Shown: one piece after another, positions 1 through 64,000 of the stretch
Numbering within the stretch: position 1 is the stretch's first letter
Layout of the letters: each line of letters begins with the position of its first letter
Assembly (NCBI GenBank): GCA_030141605.1
Contig: JAQGDQ010000378.1
Location: 156,501-220,500, forward strand
From: Tubiluchus corallicola
Lineage: Eukaryota > Priapulida > Priapulimorpha > Priapulimorphida > Tubiluchidae
Length of the DNA stretch: 64,000 nt
Direction of reading: 5' to 3'
The notes under the pieces: generated by a model
Told to the model about the DNA's origin: nothing
Seen by the model: only the letters and a program-made list of their open reading frames with translations
Databases searched by the model: none
Made by a program: the position numbers and the translations under genes

Positions 1-1078
1 AATTGCGAAAAACCGTTCAGAAAGGGCCATTTTTGGAGGTTTTTCGCCCCCCATTCTTCTCGGATGACCCGCTTAGAAAAATAAACCCTCAGTGGGACGG
101 ACCACACTACATTAAGACATTTTGTTTGATATGCATTCTGCCGAGAATGGAGCAGTTGCTGGTGCTGTAGCCCAGGGCGTTATATACACAAATATACCAC
201 AGAAATTAGTTATATAGATGGAATGTGATCTCTCATTTTCAAGAAAGTAACTTTCACGTAATTGGACACCTGTAAGCAACCAGTGAGCTCTGTGGGTGAG
301 ACAAACTGCCGTTTGGTGATCGCTGATGCTGATAGCACTGTTCTAAGTGTTTTAATGCAAGAAGAATATAGTGTGAAAATTTCAGATGTGCTGGTTTATT
401 TGTTGTTCATTAAAGTATGAATTGTAATTCATAAATAACTATTTTTAGTGGATTAACAGCAGTAATGCACGAATATCACTTTCTTATTTATCTCTAATCA
501 CAAAATCTGCAGATTTACGTAAAATTCGACGTAAATTTATGTAAGATATACAAAATGAAGGCACAAACTAGACTGTGTAACTTATCGTTAAACATTTTTT
601 ATTGTATAATTATTATCAATAATAAACTGCTTGTCAAAAGAATTTTACTTGTCGACGATAGTGACAGCTCACGCTACACCACCCACCTGATGCCACGCCA
701 CCCAATACAATCCAGGTCATGACAAAACAAAAAACGTATTTGAAATCAGGTAAATTTTTGCGCAGGCAATTTGAAAATCTTACACACCTGCTTTCGAGTA
801 AAATCTGCAAATTTAGATATTAAAAAGTCCACGATCTACAATTACTATCTGCAGTCTGCAAAACCGTAAAATTATTGAGGGTCGAAGGACCGAAATATGA
901 CACACACTTATTGCATTTATTGGCATGTGAACATTGTATCATCAAAAACTGCTGTCTAAAGGTTAGTGCATTCTGTATTCTTGAGATCAACTCAGAAATA
1001 AACTTTCTTCACACTTTGTAGCTGTTTACCCTTTCTCACCTGGTTTGTAACTGCTTTATCACTTTCTCACGCTTCTAG
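1..1078. other. Non-coding stretch upstream of the first visible TGFBRAP1 exon
   Basis: I see no exon that can be supported here. It is probably intron, because exon a begins in mid-protein. A small inverted repeat (CGAAAAACC at about 6-14 and GGTTTTTCG at 39-47) may be a transposon end. Confidence 0.5.
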
Positions 1079-1239
1079 GAAGAATTCTTGCTTAGTGGCC
1101 CAAGTTCGCTTGGCATGTTCGCAAACGCCGAAGGCATATCGAGACGACCTCCAATACAAATGATTGACAGCTTACGGGATGCGTGTTTCTATCATCCATA
1201 TGTGTTGGCCATGAATAACGAATTTATCACCGTTCATAG
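1079..1239 (+). CDS. TGFBRAP1: TGFBRAP1 exon a (first in window)
   Basis: It starts phase 0 after cttctag and ends before GTGAGC, leaving two bases. It encodes the end of the CNH region: EEFLLSGP, SLGMFANAEGISRR, then YVLAMNNEFITVH. Confidence 0.9.
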
Positions 1240-4200
1240 GTGAGCAATAAAATAACTTGTGTCTAAATGAACTCTGTTGCTATAGTTTGTGCAGGACTTT
1301 TTAGACTACAAATTGTTATTAAGAATAAGTGTAGGAACTGTGCGATGAAAAGTTCATAATGAGTGACTATAAAAATGAGCAAATTAAATGATTACAATTT
1401 CTGAGAATTTGTAGGGCTTTATAGACAAATTTCTATATTGTATTTTTTAATTATTTATGAGTATGCAACAGTTAGTGAGTGACCGAGAAAGATTACAACA
1501 CTTCGGACTTACATTACTTAAATACAGAAGGCACAGACATGATATGATTCAGACATTGGGAATCCTCAAGTGTACTGAATGAATTGACAGTAACAAACTT
1601 GAACCTTAGAGCTATTGCAGGACAAGAGAGCATTCGCTTAAAATTAACAAAAAATCTCTTTCTAATTTTTTTGGAAGAGGACAAAAATTCTTTGCAGTTT
1701 GTGTTATAAACTCATGAAACAAGCTTTCCGAGAACATAGTGAATGCTTCTTCAGTTTCACAGTTTGAAGCTCGATTGGAGTGGTCTAATCATCCTGAAAA
1801 ATAGATTAATCCTAGACGCCGTGAGTGGTGGCAAGACACTTTGATTGTTGAGGGAACCTGATACGTCATCATTGTAGATGAACACAATGATATTATCTTC
1901 CCACTCGTATTGTTATGCTACCACCTGTTAGAACAGTAACACAAGTAAAACATCCAAAGACGATTAGAGGTGTAAAAAGCTACCATCTATGCTTAAACCC
2001 TATCTGTGCTATAAGTTATAAGATGTAAGCAATAATCACCCAAAAAAGATTGGGGGAGGGGTAAAAGGTGATCAGTTATGCTGAACTCCTATCATTGTAA
2101 GCTGTACGTGATTATAGTATCACTGAAATAGAAAACTTATTTGTAGTTTTACAAAATTCACCTCTGAATTTACTTTTGTTTTTCTTATGCGTCATTTCTT
2201 CTGTTTACAGCTGTTTGGATCAGCAACAAAAACAAACAATGCCGTTTACAGGCGGCAAAGTTTTGGGTAACTACGACGGTCGAGTTTTCGTAGCTTCTAG
2301 TAGACAAGTGTACAGCGCCGTTCCCGTATCATTTGAAAAACAGGTATCTTTGCTTCTGTATACCACAGTAATAATAAAAAATAAAGGTCATTATAAAAGA
2401 TTTATTTCTTTAAGAATATACAATGTCATTATGTTGATTTACATTTAGTAAATAAGATTACGAGATTGTTAATATAGGAGAGAAATACAACACAAAATCA
2501 CACAAGACAAAATTACACAATATGCATGCTTATGCTAAACATTATACACCAGTGCTAACATATAGCAGCTTATGGTTAGTGATGAACAGTTAATAGATAA
2601 TAGAATTAAACGAAATTAGCAGTAATTCAATTAAACGAGATTAATCAAGACAAAATATACATGGTACACACTGACTAAAGGCAGGGTTTTAGGACAAATA
2701 AACAGAATCCATGCATGTTTTTTCATTTTTCTCACCTTACGCAATGTGCACAATTGCAAACTGGGGTCGTCTAATTAGTTTTCACGTGGGATGTGTAGTG
2801 ACATAGTAATAGAGTAGTTAATGAATTTGCATGTCTATAAAAATAGTTTGCAAGTACAAAAATAGCCGACAGTGGCTAAACCCATGAAGAAGTTTATAGG
2901 TTGTATTTCAGTAATGCAATATTTGAAGAATATGGCTAAAACACTAAAAAATGCCGCTGAAGATTAATCGTGATATCGAAATGCAAGAACAAGATTATAA
3001 TCCAATTACAATATTTCAAAATCGCCCATTGCTGCTTATGGTTATGCAATCATTATGTATAAGCTACAGTTGCAGTCATGAATTAACCAGTTTACAGTAA
3101 TGACAGTTGCTATAGTTGGAGTTTGCATCGCTTCTTTAGTAGTGTGTTTACAGCATACAGCATCTGTGATACAGTATCTTGTACTTTGTTATTTAGATTC
3201 AAGCTTTACTGGATGATAAGAGAGTAACGGAAGCATTGGAGCTTGCAAGGAATTCGTACAAAACTGGATTGAGCCAGGAAAACTTTGATAAGGTCATAAA
3301 TTACGTTTTTTACTTCCCTCTTTTGTATAACTTGGTTGATAATGTCAGTGTTAACTTTCTGATTTTATAGTGGCTAAGTCCAAATTTATCGTTTACCTGC
3401 TTGTGGATTTCTGATGTGATTGTTATTAAAGGAAAATGGGCTGATTTTTCATACCCTACTCCATTTTCAAGTATGGTAAAAAGTATAAATTTTTACACCT
3501 AAAATAATGCCAAAGTGTTTTTGATAGTTAAATAATAGGTTAGAAACTTAACTAATGACATGTGAGCGTTAGTAGTGATGACATCACAACTAAATATAAT
3601 TTTAGCAGCACAAACATTCCGTAAACGTGTTGCACGTGTTTGTGAAAGTGGAAATTGAAATACAGTGCTACTATTCAACATTCAGTAAACTCTGCAAATT
3701 TTAAGTTTAAAATTTAATTTTCAAGTATCATAATTATATGAACTGCCGAACATGTGTACTTCGTCGCAACCGAACAGCTCTGTACTCGGAGGTACAACAT
3801 CTGCTTTTTTGGGCAACACGTTTCAGAAATGCAGGCACTAATGCCCATCTAACTAGTGAATGGTGAAATGCTTGTAACAGCAAAGAACTAGCCACGTGAA
3901 CACGAAATTACCATTCTGAGATAATAATACTTTCCTGTAAGACATTTTTTAAAAAAAATAGTATGTTCCCTTTCAATATTTTTTGCAGTAGATTATTTTG
4001 AGACGTAGTTTAAAATTGGGTCCGGTTTTGCTTTTATGAAATAATAATTGGATATATTATTATTTAGCAGCTTTTGTTGACCAGAACCTGCTATACATGT
4101 TTCTAACTAGAATACTTTTTATACACAATATAAATATATTATAAAGATATTAGCCTAAACAAGGCCAGTGACTACTTAATAGTAGAACTATAATCTACTT

Positions 4201-7200
4201 TTCATGGTGTGGTAGGACTGGAACGTGGTAATTATCAAAAATAATTCTCTAAAATTGGACACTGAATTTGTAGAGGGTCTTAATAACTTGTGGTATTAAC
4301 ATTCTAATATCACATATATTTACACATATATATGTTATACAACGAAATAAAGATACCTAGAACCAGTTTTTCCGATGGTCACCTAGCCAGTTACTTGCTA
4401 GGTCAGCCGCACACTGATCACTAAATTACTCTTTTCATCCCTAAAGTTTTTTGTTGATACGTATTTGTAAATTCTGTATGTACACCATCGTTTCTGAAGC
4501 TGTAGTATTTATTTTATGTTATTTCCATAATACAGATGATTCAGAGATTACAGCAACAGGCTGGCTTCATAGAATTTGCCCAGCTTCACTTTGAACAAGC
4601 CAAAGAGAACTTTGTGGCTGGTTGTGTGGATGTGAGAGAGGTTTGTGACATTATGTGATTCTTTGTACTAGTCGTAGTACAACTTAAATTAGTTGCACAA
4701 GTTCAGTAATATTCGTTGTTCCAATTATTGCACCAAAGGCTTGAGCAAAAATGTTTCTGTTGGCGACATTTCTTAAATGTTTAAACGATTAGCTTGAAGT
4801 ATCTCTAGTATTTGACTTGAAAGTGTTCTGTGTGTTTATTTCGTTTACTATATTTGCTTCTGAGCCTGAACTTCACTTAGCACATGAGCAATTTTTAATA
4901 CAAGATTACTGTTGAAGATTTCCGTGTAATCGTTGGAAATAAAGTTAGCTGCATACTTTGAATATCAAAAATGCACATTAGGTGGAATTGAATTTTTCAC
5001 TGCAACAAAATCGTTACTAGTTTTTAGAAGCTAGAATATTTAGTTAGAGTTTGGCTGATTTTGCATAAACTATCGAGTATATTTTATATAAATTATAATG
5101 CATTTTAGAGTGTAGCTAAAATGCACAGGTAATTACATTACATTTGGAAATGGTCTTTAAAATTTGGGCTACGATGTTATAGAAGTTACAAGAACTTAAT
5201 AATCTAAAGTCCCATGTATTTAATAACAATTTATCATTCACTGCTGGTGCTATTACTTTTAGTGCTAGCAGTTCACAGACTGTACACATAACACAAACCT
5301 AGTTTATGCTGAAACAAATGTTCAACAATTTAAACTGTACAGCAATAAAGTAAATAGGTTTGTCGTTACTTTCTTTAGGTCATTAGTTTGTATCCGTTAC
5401 TGTTGCCAGAGTCGTCAAACTTCATGCGATCTGTGCCACCGCTGCATGACATTGCTGACATCCGGCAGGTTACCCGCGGCAACCAGGAACAGATGAAACA
5501 ATGCAAACTATTCCTGGTGGAGTTCCTGCACGAAATACGGAAGACCAGTCAGTGTTCCCACTGTCGAGAGGTGAGTATTGTAGTTAGCGTAGCTGCCTCT
5601 TTGGCAAAAGCCTTAGGTTCGAATCCGATGGTGGACAAAAATTTTGCAGTTTTTTTATTTTCTTACTTTTGAGTATCTTGTAAATGTAAATTAATAAACC
5701 CGGTTGAGTTTCTAAAATCTCTTTTTCTGTTACTTAGAAACCAGAATGACAAATATTCATAGGTTTTTATCCTTATTGTTTGTTCTCTGAATTAAAACTA
5801 TGGGATTGTTGCTTAATGTATGCTACTATATGACTGATTTCTTAACCCTTTTCACTTTGCAGGATGTTGACACAGCTCTGGTTAAGTTGTGCTCTGAGCT
5901 GGACAGCGACGGTCTCTCAGAGTTGGTCATCTCCGACTGCAGGGCCGACGTGAGGAGCTGTTTAGAGTCCATGCAACGTTATCATCGTTACCACGCCATT
6001 GCGCTGCTGTACAGAATGCGAGGAGATTATCGGAAAGCTCTTGACTTGTGGAAACGGTATTGAATCACAGATGTTCATTTGTTACCACAATTGATTACCG
6101 ATTTCATGAAAATACTACAGTCAATCTTGGGTATAAGATACTCGCTTATAAGGGACACTCGCTTATAAGGGACCATCAACAACGGTCCCGATTTTCGTAA
6201 CGTTTTTCGTATGCAAAAATCTTCGTATATAAGGTACTCGGATATAAGGGACTTTCGGTTATAAAGGACGATATTTTTATGTCCCACGTAATAGATACCC
6301 ATGTAAATTACCTCGCATATAAGGGGCGCTATGATCAAAGCGAAATTGATTGATCTTTAACCTCAATTTTTCGCTCCTCGACCTTCCAACTGCTCGGTTT
6401 CTGTAGCCACATACATCTCGCATCACTAAAGGAGCTCCCTACATACTGTATGCACTGAATGTGTAGCAATAATCCATAAAAATATGGGTAAACGTACAGA
6501 AAAGTACAGGTCTAGATACACCTTCGGTCTGACTCAACTCTGGCTATAAGGGACATTTGATATAAGAGACGTTTTTTCCGGTCCCGAGGTGTCCCTCATA
6601 TACGAGGTTGACTGTATGTGGTTTACCCGAAACATTTGTGTGTTTTGGATGTTCACTGGATAATCTTGTAATTTATAATGATCTTCCCTCAGTATGTGGT
6701 AAATTGATATTATACATAATGGATGCTTGTATTAACAATTTTCCATTATTTTTGCATTTTTGCAATAATATTAATGGTCTGGCCCAACTGTCATTTTCAA
6801 ATGTCATTTAAGACTTTTGTGAAAAAAAAAACACAATTTCATTGATGTGCAGTATGTTTATTTTTTCACTGTCGGAATATTTTTACATTTGTGAAATTCT
6901 GTCACATAAGATTTTTTGGTTCGGTCTATTTGTTGGGTTGTGCTTGAGAAGTATCTTATGAAGTAAAACAGCTTGAATCTTATGATTACAGATTAGTAGA
7001 AGGGGAACTCGTGGAGGACGGACGCAAACCAGAACTGCGCTTCATATCAGAGACATTGTCAGAGTAAGCAGTGCTTGGATAAATTTTAGTTTTTTATTTA
7101 ATAATGAAATAGTCTGATATGAGTTGTCTTTTGTGTTAACTGAGAGTCGATAGCCAATTGTTTGTAAATCAGAAATTCTTGATTTGCTGATAAATACATT

Positions 7201-10200
7201 TCAGAATGCGTACTTTTAAAAACAGAGTGTTTTATTTAATTTTTCTTTCATGGATTTATAAAATTTGAAATAAACGACGAGCCTGATTCGGTCTGTAAAT
7301 ATATCTCATTTTTCTAAATTTTTAATTCTTCGATGCAGTTTTGCTTTTTTTGTACATTAACTTATACTTACAGTCTCTTCAGAATAACAAATAATTTAAA
7401 ACGTACTTCACATTTATTTATTATTTGTTAGTTTAAGAAAAGACATCAACAAGTTACTCTATTAACATTCAGTTATCATTGTATCATTTGTCAAAATTTA
7501 TGGAATAGTTAATATGTTTCTAGTCTGCATGACGTGGATTTGATATGGAGTCACATGGATTGGTTAGCAAGGAAAGATGCAGATGCTGCGTTGAAGGTAA
7601 TATTTTATCTTTAAAATTATTGTTAACAGTCAATTATGGAACAATATTTTGTTTTCTAGTATCGATACTGTTTAATAACTTTGTCTCTAATACCCTGTTC
7701 ATAAATTTATTTCCCTTTTGTTTATTTTTGTTGTCGCGAGTCATTTTTTGATAGTTGCTGCCCTTTTTGACTTTTTAGTATAATTTGTGCTGTTGTACAG
7801 CCTTAGTTATACATACATGACATCAAAAAAAGGCTAAGCATACTCAGTAATAACATTGCAGAGAATGTTCTATGTTAAACGTTTTGACAAGTCAATCACC
7901 CATTTAATCTTCAGTGCTCAAACGCTGTCAACTTGATATTCTAGTGCCATGTCACTGCCTGGAGCTGATAGGTATCAAGTCTAAGTGGAATAACCATCTC
8001 ACGCGTTAATCGTACTAACAGTAGTGGCTGTAACAGTTTGAAGGCTTCGAAAGAAGTGCTAAGTGATTTTGATTTAAAGTTTCTGTTTTAACTGATGGCA
8101 AATAGTAGAGACACATGCAGTTTGTGGTTGACTACGTTGGTGCGCTGAAATCTTGTTGCCCTAACTAAATGATTCTGGATTTCCGGATTTCTCTGAAAAT
8201 ACTGTCACCAGGCATTGTGAGGAATGATAGTTAACAAAAATCCAACTAATGTGTCTTCATTAATTAAACGTCCAAAAATATTCAGGCTGTGTAATTATTT
8301 TCCGAATTCTGATGCAAGGCTACTTTGTGATTTTGCAGCACTTGATTAAACTGCTGCGAAATTTTTGTTTTACCGTAGACAGCTCATCCTTAACACGATG
8401 AAATAGAGTAAAAACTTATGGTACTGTAGACACGAATAACTTAAATGTTCAGAAATTCATTTTAATATATTTACAATCATAAAATTCTCCAGAGTTTGAT
8501 TACTCTAAGTATACACCTCGTTTTTTTTTTTAAATTGTATTAATATCTCATGAAAGCTAGATGCTTGAACGTGTAACGCTTCATTATAATTAATTATATA
8601 TTATAGTCCACCACCTAGTGTTTGGGCATGTTTCGTTAATGTTTTAGTTTTTTTATTGTTTGTTGTAGGTTTTCATCTCTCACACGGCTATCGATGGAAA
8701 GATAACTACTTTACAGCCCGAATCGGTCATAGAATTCTTACAGCATTACCCCGAGTCATTAATCAAATATATGGAGTATCTCGTATTTACACAACTTTCA
8801 AAGGTAAAGTATGCTTTGACACTTGTACAATACTAGAATACTGTAAAAATCCAAGCATGCATGTAAATCTGTTGTACGAAATGTTTATTATTGTTGCTTT
8901 GATCAGCCCTGTTGGCTATATGTCGATATCTTACCTATCTAGGCGAATCTATAGAATCTAGAGAATCTACCTATCTTGTGAAAATGGAATATTGTCTTAG
9001 CTTGCAAGATTTTTCGAATTTTTTCTTAGATTTAAACGACTTTGTTTTTTTAGAAAGAAAAACTTCACACCCAGCTAGCACTGTATTACGTAGACAGAGT
9101 GAGGCAGCTAACGAACTCGAACGCAATTAACGAAAACCTCATTAATCAGTCTAGGTATGTTACATGCTTGGGTAATAATTGTATTTCAATACATTTTTGC
9201 TCTTTTGAATTTTGTCATGAGTTGTCAGTTTTTCTTGTGTCACTGACATCACGCTTGTATGTATCTTTAGAAAATTTAACCTTAAACATAATTGTGATCA
9301 TCAACACATAGTTGTCAAATAAATGAAATGAGAAAATCAGGATATGTACAGACTTTTTGATACGTGTATCTAATTTTCCATTTCCAGGGCAGATCTGCAG
9401 TATATGCTACGCTGGTCTTCACTGTATCGTGTAGAGATTCTGTTAGGAAAAGTAAAAGATATGCAGTTGTATACTGAGTGTTCTATACTGTATGGAAAGG
9501 TATGTGAATCAGCCTTTACGAACCCTTATTGTATTATTCAATAGCTGATCTGCTAAAACTCGATGTATGCAAACTAATCACTATCATGTTCTGATGAAGG
9601 TGAATTTCAGTTCTATATGGTGCCTGCAAATGAGAGATCGTTAAGATGACACTGAAAAAATATTTATTTGAAGTTGTGTGCTCCTTGCCTTTCTGTTGCC
9701 ATATGGATTTTTCATCTTCAAGAATAAAATGTTGACATTCTGTGGGAAAATAGTATTATTTGTTATAGAATTATTATATTGTCCTTCTTCTTCAACTTAA
9801 ATCCTCAGGAGAGCAGGCTTTAAGTGAAAACAATATTTACCCTCATAAAAAGTTATTTTGGTTGCCAGAATATTGTCAGTATGGCATGGGGCACTCTGTA
9901 ACGTTAATTTAACAAAGTTTTCTTAATTTAATGTGCATTCGTGATATCATTCCCAGGATAACATGCTATTAAAACTTGGCCATAAATTGTTACAATAAAC
10001 CTCCAGCATTTCAAACTTAACAACAAAAAGTGTACATTTAATATCTAAACAAGAAAAAATAAAAATACTGTTGGTTCAGTAAACTTAATCAAGACCAGCA
10101 TTAAAATAATTGCCACACAGGTCAAGCATCACTTCAAAATATCACAATATATCAATGCACAATAGTATCTTAATCAATCCGAGTGCTATCTCAGAATAAG

Positions 10201-13200
10201 CATTTCATTGTAAGAGAAAGGCTTTATTTGTGCTGCAATAAGACTTTCTTATGATGAAAAAATATGATGCTCTATGAAAATAATTCATTTGGTTCGCACA
10301 TTTCATTCAATTAATAACATCGTACAGAAAGCTTAATTTTTTTTATTCTGTAGCTAATCAGCTAAAACCCTATGTACGTAAGCTAGCAAACAAAATAGCA
10401 GCCAGTCTAACAAACTTGGAAACTGGATATGCCTTTGTTTGTACCTTCAAGATAAACTGTGAGAAGATGCAGGTTGACCACCAATTAGTATAAAAATGGT
10501 TTGGGCTCCAGTATGAGGCGACCGACGTTACATGAAATAAAGGCAATATATGGAAAGAAGCTAAAAACCACACATTTTACTGGGGTTAGGGTTAGGGTTA
10601 GGGTTAGGGGAGGGATGTGGCAGTTGGACTTGCACGACACAAGACAAGTTGGGAAAAAGTGACTAAATGTAATCAGATGTAGAATATCAGATGCAACTGA
10701 TGAGTCTTTTGCATGGCTGAAACTTTAACGACTGTACAGAAAGGGATCGGGCTGAAATTAGCTATACTGCTTGCGGTCTGATCAACTACACCTTTTGCAC
10801 TTTATAGCAGTTCTTTACGTATGTATATATATATATATCGTGTCAGTCATGTCTGCTTTTTTTATTTGTTATATTTTTATGCCCTTGTTATAGTTTTATA
10901 AGTGATATATTTATTTTCTACTATCTAATATCATGTACGTATTGTAAAATTGTTTGCTGTTGGTATCTGACCTGTTGATGAAGACATTCCATTACATTCC
11001 AAAATCAATTTTTTAAGCTCGGTGAACACGAGAAGGCTCTCGACATTCTGGTGCATCAACTTGGTGATTACAAAGCAGCTGAGGATTACTGCATCTCAAA
11101 CGCATCGGGGAAAGATCGCAGTTCGCGACAGCATCTCTTCGCTAGTCTTCTACATGTTTATCTAAACACGTCTCAAACGTAGGTATCCAACATTCCGTAC
11201 TGCATGTTTGTTAGTTTGTTGATGAATTATGCAGCTTAGCGTATGTGTGCGTGTGCATGCGTGCGTGTGTGCATGCGTGCATACGTGCATGCGTGCATAC
11301 GTACGTGGGTTGGGCTATTTGTTTATGTCAGATATTCTATGTTGTATCATACTCATATCCCATAGATGCTATTTGAACAGCTAATATAGAGATCAATGTC
11401 GGCACTAAGCCTTGTGGTTAAGCGTCATAAAACTTTGGTTAACTGACAAGACAGCTACAAGATAACTAACTACAAGCATTATGGAAAAAATGCGAAAAGC
11501 GAGTGGACATTTTGTAATGATTTGTCACTTATTCCAGAGAATGTATTAATATCACACTTAGCTGACTGACCACCTTGGAAAAATTCAGCGTGGTTTTTAT
11601 TGATTTTTAAAGAGTTCATGAGGTCTGTCACATGTTCGATTAATAATCGGCAACGTTTGTCTGTCCTTTTTGTCTAAACAAAAACAATCTAATCATGTGT
11701 ATGCACACATTTGCAGTACCTTTGGTATGTTTAATAATAAATTTCTCGAACGTTTACTATGGTGTTTGTGAGTAAAGTTATGACACTGTGGAGCAGCTAG
11801 CTAGTTAAACACCTGATTGGCCATTGTGAGGTGGACTCCCAAGATTGATGGTTAGTGGCAGATTCTGGTGCTTGCTTCGAGATCTATTGGGCTTAATTGT
11901 GAATACTTAAATACTTCACATACATGAACATTTTGTTTATGATGCACACATTATTTTCAATTAATATTTCACATTTGTTTATGATAATAATTTTATGATG
12001 TGACAATCTTATAAATTTATCATAGTAAGATTTGGACTATATGTACATTTTGCAATTTTTTTATCAGTTACAGTGTTCCCTCGCTTATCGCGGGTGTTCC
12101 GTTCCAGGCCCACCCCTCGATAAGTGAATTTCCGGGAAGTAGGAACGCTATACTTATTTTAGGGCGCAAGTACTACATTTCGTTTTTGGTTTGTATTCAT
12201 CCGCTGTATAAATACACTATTTAATGTAAATGGTAATTTTTTATGATTTATAATATTCTTTTGATGTTAGAATTAATGTTTTTAATATATTTTTATACAT
12301 TTTGCGATTTTTTATGCAAAATTCATCAAATCTATACATTACTGTACAATACGTACTACGCATGCGCAACAATACTTTAGACGGAGTACCGCAAAAACCC
12401 GCAAAACAGCGAGTCTGCGATAAACGAACCGCGAAGTAGCGAGGGAACACTGTATTTTATGTTGTGTATTTTATGTGTATTTTTTGTTTTACACAAGTCA
12501 TAACATTTTTCTTGTATAACTTGCATCGTGGTGATACCCATTATTAACCAGCTGTTTTACTGCTCAATGCTTATATCATGGCTAAACATTTTGTAAATGA
12601 GCATTACGCGTTATTTCCTATGCTTTCGTGGAGAACTTGAAGATATTTTTACTAACCATGAACTGTAACTCAAATATTCTCATTTTCTTATAGAAACACA
12701 GATAGAAGTGAACTATTAGAGGCTTCCGTAAGATTGTTGAACAGCCACCTAGCTGACTTTGATGCCGTACAGGTACGGTGTTATGATTCAAATTGAATAA
12801 TGTTGTCCTACTATCTAGTGTTGTAGCATAAAAATGATTTTGAATATTTCATTTAAAATATTACCTTCTGTATCATCTCTGCTATCTCGTTGGTATAGAT
12901 ATACTTTCATTTGAATCTTTGGCAACCTTCAGTAAAGAACACCTACCTGACAGCTACAGTCACAGCCAGCAAGAAGTAGCAAAGTACAACTATGTGCAGG
13001 GCCGGATTATGACCTATTGTTTCCCTAGGCTAATGAAATTATGGGACACCCTGTAATTCGCCTACACGATTGCACCTCTCTTGAATATTTTATACTCCTG
13101 ATATATTTTAGTGACATTTACATAGCTTGAAGTAAACTTATTGCAAATTCTTTAGATAAACTAGAATGGCTATCTTGTTTGTCAATAAAAATATTCTTTA

Positions 13201-15925
13201 AGAAATGCCACTATTTTGTTATTTATTGCAAATCAAATTAGCACTTATTTCAACACAATCATAGTGAAATAACAGATTTTTTACCAAATGTTACCAAAGC
13301 TTGGGGGAACGCAAGTTTCAGGGGCCCTAGGCTGCAGTCTATGGGGTAATCCCGCCCTGACTACATGCCACTTGAATCAGGCGCTGCAATAAAATGATGG
13401 AATCAAATGATTTCTGCCAATCTGGGCATCTTAAACAGCTTCTCAGACAATAAATCTGTCATATCCAAAAGAAGCCTAACAGTGATATTCTCTAGTCTCT
13501 TGCAAAACCTGCATTTTTGCTACTTTTCAAAAGGCATTTCTTACTTTCTCTTTTAAGTACTAGGTTTTCATGTTTTCTGGTTGCTTCCGATGTTTAGAAA
13601 TTCATTTTTAGTCCGTGCAGACGTTAAGAAATGACGGAATTTCGTATATGTTTCATCCTGTCTTAATGCCTAGGTAATCATGCTTCTTCTAAGTACTGCC
13701 CTTACTTTTACTGTTATTTTGTACCTGTTGTACTACACGAAGAAGTATCCATAATAGCAAGATGAGAATAGTTAAAAACTAATCGCACAGTTATGTCTCG
13801 TTTGTATCTTCATTTCATACTCATTAAAGCTGTATTAACTCAAAAATAAATTTCCTAAAGTTAATTTATGATTTATTAATGAAATGTGGTTGTTGTAACT
13901 GATGTGTTTGTAACTTTATTTTGTCAAATGCAGCAAACTGTAGTAGCACTATAATTGATTCAATTGAAATTTTGAGACGAAACTTACTTGACAGGAACAA
14001 AGTGTGAAAAATTTGTTACATAGGCTTTGCTATTTTGGGTTTTTTTCATTCTGTGTAAATTGTTCGTAGGTTACCTCGAAATCTTTGACTTTTTTCGTTA
14101 TTATTATTATTTATTAGACAAAAATATATATATATTTATATGTTAGTAAAAAGTAAACAATGAAATTATATAGCAATGTTTAGTATGATAGTATTGCCTA
14201 CGACTGTGTGCTATTAATAACAGCAGAGAAGTAAATCCTTGAACAGGTCACTGCCTGTCACATAACCAGTAGTAGGTACACAGAGTATTAAAATAAAAAT
14301 TAAAACATCGTAAAAATTACATAAAGTATTTAAGACAATTTACATATATTACAAAAATTATCTACAAAAGTAAGTAAAGCAATTTTACGAGGTCTGAAGT
14401 TTTAAATGCTTGCTCTTGAATTGTATAATGATGCATAACAACCTGTTTGAAGAAGGATAATGATGTCGCTTAAATTACACTTGAGTTAGTTGATTCGACA
14501 GTCGAGGGAATCAGTTATAAAGAGGCCCGCAGGTGGGTTTATTTAAAGAGGATTCAACCACATGTTACCATATCAGAATTAAACACTTTTCGGTTATTCT
14601 ATTTGTGGCTGAACTTTGTTGTGTTTCACAAAGCAGTTGTTTTTCAAGGTCATACGGATGATTCCTTCGCATTGGCCGATCGCAAAAGTGGAGCAGTTTC
14701 TAATGAGGTCTGTGAGGAAGACGCAATCCCTGGCCAGAACGAAAGTCATAGAGCAAGCTTTGGCTAGAGCGTATAGCATACGAACACAAGTGCAAGCTGC
14801 TAGTATCAAAAATAATCAAGAAATAATAACAGAAGACAGGTATGACACGACACTCTTTCAATAAGTTGCATAAATACGTGTTACAAATGAATACATAGGT
14901 GCATTAAGAAAGTATTAGAGTTTAGACATTTCTAAATTATTAAGTAATAGGGTAGTAATGGAATTACTGACAATAAGTACTTTTACTGACATCATGCTGT
15001 TTTTATTGATTTCTTTAACCACATACATTTCGACCATAAAACACGTTCTTGCACTATTTTCATGGTACTGGCATTGTATGTTGTTCTGTCTGTAATCCGC
15101 AATTTGATCTTTCAGTACTTTGCTCAAGTTTGCTCAAGCAGTTGTCGGGATACGCGTTTATATTGCATGGTAATTGGAACGCGCTTTTTTCTTCCAAAAT
15201 GGCAGTATCCAAGCTTGAAGCAATAGTGACTTTGAATTGATTTTATTAATTACACGAGATGCTTGTCGCACTTTTATTGCTGAAAAGTTCTAACATTTTT
15301 GTCAAATGTTAAAATAAGCTCAGCTTTGCGTGAGACTTGGATCTTGCTTTTAGGTACGGGGCTCTGTCCACTATTAGTAACATCAAAATGCGATTCACAT
15401 CACTACGCACACCTGCACCAGCAAATTACATTCCCTGTCTAATTATGATCTCCTTTCTTACTTTAGAGGAATTTCGCGATTTGTTAAAAATTTTGAAATT
15501 ATTGCTAAATGCAGAAATAACATCAGCACATGTAAAGTTTTGCCATTTGTAAAATGGAGAAATGGTTCCCCTATAATGACACTCTGATATCGTGTCTGGC
15601 AGGTTTACAGAATCAAAACTTTCTTTTTGATTAGTCGTAGTTACAAAACTTAGGGAAAGTGTTTAATTGATTTTTAATTTGTTTATATCCAACCTCAATT
15701 CACAATATAATCTTCGTTTTGCCCAGGTTGTGTGGAGTGTGCCATCGACCATTTTCCGAAGAGGATTTTCTTAGGTTCCCCAATGGTGTTTTGTGTCATC
15801 CGAGGTGTGTAAGACATCGACACATGTGTCCTGTAACGGGCAAACTGTTTGACGTAGCTTCCCCGAGTGATCAATCAACATTATCGAATCAGAGAAAAGC
15901 TAGTGCCAATAAAATTATGAGATAA
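1079..15925 (+). CDS. TGFBRAP1: TGFBRAP1/Vps3-like CORVET tethering subunit, 5'-truncated by the window (15 exons)
   Basis: The exons join in frame: 1079-1239, 2211-2343, 3197-3292, 4536-4640, 5379-5570, 5863-6056, 6992-7063, 7524-7596, 8669-8803, 9054-9154, 9388-9499, 11018-11178, 12694-12772, 14649-14839 and 15727-15925. They total 2,004 bp, or 667 residues plus stop. The first residues (EEFLLSGP..LGMF, then FITVH and LDQQQKQ) correspond to the end of the CNH domain of vertebrate TGFBRAP1. Helical-repeat segments follow (QQAGFIEFAQLHFEQAKE, LGEHEKALDILVHQLGDY). The C-terminus is a Vps39_2-type Cys/His module (CGVC, then LCHPRC, HRHMC). In animals TGFBRAP1 is the Vps3 subunit of CORVET, which tethers Rab5-positive early endosomes; it was first described as a TGF-beta receptor/SMAD4 partner. 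The length agrees with the matching part of the roughly 860-residue human protein. No start codon is seen; earlier exons should lie upstream. The homology is clear; the endosomal role is taken from the family. Confidence 0.93.
2211..2343 (+). CDS. TGFBRAP1: TGFBRAP1 exon b
   Basis: It follows ctgtttacag and ends before GTATCT. It encodes LDQQQKQTMPF, the glycine-containing turn NYDGRVFVASS and a VSFEKQ end, a strongly conserved stretch of the family. Confidence 0.92.
3197..3292 (+). CDS. TGFBRAP1: TGFBRAP1 exon c
   Basis: A 96-bp phase-0 exon encoding IQALLDDKRVTEALELARNS, the first of the helical repeats. The donor is AAG|GTCATA, a weak match to consensus. Confidence 0.88.
4536..4640 (+). 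CDS. TGFBRAP1: TGFBRAP1 exon d
   Basis: A 105-bp phase-0 exon encoding QQQAGFIEFAQLHFEQAKE, then DVRE. It is among the most conserved parts of TGFBRAP1/VPS39 family proteins. Confidence 0.92.
5379..5570 (+). CDS. TGFBRAP1: TGFBRAP1 exon e
   Basis: A 192-bp phase-0 exon encoding VISLYPLLLPESS and PPLHDIADI, matching the Vps39_1-like region. The frame stays open past the GTGAGT donor for about 100 bp; that part is intron. Confidence 0.92.
5580..5640 (+). repeat. tRNA/SINE-like fragment with B-box
   Basis: GGTTCGAATCC at 5616-5626 is a perfect RNA polymerase III B-box. No convincing cloverleaf or A-box is visible, so this looks like a SINE fragment just inside intron e, not a tRNA gene. Confidence 0.35.
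5863..6056 (+). CDS. TGFBRAP1: TGFBRAP1 exon f
   Basis: It follows cactttgcag and ends in phase 2 at GGAAACG|GTATTG. It encodes DVDTALVKLCSELDSDGLSE, then RYHAIALLYRMRGDYRKALD, a clathrin-repeat-like helical hairpin. Confidence 0.92.
6118..6614. mobile_element. pogo/Tigger-like MITE in TGFBRAP1 intron
   Basis: A 497-bp element flanked by TA on both sides, starting CAGTCAA and ending TTGACTG. The subterminal parts carry repeated TATAAGGGAC motifs in both arms (for example near 6150-6170 and 6545-6555). It has no transposase. The TA target duplication and CAG/CTG termini point to the Tc1/mariner-pogo group. Confidence 0.72.
6992..7063 (+). CDS. TGFBRAP1: TGFBRAP1 exon g
   Basis: A 72-bp exon encoding LVEGELVEDGRKPELRFISE. 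One base at the start and two at the end match the neighbouring phases. It is bounded by ttacag and GTAAGC. Confidence 0.82.
7524..7596 (+). CDS. TGFBRAP1: TGFBRAP1 exon h
   Basis: A 73-bp exon encoding LHDVDLIWSHMDWLARKDAD, bounded by tttctag and GTAATA. Phases fit both neighbours, and it corresponds to the vertebrate stretch around a WAYADWVL-like motif. Confidence 0.85.
8669..8803 (+). CDS. TGFBRAP1: TGFBRAP1 exon i
   Basis: A 135-bp phase-0 exon encoding VIEFLQHYPESLIKYMEYLV, which matches the family motif with paired leucines and KYLEHLV. Confidence 0.92.
9054..9154 (+). CDS. TGFBRAP1: TGFBRAP1 exon j
   Basis: It starts phase 0 after ttttttag. It encodes KEKLHTQLALYYVDRVRQL, like the family's EYHTHLAVLYLE motif, and leaves two bases before GTATGT. 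Confidence 0.9.
9388..9499 (+). CDS. TGFBRAP1: TGFBRAP1 exon k
   Basis: It encodes LRWSSLYRVEILLGKVKDM, then CSILYGK, bounded by tttccag and GTATGT. It continues straight into LGEHEKAL of the next exon. Confidence 0.92.
10582..10610 (+). repeat. Interstitial TTAGGG telomere-type repeat
   Basis: About four uninterrupted TTAGGG units in the intron between TGFBRAP1 exons k and l. TTAGGG is the common metazoan telomere repeat, so this fits an animal genome. Confidence 0.85.
11018..11178 (+). CDS. TGFBRAP1: TGFBRAP1 exon l
   Basis: It encodes LGEHEKALDILVHQLGDYKA, then AEDYC and RQHLFASLLHVYL. The acceptor is tttttaag rather than cag/tag. It is the strongest single family match in the window. 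Confidence 0.95.
11241..11307. repeat. Alternating purine-pyrimidine microsatellite (GTGC/GCAT type)
   Basis: An almost perfect run of alternating purine/pyrimidine (GTGTGC, GCATGC, GTGCATACGT) begins about 60 bp after the exon l donor. Such tracts can adopt Z-DNA. Confidence 0.85.
12071..12452. mobile_element. pogo/Tigger-like MITE in TGFBRAP1 intron
   Basis: A 382-bp element flanked by TA. The left terminus CAGTGTTCCCTCGCT is a perfect inverted copy of the right terminus AGCGAGGGAACACTG. Subterminal ATCGCGG/CCGCGAA motifs extend the pairing. It has no coding capacity and is typical of non-autonomous pogo/Tigger derivatives. Confidence 0.88.
12694..12772 (+). CDS. TGFBRAP1: TGFBRAP1 exon m
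   Basis: A 79-bp exon encoding LLEASVRLLNSHLADFDAVQ, equivalent to the vertebrate LLNRHATEFDA stretch. It is bounded by cttatag and GTACGG. Confidence 0.92.
12997..13359. mobile_element. hAT-like MITE in TGFBRAP1 intron
   Basis: A 363-bp element starting CAGGGCCGGATTAT and ending GTAATCCCGCCCTG. It is flanked by ACTATGTG (left) and ACTACATG (right), a decayed 8-bp duplication with 6 of 8 bases matching. Terminal CAGGG and an 8-bp target site are hAT hallmarks. It holds no transposase. Confidence 0.82.
14649..14839 (+). CDS. TGFBRAP1: TGFBRAP1 exon n
   Basis: It follows tttttcaag and ends AG|GTATGA. It encodes VIRMIPSHWPIAKVEQFLMR, matching the vertebrate MLPDTWSVQLLCPFL region, then a basic helix. 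Confidence 0.92.
15175..15350 (+). repeat. Dispersed repeat family, copy 1
   Basis: It resembles 20150-20345 and 61370-61560 in the same orientation. Shared blocks are TGATTTTA(C/T)TA, ACACGA-GC-CTT, GCACTTTTA and TTCTAA(C/T)ATTTTT. The family is unclassified. Confidence 0.55.
15727..15925 (+). CDS. TGFBRAP1: TGFBRAP1 terminal exon with Cys/His-rich domain
   Basis: It starts after cgttttgcccag and ends at TAA 15923-15925. It encodes LCGVCHRPFSEEDFLRFPNG, then LCHPRC and HRHMC. The CxxC...CxxxC spacing suggests a zinc-binding Vps39_2 domain, which in CORVET/HOPS subunits mediates core-complex assembly. The short tail after it is Ser/Gln/Lys-rich. Confidence 0.94.
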
Positions 15926-16269
15926 CGCCCCCGTTATGTTAATGTATGAAGAGGCTCCTGTCACCCATTTAGTCTGCAGTTTATTGAGATGTGATTGCGT
16001 GGATGACAGTACGAGACTGAGGCTGGAAAGTCGGTTGCGCTTGTTTAATAACTAATGGCTAAACGAATTTGGAAACATGGCACAGTCGTAGCGCAGTTAC
16101 AAATGTGAGCTGTTTGGATATGTGGTTATTATGATAATCATAGCTTCAGCTTTACAAATCGTTGGAGGCCAGTGTATCTAACTTCCTGTTCTGCTCATGC
16201 TGACATATTATCACGTATGGTTCATCATCATCCCGTTACATCAGTTGCAGACATTGGGCAGAATTTTAA

Positions 16270-16275
16270 AATAAA
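16270..16275 (+). terminator. Candidate poly(A) signal of TGFBRAP1
   Basis: An AATAAA hexamer lies 345 bp after the stop codon, in a non-coding stretch. It is the first clear hexamer I see outside the CDS. No transcript evidence is available. Confidence 0.35.
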
Positions 16276-16824
16276 AGAAACCTGCCTTCAGGACAGGTAA
16301 ACACAGCAGTAATTGAGCAGAAACTAAACTTTGCCACGGTTAACTTGACATTGACATTTAAACTGTCAACAGCCAATATATCAGGTGGGAACATATGAAA
16401 AAGAAATCACAGATTGTGATGATTTCTAGCACAGAATTCAGAATTTATAAAGTACTTACAAGGTGCTGAAGCACAATACGCATCCTTCACTTGTGGGTAT
16501 GATTGCCGCATCCTCACGAACCAAAATCAGGACTGGTGGCAACCCTGCTTGTAGACAATAATGAGTAATTAAGGTTAAGGTATCTTGTTTATGTAGTATT
16601 CTGTTCATGTGTCAGATGATCTAACCGACAGGAGGCAGTGCTTAAATACTCTCGAACACTACGACAAGCTTAGAAGGCCAAAGAGAAAGACTAGATTTAT
16701 TTACCTTTCCTCATTTAACAGACAACAGTAGCACTAACGGTTATTTAGCACTTATACTTACAACAACACAGGTAATTAAAGACGCAACACACAAATAACA
16801 TGTAACAAGTAGGTATACGCACTG

Positions 16825-16905
16825 GTGTTGGCAGCCGCTAGATTCGAACTCAAGACCGCTCGGTTGCTGTCCGAAATCTAAACACTTGGTTACTCAACCC
16901 AGGCC
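16825..16905 (-). mobile_element. tRNA-derived SINE-like element
   Basis: On the minus strand an A-box-like GTTGAGTAACCAAGTG is followed about 40 bp later by GAGTTCGAATC, a good B-box. Paired stems of a real tRNA are not convincing. Confidence 0.45.
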
Positions 16906-17519
16906 AAATATGCATTTATTGCAAATTAGCAACGAGTGCTAAAAGTTTGGTTAATTAGTAATATTGCTCTAGCATACCTAAGCTAAAACTTGAAACTTTG
17001 AATTACGTGTAGTTATTCATTTAATAGTACTGCAGAACTGCCAGGATCACACATGGCTGTATAGCCTGTGGTTGGGGTATTCGGTTTTTAAATCAAAAGT
17101 CCTTTCTCTGATTAAAGTTTTGGTTTCAAAAATTCAGTAATTATGAGTTTATTGTGTTTTTAAGCAAAGCAAACGGTGTGATAAATGTTATTACTAATTC
17201 TGAATGATATTAGCTGCATGGTCATGATAATCATTATGGTTATATATTGTAAAAAAATCATGCCACATGAGAATATAATTTGCAAATTCATTCATATATG
17301 TTATACATATAGGTTACTTATTGTAGTCATATTCTTATTAATCAAAATTATGTAAATATTGAAAATAAATAATAAATTAAGGCAACATCGTGACACTTTT
17401 AGCTGCCATATTATTTGAACAATATGTTTGAGAAAGTGAACATAGAGTGCACACGAATGTGCAGTAGTTTTAATATAACTTCTTTCTTCATCTGTTGCTC
17501 TAAACATCTTTCATAGACA

Positions 17520-17775
17520 TTGAGTCTCTATTCTTTATTAGGGCATCCCACTGTTTTCTGCCTGCAGCTAAAATTTTCAACTCCTGTGATTTTATTGTTA
17601 AGTTTGGTTTTCAGCTGTTGTAAATCTTTATTAACTCTTAATATCCAAGTTCTTTTTGGTTTGCCCGGAGATCATTTAGTAGACTTTGTTTAATGCTAAT
17701 CTTACGAGTGTTGTTTCTGGCAAGCCCATTAAATGTCCTACCCATCTTATTGTTCTGATTTTAGTGCTTCAAAGA
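17520..17775 (-). mobile_element. Decayed non-LTR retrotransposon 3' end (after the RT domain)
   Basis: On the minus strand one reads RWVGHLMGLPETTLVRLAL, then GQTKKNL, then LAAGRKQWDALIKNR. This corresponds to the common LINE C-terminal pattern RWLGH..RMP, GRPKKTW, A.DR..W. Several in-frame stops show it is dead. The 5' part is missing. Confidence 0.7.
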
Positions 17776-18329
17776 TCCTCTTCGGTTCTGTTACACAGCT
17801 ACTCATTTGAATTGATATATGGCCATTTTATTTTTAAGATTTTTCTGAGTAGAGTAATGTAAAAATGAGTAGAATAATGTAAAATTAAGCAAAACCGTAA
17901 AAGATGGCAATGCAGCAATGGCAGAAATCTTGGTTTTATTCCTGTGCCTTAATTTGTAAGTTGATATAGACATACAAATTTAATTCTCATTACAAACAGA
18001 TGCGTCATGAGGAGGTGTTAGTATGTTAGATGCCTTATACATGTGTCAAGTGAAGTTATTTTGGTCTCATTGACATTGCAACAGGTACAAGTAAAATAAG
18101 TGTCTAGGCAGAACAAAAAACCAAACACGTAAGTAACTGATAGAAACTATGATATATTTAATGAAACAAACCAGACCACAGTGCAAGAAACACACAGTTT
18201 ATGTGTTGAATTTCAGAACAAAACACAGATTCTTTAATTATCAATGACGCAGTGGCACATTTATTTGCATCAAACCAGACACAAACACGAATGATGAACT
18301 GTAGAAAAAACCAATCAGGCAGACTGCTC

Positions 18330-18900
18330 GTGGCGTAGCAAAGGTTTGTGGCACCCGGGGGAAAAACACTTCTGGCACTCTACCTTTTTATGGTTTTATT
18401 TGTTTCATGGGTGAAACCACAAATTGAAAACCCTGAGCCTCACTTTCCTTTTTCAACATGATGGGATAAACGAATTTTCCCTAAGAATCGCCTGAGTTTG
18501 ATTTGCGGTACTGCACCAGAATAATTCTTTTCTTTGCATAGGTCTAGGAAAATTGATGGTAACACGACAGTCGTTAAGCTTTCCGTTCCATTAACTGCTG
18601 CAGTATTGATAAGTATTGCATTAAAACATGTAAAAAGTATGAAAGATGCAGAACATCTTGTTTCACAATTGGTATTTAGAGAATAACACCACTGTTTCTC
18701 CCAAAATTATCAAGTCCCCCACTGCCTACACATGCCGTAAAGTAACAACGATGGCCTTCTTTTATGCTGCTGCAGTTTGAACACTTTTGTTAATTCCTTG
18801 TCAGATTAGTCATTAATAATTAACTAGAAGAATTTTGCACCCTCTCACCCTTGCTCCTGGGGACGATTGCCCCCTGTCGCCCACCCCCTTGCTACGCCTC
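18330..18900. mobile_element. Probable non-autonomous DNA transposon remnant (GGCGTAGC termini)
   Basis: GGCGTAGCAA at 18332-18341 is the exact inverse of TTGCTACGCC at 18889-18898. CAnTGGCGTAGC-type ends occur in hAT elements. The exact ends and target duplication are unclear. The interior has no ORF of note. Confidence 0.5.
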
Positions 18901-20149
18901 AGTACACTGACATGTGGTGGGGTGCATACTCAACTTCTGGCACCATACATTTGCATTCCACCACAGCCAGAAGAGTAATCTGATGAGCCGAGTAATTAAC
19001 ATGGGGTAACGCTACAAGCAGCAGTCGTATTAACTAGATTTCTAGAACTAAACAGATAATATTCTAAATAAGTAACGATAAATTTTAACAGCAACTTAAT
19101 ACACAAATTTATAATGAAAATATTTTCTGATACTCACGCATTTGGTAATTACAGATGTTTATTTCTGTCTTGCAACAATAAATCAGTATTTAGCAAAGTT
19201 CTTTTTTGCAATTTATATGAAATAAAAAATACGTATGTATTACACACTAATATTAAATTACATATCACTCGTAATCAACAACCTTGGAGTTTTGTTAATC
19301 AAACAACAAATGCAACATTTGTCAAAAATTTGCCGTGTATCTAATGAAACCAGTCGAACTACGTGAATATAATGAATATAACGCAACACAAAATGATCAA
19401 AATTTACACTTAACGCAGTGAACAATTGATCAATCACACAATATGGAATGCACATTAACACCATTATTAACAAACAAGACACCTAAATATCAGTAAAAGA
19501 ACATTCTAATTTTAGAGAATGGCTCTTGCTTTGTGCATTAAATGTAGGGCGTACTATAAGTACACAGAACGATGAACCAATTTAGTGCCAATGATCTCTC
19601 TCTACATGAATTTTTCCTGTAAAATTATACTAACCGAAATGATGACTAACTTCAACTGTTTGTAACATTAAAACGAGCTCATCATTAAATGCAAATAAAC
19701 AAAAAGCGAGTCTAAGCACGTTAACTTTTGTAAGTAAACTCAAAATGAATTAATTTTGACAACACACTGCTGTGTGTGTTATTGGCAATAGACAATGCAG
19801 ACATTGCTTTTAAAGGGGACATGCCATTTAACATGTTGGGTTTATTTCACTATGATCACTTAAATTTATAAAATATATAATAAAGAAATTAGCAAAAAAA
19901 TTCAGCATAAAGCTAATTAATGCTACCACCAAATAGAGATTTTCAGGTACGGTGGTTGCCATCATTCACTTGAAAAGTGTAACATGGGCTTCATGTAAGC
20001 GTGCTGCTCATACTGATTCAAACTTCTGCACTTTACCTAGTGTTCGCACAAAAAAATTACAAAATTAGGCATCTAATTTTTTGTAAAACCTTGTACTTTT
20101 CACGGAAATTGACGAACAAATTTTCTTCAGTCGACAAATGACGTCAATG

Positions 20150-20345
20150 GTGGAAAAATGAGAGTTCATAATGGAAGTGCCGAAGCATGATAAAAATTTT
20201 CAAGTGATTTTACTAATTGCATGAAGCGCGCTTATCACACTTTTATTGTGGAATCTTTCTAACATTTTTTGCAAACATTGAAATGAGCCTAATTTCCTAG
20301 AAGGCTTGGCATTTCCTTTAACCAAAGGCATGTATAATAGCAAGC
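20150..20345 (+). repeat. Dispersed repeat family, copy 2
   Basis: It contains GTGATTTTACTAATTGC, a GAAGCGCGCTTATCACAC block and TTCTAACATTTTTTGCAAAC, shared with copies 1 and 3. It lies in the intergenic region about 750 bp beyond the scaffold gene stop. Confidence 0.55.
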
Positions 20346-20943
20346 ACAACATTATGACTAACATAGGAAATGGTATTATTATGGTTTTCATAACATAATA
20401 ATCAGTTTAACACTAATAATTTTTTAGTTTGAACATCGAAACTAAGTCGGTACATTTAACACGAATTGCACATTTATTCCATCGAAGTTTGGAAGTAACT
20501 TACGAGAAACAAGCAAAAATTGGAATGCGTGTAAAAACTAAAACAATTCAAGCTAAATACTTATAATTTTCTGCATAGTCTAGACATTTGCAACATTGGT
20601 GTATGGCAGATGCCAAACGCTAGTTTATCTTAGACATATCAAACTGCAATTAAAATAAAAATATTGACTTCACCTCAGAGGACCTTCCGCCAGTCGTAAA
20701 GTGCTCTTGGCATAATTAGCATCATTAGAAAAGTAACATATTTTTGAATACTTAATCACTACACAACAAGATATAATCTTTCACAATATAGGCTAACACT
20801 CATTAAACTGCAGAAACTTCAATCTTACATAGCTAACCATTTTGATAGCAAAAAGTACACTAGTAAAATTTTTTCAAGCTGGAAAAGCGATTCTACAGAT
20901 GGACGAATTTACGGGACGGAATAGTTAAAATATAAATGTACGA

Positions 20944-20949
20944 TTTATT
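20944..20949 (-). terminator. Candidate poly(A) signal of the PDZ scaffold gene
   Basis: AATAAA on the minus strand, about 145 bp after the TAG stop at 21094-21096. It is the nearest canonical hexamer. Confidence 0.4.
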
Positions 20950-21093
20950 GCTTTTATAGAAAAGACTGCAGTTATTATAAATGTAATCAAAAAGTCAAAT
21001 ATATAGCAATCTATTTATATCATTTGTATATAAAATATGGGCGGTAAATTTCTTTAGCTGCTACTGACCGCTACTAGCGGATATTACAAACGT

Positions 21094-21309
21094 CTACAAC
21101 TTGTTCAACATTTCGTATTTCTGTTTGATGTCCATGTTTGGATTCAGTCGTGGATCCCTCCTCTTCTTCGATGTGAGCTGTGCTCGGAGCTGTTGAGCAC
21201 TGAGCTGGAACACGTCACCGTCCGCCTGCGGTGCTGCAGCCGGTGGTGGTGTCGCTGCGGGTGCGGTCGCAGCTGGTGGTGGTGCTGATACTGTTGTCTG
21301 ATCATTTCG
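21094..21309 (-). CDS. NHERF1-like: Scaffold exon 20: Pro/Ala linker and ezrin-binding-like tail
   Basis: A 71-residue end: a Pro/Ala-rich linker (SAPPPAATAPAATPPPAAAP), then VFQLSAQQLRAQL, a basic KKRRDPR and the final MDIKQKYEMLNKL before TAG. The last 13 residues align without gaps with the C-terminus of NHERF1 (M-D-x-x-K-K/x-x-E-x-x-x-N/x-L pattern), the helix that docks on the ezrin FERM domain. Confidence 0.88.
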   Translation of the reverse strand, partial: RNDQTTVSAPPPAATAPAATPPPAAAPQADGDVFQLSAQQLRAQLTSKKRRDPRLNPNMDIKQKYEMLNKL

Positions 21310-24300
21310 CTATAAAAGAAAAGAATAAAAAACTCAAACAATTAAATTGCATTAATAAGAAGAATAAAGAAACACAATTGTCAACCTGAATTGGTGTGAC
21401 AAGCATGCGTCAATGAGTGCGCAAAGGCACACATTACTCAAATGTGTTTGGGCACTGTTAACACAAACTGTTACCTAATAACTAATATCACTTTCATAGC
21501 TTGCAAATATTACAGTGTATAAAAATACACACTATATGCAAAAAATATACTATATAGTAGTGTTGCTCCGGATACACTTTTTTTGCTGGGTAGCGAATAC
21601 CGGATATCATCAAATATTTCCTCACGTTGACTTCGGTTAGCTAAATTCGGATGGTAAATGCGGATCGGTTCGGATAATGAAAAAATAGTAAATTGTTTGC
21701 AAACTTTAGCTTTTTCATTTAGTCTGTCAAAAAAAGACTATCATCTTAAAGGACATACCCCGAAGACACACCGTGTTATCACACACAAACGAAAAAAGAT
21801 GTGTGTAGAATTTTCGTCTTGAAAACACAAACATAGGCAATATTTTTAGTTATTTTCGGCTGTTATTCGAAAACGGTTTTCAATTGCACATTACAAAAAC
21901 CAGATAGCGAATATTTTCTAATGTCAAATTTTTATAACTACCGGATAATATCGGATACGAATACTTATAGAATTTCGAGAAATATCACCATTTTCGGATA
22001 CGAATCGGATATCCAGATCAACACTACTACATAGCAAGCGATGTTAGAGTGCATGACATTTTTCAAAACGTTCAACACGAACGGTAGCACAAATATAGGT
22101 GGATTAAATACCGCCTTTATTTACAGTAAAAAATACTACAAAACCACTTCAACTTGCGCTTAGTTACCGTATAAAACATTAACAAAAGCGTTGAAAAACT
22201 ATAATGAAATTAAACACAAGGTTTAGACATCGATTTGGTGCTGAACGGTGAAAAAACTGTAATATACCACCTATCACCAAAGATGTTTACTGCAAATGGC
22301 AAAAATTTGCAGATTTTCCGCTAAAAGCTTAAATTTTTAAAGAGTAGTGCACCGACAGAAAACACAAACACTCTTGGCAACAAACGACAAGCAAGAAACA
22401 TAAGTCATACGTATGAGAAAAGGCTTAAATTGCCATATTTTCACAACAAGCCTCAGTCACAATGACATACTAATGTACTAAACTGTGAAAGCTTTTTTGA
22501 GGAAGTTAACACATAAGCTGTTGCATACCAACTAAAAATATTACAATACATAAAAAATTACATGCTAAAACTACTAAGTTACTAAACTGCGAAAGCTTTT
22601 CCGAGGAAGTTTAAATTACCGCACCAATATACAGTTATTTTACAAGCAAAAGTGAATACTGCATACCTCTACCTCTGGTTCACCGATGAGTCTAGAGCCA
22701 GGTCTTGGTACAGGTGTTTTTATGTATTGAATATTTCCTAGGTCTTTGCTAACTTTGATGTCCCTAGAGTTGTAGTAACTGTCCGTAGCTTCGTCTACAA
22801 CCAGCAGTTTGGTTTCATCTGAAATGGCCTTGATCTTCTCTACAACCTAGGTAACAAAAAAATTATGGTTGTCACTGTCCAAAACTTCACGATGCCCTAG
22901 GTTGATAGATCTTTCCCGCCCATGTGTATTGTAAATTTATGATTGGTTATGTACAGATTAAACAATTACTTGTGGTGTATTAGTATTACCTAGTAATATA
23001 CTATTAACCTAGTTTCTATATGCTCATTCTTAATTACGTGCATATGAACTGCGCTTATATATAAGCAACAGATCTCAGTAACTGCCTGTGGTGTGTTATA
23101 CAATACTGGTTTTACATGGATATGAACGGATACACATTTTCCGAGGAGAATAAGAATTTTTTTTGAAATTGGGCAACTAAAACGTGGCGCCCCTCAAAAC
23201 TTTGGCGCCCTAGGCTACAGCCTAGTTAACCTATTGGCTAATACGCCACTGGTAACGGGAAGGTAAATTTGATGACTGTTTCTAGGTTTCATTTTGTTAC
23301 AAAATACTAACATTTAGTTTAAATATGCCATTTTGAATAAAAAAGTACCACTACAATACATACATGTAAGTGAATAAGAGTTTATCACTCCAGGTACTAA
23401 TATGAATTAGTGGTAAACGAAACAAAGCAGCATCATACAAAAACGAGAAAAAGTACAGAACGTTCTACCGTGCACCTGCGTCGGCTTAATAATAATTCTT
23501 TAAAGTTCAGAAGAGTATCATACGACATAAGAAAGCACAGGATTTTATCGGCTTACTGGCCAACTGGCATGGTACATGAATCAAGGTTGAACAAAGACCA
23601 ATGCAAAAAAGTTATTATATCTCCTTGTTTAAAAACTGTTATCTGATTTATACTGTCAAAGGCCAGACAGACTTGGCAGTTTCGGCATTACTGTGTTCCA
23701 TGGTCTTCCCTCATATGCTTGTATTATATGTGGACAGAATTCGTGTAAATTACACAAAACATTAAGGCCACATGAAAACGGTTAGAAATCTCTGCTAAAA
23801 ACAAGAATGTGGAATGGCCTACATTATGAGATTGAGCCATTACCTGTGAGTGTGTACAGTGCTCCACGTGGAATGGCCTACATTATGAGATTGAGTCATT
23901 ACCTGTGAGTATGTACAGTGCTCCACGTCGAATGGCCTACGTTATGAGATTGAGTCATTACCTGTGAGTGTGTACAGTGCTCCACGTGGAATGGCCTACA
24001 TTATGAGATTGAGCCATTACCTGTGAGTGTGTACAGTGCTCCACGTGGAATGGCCTACATTATGAGATTGAGCAATTACCTGTGAGTGTGTACAATGCTC
24101 CACGTTTTCTTTATTCACTTCAATGATGCGATCACCTCTCTTGAGCCCGGCAAAATCCGCAGGACTGTCGGCATCAATGTCTCCCATGAATTCTCCACGG
24201 CCGGCCTTGTCTGCCACCAAGCTGAAGCCAAAGCCCGGGAAATCCGGCCACTTGCAGACGTGGCAGTAGCGAGGCTGGGGTGCATCCGACGGGATGTTTG

Positions 24301-27300
24301 CTTCTCGTGGCGCTAATGTCTCCGGCGCACGATCCTAACAAGCAGCAAAGCAGTTTAATAACGGCAATGTTAGGATAAGACAAGCCAATTACCATGTCAG
24401 GCAACAATTGAAATTGAAAAAAGATAAAAAACAACATAGAACATTTTCAATATCAACGAATATCCATAGAAAACGCAGATTTTTCATTACCAACTTGATA
24501 ACGCACAGTTAAAAATGATTTTCTCTTACTGCACTGGAAAAACTATGAAAACCCATTAGTACCACGGCTATTTATTTTTTTCTGTTATTTGAGAAACTTA
24601 TTTAGTGTGCGACATGTAATGAATTCGCACATGTGCCAGATAACAACTTGTGCATGAAAGAGAAAAAATAATTCACTATGGTACCATAGGGCTTCCGTTG
24701 GAAACTATTGTGAATTTATATTCATGAATGTTAAATAACTTAAATACACACAAAAAATATAAAACTGAGCAACATTACAGCAAAGCAGATATGTACATAA
24801 ACTAATGATTATCAATGTAATACGTAAAAAATAATTTAGAAGTTATTAAACGTAATCCATTACCCAAACAAATTCAATTGCTGATAAAATGTGATTTAGT
24901 ACATAGTAACACAAAACTAGCTAACAGATAGTTGCGGTGACCTTGAACAGTTAAATACACCCTTATTTTAACTACACCACCAATTTTACATAGTATCTAG
25001 TAAAAAAGACAGAAAATTGTTACAATTGTTTATGTTCTACAATCCAGTTACACCCAAAACATTATAAATGAATACATGTAATCAGAAAAGACAAATGAAC
25101 ATATAAAAGAGGAAAACGCCATCGATATGAAGTAAAAGAAAAATGTCGCTGAAGAAAGAAATGAAATTTTCTTTTTGCTAATTTGATGTTCGCAGCTCTT
25201 CGGAGCAAATAACATTCATTGCAGCAAGTACAGCTCAGAACAGCAAGAAATGATAATGGCGTTTGAATGTATGGAAAATTGAAAGGCAAGCTTTCTCTAA
25301 AACGATTAGTCTGTAACAAGGCTAGCGTAAGAGATAATGGAAAACTCGCTAACTTAAATAAGAAATGTAAACATTTTACGATTGCTAATGCTTGCAGGCA
25401 TCACAATGGATACCGTTATGGACTAGCGACTTCAAGGACACAAATCCCTCGGGGCAAGAAATAATGCCAAATATCATCTTCAAATTTGTGCCAGGTATTT
25501 AGTTCAATACTGAAATCGTGGTACTGCTAAAAACATAAATGATATCATTACAGGATTAAAAAAAACCATGGTTTTTAATTTAGCAGTATACCTGTATTTT
25601 AAAAACACTTTACAGAAAGCATAGATGTAAAAAAAGCATTAGTGAATTGAAAGGTCTTCAGAAACTGTGCGAGATTGAAACAGAGTTGTTCATATCTCAA
25701 GTACATTGCAAGAGTTCAGCCAGCCAAAAATATGTAATACGAGAACTATTAAACAGGTTTTGCTGAGATTAATATAACACACACTAGACTAGAACCTGCC
25801 ATAGTTAGCATGTTAAGTTCTGAAAATTGTTAAGTTTTAAGAAAACTAATGAAAAATGTTAAGTTCTGCCAGATGAGACCTTCCAAACTTTGGCAGTCGA
25901 CAGAAGTCAATTAAAGCAGAAGCGGTTAACTTGTACAAGCCATAAGAGAGAGAGACATTTAAGAATCGCTGGGTGATATATAAGTTAGGTGATGGCCATA
26001 GCTACCTCAATTAGCTGTTCTTCATTATACTCATTGGCCGGTACGATAGCGGAAGCCGGTCGCAACAGCGGCGTCTCAAACACCTGTATGCCATGCAGTC
26101 TCGAAGTCAATGGAATCCTCTGACTTTTGTATGTCAGGTAAGTGTCTTCATCGGCAACAAGGAAAGTAACTGAGGTCGGACTTTGCTTTATGTACGTCTC
26201 GATTTCTTCGCAACTCCGTTTCTCGACATTAACCCCATTGACTTCAATGATAAAGTCGCCCTGGGCCAGACCACCGGCTTCCGCTGGACTGTAGGCGTCC
26301 ACTCTACCTATCATATCGATGCTTTGTGCCCTGTTGTACACCAGACAGAATCCGTACCCTTCAAAATCTGGCCACTTGTGGATCTTGCAAAGTCTAGGCA
26401 CGTTAACAGCCTCTTCTGCAGGCAGTATGTTAGTAACAGGAACCTTGCAAAAGCATATTGAAGATAAGAAGCAAATACTTACTGAGTTTTATTAATGCAT
26501 GCATTCCCAAGCAAAGTAACATGCCACATCCCTATGCAGCAGCCGGCAAGATATACCTTTCCCTGTATGACTATAACATTGGCCTATACAGGTCAGTTTG
26601 TAAGAAATTAATCCCTATATTCCCACGAATCTTGGCAGAGGTAATAATACAAACAAGTATACATACAGACATACTTGTTAGCCCAAGTGCATATTTACAG
26701 ACCATAAATACTGGAAGGAAGTGTAGCGTCATATAATATTATAATTTAGCAGTTCATTACACCTATGATATTCACACGGGATTGTTTGTCATGTTCACAA
26801 ACAAGCAAAAGGTCACTTCTGAATCATGCGGCCACACACCATCCCATTTTATTCCTGTGATTCTCTTTGGAAGGCAATTTATACATAGCTCAAAGTGGAA
26901 TATGACCCAAAATATCATGTAGTAAATGACATACGAAGTAGTGCGCTCATTGCTTTATTGTATTTATATGCATTTTATATATGATTACAAAACAATGTAG
27001 TAATTATTTATACACCTCGTATCTTACAAAATAGTACAGCAAGATTTGTATAATAAGGTAAATATGCATTTTATATATGAATATGCTATGAAGAAATTAT
27101 TTACACATCTTGTATCTTACAATATAGTACAGCATTATTTGTACAATAAGGTACTTTACAGCTACTATAAATATTATAGTGCATAACAATTATATACAAT
27201 ATATTTGGTAGCTTTCAACCGTTCAATTTCTATGTGTAACAACTGTGCGATATCCTTTCTATACTAAGATATTATACATAATATATATGGCTACGTTGAA

Positions 27301-30300
27301 AAAGTGTTTAACTAATATACTGTATTAAAACTGCTAGCGTGCGGCGGTAAAATGGACTTCTAAATTCAAAGATTTCTGAATGCTTATCAAATGTATCACA
27401 GTCCAGGAGCAATACAGAACACATGAAATCTACAATAGCAAACTTTACAACAACGTAGCAACATTCCAAAATTCACTATCTGCTTCTCAAAAACAGAACT
27501 AGAAAACAGTGACTGGGAGTGGGATACCATGTAGTTCCATGTGATCCACATTCTTTGATTGATTCTACATCAACTTTTAGCCATGTACGAAAAATGTGCG
27601 AGAAAATGTCAACCAAATATACAACCTTTAATCATGTAAGTCCACCAGGTCAGTTCTTTTGAATTTGTCTTATTAGCAACAAATGTCGATAAAAGCACGA
27701 AGACAAAAGACAAATGTAGACAAAAGGCTCTCCAAGACCAGTAAAAATGTGGTGCTGTAAATCATCGACCGGAAAAAACAGCAAACATGGCTGCAAATGC
27801 AGCAGCTAGCGACAGTTCAATCTCTCAAATAGCAGCCTTTTCAACAAGTTAATCAAAACTGAAAGTTATATCCCACAATGAGGCAATACTCTAGGAGCCG
27901 AGAAATATAGAAAGTTTAGCATTGTTCACGGTATTATTTGCAATGTATGACATTGGTTCTACATACCCAACGAAAATGTAAACTAACTTAATGACATAAT
28001 CATGACATCATGACTCAAGTCATCATCATCTGATCATCTTACAACCCCAAGAAAACATTGAAAAAAAGAGTGTGAATTAAATCTCGAGAGTACGATGATC
28101 TTAATGCATCCCATAACTGTTACACTTTCATACGAATCAACACAAAAATTAATCAACGGATATTAAATGGGAAGATATGAAAATAATACAGAAACATTCA
28201 AGAATGTACGAACGAACATTATGTTTGACGACATGTGACGCCAAGACATTAAAAAACGCCTTGTGTAATTAAACGCCTGCAAAACACCATAAAAATGTAA
28301 TTAAATAACAGCAAAACACCAGCTAAACATCTCAATCTCAGTATTTACCAACACCAACAACAGTTACAACACCCGTCACCGATGCTAGTCACAACACAAT
28401 GTAATGAACATAGCCAATGCCCATTTCTATAGACGGCACATATACTAGAACTGTCAGTAATCTAGGCAATATCTATGACTGGATCTATGAAGCTGAAACA
28501 GCCAATATAAACCTTGAACAGAACGAGGCCCCTACCACATAACATACCGGTGCCTCCAATAATTCCACATTTCTCAACTGAGAGGTTACTTTGATGTTAC
28601 GCGAAGAATAATATTCGTCTGCTTCGGCGTCAACCACCAGGAAAACCACCTCGCTTGCATTAGCTTTAATTGCTTTAACGATGTCGAGATGCGATTTCCC
28701 GTCAATGTTGTCGTCATTAACCTCCACAATGCGATCACCAACTCGCAGGCCTCCGGCGTAAGCGGGACTTTCACTTTCGACCTTTTCAATATATTCAGCT
28801 TGCTTGGTTTTATCGTACTTAAGATTAAATCCATAGCCTTCATAGTTGTGCCACATGCAGATGGTACACTTGCGTGGTTTTGGTGCACCTTCAGCAATTT
28901 CACTTATTACCGACACTACCTATATTATTGAAAGCCTTATGTCAGAAACAATGAAAAATATAGGAGGAATAATTAAAATAAACTGAAAAGAAAACTCATA
29001 TATAATAAATAAAAATTTAATAAATATAAATAAAAATAAAATAGAAAGCATGCATAAAGAAAAAATTCTCAATTTTTCACTAGAAGCAACTTAACATTGA
29101 GCAGCACTGCATCTAGAAATTGTTATAAGCTGCTATAAGCATAACTCAGCATTTATTTGTAACACGAGAGCGAAAAACAGGATTGTTCTGCAAGCTTACT
29201 CTACTAACACACACAGCTAGCAGCGCAGGAGGATTGCAATACCTTACGCTCCGGTTCAGCAGTACCGGGTCTCGGAACAACCGTTTCCAAGTTCTCCACA
29301 TTCTTTTGTTTAGAGGTGACAACAATGCCAGCAGCCGAGTAGTATGATTCTGCCTTCTCATCGACTACTAGCAAGGCAACCATTGCGTCATCAGTCCTGA
29401 TCAGCTTGATCACTTCCAGATGAGATAGACCGCTAATGTTCGTACCATTGACTTCTACAATTCGATCCTCGTCTAGAAGACCTGCGCTGTGAGCCGGACC
29501 ATCCTCCTGGATTTGGGTAACTGTCTCCTGGTCTCCGGATTCGTCGTACTCTAACGTGAAGCCATATCCATCATAATCTGCCCACTTGTGAATGGTGCAT
29601 AAACGAGGCTTTGGCGCATCCTCGGCAATTTCTTTTACTGCCTCTATTATCTGTCTCCGAAGAACAAATAATGCTAAAGTTGTGTTAGTAAAAAGCAAAG
29701 CATAAAATAAACAAAAGGATAAACAAACAAATAAATAAAGCAAAGGAAAAGAAAAACTTGCTTTCTATCAACAGCTTTGCAAACATGCATAACAAAAACT
29801 GATTTTTTTATTAAAGTGAACCAAAATTGTTAGTAGGCATGGATTATGCTTGCAAAAAACAGATTACTAAAGATACATGCTGCCCCCTGCATTACCTAGT
29901 CGCTTTGGAACTCCGCTTTAAACAGCTTTTAAAAATTTGCAACATTTAAGATGAAAACTGCAAATACCTGCTCCGCTACCCTGGCAGGTCTAGACTCTGG
30001 TGTTTCAATTCGTTTAATATTTGGCAAGTTGGTGGTAACTGTTATGCCTCTGGATGCATAGAACTCATCAGCTTCTGGGTCAACTACAAGGAAAGTAGCA
30101 CGACCAGCGACCGTCTTGATAACATCGATGACCTCCTTATGACCTTTATCTTCAATATTTTGTCCATTCACTTCAACCACGCGGTCATTTGTCCGCAGTC
30201 CACCCGTCTCTGCCGGACTGTCTGCTTCAATGTCACCGATAAACTCCTGCTCTTTGACTCTGTCATACTTCAAATTGAATCCGTAACCCTCGTAATCCGG

Positions 30301-33300
30301 CCACTTATGAATCGTGCATAATCGGATTTCTGGAGCATCATTCAAAACCTCTTCTACCCTTTCTGCTACCTGACCAACAAAATAATGTTGAGAAAATAAA
30401 CACGATTATTTGTTAGTATGCAGCTCATACTAGAAGCTTAATGTCGACATCAGATTAAAAGATTATTTGACATGATAAATGTCAATTAGTCATTGCGCTT
30501 GTCAAGAAACAGAGAATAGTTAATCACTACTAATCTTTTTACATTTGTACATCTGAAAATAACTTTGAAAAAGAAGTGAATCATTGAAAAGAAAATTCAT
30601 AACCATGCGAACGGCGAATGTGATTTTTTTTGTGGTTGTACTCTACAAGACATTAGTTACGAAAAGCTAGCGACACAGTGTCTACAAACGATGCAGCTCG
30701 GCAGCTACAATGCCTCCTACCTTTTCTTTTATAAGAGGCGTTTCCAGTTTCTCAATATTGTCCATACTAGAAGTTATTGCTACACCACGAGAGGTATAAT
30801 ATGCAACTGTTTTCAGGTCAGCAACCAAGAACACGACATGGTCAGTGTTAGATTTAATGATGCCAACTATATCACTATGCGATTTGTCTTCTACGTTTTG
30901 CCAATTGACCTCAATCACACGGTCACCACTTTGCAGGCCACCAGATTCGGCTGGACTGCCCGATTCTACACTTCTGATAAGTTCGAATTTCTTATCCTTG
31001 TCGTACTGAAGGTTAAAACCGTAACCTTCATAGTTTGGAAGTTTGCGAATTGTACACAGACGAGCAGATGGTGCAGGACCCTTAAATGTACAAACGACAA
31101 AGAAATGCACAGTGTTAAAAGCACCGAAAGTTAACCCATCATAAATAATCTAATGCCATTGAAATGCAGTTATCAACAAATTTACTCACACAATCACCTA
31201 AAAATACAATCGTCTGTAAAGTAATAAGTTTAGCTGCTTCATTTAATTAAGCTTCATCCTAAAAAAGGTCTTCCAATAAACTAAAATAAACCGGTAACTA
31301 AAATATTCTGTATGTACAAGCAAACCGAAAACACCATTAACCTATAAAGAACTAATAATTAACATAGCTCACTATCGCAAATGTTATGCATGGTCGTTCT
31401 TGAAACGAAAATCAGATATCAGCAAAAATGTTGATAAGAGAGTTAACTGCAAACGATTTAATTACTAACACAAATAGCTTTACAGATGCCTGCAACACAC
31501 ATAGCTAAACAACATCACTGCTTAGAAGACGAGCACCACATTCAACCTCACTTGACAATTTTTGCCAGATCTTCTGCACCATTTATAACAAATGTCACAA
31601 ACCAATTTGTTATTTATAAAAGACTATTACTTAACTCTTTCATAAGAAACATTAAGAAACAGTAGCTAAGATATAAAAAGCAAATAATAATATAGGTAAT
31701 TTAGGCATTACTCGAGAAAGGTATCTTTGAGATTTAAGCCAAAAAATGGTGATTCTCAAAAATTGGGGCTGGAAAGACAAACATCGACCATGTATATAAG
31801 ATATGTGGCTGGCAAAAAGCTAACTGATCAAAACAAATCTCAAACAGACATTTTGCAACAGTGCACTTGCAAAGCCCCATATTGAAATACTTATCAAGTA
31901 ACTGAACGAGACAAAACTGTCGGTAAAGCACGAAGTACATCTCAGCTTTACTACAGGCAGACAGCATTTGTAACAAATGTCACAGCTAATGATTCGATCT
32001 CTAAGGAAGAGACAAGGAGACAGCAGAAAATATCGACTACAGGCTTTAACTACTAGCACACAACTGAAGAACACAAAAACCAAGAGATTTACAATGTCAT
32101 ACGAGAACATGAGCAACACAAGAGATCATGTGCCAACGGTTATTTCTAATCGTAACTACCAGACAGACAAACATAAAACATAAGACAGTACGATAAGCAC
32201 TGTTAAAAGTGGTGCCATACGCAAGACGAATACATCAACGTACCTCGGCCTCCCTAACTGGCGTCTCCAGTTTTTCGATATTTTCCATACCAGATTTTAT
32301 CGTGATACGACGAGCCTTATAATGAGCAATAGTCTTTGCGTCGGCAACCAGGAACACGACATAGTCGCTGTGAGACCTGATAAGGGCGACAATTTCCGTA
32401 TGGGATTCTTCCTCGACATTGCGACCATTGACTTCTATGACTCGATCGTCCGACCGAAGGCCACCGGCCTCTGCTGGACTTCGTGGTTCAACGTTACGAA
32501 TACTTTCGAATTTTTTGTTCTTGTCGTAAAACAGATTAAAGCCGTAGCCCTCGTAGTCAGGCCACTTGCGTATAGTACATTGTCGAACGGAGTGAGTAGG
32601 TGCCTTTAATATTGAAAACAAGGCTACTTCAATAAGGAGTGGGAAGAAAATATAAACACATTAAAGTATTATAATAGCCTCCTCATAATGTCTCATTTTA
32701 GCCGACAGAAGAAATGACAATTTTTTAATTTACTACTTTAATTTGTTTAAATTCACCAGTAGATATCGTTTACACCAAATTTAAAAAAAATGTTAATATG
32801 TCGAGATATTTTTACATACATTTCTTTATGTCTACAAAACCAATTGAAAAAGTTAGAAATATATGTTTAATAACAAACGGTACAATGCAACAACATGAAT
32901 TCTGAGCTATAACACGACAAGCTAACTAAGCCAGTTCTAGACAAAATATTCTTTAATTGTAACCTCATTTTGGTCATATTTGTATTAGTTATGTTTGTAT
33001 TAGTTATTTGTTTTAGCTGTTTGTTTTAGTTAATTAAAATTCAGGAGCTACTTCGCCTCATTTTGGTGCTGATGATCTATAATAATAAATTAAATCTATT
33101 CTCCTGAATCTCACAAAATGGGCAAAAGAAAACATGAAACTTTATCAGATCGTCATCGGAAAAATGGAAGGCATCAAATACTACGGTGACAATTATATAT
33201 GCATAACATACAGCATAAAATCTCGATACAATATGGTCAAAAGAAGCTTTGTACATTTTTCAACGCATTTTTAAGTCCCTGATTTTTCCACCATATTATC

Positions 33301-36300
33301 ATTTGAATACGAAGTATTACAAACTCGATAGTAATAATCAAATAATGGAGACTTAAGGAACACAAAATTTAGACAAGACAAACAACCAACAAAACAACCA
33401 ACACCATCACAAACGAAACCAGTAGCAAATCAGCACACAGCTGTAAGACTCCCTTATATGACCAACATCGACTACACTAGGCTTAACGAGTCCGACCAAT
33501 TCTACAACGTATGAAACACGTAGGTCTGCAAACCTTCACCGACATTGCAAGTGACAAGCACTCCTTGCCAGGAGACAATAAGGACACTTTGTCTCTGCAC
33601 CGCACAGCTGCAACAGGAGCACATATCCATACCTGCTCTGGAATCTGTGCTACAACTGGTGTCTCCAGCTTTTCAACATTGTCCATGCTTGATGTTATTG
33701 CAACACCACGAGAAGCGTAGTAGGCAACCGTTTTCAAATCAGCGACCAAGAATATGACCTCATTGTCGTTTGACTTAATGATGTTAACAATGTCACCATG
33801 CGACTTGTCTTCAACATTTTGCCAGTTGACTTCAATCACACGGTCTCCGGATTGTAAGCCACCGGATTCGGCTGGACTGCCCGACTCCACATTACGTATA
33901 AGTTCGTACAGCTTATCCTTGTCATAATGAAGGTTGAAACCATAACCCTCATAGTCTGGAACTTTACGAATCGTACACAGACGAGCAGATGGAGCAGGAC
34001 CCTTAATACGGAAATGTTAAAAGTTTAAAACCAATATTACTTTACTCAATTTACAAAATTCAATGCAGAAACGAAACCAATGAAATTATAAGGAAAAGTG
34101 GAGAAAAAGCAAAATACGAAAAAGTCGTGTACAGTCGTTAATGTTCATACACACTGCCTAATTGCTACATATTGCAGAATGAAGGCATACCTCCTGTTCC
34201 ACAAGAGGTGTTTCCAGCTTCTCAATATTCTCCATACTAGAAGTTATCGCTACACCTCGAGAGGCATAGTAAGCAACTGTTTTCAGATCAGCAACCAAGA
34301 ATACAACATGATCGCTGTTAGACTTAATGATGCCAACAATATCGTTGTGCGATTTGTCTTCAACATTTTGCCAATTGACTTCAATCACACGATCACCAGT
34401 TTGTAGACCACCGGATTCGGCCGGACTGCCCGATTCTACATTACGTATAAGCTCGTATTTCTTATCCTTGTCATACTGAAGGTTGAAACCGTAACCTTCA
34501 TAGTTTGGAACTTTACGAATCGTACACAGACGAGCAGATGGAGCAGGACCCTTAATGTGCAATGTAACAATATTAAAATAAAATTCATCTAGATGAGGTA
34601 AACAATTTTTTATATAATCTAAACGGAAAACACAGAAAGTCAAAAGCGATCCAAAGCATTAGTAAGTTATGTTCATACTAAATAAAGATACGATGAGACG
34701 CAAAGAAGAAAGAGGAGCATACCTCCTGTTCCACAAGAGGTGTCTCCAGCTTCTCAATATTCTCCATACTAGAAGTTATCGCTACACCTCGAGAGGCATA
34801 GTAAGCAACTGTTTTCAGATCAGCAACCAAGAACACAACATGATCGCTGTTAGACTTAATGATGCCAACAATATCGTTGTGCGATTTGTCTTCAACGTTT
34901 TGCCAATTGACTTCAATCACACGATCACCAGTTTGTAGACCACCGGATTCGGCTGGACTGCCCGATTCTACATTACGTATAAGCTCGTATTTCTTATCCT
35001 TGTCATATTGAAGGTTGAAACCGTAACCTTCATAGTTTGGAACTTTACGAATCGTACACAGACGAGCAGATGGAGCAGGACCCTTAATGTGCAATGTAAC
35101 AATATTAAAATTGAAATTCATCTAGATGAGACAAAAAATTTTTTTATATAATCTAAACGGAAAACACAGAAAAGTCAAAAGCAATCCAAAGCATTAGTAA
35201 GTTATGTTCATACTAAATAAAGATACGATGAGATGCAAAGAAGGAAAGGCATACCTCCTGTTCCACAAGAGGTGTCTCCAGCTTCTCAATATTCTCCATA
35301 CTAGAAGTTATTGCTACACCTCGAGAGGCATAGTAAGCAACTGTTTTCAGATCAGCAACCAAGAACACAACATGATTGCTGTTAGACTTAATGATGCCAA
35401 CAATATCGTTGTGCGATTTGTCTTCAACGTTTTGCCAATTGACTTCAATCACACGATCACCAGTTTGTAGACCACCGGATTCGGCTGGACTGCCCGATTC
35501 TACATTACGTATAAGCTCGTATTTCTTATCCTTGTCATACTGAAGGTTGAAACCGTAACCTTCATAGTTTGGAACTTTACGAATCGTACACAGACGAGCA
35601 GATGGAGCAGGACCCTTGAAAATTCAATATTGCGAAGCAACACAAATAGAACAAAAGTAGTATACATGTGTATGCAGAATACAGAAATAGAAGGTATTAA
35701 CCTGGTACAGCATATATGTGTACATAAATGATTACCATATAAATAGAACTGGCATTTATAATATACCTCAGTTCATTGCCACTCAGTGAAGACCTATGTG
35801 ATCTATAATTAAAATTGCTCAGTTTAGTAAAAAGTGCTGTACATACAGCATGCAAAGACAAGAACAACAGCTAACATCGCTGCAAAAAAGCAACATAGCA
35901 AACACCAACTGCACACATGTAAAGAGCTGCTACACTTTTGATACACGTTGAATGCACAATTACATAGACAAAATGGCACCTAGCACCACATACTTCTATG
36001 GGTTTTGTTGTCGGTGTTTCTAAACGGATGACATCTTTCATCTGTGAGTTAACAGAAATGGATTTTGACTTATAATATCTGGATGCCTTATCGTCGACGA
36101 CTAAAAATAGTACCCGGCTGGGATGCTTGTTAATGGCTTCGATGACACTGTCGTGAGACCATCCGCTGATATTTTTGCCATTGATTTCCACAACAACGTC
36201 ATCTACTTGCAGTCCCCCAGCATCAGCCGGCCCACCGGCTGCCACAGTATGCACATATTCCTGCTTCTCCAACTTGTTAAATCGCAGAGCAAAACCGTAG

Positions 36301-39300
36301 CCCTTATAATCTGGCCATCTATGTATAACGCACTCCCGGGGTGGCTTCACTCCTGTATATACCTTCAAAGTCGTGAAACGAGAGCTTGTTTAGTTTACTT
36401 ATAAGAACTACTCAATACAATATTAAACCAGTGGAAACTGTGAATGTATAAGCTTTTTTGTTCTTACCTGATTCAGAATGTAGTTAATGAAATGGACTGT
36501 ACAGCTAACACCAACCTAAGCTTCTAGTAAATGCAAAATTATCCATTATAATGGTCATCTAGTTAGCGAAAACCGGTTGCGAAGATAGAAAAATTTCAAA
36601 ATTTGGCTAGGGAGTTTGGACACAACTGATGCTAATTTTGCAGTTTTCTGAATGTGTAAATTTTACATTAACCTAAAAAAATGAAAAAGTTGCAAGAGCA
36701 CTAATGAAACCAGAAGTTTTTGTCCAATTTCAATCTTAACAGAAATTGACCAAGTACATTAAGAGACGTGTTCACCTAGCGATGAATGTTTAAAGGCAAA
36801 TGTAACCAATGGGGTTAATAAAATACCTGAACTTTTCCGGGTTGATTCTCTGGTGTTTCTAGTCTTCTAACGTTTGGTAACTCACTACTGACATTAATCT
36901 TCCGGGCACTGTAATAAGATACAGCTTCTTTACCAAGCACCAGAAGTGTCACATGGTCTTCAATAGACTTCACAAGTTCTATTACATCTGCATGCTCGGC
37001 TCCCACAATGTTCTTTCCATTCACCTCAACGACTTGATCATTTTCCAACAGACCGGCTAGGTCGGCTGGACTGTCAGGTGTCACCTTGTTGACCATTTCA
37101 AATTTTTTATCCTTTATGTACCGCAGTGTGAAGCCATAACCACTAAAGTCTGGCCATTTACGAACCAAACATTCTCGAATCCATGGTGCACTGGTCGGAA
37201 TAACCTTTAATTTTTATTTGTAACAATTATTTTAAAACAAATGGCAATTTTAGCAGTAAACGTAGAGGTAACAGTACATGTACACACCAACCACTTAACA
37301 GATGCAAATGTACTACTAATAAAAACATTAAAAACGTCTAGCTCTAGCATATGCAAACATTGGCCATTAACACTGCCATACTTATGAACTGCTTTCAAAA
37401 TTGACAGCTAAAATGAGAAAAATTTTGAGACCGCAACACGTTCATATATAGATGAACTTCAAGACCCGTGACAGACAACAGAGTGTAACTGTAATTCAAG
37501 TAGCTGCCTGACAAATACCATATTTATGTACACAATAAAAGCAAGCATTAAACTCATGCAAGGCAAATGATTTGATGAACACTGGATGCAAAGGACTGTG
37601 CAGCAACTGCAACAGCAACCTGGTTGCTAATAGACAAAAAGCTAGTGTTCCAACAGGACAGAAAGTAGTGTAGCAGCTATCAGAAAGTCACAAACATGTA
37701 ACAAAACGTAATACTCATCATACGGTATCTGGTTGCTCTTCTGGAGTCTCTAGTCTTGTCACCTTCAATCGCGCCGTAATCGGCATGTTACGAGACTGAA
37801 AGAATTTAAATGCTTCCGAATCGACAACAAGGAATGTCACCCGATTAGGGTTACTTTTAATATTGTCGACGACTTCCTCGTGTGACAGCCCCTCAACATT
37901 GGTTTCGTTAACTTCGACGACACGATCGCCAGCAAGAAGACCGCCCGCATCAGCAGGACCATCAGCTTCCACGTTCCCAATATATTCCTGATTTTGGTCT
38001 TTCTTGTATTGCAGCGTGAATCCGTACCCACTGTACTTTGGCCACTTTCGTATGGTGCAGTGTCGTATAGGTGGCGTGTCCTCTTCGCTGGCTTCCGGCT
38101 CTTTTTCAATCTCATTGACTACTGCCTTTAATGTGAATTAACTGTTTGTAATACATTTATAACAGGCAAGCAGCAACGCGGTGCAGCTATCTTATTTTCT
38201 GAGCTGACTAAAATAAGCCAAATTTAAACAGCCCAAATTAAGTAATAACACAGCTATAACCATTTGGCTAATACATCTGTAATTATGATCCCCAAGTAGA
38301 TGTAACAAAAATGGCAATGCGTTTGAACCTAGACAGGATAGGATCACTACTCATGACTGAAGATTTGACACTGTTCAGTAAGCTATTGTTTTAACAAAGA
38401 AATGCAAGTAAAAAAATGTAGCCAGTGATAATTCCAGCCACTGAGATTCATAGTAGGAAACACCATCAAATTTAATGACGTCTTTTAGCAAGGGATATCC
38501 AAAATATGAATGGTTTATTTCCCTTTGATTATAAAAATAACAAATAGTGAACCAAGTTCAATTTAAGTTGTAATTCTCATAACAACCTGTCTAAAGGTGT
38601 TCAACGAATGTGCTGTTTACAATTAGCTTTATTCATTGGCTATGAATGGCGATTAATGTTAATAATATACCTACCACATCTTTCCGAATTTAACCTTATT
38701 GCTACAACTATATTCACTTTAGCCATTCATAGTGTCAAATATAGCAGTTCGTTTGCTACTTTTGGCAAGTAGCACCTATCTATGTGGTGCTAATGCCCAT
38801 AAAGCACCTATCTATGTGGTGCTAATGCCCATAAAGCAATTCTGAGTGGCTTGTGAAATGAAGAGACTATAAGCTAGGAATTGAACATAACATGATAAGC
38901 ATTCTGTTGTAATTGAAAACATAAAAAATTGTATTTATACATACCTGCAGAAACATCACTTCCTACATGTTATTAAAAAAAACTTAGTGTAACAAAATAA
39001 TGTAACCAAGACGTCCAACAATTTGTAATCTCTCCCTCCCCCCTCCCGTAATGTAGAGCTAATAAGAAAAGCAAGAACAACTGCCAAACTTGAGTGAGTT
39101 TGTAGTTTCAATTTGGCTAGAAGGAAATATACCTGCAGAATAAAATGTCAGGCAAATAATATTGTGAAACAATTCATTCACACAGTTCGAAAATGGCAAC
39201 TGCACACATGTAGCATCATCGGGCTGTTAAGGAAGTGTGTAAATTACTAAATAGTATTTATTACAGAACTGCTTTAAGTTAGTTTGATCTGTGTAAGCTA

Positions 39301-42300
39301 GCTAATTTGGCAAACTTTGCTGATTTTTTCTGCCATTAAATGACAGAAGCAGTTAGAAAATTCAGGCATGAAGCTAAAGTGACTCAAGATTGGAAAATTT
39401 GATAATCCTAAACTGAGATTTAAATTATAAAAAATACAGGCAACAAAAGTATGAAAAAACATATCCTCACCTGGACAACAATTCCGTCTGCATCACCATT
39501 TTCACGCGGGCGTGGCACGGGCGTGGCAATATACTCGATGTTGTCAAGTGCGCTAGAGATGGGAATGCCACGAGCCCTGTACTGCTCGTAAACGTCACTG
39601 CTGACAACCAACATTTTAGTTTCACTTGGATTCGATTTAATCTTGTTGACCACATCCATGTGAGGAAGACCCTCCACGTTGTCACCATTGACCTCGATGA
39701 CTCGGTCGCCCTTCCGCAACCCACCCATGTCAGCCGGACTGTCGTGGTCAACATCACCGATGAACTCCTGACTACTACTCTTATCATACTGGAGATTGAA
39801 ACCATATCCCTCGAAATCCAGCCATTTCCTTATGTGACAGAGTCTTGGGGCTGGCAGCGTGGAAACGGCAAGATCCGCAATGGCAGCTGTTACCGCCTCC
39901 ACCTAAATAAATAAGAGACAAGCCACCCTAAATACCTAAATTTCTGTGTACAATTAGTTTCTAGAATATCCACAAGATTTTTACCACCCCTTCAAATGTG
40001 TTGCATTTGTCCCATATAAGCTCACCCCAATTTCCAAGTAAGAAGCTGATTTTCTGTATTTAATGTTCAAGGTTAGTCCCTAAACTTCACTTGAAGAATG
40101 AAATGTCTCATGACAATGTTAACAGCAACATAATAAGCTTGTTGGTGAAATTACTGCAAACATTGGCAGATCACAATTGTACGTGCTGTAAATACGACAA
40201 TTCAACTAATAAGACACCAAAGCCGAAACTGTGCAAAAGAATAATTACGTAAGTATTTGAACGGAAATTTCAGAAACATTAGCTAAGCAAACTAACACAT
40301 AAACTATAGGAATTGAACAAGATTGTCCCAGAGTTGTAGCAAAATGGTAAGTGGTATAGTGAAGACATCTAAGAGAAGAGCAGCGAGGTCATGAAGAATG
40401 TCACTTCAAAGTGGCACAGAAACACAACGTTGACAATGTACCCTTACTTTCGTAGGTTCACTTTCCTCGCTCTGCAGCGATTCGGGAGCTGAGGGCGCAT
40501 CACCACCCTCAACGTGGACTTCACCAGTTTCAGCAGAAAAGGACCCATTTACCTGGCCGGGCCGTGGTCGGGGTACGGGCGTCTTGATATACTTGATCAC
40601 CCTCATCGAGCCGTCAATGGGTATCCCGCGTGAATGGTAGAAACTATCTGTATCTCTGTCGACGACGAGCAGCTTGGTCTCATGAGGAATTGCTCGAATC
40701 TTGTCTACAACCTGTTGAACAAAGAGACAATGTTTAGTGCAGCAAACAACCATGAACATCCACACAAAGACTTATTACGACTGAGAGGGAGCGTTATAAC
40801 AGCTGCACTCCATTGCTGCAATTGGTTGAGCAAAAATCTTTGCACAAAAGCATCTCAGTAAAAAACTCTAAACATTTAGCAAACAGCAAATTTCAAACTA
40901 AATGTGCCGTAAGCAAAGATCTACTTCAAATGAAAATAAAGATAAAAACTAAAGATTAAAAAAAAAGATATACTAAAGATGGCAACTACTGTCGCAGATT
41001 TCAGCCGCTGAGGCACAGGGGTATGACTGACAGAAATATTTGGTTAATTGCTATCTTTAGTATACTAGTAGCATAGTAACTCCTTTCTTTTTCTATTTCA
41101 ATTCCAATTTATTTAATGCATGAACAAACGAAGCTCTTCATAAGCACCTTAATAAAGTACAGTCACATCTCTTTACACCACAGCTTTGGACATTAAGTGA
41201 GTCTGACATTACAAAGAGGTGCATTAATACATACATGTCTATGCAAATATAGGCCAAAAATGTGGGCGTTAAGCAAGGTCGGCATTAGAAAGGCGGGGCA
41301 ATATAACTGTACATAGCATTCAGTTAGTTTGATAAATTTACTGTTTCATAGTTTCATCAGGAACTATGACTAAGCATTTGCATGTAAACAAGACATAAGA
41401 GAAATCAAAAAGTCATTCTTACAAATGGTGTGTAGAAATGAGAGCATCTTAGGTTAACATTTTAAAAAGCTTACACAAGGCTGTACTTTGTAGACTACAG
41501 TCAATCAGTACGCAACCAGTAAAGTACCAAAACACATAAATGACTGACATTTTCAAGTTTTGCCGCATCAGATAGCAAGGGTGTACATCAAGTAGCTATC
41601 ACACCAACACAAATGTCAAATCAAATATAAATATTTACAAGGTAAACAATAAACTGCTTCTTGTTTACAAAGTGAAATTTTATTTGTCTGCAGGCAAATT
41701 TGATTTCATTATGGCACTTCACAATCCATCATTTTCCGCTATTTACGTTTCAGTTTTCCGCTTCCACTATTCTTCCTGTTAGGTGAAGTAATTACGTCGC
41801 CATCGAGTTCACAGCTGGAATAACAGGGATTAAGGAGACGATTAGGGATTTAATGTAATTAGTAATCTGTTTAAACAACTGACAGTCATATGTGGCCGAG
41901 CAGGAAACAGACCACCACACTGGCAGCCCTCTCAACTGTGTCTGCACACATATTCTAGGAGGACAACCAGGAACTTGTTACGCATGTTGTGTGCAATGGG
42001 GCAAATGCAGGCAATAGATCCACATTACAAATGCAGACCAACATTAAAGGACATTCAGTTCTAGCATTCACTGAAATTTTTTTTATCGTATCCTTGCATT
42101 AATTAAATTCATCCTTCATCATTCTTTGAGCACTGGGACACTTTAAACTTTTAACTCTGCCACAACATTTGACGTAAAATTCAAGGTAATATGATGAATG
42201 TCTGCCACAATATTTGATATAAAATTCAAGGTAATATGACGAATGTATCACTTGCGTATTTTGTTTGATAACTCAGTATTGGCCAACAAATGCATTTTGA

Positions 42301-45300
42301 CAGATAAACGTAACGCATGAACACCCTTTTGCTAAACAGATTACTCATGAGTTTATTCATCGGCTGTTTGAAGTATCTTGCGTACTAGACAGTAGGTTCT
42401 ATGATTAAGACCTGTTTTACACTTGTCTCACATAAGCCTCAGTGTTGCATTCAACAACAAGGATCTACATCAGATAAGCACTTAAATGTAGGGAATTATA
42501 GAGAGCTTCAACAACTGCGTAATGTGTAAGATAAAGACCCAGTAAAAAATAGAATGAAAGACTGCAACGTTTTAGATGTTTCCGAAGATTTTCTCAACAT
42601 ATGAGTTTTTTGTATGATGTCGGACATCAGGCAGGGGTAAGGCGAGCCTTAGAAAGCTACTTAATAATCCTAACTGTATTATTAAAATTTTGACACTAAT
42701 AACTGTTTACCTTTTGTATAAAGAAGCAGATTGCTACACACTTCAGGCATTATAACTTAGTGCTACATTTGCAAATTAATATAATTCAGAATCCATGCAG
42801 CTTAAATTCATCAAACATAAGCTGTTGACGTTCATAAATAATAATAATTTATCGCATGTGTAAAACGCATTAACATTAAAATAGACAAATACATTTTACA
42901 TACACGAATCATACCATAACATACATACATAAACACATAAACAGAACATAAATACTAGATTATTTTAAACTTCAAACTTACTTCACCCAGCAAACTACAA
43001 ATTACAAATAGAAATTTACAACATAGCTGAAGAAAAACAACACAAAAAATTAATATATTTACACTACAAATAGTAAAGCTGTGTGGCTCAGGAGACCTAA
43101 AAATGGCAAAACAGCCGCATAAATAAAAGGTGATTAATTAAAATAAATTAAAAGATTTAACAAAGCTAAAATCGTATACATGTATATAAAATCGCTAGAA
43201 ATCAGCCCCCAAAACCAGTACTTTCAGTCCCTAATAAATTTTTAATTAATTAAAAAGGCAATTAAAGTTCTAAGAAATGATTTGTAGTTGTCAACATTGG
43301 TCATTCTATGTGCATAAAATGGTAAATTGTTCCATAATTTTGGTGCTGCTACACAAAAAAAAACTATGAAATCCATACATGACTAGATTACAACACGGGT
43401 CGGTACAACAAGAGTCAATGAGCTAATTGATCCAAGATTATTACCTGAGCATGAGGTAAATTCTCTACACACTCTCCATTTACTTCCACTATCCGGTCTC
43501 CATTTACCAGACCGGCCATGTCAGCTGGACTGTCCGACTCCACAGATCCGATAAACTCCGCCTGCTTCTCCTTTTCGTATTGCAGGTTGAAGCCGTAGCC
43601 ATCGAAGTCGGCCCACTTGACGAGGTGGCATAGTCGCACAATGGGGGCATCGTCCGGGAGCTCCTATAATTCCAATATGCAGTAATGTTTTATGCAAAGA
43701 AACAAATGTAACAACCTTGGCAAATACGTACTGTATGCCATTACCGCATAGCTCGAGATTAGTTTATTTTTCTCTCATTATGAGTGCAAGGTAATCAGTA
43801 CTAAACAAGACTGTTTGCAAGGTTAGTGCCCCTAGGAAAGTTACACAGTTACTGGCCCAGACTTAAGAATGCTGGAAAACTACTGACATAGTCCGTTCAC
43901 TGCTGCATTAAATGCATTATGTGGAAACTTCCATTTAACTTCTATTGCCAGATATTTCCATTTTTAAAATCAATCAAAAACAGAAAATCACACTTTTTAA
44001 TGTAGATAAATTGAAAAAAATTGGAAATTTGTAGGAAAATAAAAAGGAAAGAGTTTACAATTCCCCACACAATTTAAATACCCTAGTCCTAATTCTAACC
44101 CTAACGCAAAGTCTAACTATAATTTCGTTTCACGAACTAATTTCCTGTGTGTGTGGACAATTGTAAACTTTAGCCAAAAATTTTACAAAATAACAACTAC
44201 AAGAACTTTAGGTCTTTCATATTATTAATACTTTCACATCAGCTTAGAAGTGAGTGCCAGAGAAAAATTTTTAAATTTATAACAACATAAAAAAGCTATG
44301 GATAATATATCAATCAAAAACTACACTGCCTAAACCATTATAAATGCTGTAAAAGCCATAGCAGGTAAAAAAGATACCATCAATCTTACTATATCGCTAA
44401 TCTTGGCCATACAGTTAACAATGAAAAATAAAAGTTTTTCAATATCAGGGTCTAAGATTAGTGAACTGTCCTTCTTTTGCTCTAGTGGTTCATAAAACGC
44501 TTCGTGGGCAGAAAAACAAACTTGAAAAAAGACTACTTGAGCCGAGTATATCAGTGAAGTTACAAACATTTCAGGAATTTGTAATGATAAAGCTAGCAAC
44601 CATTGTATGCACAAGGACATACTTCAGAGCCATAAACCTACCTAGATGTTCTGACTTTTTTTATAACGGTTGTTTGCACAGCTACAGTAGCACGATGCCT
44701 TATCAGCTTTTATCCTGGACTGTGGGACAAAATAAATAATCAATTTTTGTGCAATCAGACATACTGACAGTAGGTCAACTGCATTAATGTTGGCATAATA
44801 ATCATTGTGGGGCACATGTGTAATGAACTACACTAGGCACAGGTGTGCTTGCAGTTATTAGCCAGATTTTTGAGTTATCATAGCTCACTTAATGTATGAT
44901 ATAATGAAAAAAGTGAATTAATAAGAAATTTGTTTGCAGTCCATATTATTTTCCATATTTTCGTTATCTTTATGTAGTGGTCTCAGTTACTGTACCCGAC
45001 AGTATAACCCAACGCCCAAATATAATCATGCAAAGCAGCTTCGTTGCTGCTCTTTGTTTTTTTGCTTGTTAAACAAGGCCTAAATTCAGATTACATTTTC
45101 TATATACAGCTTTAATTTAAATTTGGTAATTATTTTTTGCACATAAGTCTTAAATTTGCTATTATTAAAACTAACATACAAAGCAGAGTTTAAAAAAATT
45201 TGGACCGAGCAATCACGTAACATAGAATCATTAGAAACGAGCAAAACTGCACTTAAAAATGCACCGGTTCACAAATTTGAACATTCATTGTCTGTTTTGA

Positions 45301-48300
45301 CAAATTTCGCACCCCCTTGGCCTTTTTCTGTTATCTCGTCATAAAGAATGCCTGTAATGCTGCTAATCACCTTTCAGACACGAGTTTGGCGGACAACGCG
45401 TCCTTGACAACAATGCTGCCCAAACGCAATTTTCAGAGCATACCTAATTCTTGCGAAAAAGCCACTCAGCATTCTTTCCGACCTGCGAACTGGACAATAA
45501 AATTCGTGGACGACCTTGGATCAAAAACACACGCAGAGCAACATAAATTTCTACGAAGTATGTTCACCGCACTACACAAAAATACACAAAAATGTGTTTA
45601 TTTGCTACTTCTAGTATGAGTAAACTCCTTACATTAGACACGCCTAAGTTGTCAACTATGTTCTAAACGAAAAAGAATGTATGATATTTGCATTGTTACT
45701 TACTACATTGCCATAATGTCAAATTTCCAGAAAAAGGCCAAAAGGGTGCAAAATTTGTCAAAGCAGATACAATGAATGTTCAAATTTGTGAAATGGTACA
45801 TATTTAAGTGTACATTTTGTTCGTTTCAAATAAATGTATATTACATGATTGCTTAGTTCAAATTTTTTAAACGTTACTTTGCATTTCAGTTTTACCGAAT
45901 GTAAATTTAAGACTTATACACAAAAATTAAATTGAATGCATTCAGAAAATGTAATTATAATTTAGGCCTTGTTTAACAAAGACAAAAATAAAAAACAATA
46001 CAGCTACGTCGTATTGTCAATTTTTAATTGTATAATTTGTACATTTTGTAATTTTATGCTAAATGGATGAATAAAAAATCTGAAAAATCTACATAACTCT
46101 TGTGTAATAGTAAAATTTATATAAAGGACTACAGGTGGATCTCAAAGCTACAAAAGTGTTTATTAGCTAAACAATAGTTTAATAAAACAACACAAATGCA
46201 GTTAATGGCACTAGTAATAGCACGTAATGCAAGACATGGCATGATTTAGTGAAAAAAAACAGGAAGCAACATAAGTTGGTGCCTTTTTAAGTTTTGCAAA
46301 TCAAATAACCATAATTTCTGGAAAAATAAAGCGTGAATTGCTTTCCAGAAGTAATTTCAACAGCAGAAATGAATTTACAGTTAATAGACACTTGGCTATC
46401 GATTAGTCATGTTTTTCACTGTTAATTCTCAAGTATTCAAAGAATTAAATCAGTTTTAAGACATAATGGGTTTATTGTCAAATGACCTGGCATAATTGGC
46501 AATAGTGGCACACAGCACAACACAATACAGGCTATTGTGAAAAATAACTACTTACGATATGTTCTGCGGGCATTGCGGAGTATAGTTTAGCCGAAATCAC
46601 GCCCTAGAGCAATATTCGATCAACCAAAAGATTTGCTCAGACGTATCGTGTAGAAGAAAGCCGGACAGACACAACCTTTAGACTTACAAGCTCTGCTATC
46701 TGTATTTACTTACTGTACTCTCTATCAATAATAATGCACTATCTAAATCTGGCGGCTTTTTCACCATTAATAAACTGTAAAAACTCTGTGCCTACACAGA
46801 ACTTATAACCGATCTAAGTCCTGCCACGAAGAGGCGAAGCGTTGATTTAAACTGCGCCAACACGACTCCCCAATTTTGTAATCAATTTGCGAAACATGTA
46901 TGGGTTGGAAAGTGTAAACGAATGCTGAGTCACAAGTGTGCATAGGGTGTTTGTTTGTTTGTCCAACAAACAATCTTGCACATTTTCGACAGGAAATTGT
47001 TTCTATGGACAAATCGTGTCCAGTAAGTCACCAGGGGCTAATACACATTCTAATTAAAAAATTTTCTTTGACAAACAGGCAATTTCAGTCGAACTGTGAA
47101 AAACTGCAGGAGCTTGAGAATGAATTCATCTGACCGACTCACAACAGTGAAGGTCCACAAAATTGCACAAATTGGACAGGCAGTAGTGACTCTAGTGGAA
47201 TTGACAATACAATTATGTAAACAGTAAAGACTAATTGCCTACAAAAGTTCGCTACTTCGGTATAATTTTCACATTTTGGTTTCAACAACTAGAAAGAGAA
47301 TGGAACTGGTTTCTGTTATCTGAAATATAATCTGCACTTTCGTTGTCAAAAGCAAACAAACATGTATCGGTAGCTCGACATATAAACTAAACTTTGAAAC
47401 TATTATAAATTCGTATTGGGGAGATTGAGAACAGGGAATATTGTAAATTATGATGCGTTCTGACAGCTATAGGCCTACTATACAGTGCATTCAAGAGCAA
47501 CATTTTGAATTTAAATTCTCAAAATCTGGCTACGAAACATATTTCTGGAAGTCTTTGAGCCTAAATTGGTAGTGCATTGTACTGATGACTATATAGTAAC
47601 CTTAAAAACAGCCGCTATAAAATATATAAGTATACCCAGTGTTAAGGCAGAATTTCATAACATTCTCTCTAAATTCTCGTTTACAGGTTTTTACACCTAT
47701 CAAGATTAAATACTATAAATTTTTAAGTTATTCATTTTTTTACTTTCTACAATACCTTGCTGGATAACATACAGTTTCTGTTGTTTAAATGCAGCTCCAT
47801 TAATCCACTAGGTTGTTAGTGTACCTGATTACAAGGCAAACTTGGTAGTTAAGCAGCTTAATGTCAGATTAACATCTAGCATACCTCTCACTGAGTGCAA
47901 ATTAACACTAATTATCAGTATAAAATTACTGCCTGTAATGTCAAATACCTGTATTTAAGAAGCTAAGTAAGTATTATGATATCAGACACTTTGAAATGGT
48001 GAACTGAATTACAAAATTATACGCAGATAATTTCCCTGTACTTACAGCACATACTGCTGGAATTAAATTAGAGGTTCAAAATACCAACGAACAATTTTTG
48101 AACATGCCTAGTTATAATCTAAATGGTATCACTGCATTGTTATAACAATGCATCATGCTTCAATTTTTTCATACTGGTAGTGGTGTGATATTTTTAGTTA
48201 AGTACTTTATAATTTGCTGTGTAATATCTTATATATATTGCAGTGACAAATCACTGCAGTTTCCATTTTTATGCAGGGAATATGTGTTTTTATGTAACAA

Positions 48301-49022
48301 CGATATTCAAAAATTAATAAATTGGAAATGTTTTGGGAAACTGAAGTTTCTGTAGCCCAAAAGTTAATTAGTAAAACTGCACAAGAATTTGCTTTTTCTA
48401 AGTACAAGTGTGTGATGTCATAATGTTATCAAATTGTTTGCACTCAAATGATGAAATGTTGAAGGTAAATGGAAGTTTAAAAAAATTAATAATGTGCAAT
48501 CTATAAAATACATTTTAAAAGCATTCTATAGTCTATGACAAATTACAATGGATGTGATTTCAAAAACGTATAGAAAATGCTACAACTTTTGTCTCCAAAA
48601 TAACAAGACAACTGTAGTCTTATACATACCCTAATTTCATGATTGACTGAGCCTGGTGTTTCTGGTGTGGACAGCAAGAGGACATTATTCTGTGTTCCTT
48701 TTACGACAATTTTTCTAGCTTTGTAGTACTCGTCCGTGGCTGTGTCGACCACCAACAACTTGGCTTCATCGGGAAACTGTTTAACTCGTTCCACGACCTG
48801 CCGGTGGTTCTCGTTGGCGATGTTGATGTCGTTGACTTCAACGATGCGATCCCCGGCTTTTAAGCCGGCCGCTTCGGCAGGTGAACCTGGGTCCACTTTT
48901 CCGATGTACTGCCCAGGCTTGGACTTGTCAGCACGCAGGTTAAATCCATATCCTTCGTAGTGTGACCATTTTACAATCCGGCACATGCGAGGTGCAGGCG
49001 CATCAGGAGGAATATCTGCCAT
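21094..49022 (-). CDS. NHERF1-like: Giant NHERF-family scaffold: 17 PDZ domains plus C-terminal ezrin-binding-like tail (20 coding exons)
   Basis: Coding exons in transcript order: 49022-48630, 43663-43445, 40711-40448, 39902-39471, 38125-37724, 37204-36827, 36362-35994, 35614-35255, 35082-34723, 34550-34191, 34001-33633, 32603-32244, 31080-30721, 30369-29968, 29650-29243, 28919-28548, 26443-26006, 24334-24080, 22846-22667 and 21309-21094. They give 6,897 bp, or 2,298 residues, and all junctions are phase 0. Each PDZ unit begins R-x-C-x-(I/V/L)-x-(K/R), carries the NHERF-type loop GYGF (GFGF in PDZ17), then SPA..GGL, D-R-(V/I)-(I/V)-E-V-N, and an alpha-B helix starting with His in 16 of 17. 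The tail MDIKQKYEMLNKL resembles the NHERF1/2 ezrin-binding helix. NHERFs link membrane transporters and receptors to ERM proteins and actin under the apical membrane. The family assignment is strong. Possible alternative isoforms and 5' UTR exons are not resolved. Confidence 0.93.
21558..22026. mobile_element. hAT-like MITE in the scaffold's last intron
   Basis: A 469-bp element beginning TAGTGTTG and ending CAACACTA, with subterminal CCGGATAC/GGATATCC repeats in opposite orientations. It is flanked by CTATATAG and CTACATAG, an 8-bp duplication with 7 of 8 matching. No transposase. Confidence 0.82.
22667..22846 (-). CDS. NHERF1-like: Scaffold exon 19: C-terminal half of PDZ17
   Basis: It starts VVEKIKAISDETKLLVVDEA and ends IQYIKTPVPRPGSR, then EPEVE. 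It is very similar to exon 3, the equivalent half of PDZ2. Confidence 0.93.
22969..23251. mobile_element. Possible hAT-like remnant
   Basis: The right end ATACGCCACTG read in reverse gives CAGTGGCGTATTAG. A similar GTGGTGTATTAG occurs at 22972. The target duplication is not recognisable, so the limits are approximate. Confidence 0.42.
23811..24105. repeat. 59-bp minisatellite, five copies, overlapping an exon end
   Basis: Five units start near 23811, 23870, 23929, 23988 and 24047. Each unit (minus strand) holds the last ~26 bp of exon 18 (GTGGAGCA-TGTACACACTCACAG) plus a GTAAT donor and 30 bp of intron. Copies differ by only a few bases. Confidence 0.93.
24080..24334 (-). CDS. NHERF1-like: Scaffold exon 18: N-terminal half of PDZ17
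   Basis: It encodes PRYCHVCKWPDFPGFGFSL, SPADFAGL, DRIIEVNKENVEHCTHSQ. The loop is GFGF, unique in the protein. The exon end and donor are one unit of a 59-bp tandem repeat that extends into the intron. Confidence 0.93.
24335..26005 (-). other. Scaffold intron between PDZ16 and PDZ17 exons
   Basis: 1.67 kb, AT-rich. I see no exon or repeat I can name in it. Confidence 0.6.
26006..26443 (-). CDS. NHERF1-like: Scaffold exon 17: PDZ16, lacking the alpha-B His
   Basis: It encodes PRLCKIHKWPDFEGYGFCL, SPAEAGGL, DFIIEVNGVNVEKRSC, then EEIETYIKQSP. The alpha-B position that binds a Ser/Thr hydroxyl in class I PDZ domains is Cys instead of His, and D-R is D-F. I chose the acceptor gcaag at 26444-26445 because it keeps phase 0. 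Confidence 0.9.
26444..28547 (-). other. Scaffold intron between PDZ15 and PDZ16 exons
   Basis: 2.1 kb without a recognised exon. It includes the 96-bp imperfect tandem duplication listed separately. Confidence 0.6.
26966..27157. repeat. 96-bp imperfect tandem duplication
   Basis: Two units begin ATATGCATTTTATATATGA at about 26966 and 27062. Both contain CTTACAA-ATAGTACAGCA followed by GTA(T/C)AATAAGGTA. Confidence 0.8.
28548..28919 (-). CDS. NHERF1-like: Scaffold exon 16: PDZ15
   Basis: The lead VVSVISEIAEGAPKPRKC resembles that of PDZ14. It then has GYGFNL, SPAYAGGL and DRIVEVNDDNIDGKSH, and ends LLEAP before GTATGT. Confidence 0.94.
29243..29650 (-). CDS. NHERF1-like: Scaffold exon 15: PDZ14
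   Basis: The lead IIEAVKEIAEDAPKPRLC precedes GYGFTL, GPAHSAGL, DRIVEVNGTNISGLSH. It ends VPRPGTAEPERK. Confidence 0.94.
29968..30369 (-). CDS. NHERF1-like: Scaffold exon 14: PDZ13
   Basis: A short charged lead (VAERVEEVLNDAPEIRLC) precedes GYGFNL, SPAETGGL and NDRVVEVNGQNIEDKGH. It ends RIETPESRPARVAEQ. Confidence 0.94.
30721..31080 (-). CDS. NHERF1-like: Scaffold exon 13: PDZ12
   Basis: It encodes GPAPSARLCTIRKLPNYEGY, SGSPAESGGL and EVNWQNVEDKSHSDIV. It belongs to the PDZ7-10 subfamily although PDZ11 intervenes. Confidence 0.94.
32244..32603 (-). CDS. NHERF1-like: Scaffold exon 12: PDZ11
   Basis: It encodes VRQCTIRKWPDYEGYGFNL, SPAEAGGL and DRVIEVNGRNVEEESH. It keeps Gly in EVNG, unlike the flanking EVNW copies, and has the basic stretch KARRITIKS. 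Confidence 0.94.
33633..34001 (-). CDS. NHERF1-like: Scaffold exon 11: PDZ10
   Basis: Close relative of PDZ7-9 (GPAPSARLCTIRKVPDYEGY, EVNWQNVEDKSH), with HYDKDKLYE and SNDNEVIFLVAD as differences. It is three residues longer (VVAQIPEQ end). Its downstream intron differs from the 532-bp unit, so it split off earlier. Confidence 0.94.
34191..34550 (-). CDS. NHERF1-like: Scaffold exon 10: PDZ9 (recent duplicate)
   Basis: Third copy of the 532-bp-spaced unit. It ends KLETPLVEQE before GTATGC, the same donor as PDZ7 and PDZ8. Confidence 0.95.
34723..35082 (-). CDS. NHERF1-like: Scaffold exon 9: PDZ8 (recent duplicate)
   Basis: A 120-residue unit whose protein sequence is identical to PDZ9 as far as I can read. 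The exon and following intron repeat with exactly 532-bp spacing. Confidence 0.95.
35255..35614 (-). CDS. NHERF1-like: Scaffold exon 8: PDZ7 (recent duplicate)
   Basis: A 120-residue unit almost identical to PDZ8 and PDZ9. The visible residue change is SNSN for SNSD before HVVFLVADLKT. It starts GPAPSARLCTIRKVPNYEGY and has EVNWQNVEDKSH. Confidence 0.95.
35994..36362 (-). CDS. NHERF1-like: Scaffold exon 7: PDZ6
   Basis: It encodes PRECVIHRWPDYKGYGFAL, GPADAGGL and DDVVVEINGKNISGWSH. The D-R pair is D-V and EVN is EIN, so it is a diverged copy with an intact loop and alpha-B His. Confidence 0.93.
36827..37204 (-). CDS. NHERF1-like: Scaffold exon 6: PDZ5
   Basis: It encodes IRECLVRKWPDFSGYGFTL, SPADLAGL and NDQVVEVNGKNIVGAEH. 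The usual D-R before the beta strand is D-Q here, a change within a conserved position. Confidence 0.94.
37724..38125 (-). CDS. NHERF1-like: Scaffold exon 5: PDZ4
   Basis: An acidic lead (EIEKEPEASEED) precedes IRHCTIRKWPKYSGYGFTL. It has GPADAGGL rather than SPA, DRVVEVNETNVEGLSH, and the end RLETPEEQP. Confidence 0.94.
38771..38834. repeat. 32-bp tandem duplication
   Basis: AGCACCTATCTATGTGGTGC plus 12 bp occurs twice, perfectly, in the intron between the PDZ3 and PDZ4 exons. Confidence 0.9.
39471..39902 (-). CDS. NHERF1-like: Scaffold exon 4: PDZ3
   Basis: A whole PDZ domain in one exon: PRLCHIRKW, GYGFNL, SPADMGGL, DRVIEVNGDNVEGLPH. It shares the IATPVPRPR end with PDZ2 and PDZ17. Confidence 0.94.
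40448..40711 (-). CDS. NHERF1-like: Scaffold exon 3: C-terminal half of PDZ2 and acidic linker
   Basis: It starts VVDKIRAIPHETKLLVVDRD and ends the domain with IKYIKTPVPRPRPG. About 35 residues rich in Glu, Ser and Pro follow, the longest linker in the protein. The donor is CGAAA|GTAAGG. Confidence 0.92.
41160..41309. mobile_element. Possible short pogo-like MITE
   Basis: A 150-bp segment flanked by TA, starting CAGTCACATCT and ending ATATAACTG. Inner motifs CATTAAGTGAG and GCGTTAAGCAAG are related. The inverted termini match imperfectly. Confidence 0.42.
42156..42245. repeat. 45-bp tandem duplication
   Basis: TCTGCCACAA(C/T)ATTTGA starts both units, at 42156 and 42201, with four or so mismatches between units. 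Confidence 0.85.
43445..43663 (-). CDS. NHERF1-like: Scaffold exon 2: N-terminal half of PDZ2
   Basis: It encodes ELPDDAPIVRLCHLVKW, GYGFNL, SPADMAGL, DRIVEVN and LPHAQ, where it is interrupted in alpha-B by a phase-0 donor. The rest of the domain is 2.7 kb away in exon 3. Confidence 0.93.
43664..48629 (-). other. Scaffold intron between PDZ1 and PDZ2 exons
   Basis: 4.97 kb, the largest intron of the gene. It contains the long foldback element at about 45052-45999. Short open frames here show no PDZ signature. Confidence 0.65.
45052..45999. mobile_element. Foldback element with ~275-bp inverted arms
   Basis: The left arm (45052-45330) and right arm (45728-45999) are diverged reverse complements. 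Shared blocks are TGTTAAACAAGGCCTAAATT, ATAAGTCTTAAATTT, CACAAATTTGAACATTCATT and GGCCTTTTTCTG. A ~400-bp core lies between. The ends are approximate and no transposase is seen. Confidence 0.8.
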
Positions 49023-49038
49023 TGCTTATGTTGCTTTT
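48630..49038 (-). CDS. NHERF1-like: Scaffold exon 1: 5' UTR end, start codon and PDZ1
   Basis: The ATG at 49022-49020 opens MADIPPDAPAPRMC. A good acceptor (ttgttccag) lies 16 bp upstream of it, so the 5' UTR is spliced. PDZ1 has GYGFNL, SPAEAAGL, DRIVEVN and alpha-B His in ENHRQVV. The exon ends phase 0 at ATTAGG|GTATGT. Confidence 0.93.
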
Positions 49039-49950
49039 CTGGAACAAATACAAAATTACCTCTTAATGATTGCCATTATCTATGCATTACAAAATTTTTA
49101 AAAGCACTTAAAAGCACACCTTTTTAGGCAGCATTATGAACCATAGCATTATCTGTACATGTTGTAGAATATGTTGGTAACAATTTTACGAGGCTTTTAG
49201 AACCGATCTTATAATCTTATAGCACTATTTACAATGACTATAAGTTTGTGATTTTAGAATGATTATCTTTATAACGCCTGTTCATGTAAATGTAATTTAT
49301 AAGTCTTTTTAACTGTAAAGTGAGATCATATCGAGATCTCGATGTGATGCATTATATAAATATTAAATTACTATATTATTATTAATTAATGCCAGCATAA
49401 GATAATTATTATAGACTATCTGAACTCAAATATCGTAACATGGCATTTTGTACACGAGTTTTTCATAAAGATATGGTAAACAAGAAAACAATTTGTTTAC
49501 AAAACAATTTCCGAAACCCATCCATCAGTAGTTAAAGAAATATTAGGAGTATTGTGTAAAACATCTGACAAAAACATGTACACCTACACTGCACAGATTA
49601 GAAAACAAAAATTTTATATTCTACTATATGAGCTAGAAACTTTAAAAAAATACATTTCATATAGGCCTATACATGTTGGCACCCAAAATGTGTGAAACTC
49701 AATGATGCAAACTGCAAGCGCAACCTACTGGTCCTGTGCACTGACTTGACTTTCCTATCTGGACAATGCTTGGCTGGTGTAGGCAGGGGTAGTGGTCTAC
49801 ATCATGCTTAGTCCATTTTGTAAAGACTATGCAACTCTTTTTAGTAAATTCTTATACAACATCAAACTTCAAACACAAATGTAGAGTTTGAAGTGAAAAA
49901 AATAAACAAAATATTGTTATAAAAGTGATTAAAACAACAAGTGATTAATG

Positions 49951-50066
49951 AGCACAACATTGTAATAGGTCAATAATATATACGTTTATATATATATATA
50001 TATATAGATGCTCTGATGAAGATTTTAATCGAAATTAGTTATTGATCAATTACAATGTTGGTATTG
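49951..50066. repeat. Palindromic hairpin around a TA microsatellite
   Basis: CAACATTGTAATAGGTCAAT at about 49955 pairs with ATTGATCAATTACAATGTTG at 50041. A (TA)n run at about 49988-50006 and a short spacer lie between. It may be a small MITE. Confidence 0.7.
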
Positions 50067-50634
50067 TGCGCAATATTTTCATTACCCAGTACATTATAGC
50101 ATCACTTGTAAAATGGGCATACACGGTATTTATTTTATTTTATTTCGACTGAAATAAACAAAATAACTTTTTTAAGGAGAAAAGCAACAAATGGTAAGGC
50201 TAATTTCCACGCATAATTTACATGCAAATAGCACGACAGTGTCTACAATTCTTCGTTTCTTCACAACTTTTAATGTTGTCCTCAAGTAACGCGTAAACAA
50301 AATAAAGTCTGTAAAAGTCTAAAACTCCACAAAAATCTATGTCACAGGTCTATGGCCGGAGGAATATTCAGGAAGCAAAGCTTAACCAGCAGCATGCAAT
50401 AGACATGCTAATGTGTAACCTACAATTACCAGAGCCCTACACAGTCACCTGCTGTCTGCACTGAATAATAAATATTCAATCTTGAAGCATGCTTTCAAAA
50501 AACCCAGCATGTCAACATTAGAGTGACAATCATAATGAAAAATCATAAACATAAACAAGAAGCTTAATACAATGTCGGCCAGCAGGATTTATAGAAAAAG
50601 GCATACGAGTTGGACTGGCTTATTTATTTCCAAG

Positions 50635-51035
50635 CAGGGTTGTGGAGTCAGTACATTAAACTCCGACTCAGACTCCGGGTTCTAAAATTTTAGATGCAAC
50701 TCCAACTCTGACCCCAACTCCGACTACTGCCTATAAATAATCGTTTGTAGAAGTCTCAATATTTAGCTACAGTGGCATTTCATCACTACTCTCTACGCTT
50801 GGAAAACAGTCTAGCTGCTTAAACACCAATACAAAATCGTTGTTAGGCCTAAATGTGTTAAAAGTTAAAAGTAACTGGAGTTTAAGTTTGTTTATTTTTA
50901 ACCAACTCTAACACCGACTCCTTTAACAATAAGTGTACTCCCGAGTCCTGTGACTCCGACTCCAAAACCCTCAGTTTTAACAACTCCGACTACTTTAGCA
51001 GTAAATTTACTGCCGACTCCGACTCCACAGACCTG
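50635..51035. mobile_element. hAT-like MITE rich in GACTCC repeats
   Basis: A 401-bp element starting CAGGGTTGTGGAGTC and ending GACTCCACAGACCTG. It is flanked by TTTCCAAG and TTTCCAAC, an 8-bp duplication with 7 of 8 matching. The interior has many CCGACTCC and CCAACTC motifs. Confidence 0.85.
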
Positions 51036-51074
51036 TTTCCAACCATTTCAAAATTACATTTAATTAACAAACTT

Positions 51075-51326
51075 GTAAAATAACTGCTGCAAAAAGATGA
51101 CACTTCCTAAATGCTGGATATCAGATTGAATATCAAATGACCAGTTGTCAAATAAACAAATCATACATGTACTGAGGGACTGAACAGTGAACAGGTGCAC
51201 GTAAAATAACTGCTGCAAAAAGATGACACTTCCTAAATGCTGGATATCAGATTGAATATCAAATGACCAGTTGTCAAATAAGCAAATCGTACATGTACTG
51301 AGGGACTGAACAGTGAACAGGTGCAC
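51075..51326. repeat. 126-bp perfect-register tandem duplication
   Basis: Two adjacent units (51075-51200 and 51201-51326) differ at only about two positions. Both begin GTAAAATAACTGCTGC and end AACAGGTGCAC. The duplication is recent. Confidence 0.95.
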
Positions 51327-53084
51327 GTAATAACCCATAACCCTTAGAGTGCACAATCTGAATTGTATTCACAACCAGCCAAAGACTAAGCAACGATGAT
51401 TACTAAGGTCAATGACTAAAGGGGAGGTGCGTAGTAAAAGATACTTAACAGCTACCTATGTAAGTCATAAAATGGTGACTTTTGAATGGCAGATGCAAAG
51501 TAGGTAGCCGGTACAACTTACAAGAAATAGAACATTTTGCTCAGAGGCATGCAATGCGAAAATAATGAGATGCTTTGACTTCAGCCACAAGATAAAATGT
51601 TTATGAATATCAGTAACTTTCCAGTTTATTAAAGCACCAAAAGTCGATTTTGCTATAGATAATAATCACAAATTTTGACAACCTTGAAACTCGTGAGGGC
51701 GTATAATTTACTATGCTCATATTTCCTGACATATTTCCCCTTGGTATTAGCTTCAAGATTTGCAGCATCAGACTTAGAAGTTGTCGGGAATATTATAGTT
51801 CAAGTCTAAAGAAATCAGAAACCCATGTCCTTATCTGCTGAATCAATACATATAGATCTTTATAAGTTAAGCACCTAAATAGTGAGCATTAATTAATGGA
51901 AGCCACTTACCTTTATGCAAAAAAAGTTGAGAACTTGACCATAAGTAAAATACATTACTTATTATATATTACATATTATCAACACGTTAATCTGCTCACT
52001 TTAACAGAGAGCTCTGAAAGCAGAGACTCCAATGGTGAATGCGTACAACCTGTTGTGCCATAGCGCATGTATGCTGAAAACCAAACAGCATCCGAATGCT
52101 ATTCAAAATTTCACTGAATCACGTTTTTCTTACTTGAATTTTGACAAGACAATTAAATTTCATTCTTCTCCAAAATTACCGCACAAGTTTACAAAAAATG
52201 ACATTTTAGTCCCTAAAAATAGCCGATAATGCTAGGCCTTGCAAATGTTTTTGCAAAACTAACTATTGTATCTAGTGAATCACTGTAAAACCTATTTTTG
52301 CGAACAAGGAATGAGAAATGTAACATGATAACATTTATTCAATTTATTGTCCTTTATTAACCCCGAACTTGTATTATAACTTTTATAGTACTTAGCTGCT
52401 ACATTACCAGTCTCAGTGTACAGAATTAAATGCTTTGACAAAGATATAAATTCTTTTATTGCACAACTATAACAGGATCTGGAGCAGAGGTCAATGAAAT
52501 AGAGGCTAGAATTTAATACAGATAAATAATTGGTACTCAACACATCCACCTTAAGGCTCAGATTGAGTCCTATTATTACCGTGATGGTAAGAACTTGGCA
52601 AAAACGTCTCAAGACAATGGCCTAGGACTAGGAGTGATCACGTGCCACAACTTTAAACTTTGACACATTTTGATGAAGCATGCTAGACAGCTAACCACAT
52701 GATTGACAGCTATGATTAAGAGATTTTTTGAACCAAGAACCAAAGTTAGATCAGTTAAACAAGGTGTACGTTCAGCCAATTCTTGAATTCGCAAGTGTGG
52801 TTCAGGCCCCTTCAAATTTTTGGTATTAGAAATTGTAACAAGTGCAGAATGGATGCTTAAGGCCAAATTGTGTAACTGACCCCTGTATCTTCTCTGGCGG
52901 CTGCTGATTTGCGGGAAGCACACAAACATCTTCGCACGATAAATCATGCCTCCCAAGCTGTAGCAATTGTGGGTTTACGTGACACTTTTGAAGCCACATA
53001 AACATGCAAGCTAGAACGAACTGTTAAAAGGTACATTCTTCCTTTGTGATGTTATGAAATTACTTTACTTTAATGATGCACTGA

Positions 53085-53805
53085 CTAAGACCTTAGACCT
53101 TCGACCTGTGCAATGTTCTCGTCATCTCTACTAGTGATGAAACTAAAATAGTCTGTGTGCACATGGTTGAAGGATATAGGCCTAGTTTGATACCAAAATC
53201 TTCTCCAATACTGATCTAACCTGACCTTGAATACATTAAGTGATGAGGCAGTGAGAACAACAGGATCTGACAATAAACTCCGGAGATTAAAAATCCACAA
53301 TGAGATATAATGTTGCCTAACTGATGTCCTACAGTATGGTTTCTTCAATTTCGTTGCCATCTAGTTCCTGCTCATCAACTTCAAAGGTAAGTGGGAGGTT
53401 GTATGCACCCTGGATAAACTTGTAGCATTCTGTCATATCACCTCTTGCTCTTCCGTAATGCAAAGATGGTAATACGTAATGGCTGCCAAACGATCTTTGT
53501 AGTCCAATAATTTTAACCAGGAATCAATTCCTGTAATTTTCCTTTTTCAAGCAATTTATAATCCTTGACATAGCAAGGGTAAGTTACAACATGCCCATAT
53601 TCCAACAAGAGCTTCACTGATGACTTATACAGTAGGATACCATTATTTTTAACTGTGATGCATGAAGATTCTTCTTTATCAAACCCAGTAACATGTTACC
53701 ATTATTGACTTGTAGTTGTAGTTCAGCATGTTTACTAAACTTTAGTTCATTATCGACATGTAACCCAAGATCTTCAGTATTAGCTAATGACAAGAAATAT
53801 TGCAA
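53085..53805 (-). mobile_element. Decayed LINE reverse-transcriptase C-terminal fragment
   Basis: On the minus strand, DLGLHVDNELKFSKH, then LLGLIKKN, LLEYGHVV and, at 53085-53360, PYCRTSVRQHYISLWIFNLR and SSLNVFKVRLDQYW follow the order of the post-polymerase part of non-LTR RT proteins (DLGV..D..LKFS.H; LNVFK.RLD..W). Frameshifts and stops separate the pieces, so it is inactive. Confidence 0.78.
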
Positions 53806-54187
53806 TAGTTTGCCAGAGTATACAATTCAAGGTGGGAATGGGCGCTTCTAAGAAATAACATAGTAAAATTTAAAAATGTCACATAGTGCAACGCATACAA
53901 GTTTAAAGCGATTTAATTTACTGTTAGTTTATTTATACTTTATTCAACCATTATTTACCGTGAAACATGTACGATTACAGTATCCCAAGAAATAAAACGA
54001 AACCTTGCAAAACGAAGCTACCACAAACTTATCAAAGTTGTGCAATGTGCAGGCACTAGGATGTACTCGCGATGCAATGGTAACTCAACGCGTTAAGCAC
54101 TCTCAAATCAATTTTAGCCTAAGCATCACGTTTCTGAAAAACACCCGCGGCCAAAAACAATATTATTTCAAATGAGCATGGACTTAC

Positions 54188-54430
54188 CGTGGTCTTGTAA
54201 GTAACACAAAATATTGCCACACCTACATACCTGTTCACTCCAAGTTCAAGTAAATAATCATCAACAGCAAAAGAATACAAGGTGCGCGTGACGCACCGAT
54301 GATCTCAAGCATGATCTTCACACCACTATCAAGCCAAACAGACACGTTGAGTCGTAAATGGGAACTTCTCAGGACGCATTCGCATTCTGTCATTTTCAAG
54401 GCACCATGTTCAAGAGAAACAAAGCAGCCA
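54188..54430 (-). other. Candidate 5' UTR exon of the scaffold gene
   Basis: Minus strand CCACG|GTAAGTCC at 54187 is a strong 5' splice site, with another (GAACAG|GTATGT) about 40 bp upstream. The surrounding sequence is richer in CG than its neighbours. A third strong donor, AAAG|GTAAGT, lies at about 51911. Which one joins the acceptor at 49039 cannot be told. Confidence 0.3.
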
Positions 54431-55799
54431 TGGCCATGATCACAATAACTAATTTTTAATTGTAGGATTCTTTTGCTAACAAATTTATATATGAGACTGT
54501 TAGAAAAAAATAATTATGCTAAACTTGGTTTTTACAAATCATCTGCAACAGAACTAATAAGGTTTCATTAATTGACTGTAATAAAATAAAATGAGTGTTC
54601 CTTGAAGGGTTTGGCAAGCAGAAACATAAGCTTTTTAAATGGAAATATTTAATTAGTAAGGGCATACTCAGTTGGACACAATTTAATTTAGGTTCATACA
54701 AGAGATAACTATTTGCTGTACGCTAAACAGTTTTAATTTTTTAACTTACATACAAAAGTAACAATTAGTCATACAAAGCAATGCCAAAAATACACAGTAA
54801 TTGTAGACAGTAATCGATATGTACAAATAATCACAATTAAATTAGTAGTAAAAGATTAATAAAAAGAATACTGTGCTGTTCAATGTTCAAAAACCACTCC
54901 AGCTAACAGAATACAGACCGTAGCAGTCAATATAAACTAATAAGTCCTGCTACTTAAAATGCAGTAATAATTTTATGCACACCAAAACAAATTTATGATT
55001 CTATAAAAATTGCATAGCTATTATTAGCACGATGATATTACATAATTATACTGAACTATAATAGCTACTTAAGATTACCTGTGTCAGTTATAACACTAAA
55101 AAATATAATGAGGCATTGTAACACAAGACACATCATTTTGCCTAAAAACTTTTAGACTACAGGTGTCACAAAAACAAGAACAGATTTAAACACACAATTT
55201 GTTCAGCATTTCGATAAACAAAATTGTTTAACAATAAAAATAGCGAAATTTGCTGTGAGCATTTCTTCCTATAAACAGGCCACTAGTTTTGGGTTCCAGC
55301 GCCCCGCCTGTTGTCAGACAGAATAACGAATCACTTTTCAATGTGCAAGTGCTGGTGTCACCATTGTCATATTTCATAACTATTCTAGTCAATAAAGCTC
55401 ATTTGATTAGTGAACCACTTTGATGCGATTACTATCCTTTCCCCCATGTTATATACAAATCAGCAGTAAATAATACATTGTATTGTGACTGGTAGCCTCT
55501 TGTGGAAATGCTTAAAGCAAGTCAGTCCAAGTAAATTAAATAGCCACAAATTTGGTCTATATTCTCGCTACTTGGGGAGAGCTTGTTAATAGAAATCATC
55601 ATGAAGTGATGTCTAAAGCTCAAGCAATGGCTATTATTATACTGCGTTGTCAGAGCAAAAATTGGAAAAACACTGGCATGTGCTTATTGTCATACTTGCA
55701 CACACAGACTTTAAAAAATGCTAGTTAGCATCATTAGAAATATGAAATCGAAAAGCACAACAATTAAAATACAGCACAGACTCGGATTAGTGCATTAAA

Positions 55800-56091
55800 T
55801 TAGAAGTTTTCATCGCTGTCATCATCCTCATCATCATCACTGTCAGCTGACTGAGGTTTCTTAAATTGTGTCCTTTTTGCGCTCACAGGTGTACTGCGTC
55901 GTATCACCCTTTTCTGGAGAGCTGAAGGAGACGGACTTTTGTCATGACTAGAAACAGTTTTTCTCGGTCGTGGAGTGGTTGAAGAGCTTGACCTTCGTGG
56001 TGGACTTGGAGCAGACGATGTTCTTCGTTCCACGGATTCCTGATGGCGAGGTGTGGCTGTAATACCAACTTTTTCACGTACAGAAGAAAAA
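55800..56091 (-). CDS. IQCE: IQCE-like terminal exon
   Basis: A Ser/Pro/Arg-rich tail (SSAPSPPRRSSSSTTPRPRK) ends in a strongly acidic SDDDEDDDSDENF before TAA at 55802-55800. The acceptor has a long pyrimidine run (gttttttttttctag). Confidence 0.82.
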
Positions 56092-59000
56092 CTAGAAAAA
56101 AAAAACCTCATTCAAGTAGTAAAACAGTTAGTCAAGTAACTTATCACCCTAGAGTAATAAATAATAATGCTGATTTCATGTAATATGTTTAATATTAGGT
56201 AATTTGTCGTCTTATGTAACTCTCTCTCTATATATACACACACGCACACGCACATGCACACGCACACACATACACACATGTATAATTACCTAAGATATAT
56301 ATCTGCTGTTTAACAGAGAAAAGAGAAAAAAGAGAAAGGAACAGCTGCGTGATTTACATCTGTGCTTACTGGTCTAGGCTAAGCAACATTTGGCTCAGAC
56401 GATAAATAAATGGGTAACTGCAGAGAGAACTGCTGAATGGTTTCGAATGCAGTACTGCCTCTGATATAAGCTATGTTGAAGGAAGATGTGAGCTCTACCA
56501 GTTCAGTGTGTCATCTTACAGGCTTATCCTTGACAATGAACTGGGCTCTCTCTGGTCTTGCCACAATCATCTACATTATGCAGATGGTTTCATTGTTGTC
56601 AAACTATGCCGATGAATATTAGGTTTCAATCCCCGCATAATACAGAATGTCAAACTGATTTCATATGGTTACCATGGATATTTTGCAACTCAAAGCCCTT
56701 GGTTCAAATCCAGATTCTGTTTTTCACAGATTTTTTACATTTCCATTTTTCGTCAAAGTTGGATACAAACCTCTAATCAATAACTGAGTAACGTTGAATT
56801 AATCTTAACTCATGTCTCATAATGAACTCGCAAATGATAACTTTCAAGCAGGAACCAAAGGAAATTTGAGCAAATGTAATAATAAATCACTCAAACCTCT
56901 CTTGATTACATTCCTCTTTCTGAAGATACTTTTCCCGCAGCAAATGGCCTCTAATAGCTGACTGTATCGATGTGATCACCTCGTCATCATAGAGCTCCTC
57001 GTCTGAATTACGTGAAGCCTTCTCTTTTTGTCGCCACTTCTGCACCTGTTGACTCCTTTGGATATACCCCCTGAGGGCCGACTGAAGAAGAATTGTGGAT
57101 GTCTCATCAGCATAGAGTCCTTCCTGGTCCTATCGGGTAGTGAGAGTAAAAAAATAAAGAACGGGGAAATACAAATGCACAAAAATTAACCTTGCATCAA
57201 AGATTGCGAACTTGGACGGTTTTGCAGCACTAAATAACTTTAAAATGAATTCCAGCAGGCAGTTAAGGCACATAACACTGCCATGTTACATGTATTATAT
57301 TTAGAGTATCAATTTAAACTCTTAAGGTTCAAAAAAGCAAGTTGTTATTCAGAGAAAAACAACAAAATATGCTAATGTGCTGAAATGTTCTGGCCCTCTA
57401 CTGTGAATAACGTTATTCATATTTTGCATTCAAATTTAGCAGTTAAGGATGGAGCTAAAAGGAAGTAGCAAGATATAATGTAATAATAGCAATTCAGGTC
57501 TGTTTTTATTCCTTAAATGAGTTTTATAACACTTTCTGACAGGCGGCAGTTAGGCTTTCATCTTTTAAAAGGCTAAACCATTTAATCAGTTACTAAAATG
57601 TTGTCATGCATAAACCCATTAACTCACTGCAAACTGATAACTATACCATTTGTAATCTGTACGTCTTCCAATGCCTTTGTATTTTCTTAGCCGCATTTTT
57701 TTGCCTCAAATCTTCAATTTTGGCTTCAAGTGCATTGTCACCATATGTACCATCAGTGACCACTTCAGTATCTGACCCAAGTTTTTGGCAAATTAAGTCG
57801 TCTCTTTTTTTCTGAACCCTGTTAAGGCTCTCGAGATCTTCAGCAGTGTCCGTGTGAGTCGTTATCTCTTCCGTGTGAGATGCTATCTCTGGCAGGTTGC
57901 ACAGAGACAAGTTTGAACTGAAACTTGTCTTTTCAAATGTATTCCAACTGTCCATATTTGGTAAAGATGACACGCCTACAGATTCGTTGTCCGGTTGCAA
58001 TGATAAACTTAAACTTAACACTGACAATCCACATTCATCCGAGATTGCTGGTGCCGTGTCCAAAGACTTGGTTTCAATGGCACCTTGTTGCAAGACTATT
58101 TCTGAATAGCCTGGTTCAAATGGCTGCGATTTTGATTGATGGGGTGTTTGTAAACTCTGTGCAAAAAGAAAACAAAACTAGCCACACGTGCAAACAACAA
58201 TCTAGAAAAAATGGTGAAAACGATTTGAGAGTTTGCTTATTATTTAACCCCCATTAATCGCCATCTAACTTTCAAGGCAATATCAACCAAAAAACTTAGA
58301 CAGACGTGTGGCGATCATTCATATGTATTAAGAGGACATAAATTTTATCAGCATTAACTTTACTGATCCAAAATAGCTGCTATTTAACACTTTGCTACAT
58401 GCGACATTTTAGTAACAAGATGACATCAATGTTAACGCCAGCGAATTTAAAAAGAAATTCATTAACCTTATAGAAAATTTTAGCAAAAAATGTTTTATCC
58501 TTGAAATTACACTTTATATCTGAAATGTTTCACACATTTTAAGTTTAAAGTCAGTGTTTAATACTAACAGAACTTGTTTTTTCTTTCAAATACGTTACCC
58601 CCTCCCAATGACCCAAAACAAAACTCTCTTGGTAAAAAGCCATTTTCTGCCATGTGCTAAAATATAACTGTACAACGAATCTTTTCAGACCACACGTGTG
58701 AAGAGCAAAAACATGGCACAATCAAACAAAAGACCAAAAGGAGTATATTTGTAAAGCTAAAAGCCTCACCGTTCTGCGTCGAGCTATTGGTCTAACTGAG
58801 TGACTTTCATTTCTTGTTACCCGTTCAGAAGGCTTGGCAACATCTTCCTCATCGCTGCTAATTTCAGAACTTCTCCTTTTTGATGACCTAAAACATTTTC
58901 ACCTCTGTTTAAATCAATTCAAAATACACTGCTTACATGCGCTGCTATATTTTAAACGATTAAGTTTAAGTTTGTTTTACTTTTCTACAGCTGACTATCC

Positions 59001-62000
59001 ATATATAAATGCTTTAGCACACTTTACAATAGTTATAATTCTAATGTTACATACTAAGATAACAAATTTACATAAAATTATAAGCTGTATAAAGTGGGTG
59101 CAAAATACATCAAGAAAATAAAACTATTAAAACCAGTGAGTTTGCAATTTAGATAAAAATATTAAAAATTTGCAGTATGAAGCTAAAAAGTTTCTAACTG
59201 TGCAAATATTTCAAACAAGTAAGTATTCAATTCACGATATATATAATTAAATCTATGAAATTACAAAGACGATCTAAAATAATCTTTAGGAATCACAAAA
59301 AGCTTTTAAGAAGAAGTGAGTTTTTAATTTGGATTTATTTTTTAATGTGTACAATAAAACATTTTTTGGTCTTAGTTTAAACATCAAATGAGGATTGGTT
59401 TCCTTACATACAACCCTGAAACTCGTAGTCTTATACTTACTTGTGACTTTTATGCATTTTAAAAGGCATCAATTACGGGATGCATACCTGCTACGTCGGC
59501 GGTTGTCCCTAGGAGTCTGATCGGTTAAAGAAAGTCTAGGATCACTTAGAGGCCTTTCTTTTCCGGAACGCAAATCAGCTTGTCTGTCGTCTAACTCCTT
59601 CTTTAAACGTTTTATCTCTTTGCTGAAAATATTTTGTAAAGACAGTTCTATAACGATTCGGTAGAAATTCCTTTTGTGCATAAGATACACATTAAACCCA
59701 CGTTACATTATGAGAACCAAATCAAATTACAGTAAGTCCTTGCTTAGTGACTCTAATGAGTTCCAGCAAAATGTGGCATTAAGCGAAATGTCACTTCCAT
59801 AGTAAGTAATGTAAAGGAATTGAGGTATGTTCCAGAACTAAAAATCAATGCTGCTTAAGTCATACAAATTAAACATTTTATGAGTTTTATTCATATTTCT
59901 ACAGATTAATTTCTTTCAGTTTGCTTGACACCGCCTATCTTTCTTACCAGTATCTAGACAGACTTGCCAACGATTTCTCTTTCCTTAACGCTGAAACCTA
60001 TATAGGCAGTTAGCGGTTGAACACTGTGTAGTGAAAGCACTAATCTACTTGTTATAGCAATAAGTTGCAGACAAAATTCTTGGCATAAAGTTTAGACTCA
60101 GGTGTTGCTTGATACAAACAGTTAGAATTTACTACGTAATAAAAACATTATAATAATTGCATTGTTTAGGGTACTAATGCATTTTTAGAACAGAATAATG
60201 CAGTATGTTCCATTTTAATGCTTCAATCCGATAAAAAAGTTGTTGATAAAATAAAAATGGTTGAGCAAAGTAAAAAAATCACCATTAAAATAAAAAGTGC
60301 ATCGTTAAGTGAGAAAAAGGTGTCAAATGTTTAGTGTCGTTAAAAGAAACATGACTAAACGGGATGTCGTAAGGGAGGAATTACTGTAAATAAAGTCTGA
60401 TGTTATTACTCACTTTTTCATGTCAAGTTGCTGCCTGTAATGAGTTCTGTCCTGACGCAGCCTCCGCACCACACCTCGTAGTTTTTCCCTCTCCTGCAGT
60501 AACTCTGTTTCCCGCTGATCCAGCTGATGCGCACACTCCTCAGCTGTTCCATGTGGTTTCAGTTTACCTGTGAATTATTGTTACTAATCAGTGCATCTCA
60601 ATCAGATACATAAACCTCTTTGAAGGGCAGTCTAAATCTTACTGCTTAATTCAGTCCTTTGACCACCAAACCTGCCAAGTCTTCAATTATAACTGGCAAT
60701 TGGCATGTATGGCATCTAATTTATGATTTGCTTGTTCTAGCACTAAAGTAAGTTTTTAGGTTTGTTTTAAATTTAAGATACTGTGTTCTATTTTATATTT
60801 TAACTGCTACTAACATGCCAGGGACCATTATGGAAATATTATGTATGCAAGTTAATGTGCACTGTGCAAAAATCCTATTCTATTCTATTCCATTCCATTC
60901 TATTCTATTCTCTTCTATTCTATCCTTACCATTTTGTTGCATTTGTAATATGATGCTTAGTTAACTGAACTTAGACAGCATAGCAATCTTAATGGAATCA
61001 GCACAGTAAAACCACCATAAATCAAAGTAACCACTAATTAGATTATTTAAATTTGAGCTTTTTTATAGTGTAATATCAAATCACAAGTAACAAAAGTGAC
61101 AGCATACACAGTAATGAAGCCTATTTTGAAATTTCGAGTTTATAATCAAAGTTGTCAATTCAAACATATTCTTTCAGTAATTGTTTGTAAAAATGGGTAA
61201 CAAAACATTGCTTATTTTGACTACATCGAATGACTACTTTGCTTAAAATCTAAAAATTTCAAGATAGACTTCATTGCTGTTAATATAAAGTCACCTTAGC
61301 TATTTGTGATCATTGAGTTACACTTTGAACCTTTAAATTTAAATAAAAATTTTTAATCATTATTTTGACTTCGGCAACAGCTTTATGACAGTTAAGTGAA
61401 CGCGAAGTGATCTCACCTTTAAAATGATTTTACTAGTCACACGAAGCGCTTATTGCACTTTTACTACTAAATCCTTCTAATATTTTTTCCGAATATTGAA
61501 ATAGGCCTGTCTTCCCAGATGGCATCGTCTTTCCTTTAATCATAGTCATTTATTCCTAGTTATTGGACAGTATCTGTGTGCTAAGCAAGTAATCAACTGT
61601 TGAATTGTTTACATCAAAGTTACCAAATAAATACAGCTATGATCGCTATACCAATCCATTACACTGTTATTATATTTAATTTGCACTTTAGTTCCTTATG
61701 CATCTTCTAATTAAGCAATAAAAATGTCATAATTCTGAGGTGTTGAAAGGTAAGTAAGTAGATTTCACTATTGTCATGAATTCATTTAAAACTTCTTTCA
61801 TTCTTTCATTAAAAAACAGAATTTTTTGCCACATCAGTTATTAAAATAAACAGTTACAAATTTAAAAAAAACGAAAATGATTTCACTCTACATGTCAAGT
61901 TACCTTCTACATTTTCGTCATTCACTGCTTTACTGAACCAGTCATGTTTTTCTTCTTTTTCTTGTCTCACCTTTTCCAGTTCCTGCAATGAAATATTATT

Positions 62001-64000
62001 ACAAGTAAATAAAACAAACTTAAGCATATACAAATTAATGTGAAAATAGATTGAAAATAGATAATAGTAGTTTTGATGAAATGTTGTGTAGTGCGTGACT
62101 AAAGTTAAACAATGCTGAGGCGGGTTAGTAAATGGATATGTGCTGGCCGGCTCCACACTCACTCTAGGAATTTTATTTCTTTATACTGATTCTGCGTGTT
62201 TACTATCTCTTAGAGGTAAATTACTCTCATTCAAAAATCAATAAGATATCTCTGTCAGTCCTACGACTCTTAAGAGGCATTTACCTGACATCCGGAATGC
62301 GTATGCATTATGCAGATGTGAAATAGATAAAATCGGTTTATACTGTTTTTAATGCACCCGTTTATCACACTTGCGTTGTGTTATTTTTTCTGCAGCCATT
62401 TTCTATTGATTTTTAACGTATCTTTATTACACAATTTTTTATACTATTCTGCAGGTGGACAACACATAACCTATACGCATTGTGGATGCCAGGTAAGTGC
62501 CACTCAAGAGGATTCACATTAAGAAGAAGCTAGGTTCCAGTCCCACCATACCCACCTACATTAAGTAAGCCTTGCAAGCATTTCCAGCTTGCAGAGTGCC
62601 AACAGCATAAGAAAAAATATCTTCACTTTAATTATCTCATAAAAAATAGCTGATTCCTCAGTCTCAATCTTTGATCCTTTGTTATATTTCTATCTGACAA
62701 ATCACATTCAGTAAATTGTATAACTCATAGGAATCACTCCTATATTTAAAGGCCTATATAACCCCAAAGAAGTTTTTTTAATACATTATTATGATTACAC
62801 AAGGAATTCATAGTTATTATTAAACAAAAGAGACTTATAAATTAAACAACTTGCCTTTTTATAGTGAACTTCGAATGTGTGGATTGCCGTAAAGATCGCC
62901 ATGCTTTGCTTGTTGGGTAGGAGTGAGCGAGAATCAGGGGTGATATAAGGTATAGAAAGAGTCTTTGGTTACCGATGTTTCTTTACTGATCTTTGGTGAC
63001 CTCGTGACTGTACTCATAACGTAACTCATCTCGCGCAACGAAAAATGGTGGTTCTTGAAATTGAATACAGGCTAACAACAGGGTGATAAAGAATCAAAAG
63101 AAACAAGTTTTACAGTAAGTTTATAATAAAATAAATTGAATGTTCGTAATGAGAGTAGGATAAGTTGAGACTAGTGATAAGTTGTAAAAGTTTATATCAT
63201 AGTGAGGGTTTAGTCTGACTTTAATGTAAACATCAAAAGAAAACATAATTTGACTTAACTTTGTCACACAATTCTACTTGAGTGGCTCATATTAGTTAAT
63301 TCTGACACAAACTACAAAATATAGACACTGGAAAAGTCACAACTGCTCTGATAACATCGCGTAACTTTTAGAATTTCACGAAATCCTACCTTCTTGAGCT
63401 GAGAGATAGTCTCGAGCAACTTTGATTTTGCATTTTCAGATTTTAACTCTGCAAGTACAAAATATACATGTTAATTATTTGAACTAATCATCATTACATT
63501 AAGCTACTGATTATAAACACTTTCATCAGTAAAATGGTTCAGAAATTAATTTACAAGTTATAGCTTTCAAAATGTTGCCAAAAAACAGGGTTTGCAAAAC
63601 CAAACTAAAATCACAAAATAATTAACGCTTGTCAATGATATAAAAGTGCATGTATCATGGAATTATATGAGTGGTAGTAATTTGCACTTAATAGCTGAAC
63701 TTAAGTGCAGCTAGACTTGAATAGAAAATGAATGGGGTTGATCAACAGAAACAATGCTTAAGAGATTCATGAATCACCTGAGTCAACAATATAAGGTCAA
63801 TAAAAATGCAAAACAAAAAAATCATTACAACTTTCAACTATCAACTGCTGAGAAAATTAAATACTATCACCAAGGGCATCTAAATGCACAACAGGCAGAC
63901 AAAAATAAATGCAATAAATTAATACATTTAACCTCGTTACATACCTTTTGCCCTATCAAGAGTAGAGTCGAGTGCTTTTTCCAAGTTTTGCTTCAACGCC
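55800..64000 (-). CDS. IQCE: IQCE-like coiled-coil protein with three IQ motifs, 5' part off the window (9 exons)
   Basis: Exons in transcript order: 64000-63945 (cut by the edge), 63448-63390, 61982-61904, 60567-60414, 59622-59488, 58887-58770, 58156-57647, 57129-56897 and 56091-55800. Splice phases agree throughout, giving 544 complete residues plus stop. The first five exons are charged coiled coil (LKSENAKSKLLETISQLKKE, RQEKEEKHDW, REKLRGVVRRLRQDR). A Ser/Arg-rich linker and a 170-residue low-complexity region follow. Then come IQ motifs AAKKIQRHWKTYR, LLQSALRGYIQR and SIQSAIRGHLLRE, and a Ser/Pro-rich tail ending in an acidic DSDDDEDDDSDENF. Order and motif type fit IQCE, which in vertebrates acts with EFCAB7 at the ciliary base in Hedgehog signalling; IQ motifs normally bind calmodulin. 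The family call is good but not certain, since other coiled-coil IQ proteins are possible. Confidence 0.68.
56219..56281. repeat. CT/TA/CA compound microsatellite
   Basis: TCTCTCTCTA, TATATA and then ACACACGCACACGCAC-type repeats lie in the last IQCE-like intron. Confidence 0.85.
56897..57129 (-). CDS. IQCE: IQCE-like exon with IQ motifs 2 and 3
   Basis: It encodes two IQ motifs about 40 residues apart, each preceded by an acidic lead with LYADE or LYDDE: LLQSALRGYIQR and SIQSAIRGHLLRE. The parallel leads suggest an internal duplication. Confidence 0.86.
57647..58156 (-). CDS. IQCE: IQCE-like large exon with first IQ motif
   Basis: 170 codons. Most is low-complexity and Ser/Thr/Glu-rich. 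The last ~25 residues form a helix with the first IQ motif AAKKIQRHWKTYR, and the exon ends CAAATG|GTATAG. Confidence 0.83.
58770..58887 (-). CDS. IQCE: IQCE-like Ser/Arg-rich exon
   Basis: It encodes SSKRRSSEISSDEEDVAKPS, then SHSVRPIARRRT. It is probably disordered. The phases fit both neighbours. Confidence 0.78.
59488..59622 (-). CDS. IQCE: IQCE-like exon, end of coiled coil
   Basis: It encodes KEIKRLKKELDDRQADLRSG, then a polar RPLSDPRLSLTDQTPRDNRR stretch. The acceptor is tattttcag and the donor GTATGC. Confidence 0.82.
59730..60386. mobile_element. pogo/Tigger-like MITE in IQCE-like intron
   Basis: A 657-bp element flanked by TA. It starts CAGTAAGTCCTTGCTTA and ends TAAGGGAGGAATTACTG, an imperfect inverted pair. 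Inner motifs GTGGCATTAAGCGAAATGTC and GTGTCGTTAAAAGAAAC resemble each other. No transposase is present. Confidence 0.78.
60414..60567 (-). CDS. IQCE: IQCE-like coiled-coil exon
   Basis: A 154-bp exon encoding AEECAHQLDQRETELLQERE, then KLRGVVRRLRQDRTHYRQQL. The heptad pattern is clear. It ends before GTGAGT. Confidence 0.82.
60874..60924. repeat. (TATTC)n pentanucleotide microsatellite
   Basis: About ten TATTC/CATTC units occur in an IQCE-like intron. Confidence 0.88.
61370..61560 (+). repeat. Dispersed repeat family, copy 3
   Basis: It contains TGATTTTACTAGTCACACGA, GCGCTTATTGCACTTTTAC and TTCTAATATTTTTTCCGAA, matching the other copies near 15240 and 20205. Confidence 0.55.
61904..61982 (-). 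CDS. IQCE: IQCE-like coiled-coil exon
   Basis: A 79-bp exon encoding ELEKVRQEKEEKHDWFSKAV, then NDENVE. The acceptor is catttcattgcag. Confidence 0.8.
62265..62515. mobile_element. Small foldback element
   Basis: The left arm at 62265-62304 (with TTTACCTGACATCC and AATGCGTAT) is the inverse of 62473-62515 (ATACGCATT and GGATGCCAGGTAAGTG). About 170 bp lie between. It sits in an IQCE-like intron and has no coding capacity. Confidence 0.65.
63390..63448 (-). CDS. IQCE: IQCE-like coiled-coil exon
   Basis: A 59-bp exon encoding LKSENAKSKLLETISQLKK, bounded by acttgcag and GTAGGA, with phases matching both sides. Confidence 0.78.
63945..64000 (-). CDS. IQCE: IQCE-like exon at window edge (partial)
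   Basis: It encodes ALKQNLEKALDSTLDRAK, coiled coil, and ends in phase 1 before GTATGT. Its 5' end is beyond the window. Confidence 0.78.

Follow-up and report, generated by a model that had tools for sequence, protein, structure and literature searches.

MUPP1/MPDZ and PATJ are scaffolds with many PDZ domains (13 in MUPP1), as is the protein predicted here; their PDZ domains are of types other than NHERF, and they are not known to have an ERM tail. NHERF1/EBP50 and NHERF2 combine NHERF-type PDZ domains with a C-terminal tail, as the predicted protein does, but they have two PDZ domains and a tail with an MDW motif, whose profile fails on the tail described below. NHERF3/PDZK1 and NHERF4 share with it an array of NHERF-type PDZ domains; NHERF3/PDZK1 has four and, in the NHERF3 sequences retrieved, no such tail, and NHERF4 is not known to have one either. 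The ecdysozoan NHERF of C. elegans, NRFL-1, has two PDZ domains in its dominant form. Four PDZ domains in NHERF4/IKEPP and the existence of NRFL-1 splice variants are reported in one paper (PMC3419730). Work on NHERF proteins has dealt largely with the two- and four-PDZ vertebrate proteins and the two-PDZ worm protein.

The window, i.e. the whole 64,000-nucleotide stretch of Tubiluchus corallicola DNA analysed here, contains a gene of a known kind, NHERF, in what is predicted to be a new form, tailed and with 17 PDZ domains. With high confidence, it is read as a single invertebrate NHERF gene whose inner PDZ domains were multiplied as cassettes and which would give an ERM-anchored apical scaffold, probably of several lengths. 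With 17 PDZ domains, the gene falls outside the two-PDZ type of NHERF1/2. The preliminary description had contrasted NHERFs with two PDZ domains plus a tail and those with four and none, a background which is centred on vertebrates: tailed NHERFs with three (Ixodes, Daphnia), four (bivalves), seven (P0149) and 11 (Priapulus) PDZ domains were retrieved. Since the tailed NHERFs retrieved span from one to 11 PDZ domains, two PDZ domains mark the vertebrate members and not the tailed family. No described NHERF of such size was found among the literature matches listed, as covered by titles and abstract openings.

Gene model and protein family

The gene model was rebuilt on the minus strand from 49022 to 21094 and consists of 20 exons, each with a length divisible by three, which together encode 2,298 residues, with the ATG at 49022, the final codon ending at 21097 and the stop codon TAG at 21096-21094. 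GT...AG borders were found in 19 of 19 introns and all the exon joins are in phase 0. Pfam PDZ (PF00595) was matched by 17 stretches of the predicted protein (E 1.9e-215), so that the exon number, the phase, the domain number and the length given in the preliminary description were all reproduced. Extra PDZ exons in the window were rejected, as the whole window, scanned in six frames with a profile built from the gene's own domains, gave only three matches outside the model, all at chance level (E 2.5, 9.4 and 17, respectively). The Rfam scan of the window gave no match.

PDZ1 and PDZ3-16 are each encoded by a single exon, the 14 exons of PDZ3-16 (of 17 PDZ domains) being symmetric, and PDZ2 and PDZ17 are each interrupted by an intron, at the same codon in both (between ...HAQ and VVDKI... 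and between ...HSQ and VVEKI..., respectively). All the exons lie on the minus strand. Exon 1 (48630..49022) contains the start codon and PDZ1 and is backed by the PDB match of PDZ1 and the domain tree. The first part of PDZ2 is in exon 2 (43445..43663), from which a paralogue without introns, located elsewhere in this genome (hereafter the retrogene), reads through into exon 3 (40448..40711; second part of PDZ2 and linker), and both exon 3 and exon 4 (39471..39902; PDZ3) align with the retrogene. Exon 5 (37724..38125) encodes PDZ4, whose last 39 residues are present in P0148, an intronless 3.1-kb contig (890 aa) from a near relative. Exon 6 (36827..37204; PDZ5), exon 7 (35994..36362; PDZ6), the near-identical tandem copies exon 8 (35255..35614; PDZ7), exon 9 (34723..35082; PDZ8) and exon 10 (34191..34550; PDZ9), and exon 11 (33633..34001; PDZ10) were modelled from the sequence alone, with comparison of the copies for exons 8-11. 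Exon 12 (32244..32603; PDZ11) is 92.5% identical in P0148, with which exon 13 (30721..31080; PDZ12), exon 14 (29968..30369; PDZ13), exon 15 (29243..29650; PDZ14) and exon 16 (28548..28919; PDZ15) were also aligned. Exon 17 (26006..26443; PDZ16) is absent from P0148. Exon 18 (24080..24334) and exon 19 (22667..22846), with the first and the second part of PDZ17, respectively, align with both P0148 and the retrogene, and exon 20 (21094..21309), with a linker, the ERM-binding-type tail and the stop codon, is covered by the P0148 alignment and the tail profiles.

For the domain tree, 61 NHERF-type domains were set against 12 outgroup PDZ domains of three proteins (PTPN13, lap4 and a MAGI-like protein). 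All 17 PDZ domains of the window were placed on the NHERF side of a branch with 97/98 support, as the preliminary description had proposed, and not mostly outside NHERF. The best PDB matches of PDZ1 were NHERF1/2, with NHERF1 2kjd as the top solved structure (E 4.1e-28), and PDZ1 is 68% identical to Priapulus, no more than to its best other matches (69%, P0092). PDZ1 fell in a group (98/86) of 12 sequences, mostly first PDZ domains of protostome NHERFs, which also includes P0149 PDZ3, Daphnia PDZ2-3 and Ixodes PDZ2 and leaves mammalian NHERF1 PDZ1 outside; the group was not recovered as such in a second tree containing the retrogene. PDZ1 was the sister of Priapulus PDZ1 with 97/78 support, and with 95/95 in the second tree. 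By this placement PDZ1 is a predicted orthologue of NHERF PDZ1 as represented by protostome PDZ1s. PDZ17 grouped with Priapulus PDZ11 (100/94), and PDZ2-17 of the window together with Priapulus PDZ2-11 formed a clade (96/86). The class-I alpha-B1 His is present in 16 of 17 PDZ domains and is replaced by Cys in PDZ16.

The tail was matched by the arthropod NHERF tail profile with E 9.7e-13 and by the mollusc one with E 3.6e-12, the best of 2,000 shuffles reaching 0.0044 and 0.0059, respectively; a chance match was rejected, since the shuffles score far below. With the vertebrate profile, built from 11 vertebrate NHERF1-type sequences, the tail scored E 6.9, no better than the shuffles (best 0.073), and a vertebrate-type MDW tail was not found and was rejected. 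The position of the vertebrate MDW Trp is taken by Ile, and by Ala in Priapulus. No Pfam match was obtained for the tail, and the PDB search with it gave no match beyond two at E 4.1. The arthropod and mollusc profiles thus support a putative ERM-binding tail of the protostome kind, which specifies the ERM-binding-like C-terminus noted earlier. The tail of C. elegans NRFL-1 binds ERM-1, and NRFL-1 without its last 28 residues gives only a residual ERM-1 interaction signal and loses its apical localisation, as reported (PMC8860247).

Evidence for a single gene and transcript forms

In a PDZ search of the gene's own genome, 150 of 195 candidates were scored, and further tailed paralogues may exist there. 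By alignment and domain tree the retrogene corresponds to E1-E2-E3-E4-E18-E19-E20, with PDZ1, 2, 3, 17 and the tail all in one frame, its parent mRNA having lacked E5-E17; three residues at the E1/E2 join differ from the window gene. When the retrogene was tiled with whichever exon scored best at each place (E1, E14, E4, E4, E4, E4, E20), the result was set aside in favour of the domain tree and alignment, the odd tiling arising because the split exons E2, E3, E18 and E19 score below whole-domain exons. P0148 reads E5-E12-E13-E14-E15-E16-E18-E19-E20, starting inside PDZ4 and missing E6-E11 and E17; it is 84-99% identical to the window exon by exon, its joins fall at the predicted exon borders, and it may represent a retrocopy in the genome instead of cDNA.

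Nine of 19 junctions were supported by P0148 and the retrogene together. That two or more adjacent genes were wrongly joined would fit the long introns 1 and 2 (4,966 and 2,733 bp, respectively) and the other ten junctions, which come from sequence alone and are without transcript-like support; separate genes were nevertheless rejected and are regarded as very improbable indeed, on the one frame of the retrogene and on the Priapulus models, in which PDZ1 and the tail occur together. With the P0148 alignment as well, 49022-21094 looks like a single gene joining the N-terminal PDZ domain to the tail, as first proposed.

Of the NHERF reading, the NHERF-type domains, the protostome-kind tail and the one gene are supported, and the single 17-PDZ molecule goes no further than a prediction. 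No transcript with all 17 PDZ domains was found, each intronless form found being shorter; P0148 and the retrogene both lack many PDZ exons. The 17-PDZ protein may be merely a reading-frame maximum, with shorter NHERFs being made and the middle exons never all joined, an explanation with a real though lesser chance of being right: E5 is joined to E12 and E16 to E18 in P0148, E4 is joined to E18 in the retrogene, and in Priapulus the models X4 and X5 are each one PDZ domain short of X2. Against it, Priapulus X2, a predicted model, has 11 PDZ domains, so long forms are predicted in a relative, and the five middle cassettes E12-E16 are serial in P0148, which argues against mutually exclusive use. 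Values of dN/dS were 0-0.15 among PDZ7-10 and 12, by which the middle exons are judged to be under purifying selection; this also speaks against a mere frame maximum, although alternative use of the exons would give it too.

Origin of the inner array and proposed function

The best named match in the protein search was LOC106807044 of Priapulus caudatus (P0001-P0003), a predicted, uncharacterised, tailed protein with 44% identity. Like the window gene, it has an NHERF PDZ1 first, a last PDZ domain of the same kind, many inner PDZ domains and a similar tail, which ends in DMLNKL; its longest model retrieved has 11 PDZ domains, versus 17. Priapulus PDZ4 and 6-10 formed a clade of their own (96/88). 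Forcing PDZ4-16 of the window and PDZ1-5 of P0148 into one clade apart from Priapulus gave a tree which the AU test did not reject (p 0.225) but which lay 12.8 log units below the free one. The inner PDZ domains were, at least partly, multiplied separately in the two lineages.

In the mechanism proposed for the single NHERF gene, the inner PDZ domains would have been multiplied as phase-0 single-exon cassettes between the first PDZ domain and the last one with its tail, these ends being common to other protostome NHERFs. The PDZ domains would bind transporters, channels or receptors by their C-termini, and the tail would dock on an ERM protein at its FERM domain, by which the scaffold assembly would be tied to cortical actin at the apical membrane; an ERM-anchored apical scaffold is thus the likely function. 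Splicing would drop symmetric PDZ exons with the frame unshifted, and such cassette skipping is apparent in P0148 and the Priapulus X2, X4 and X5 models. Because PDZ3-16 are symmetric and can be skipped in frame, scaffolds of several lengths, with up to 17 sites, are probably made from the gene; with most PDZ domains on an exon of their own, cells may make scaffolds of different lengths, and scaffold valency may be set by splicing. We infer the ligand class, the ERM binding, the apical place and the regulated valency of the window NHERF.

A more tentative view, given slightly less than an even chance, is that of a length-adjustable ERM-anchored rail, in which splicing of the 14 symmetric cassettes would set about 4-17 sites, parallel inner arrays would have arisen in the two related lineages, and a short spliced form would have been frozen as a working intronless gene. 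Tailed NHERFs with 11-17 PDZ domains would be a natural case of valency changed by exon duplication, and perhaps by splicing, with still a single actin anchor in each molecule, and whether apical clustering scales with how many PDZ sites there are to each ERM anchor becomes a testable question.

Near-identical exons

Exons 8-10 are 98-99% identical and introns 8 and 9 are 94% identical. Such identities, by which two haplotypes could also differ, would suit an array of 532-bp units in which part is due to misassembly or to a repeat that varies between haplotypes, with a true PDZ number of 15 or 16. This is considered improbable, as PDZ7, 8 and 9 differ at few sites that are mostly silent (silent/replacement 2/1, 5/1 and 5/0), the similarity between introns 8 and 9 does not extend to intron 10, and every copy carries splice sites of its own. 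Elsewhere in the gene, a 59-bp tandem repeat of five copies (23809..24105) overlaps exon 18 at its end, together with the splice donor.

Gene model and exon design

By six-frame translation, the PDZ frames of the window were located on the minus strand (49022-21094), where 20 exons were joined via canonical splice sites, in phase 0 throughout and with introns of 172 to 4,966 bp that are GT...AG in all cases, to encode 2,298 residues followed by a TAG stop codon (21096-21094). Pfam recognized 17 PDZ stretches in the predicted protein, and the exon number, phase, PDZ count and protein length of the preliminary description, read from sequence only, were the same after the model was rebuilt. No PDZ above chance was detected beyond the model when a profile of the 17 domains was run against the whole window in six frames. 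A neighbour on the plus strand (5791-15922), containing Vps39 domain pieces (PF10366 and PF10367) at 5791-6060 and 15671-15922, lies downstream of the gene, and the neighbour upstream has an IQ-motif frame on the minus strand at 56890-57129. The genome carrying the gene amounts to 343.5 Mb in 2,344 contigs, and the window lies in it at C2305:156501-220500. One other contig of the assembly (C1390:1-5000, L010) looks bacterial from its frames, which were named by eye as resembling CtpA protease, 1-deoxyxylulose-5-phosphate synthase and TlyA.

PDZ1 and PDZ3-16 occupy one exon each, and the 14 domains PDZ3-16 (E4-E17) are symmetric phase-0 cassettes, so that the frame would be kept if they were dropped. 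PDZ2 and PDZ17 are both split by an intron, which falls at one and the same codon in the two domains, and may be marks of an older, shorter NHERF. The DNA of PDZ7, 8 and 9 is 98-99% identical (dS 0.026-0.066; dN/dS 0-0.15, from a small number of changes). PDZ10 and PDZ12, with dN/dS of 0.06-0.11 against PDZ7-9 and against each other, are older copies than PDZ7-9, and silent sites were saturated in the comparisons with PDZ11. A 59-bp tandem repeat in five copies (23809-24105) repeats the last part of exon 18 together with its splice donor, so several possible donors lie in a row. An inverted repeat of ~281 bp (77% identical) inside intron 1 (43664-48629) is perhaps an old transposon.

Relatives and domain phylogeny

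Protein searches were run in three length ranges, 7,985-7,993 candidates sharing most words being scored per search, and gave 27, 279 and 217 matches, of which the best 120 of 279 and the best 120 of 217 were listed. The best named match among those listed was Priapulus caudatus LOC106807044, with the models X2 (1,538 aa, 11 PDZs), X5 (1,407 aa, 10 PDZs) and X4 (1,414 aa, 10 PDZs); relative to X2, X4 lacks PDZ5 and X5 lacks PDZ8, as compared by eye. PDZ domains of tailed invertebrate NHERFs were counted by using the PDZ profile of the window, and one (e.g. Schistocerca, Argiope), two (Patella, Babylonia), three (Ixodes, Daphnia pulicaria), four (Mercenaria, Ruditapes) and seven were found, the last in P0149 (1059 aa), which comes from a 4,297-bp jgi contig, starts with Met and has an ERM-type tail. 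Counts of three, four and seven indicate that more than two PDZs plus a tail are not rare outside vertebrates. The 17 of the window were the highest NHERF count among the matches listed, and no NHERF of such a kind was described in the literature searched, mainly titles and abstracts. Large PDZ arrays are not confined to NHERFs, since the non-NHERF protein P0010 of Oikopleura has 16 Pfam PDZ stretches. In another retrieved protein, P0004 (1616 aa), a tetraspanin (residues 24-237) is fused to eight NHERF-resembling Pfam PDZ stretches.

A tree of 73 PDZ domains (98 columns; one short Gordionus domain left out) was constructed by using IQ-TREE. The NHERF-type domains, those of the window included, were set apart from 12 outgroup domains (97/98), which bears out the NHERF identity proposed earlier. 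Window PDZ1 belonged to a 12-row group (98/86) with the first PDZs of P0149, Mercenaria, Schistocerca, Daphnia, Ixodes, Limulus and Priapulus, together with the non-first P0149 PDZ3, Daphnia PDZ2-3 and Ixodes PDZ2; mammalian PDZ1 lay outside, and the group was left open by a second tree, to which the domains of an intronless paralogue were added. Window PDZ17 paired with Priapulus PDZ11 (100/94). Window PDZ2-17, the domains of the near relative P0148 and Priapulus PDZ2-11 formed one clade (96/86; 99/83 in the second tree), within which Priapulus PDZ4 and 6-10 (96/88) and window PDZ7-12 (96/59, weak in SH-aLRT) formed separate clades. These own clades indicate that the inner arrays expanded at least partly independently in each lineage, on 98 columns with many forks open; a single origin of window PDZ4-16 was not rejected (AU p 0.225).

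Intronless paralogue and exon junctions

The paralogue is an intact 957-residue open frame (942 residues from its ATG) on the minus strand of C2241:164449-167319 (L009:4450-7320) in the same genome. Its six PDZs come in two series: PDZ1, 2, 3 and 17 run into the first part of the tail exon, and a second PDZ3 and PDZ17 run into a complete tail that ends in IDMKQRCEMLDRF. In the second tree, its PDZ1 (100/94), PDZ2 (100/97) and PDZ3 (100/94) were sisters of their window counterparts and its PDZ17 was sister to window PDZ17 plus P0148 (100/94), with Priapulus outside the pair for PDZ1 (95/95) and PDZ17 (99/92). It appears to have arisen by retrocopying of an E1-E2-E3-E4-E18-E19-E20 mRNA, with the PDZ3-PDZ17 unit duplicated internally afterwards, and its source was probably a short splice form. 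If the inner array were younger than the retrocopy, the short mRNA would simply represent the gene as it then stood; the inner clade common to the window and Priapulus argues against such a later array, albeit on short domains. Against the parent gene, dN/dS was 0.07, 0.09 and 0.21 in three of the four domains (PDZ3 was unmeasurable) and dS was 1.2-2.3 or saturated, and dN/dS between its own two halves was 0.18-0.30. From its low dN/dS, the retrogene is probably functional.

P0148 (890 aa, from a 3,120-bp contig labelled lgn) tiles the end of E5 and then E12, E13, E14, E15, E16, E18, E19 and E20, with per-exon identity of 84-99%; in the alignment its joins fall at predicted exon borders, with indels of one residue near E14/E15 and two residues at E19/E20. 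The matching stretch of the window covers about 17 kb including introns, so the 3,120-bp contig is most simply a cDNA of a near relative; alternatively, it may be a genomic retrocopy, or derive from a relative whose gene is without the missing exons. Six joins are supported by P0148 (E12|E13, E13|E14, E14|E15, E15|E16, E18|E19 and E19|E20) and five by the retrogene (E2|E3, E3|E4, E18|E19, E19|E20 and, with three residues differing, E1|E2), so that 9 of the 19 junctions have support and 10 (E4|E5 to E11|E12, E16|E17 and E17|E18) are without transcript-like support.

C-terminal tail and proposed function

For the tail, profiles of the 45 C-terminal residues were made for 23 arthropod, 13 mollusc and 11 vertebrate NHERFs picked from the matches listed, Priapulus and P0148 being left out; the window tail, 2,000 shuffles and every frame of the window were then searched with these profiles. 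The arthropod and mollusc profiles matched the window tail with E values of 9.7e-13 and 3.6e-12 (best shuffles 0.0044 and 0.0059, respectively), and the vertebrate profile, at E 6.9, did no better on it than on shuffles (best 0.073). Where the vertebrate tail carries Trp, the protostome tails retrieved, as aligned by eye, mostly have Phe, Leu, Ile or Met; the residue is Ile in the window, Met in the retrogene and Ala in Priapulus. In C. elegans, NRFL-1 without its last 28 residues was reported to retain only a residual ERM-1 interaction signal and to lose apical localisation (PMC8860247). By analogy, the window tail may fairly be expected to bind ERM.

The alpha-B1 His, a mark of class-I PDZs, is present in 16 of the 17 window PDZs, and the GYGF motif is found in 16, with GFGF in one. 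Many class-I sites on a single anchor tail would fit a cluster-forming apical scaffold, whose valency per anchor might be varied by varying the cassette content. Splice variants of differing PDZ content would have a precedent in C. elegans NRFL-1, for which splice variants are reported, with the double-domain form predominating (PMC3419730).
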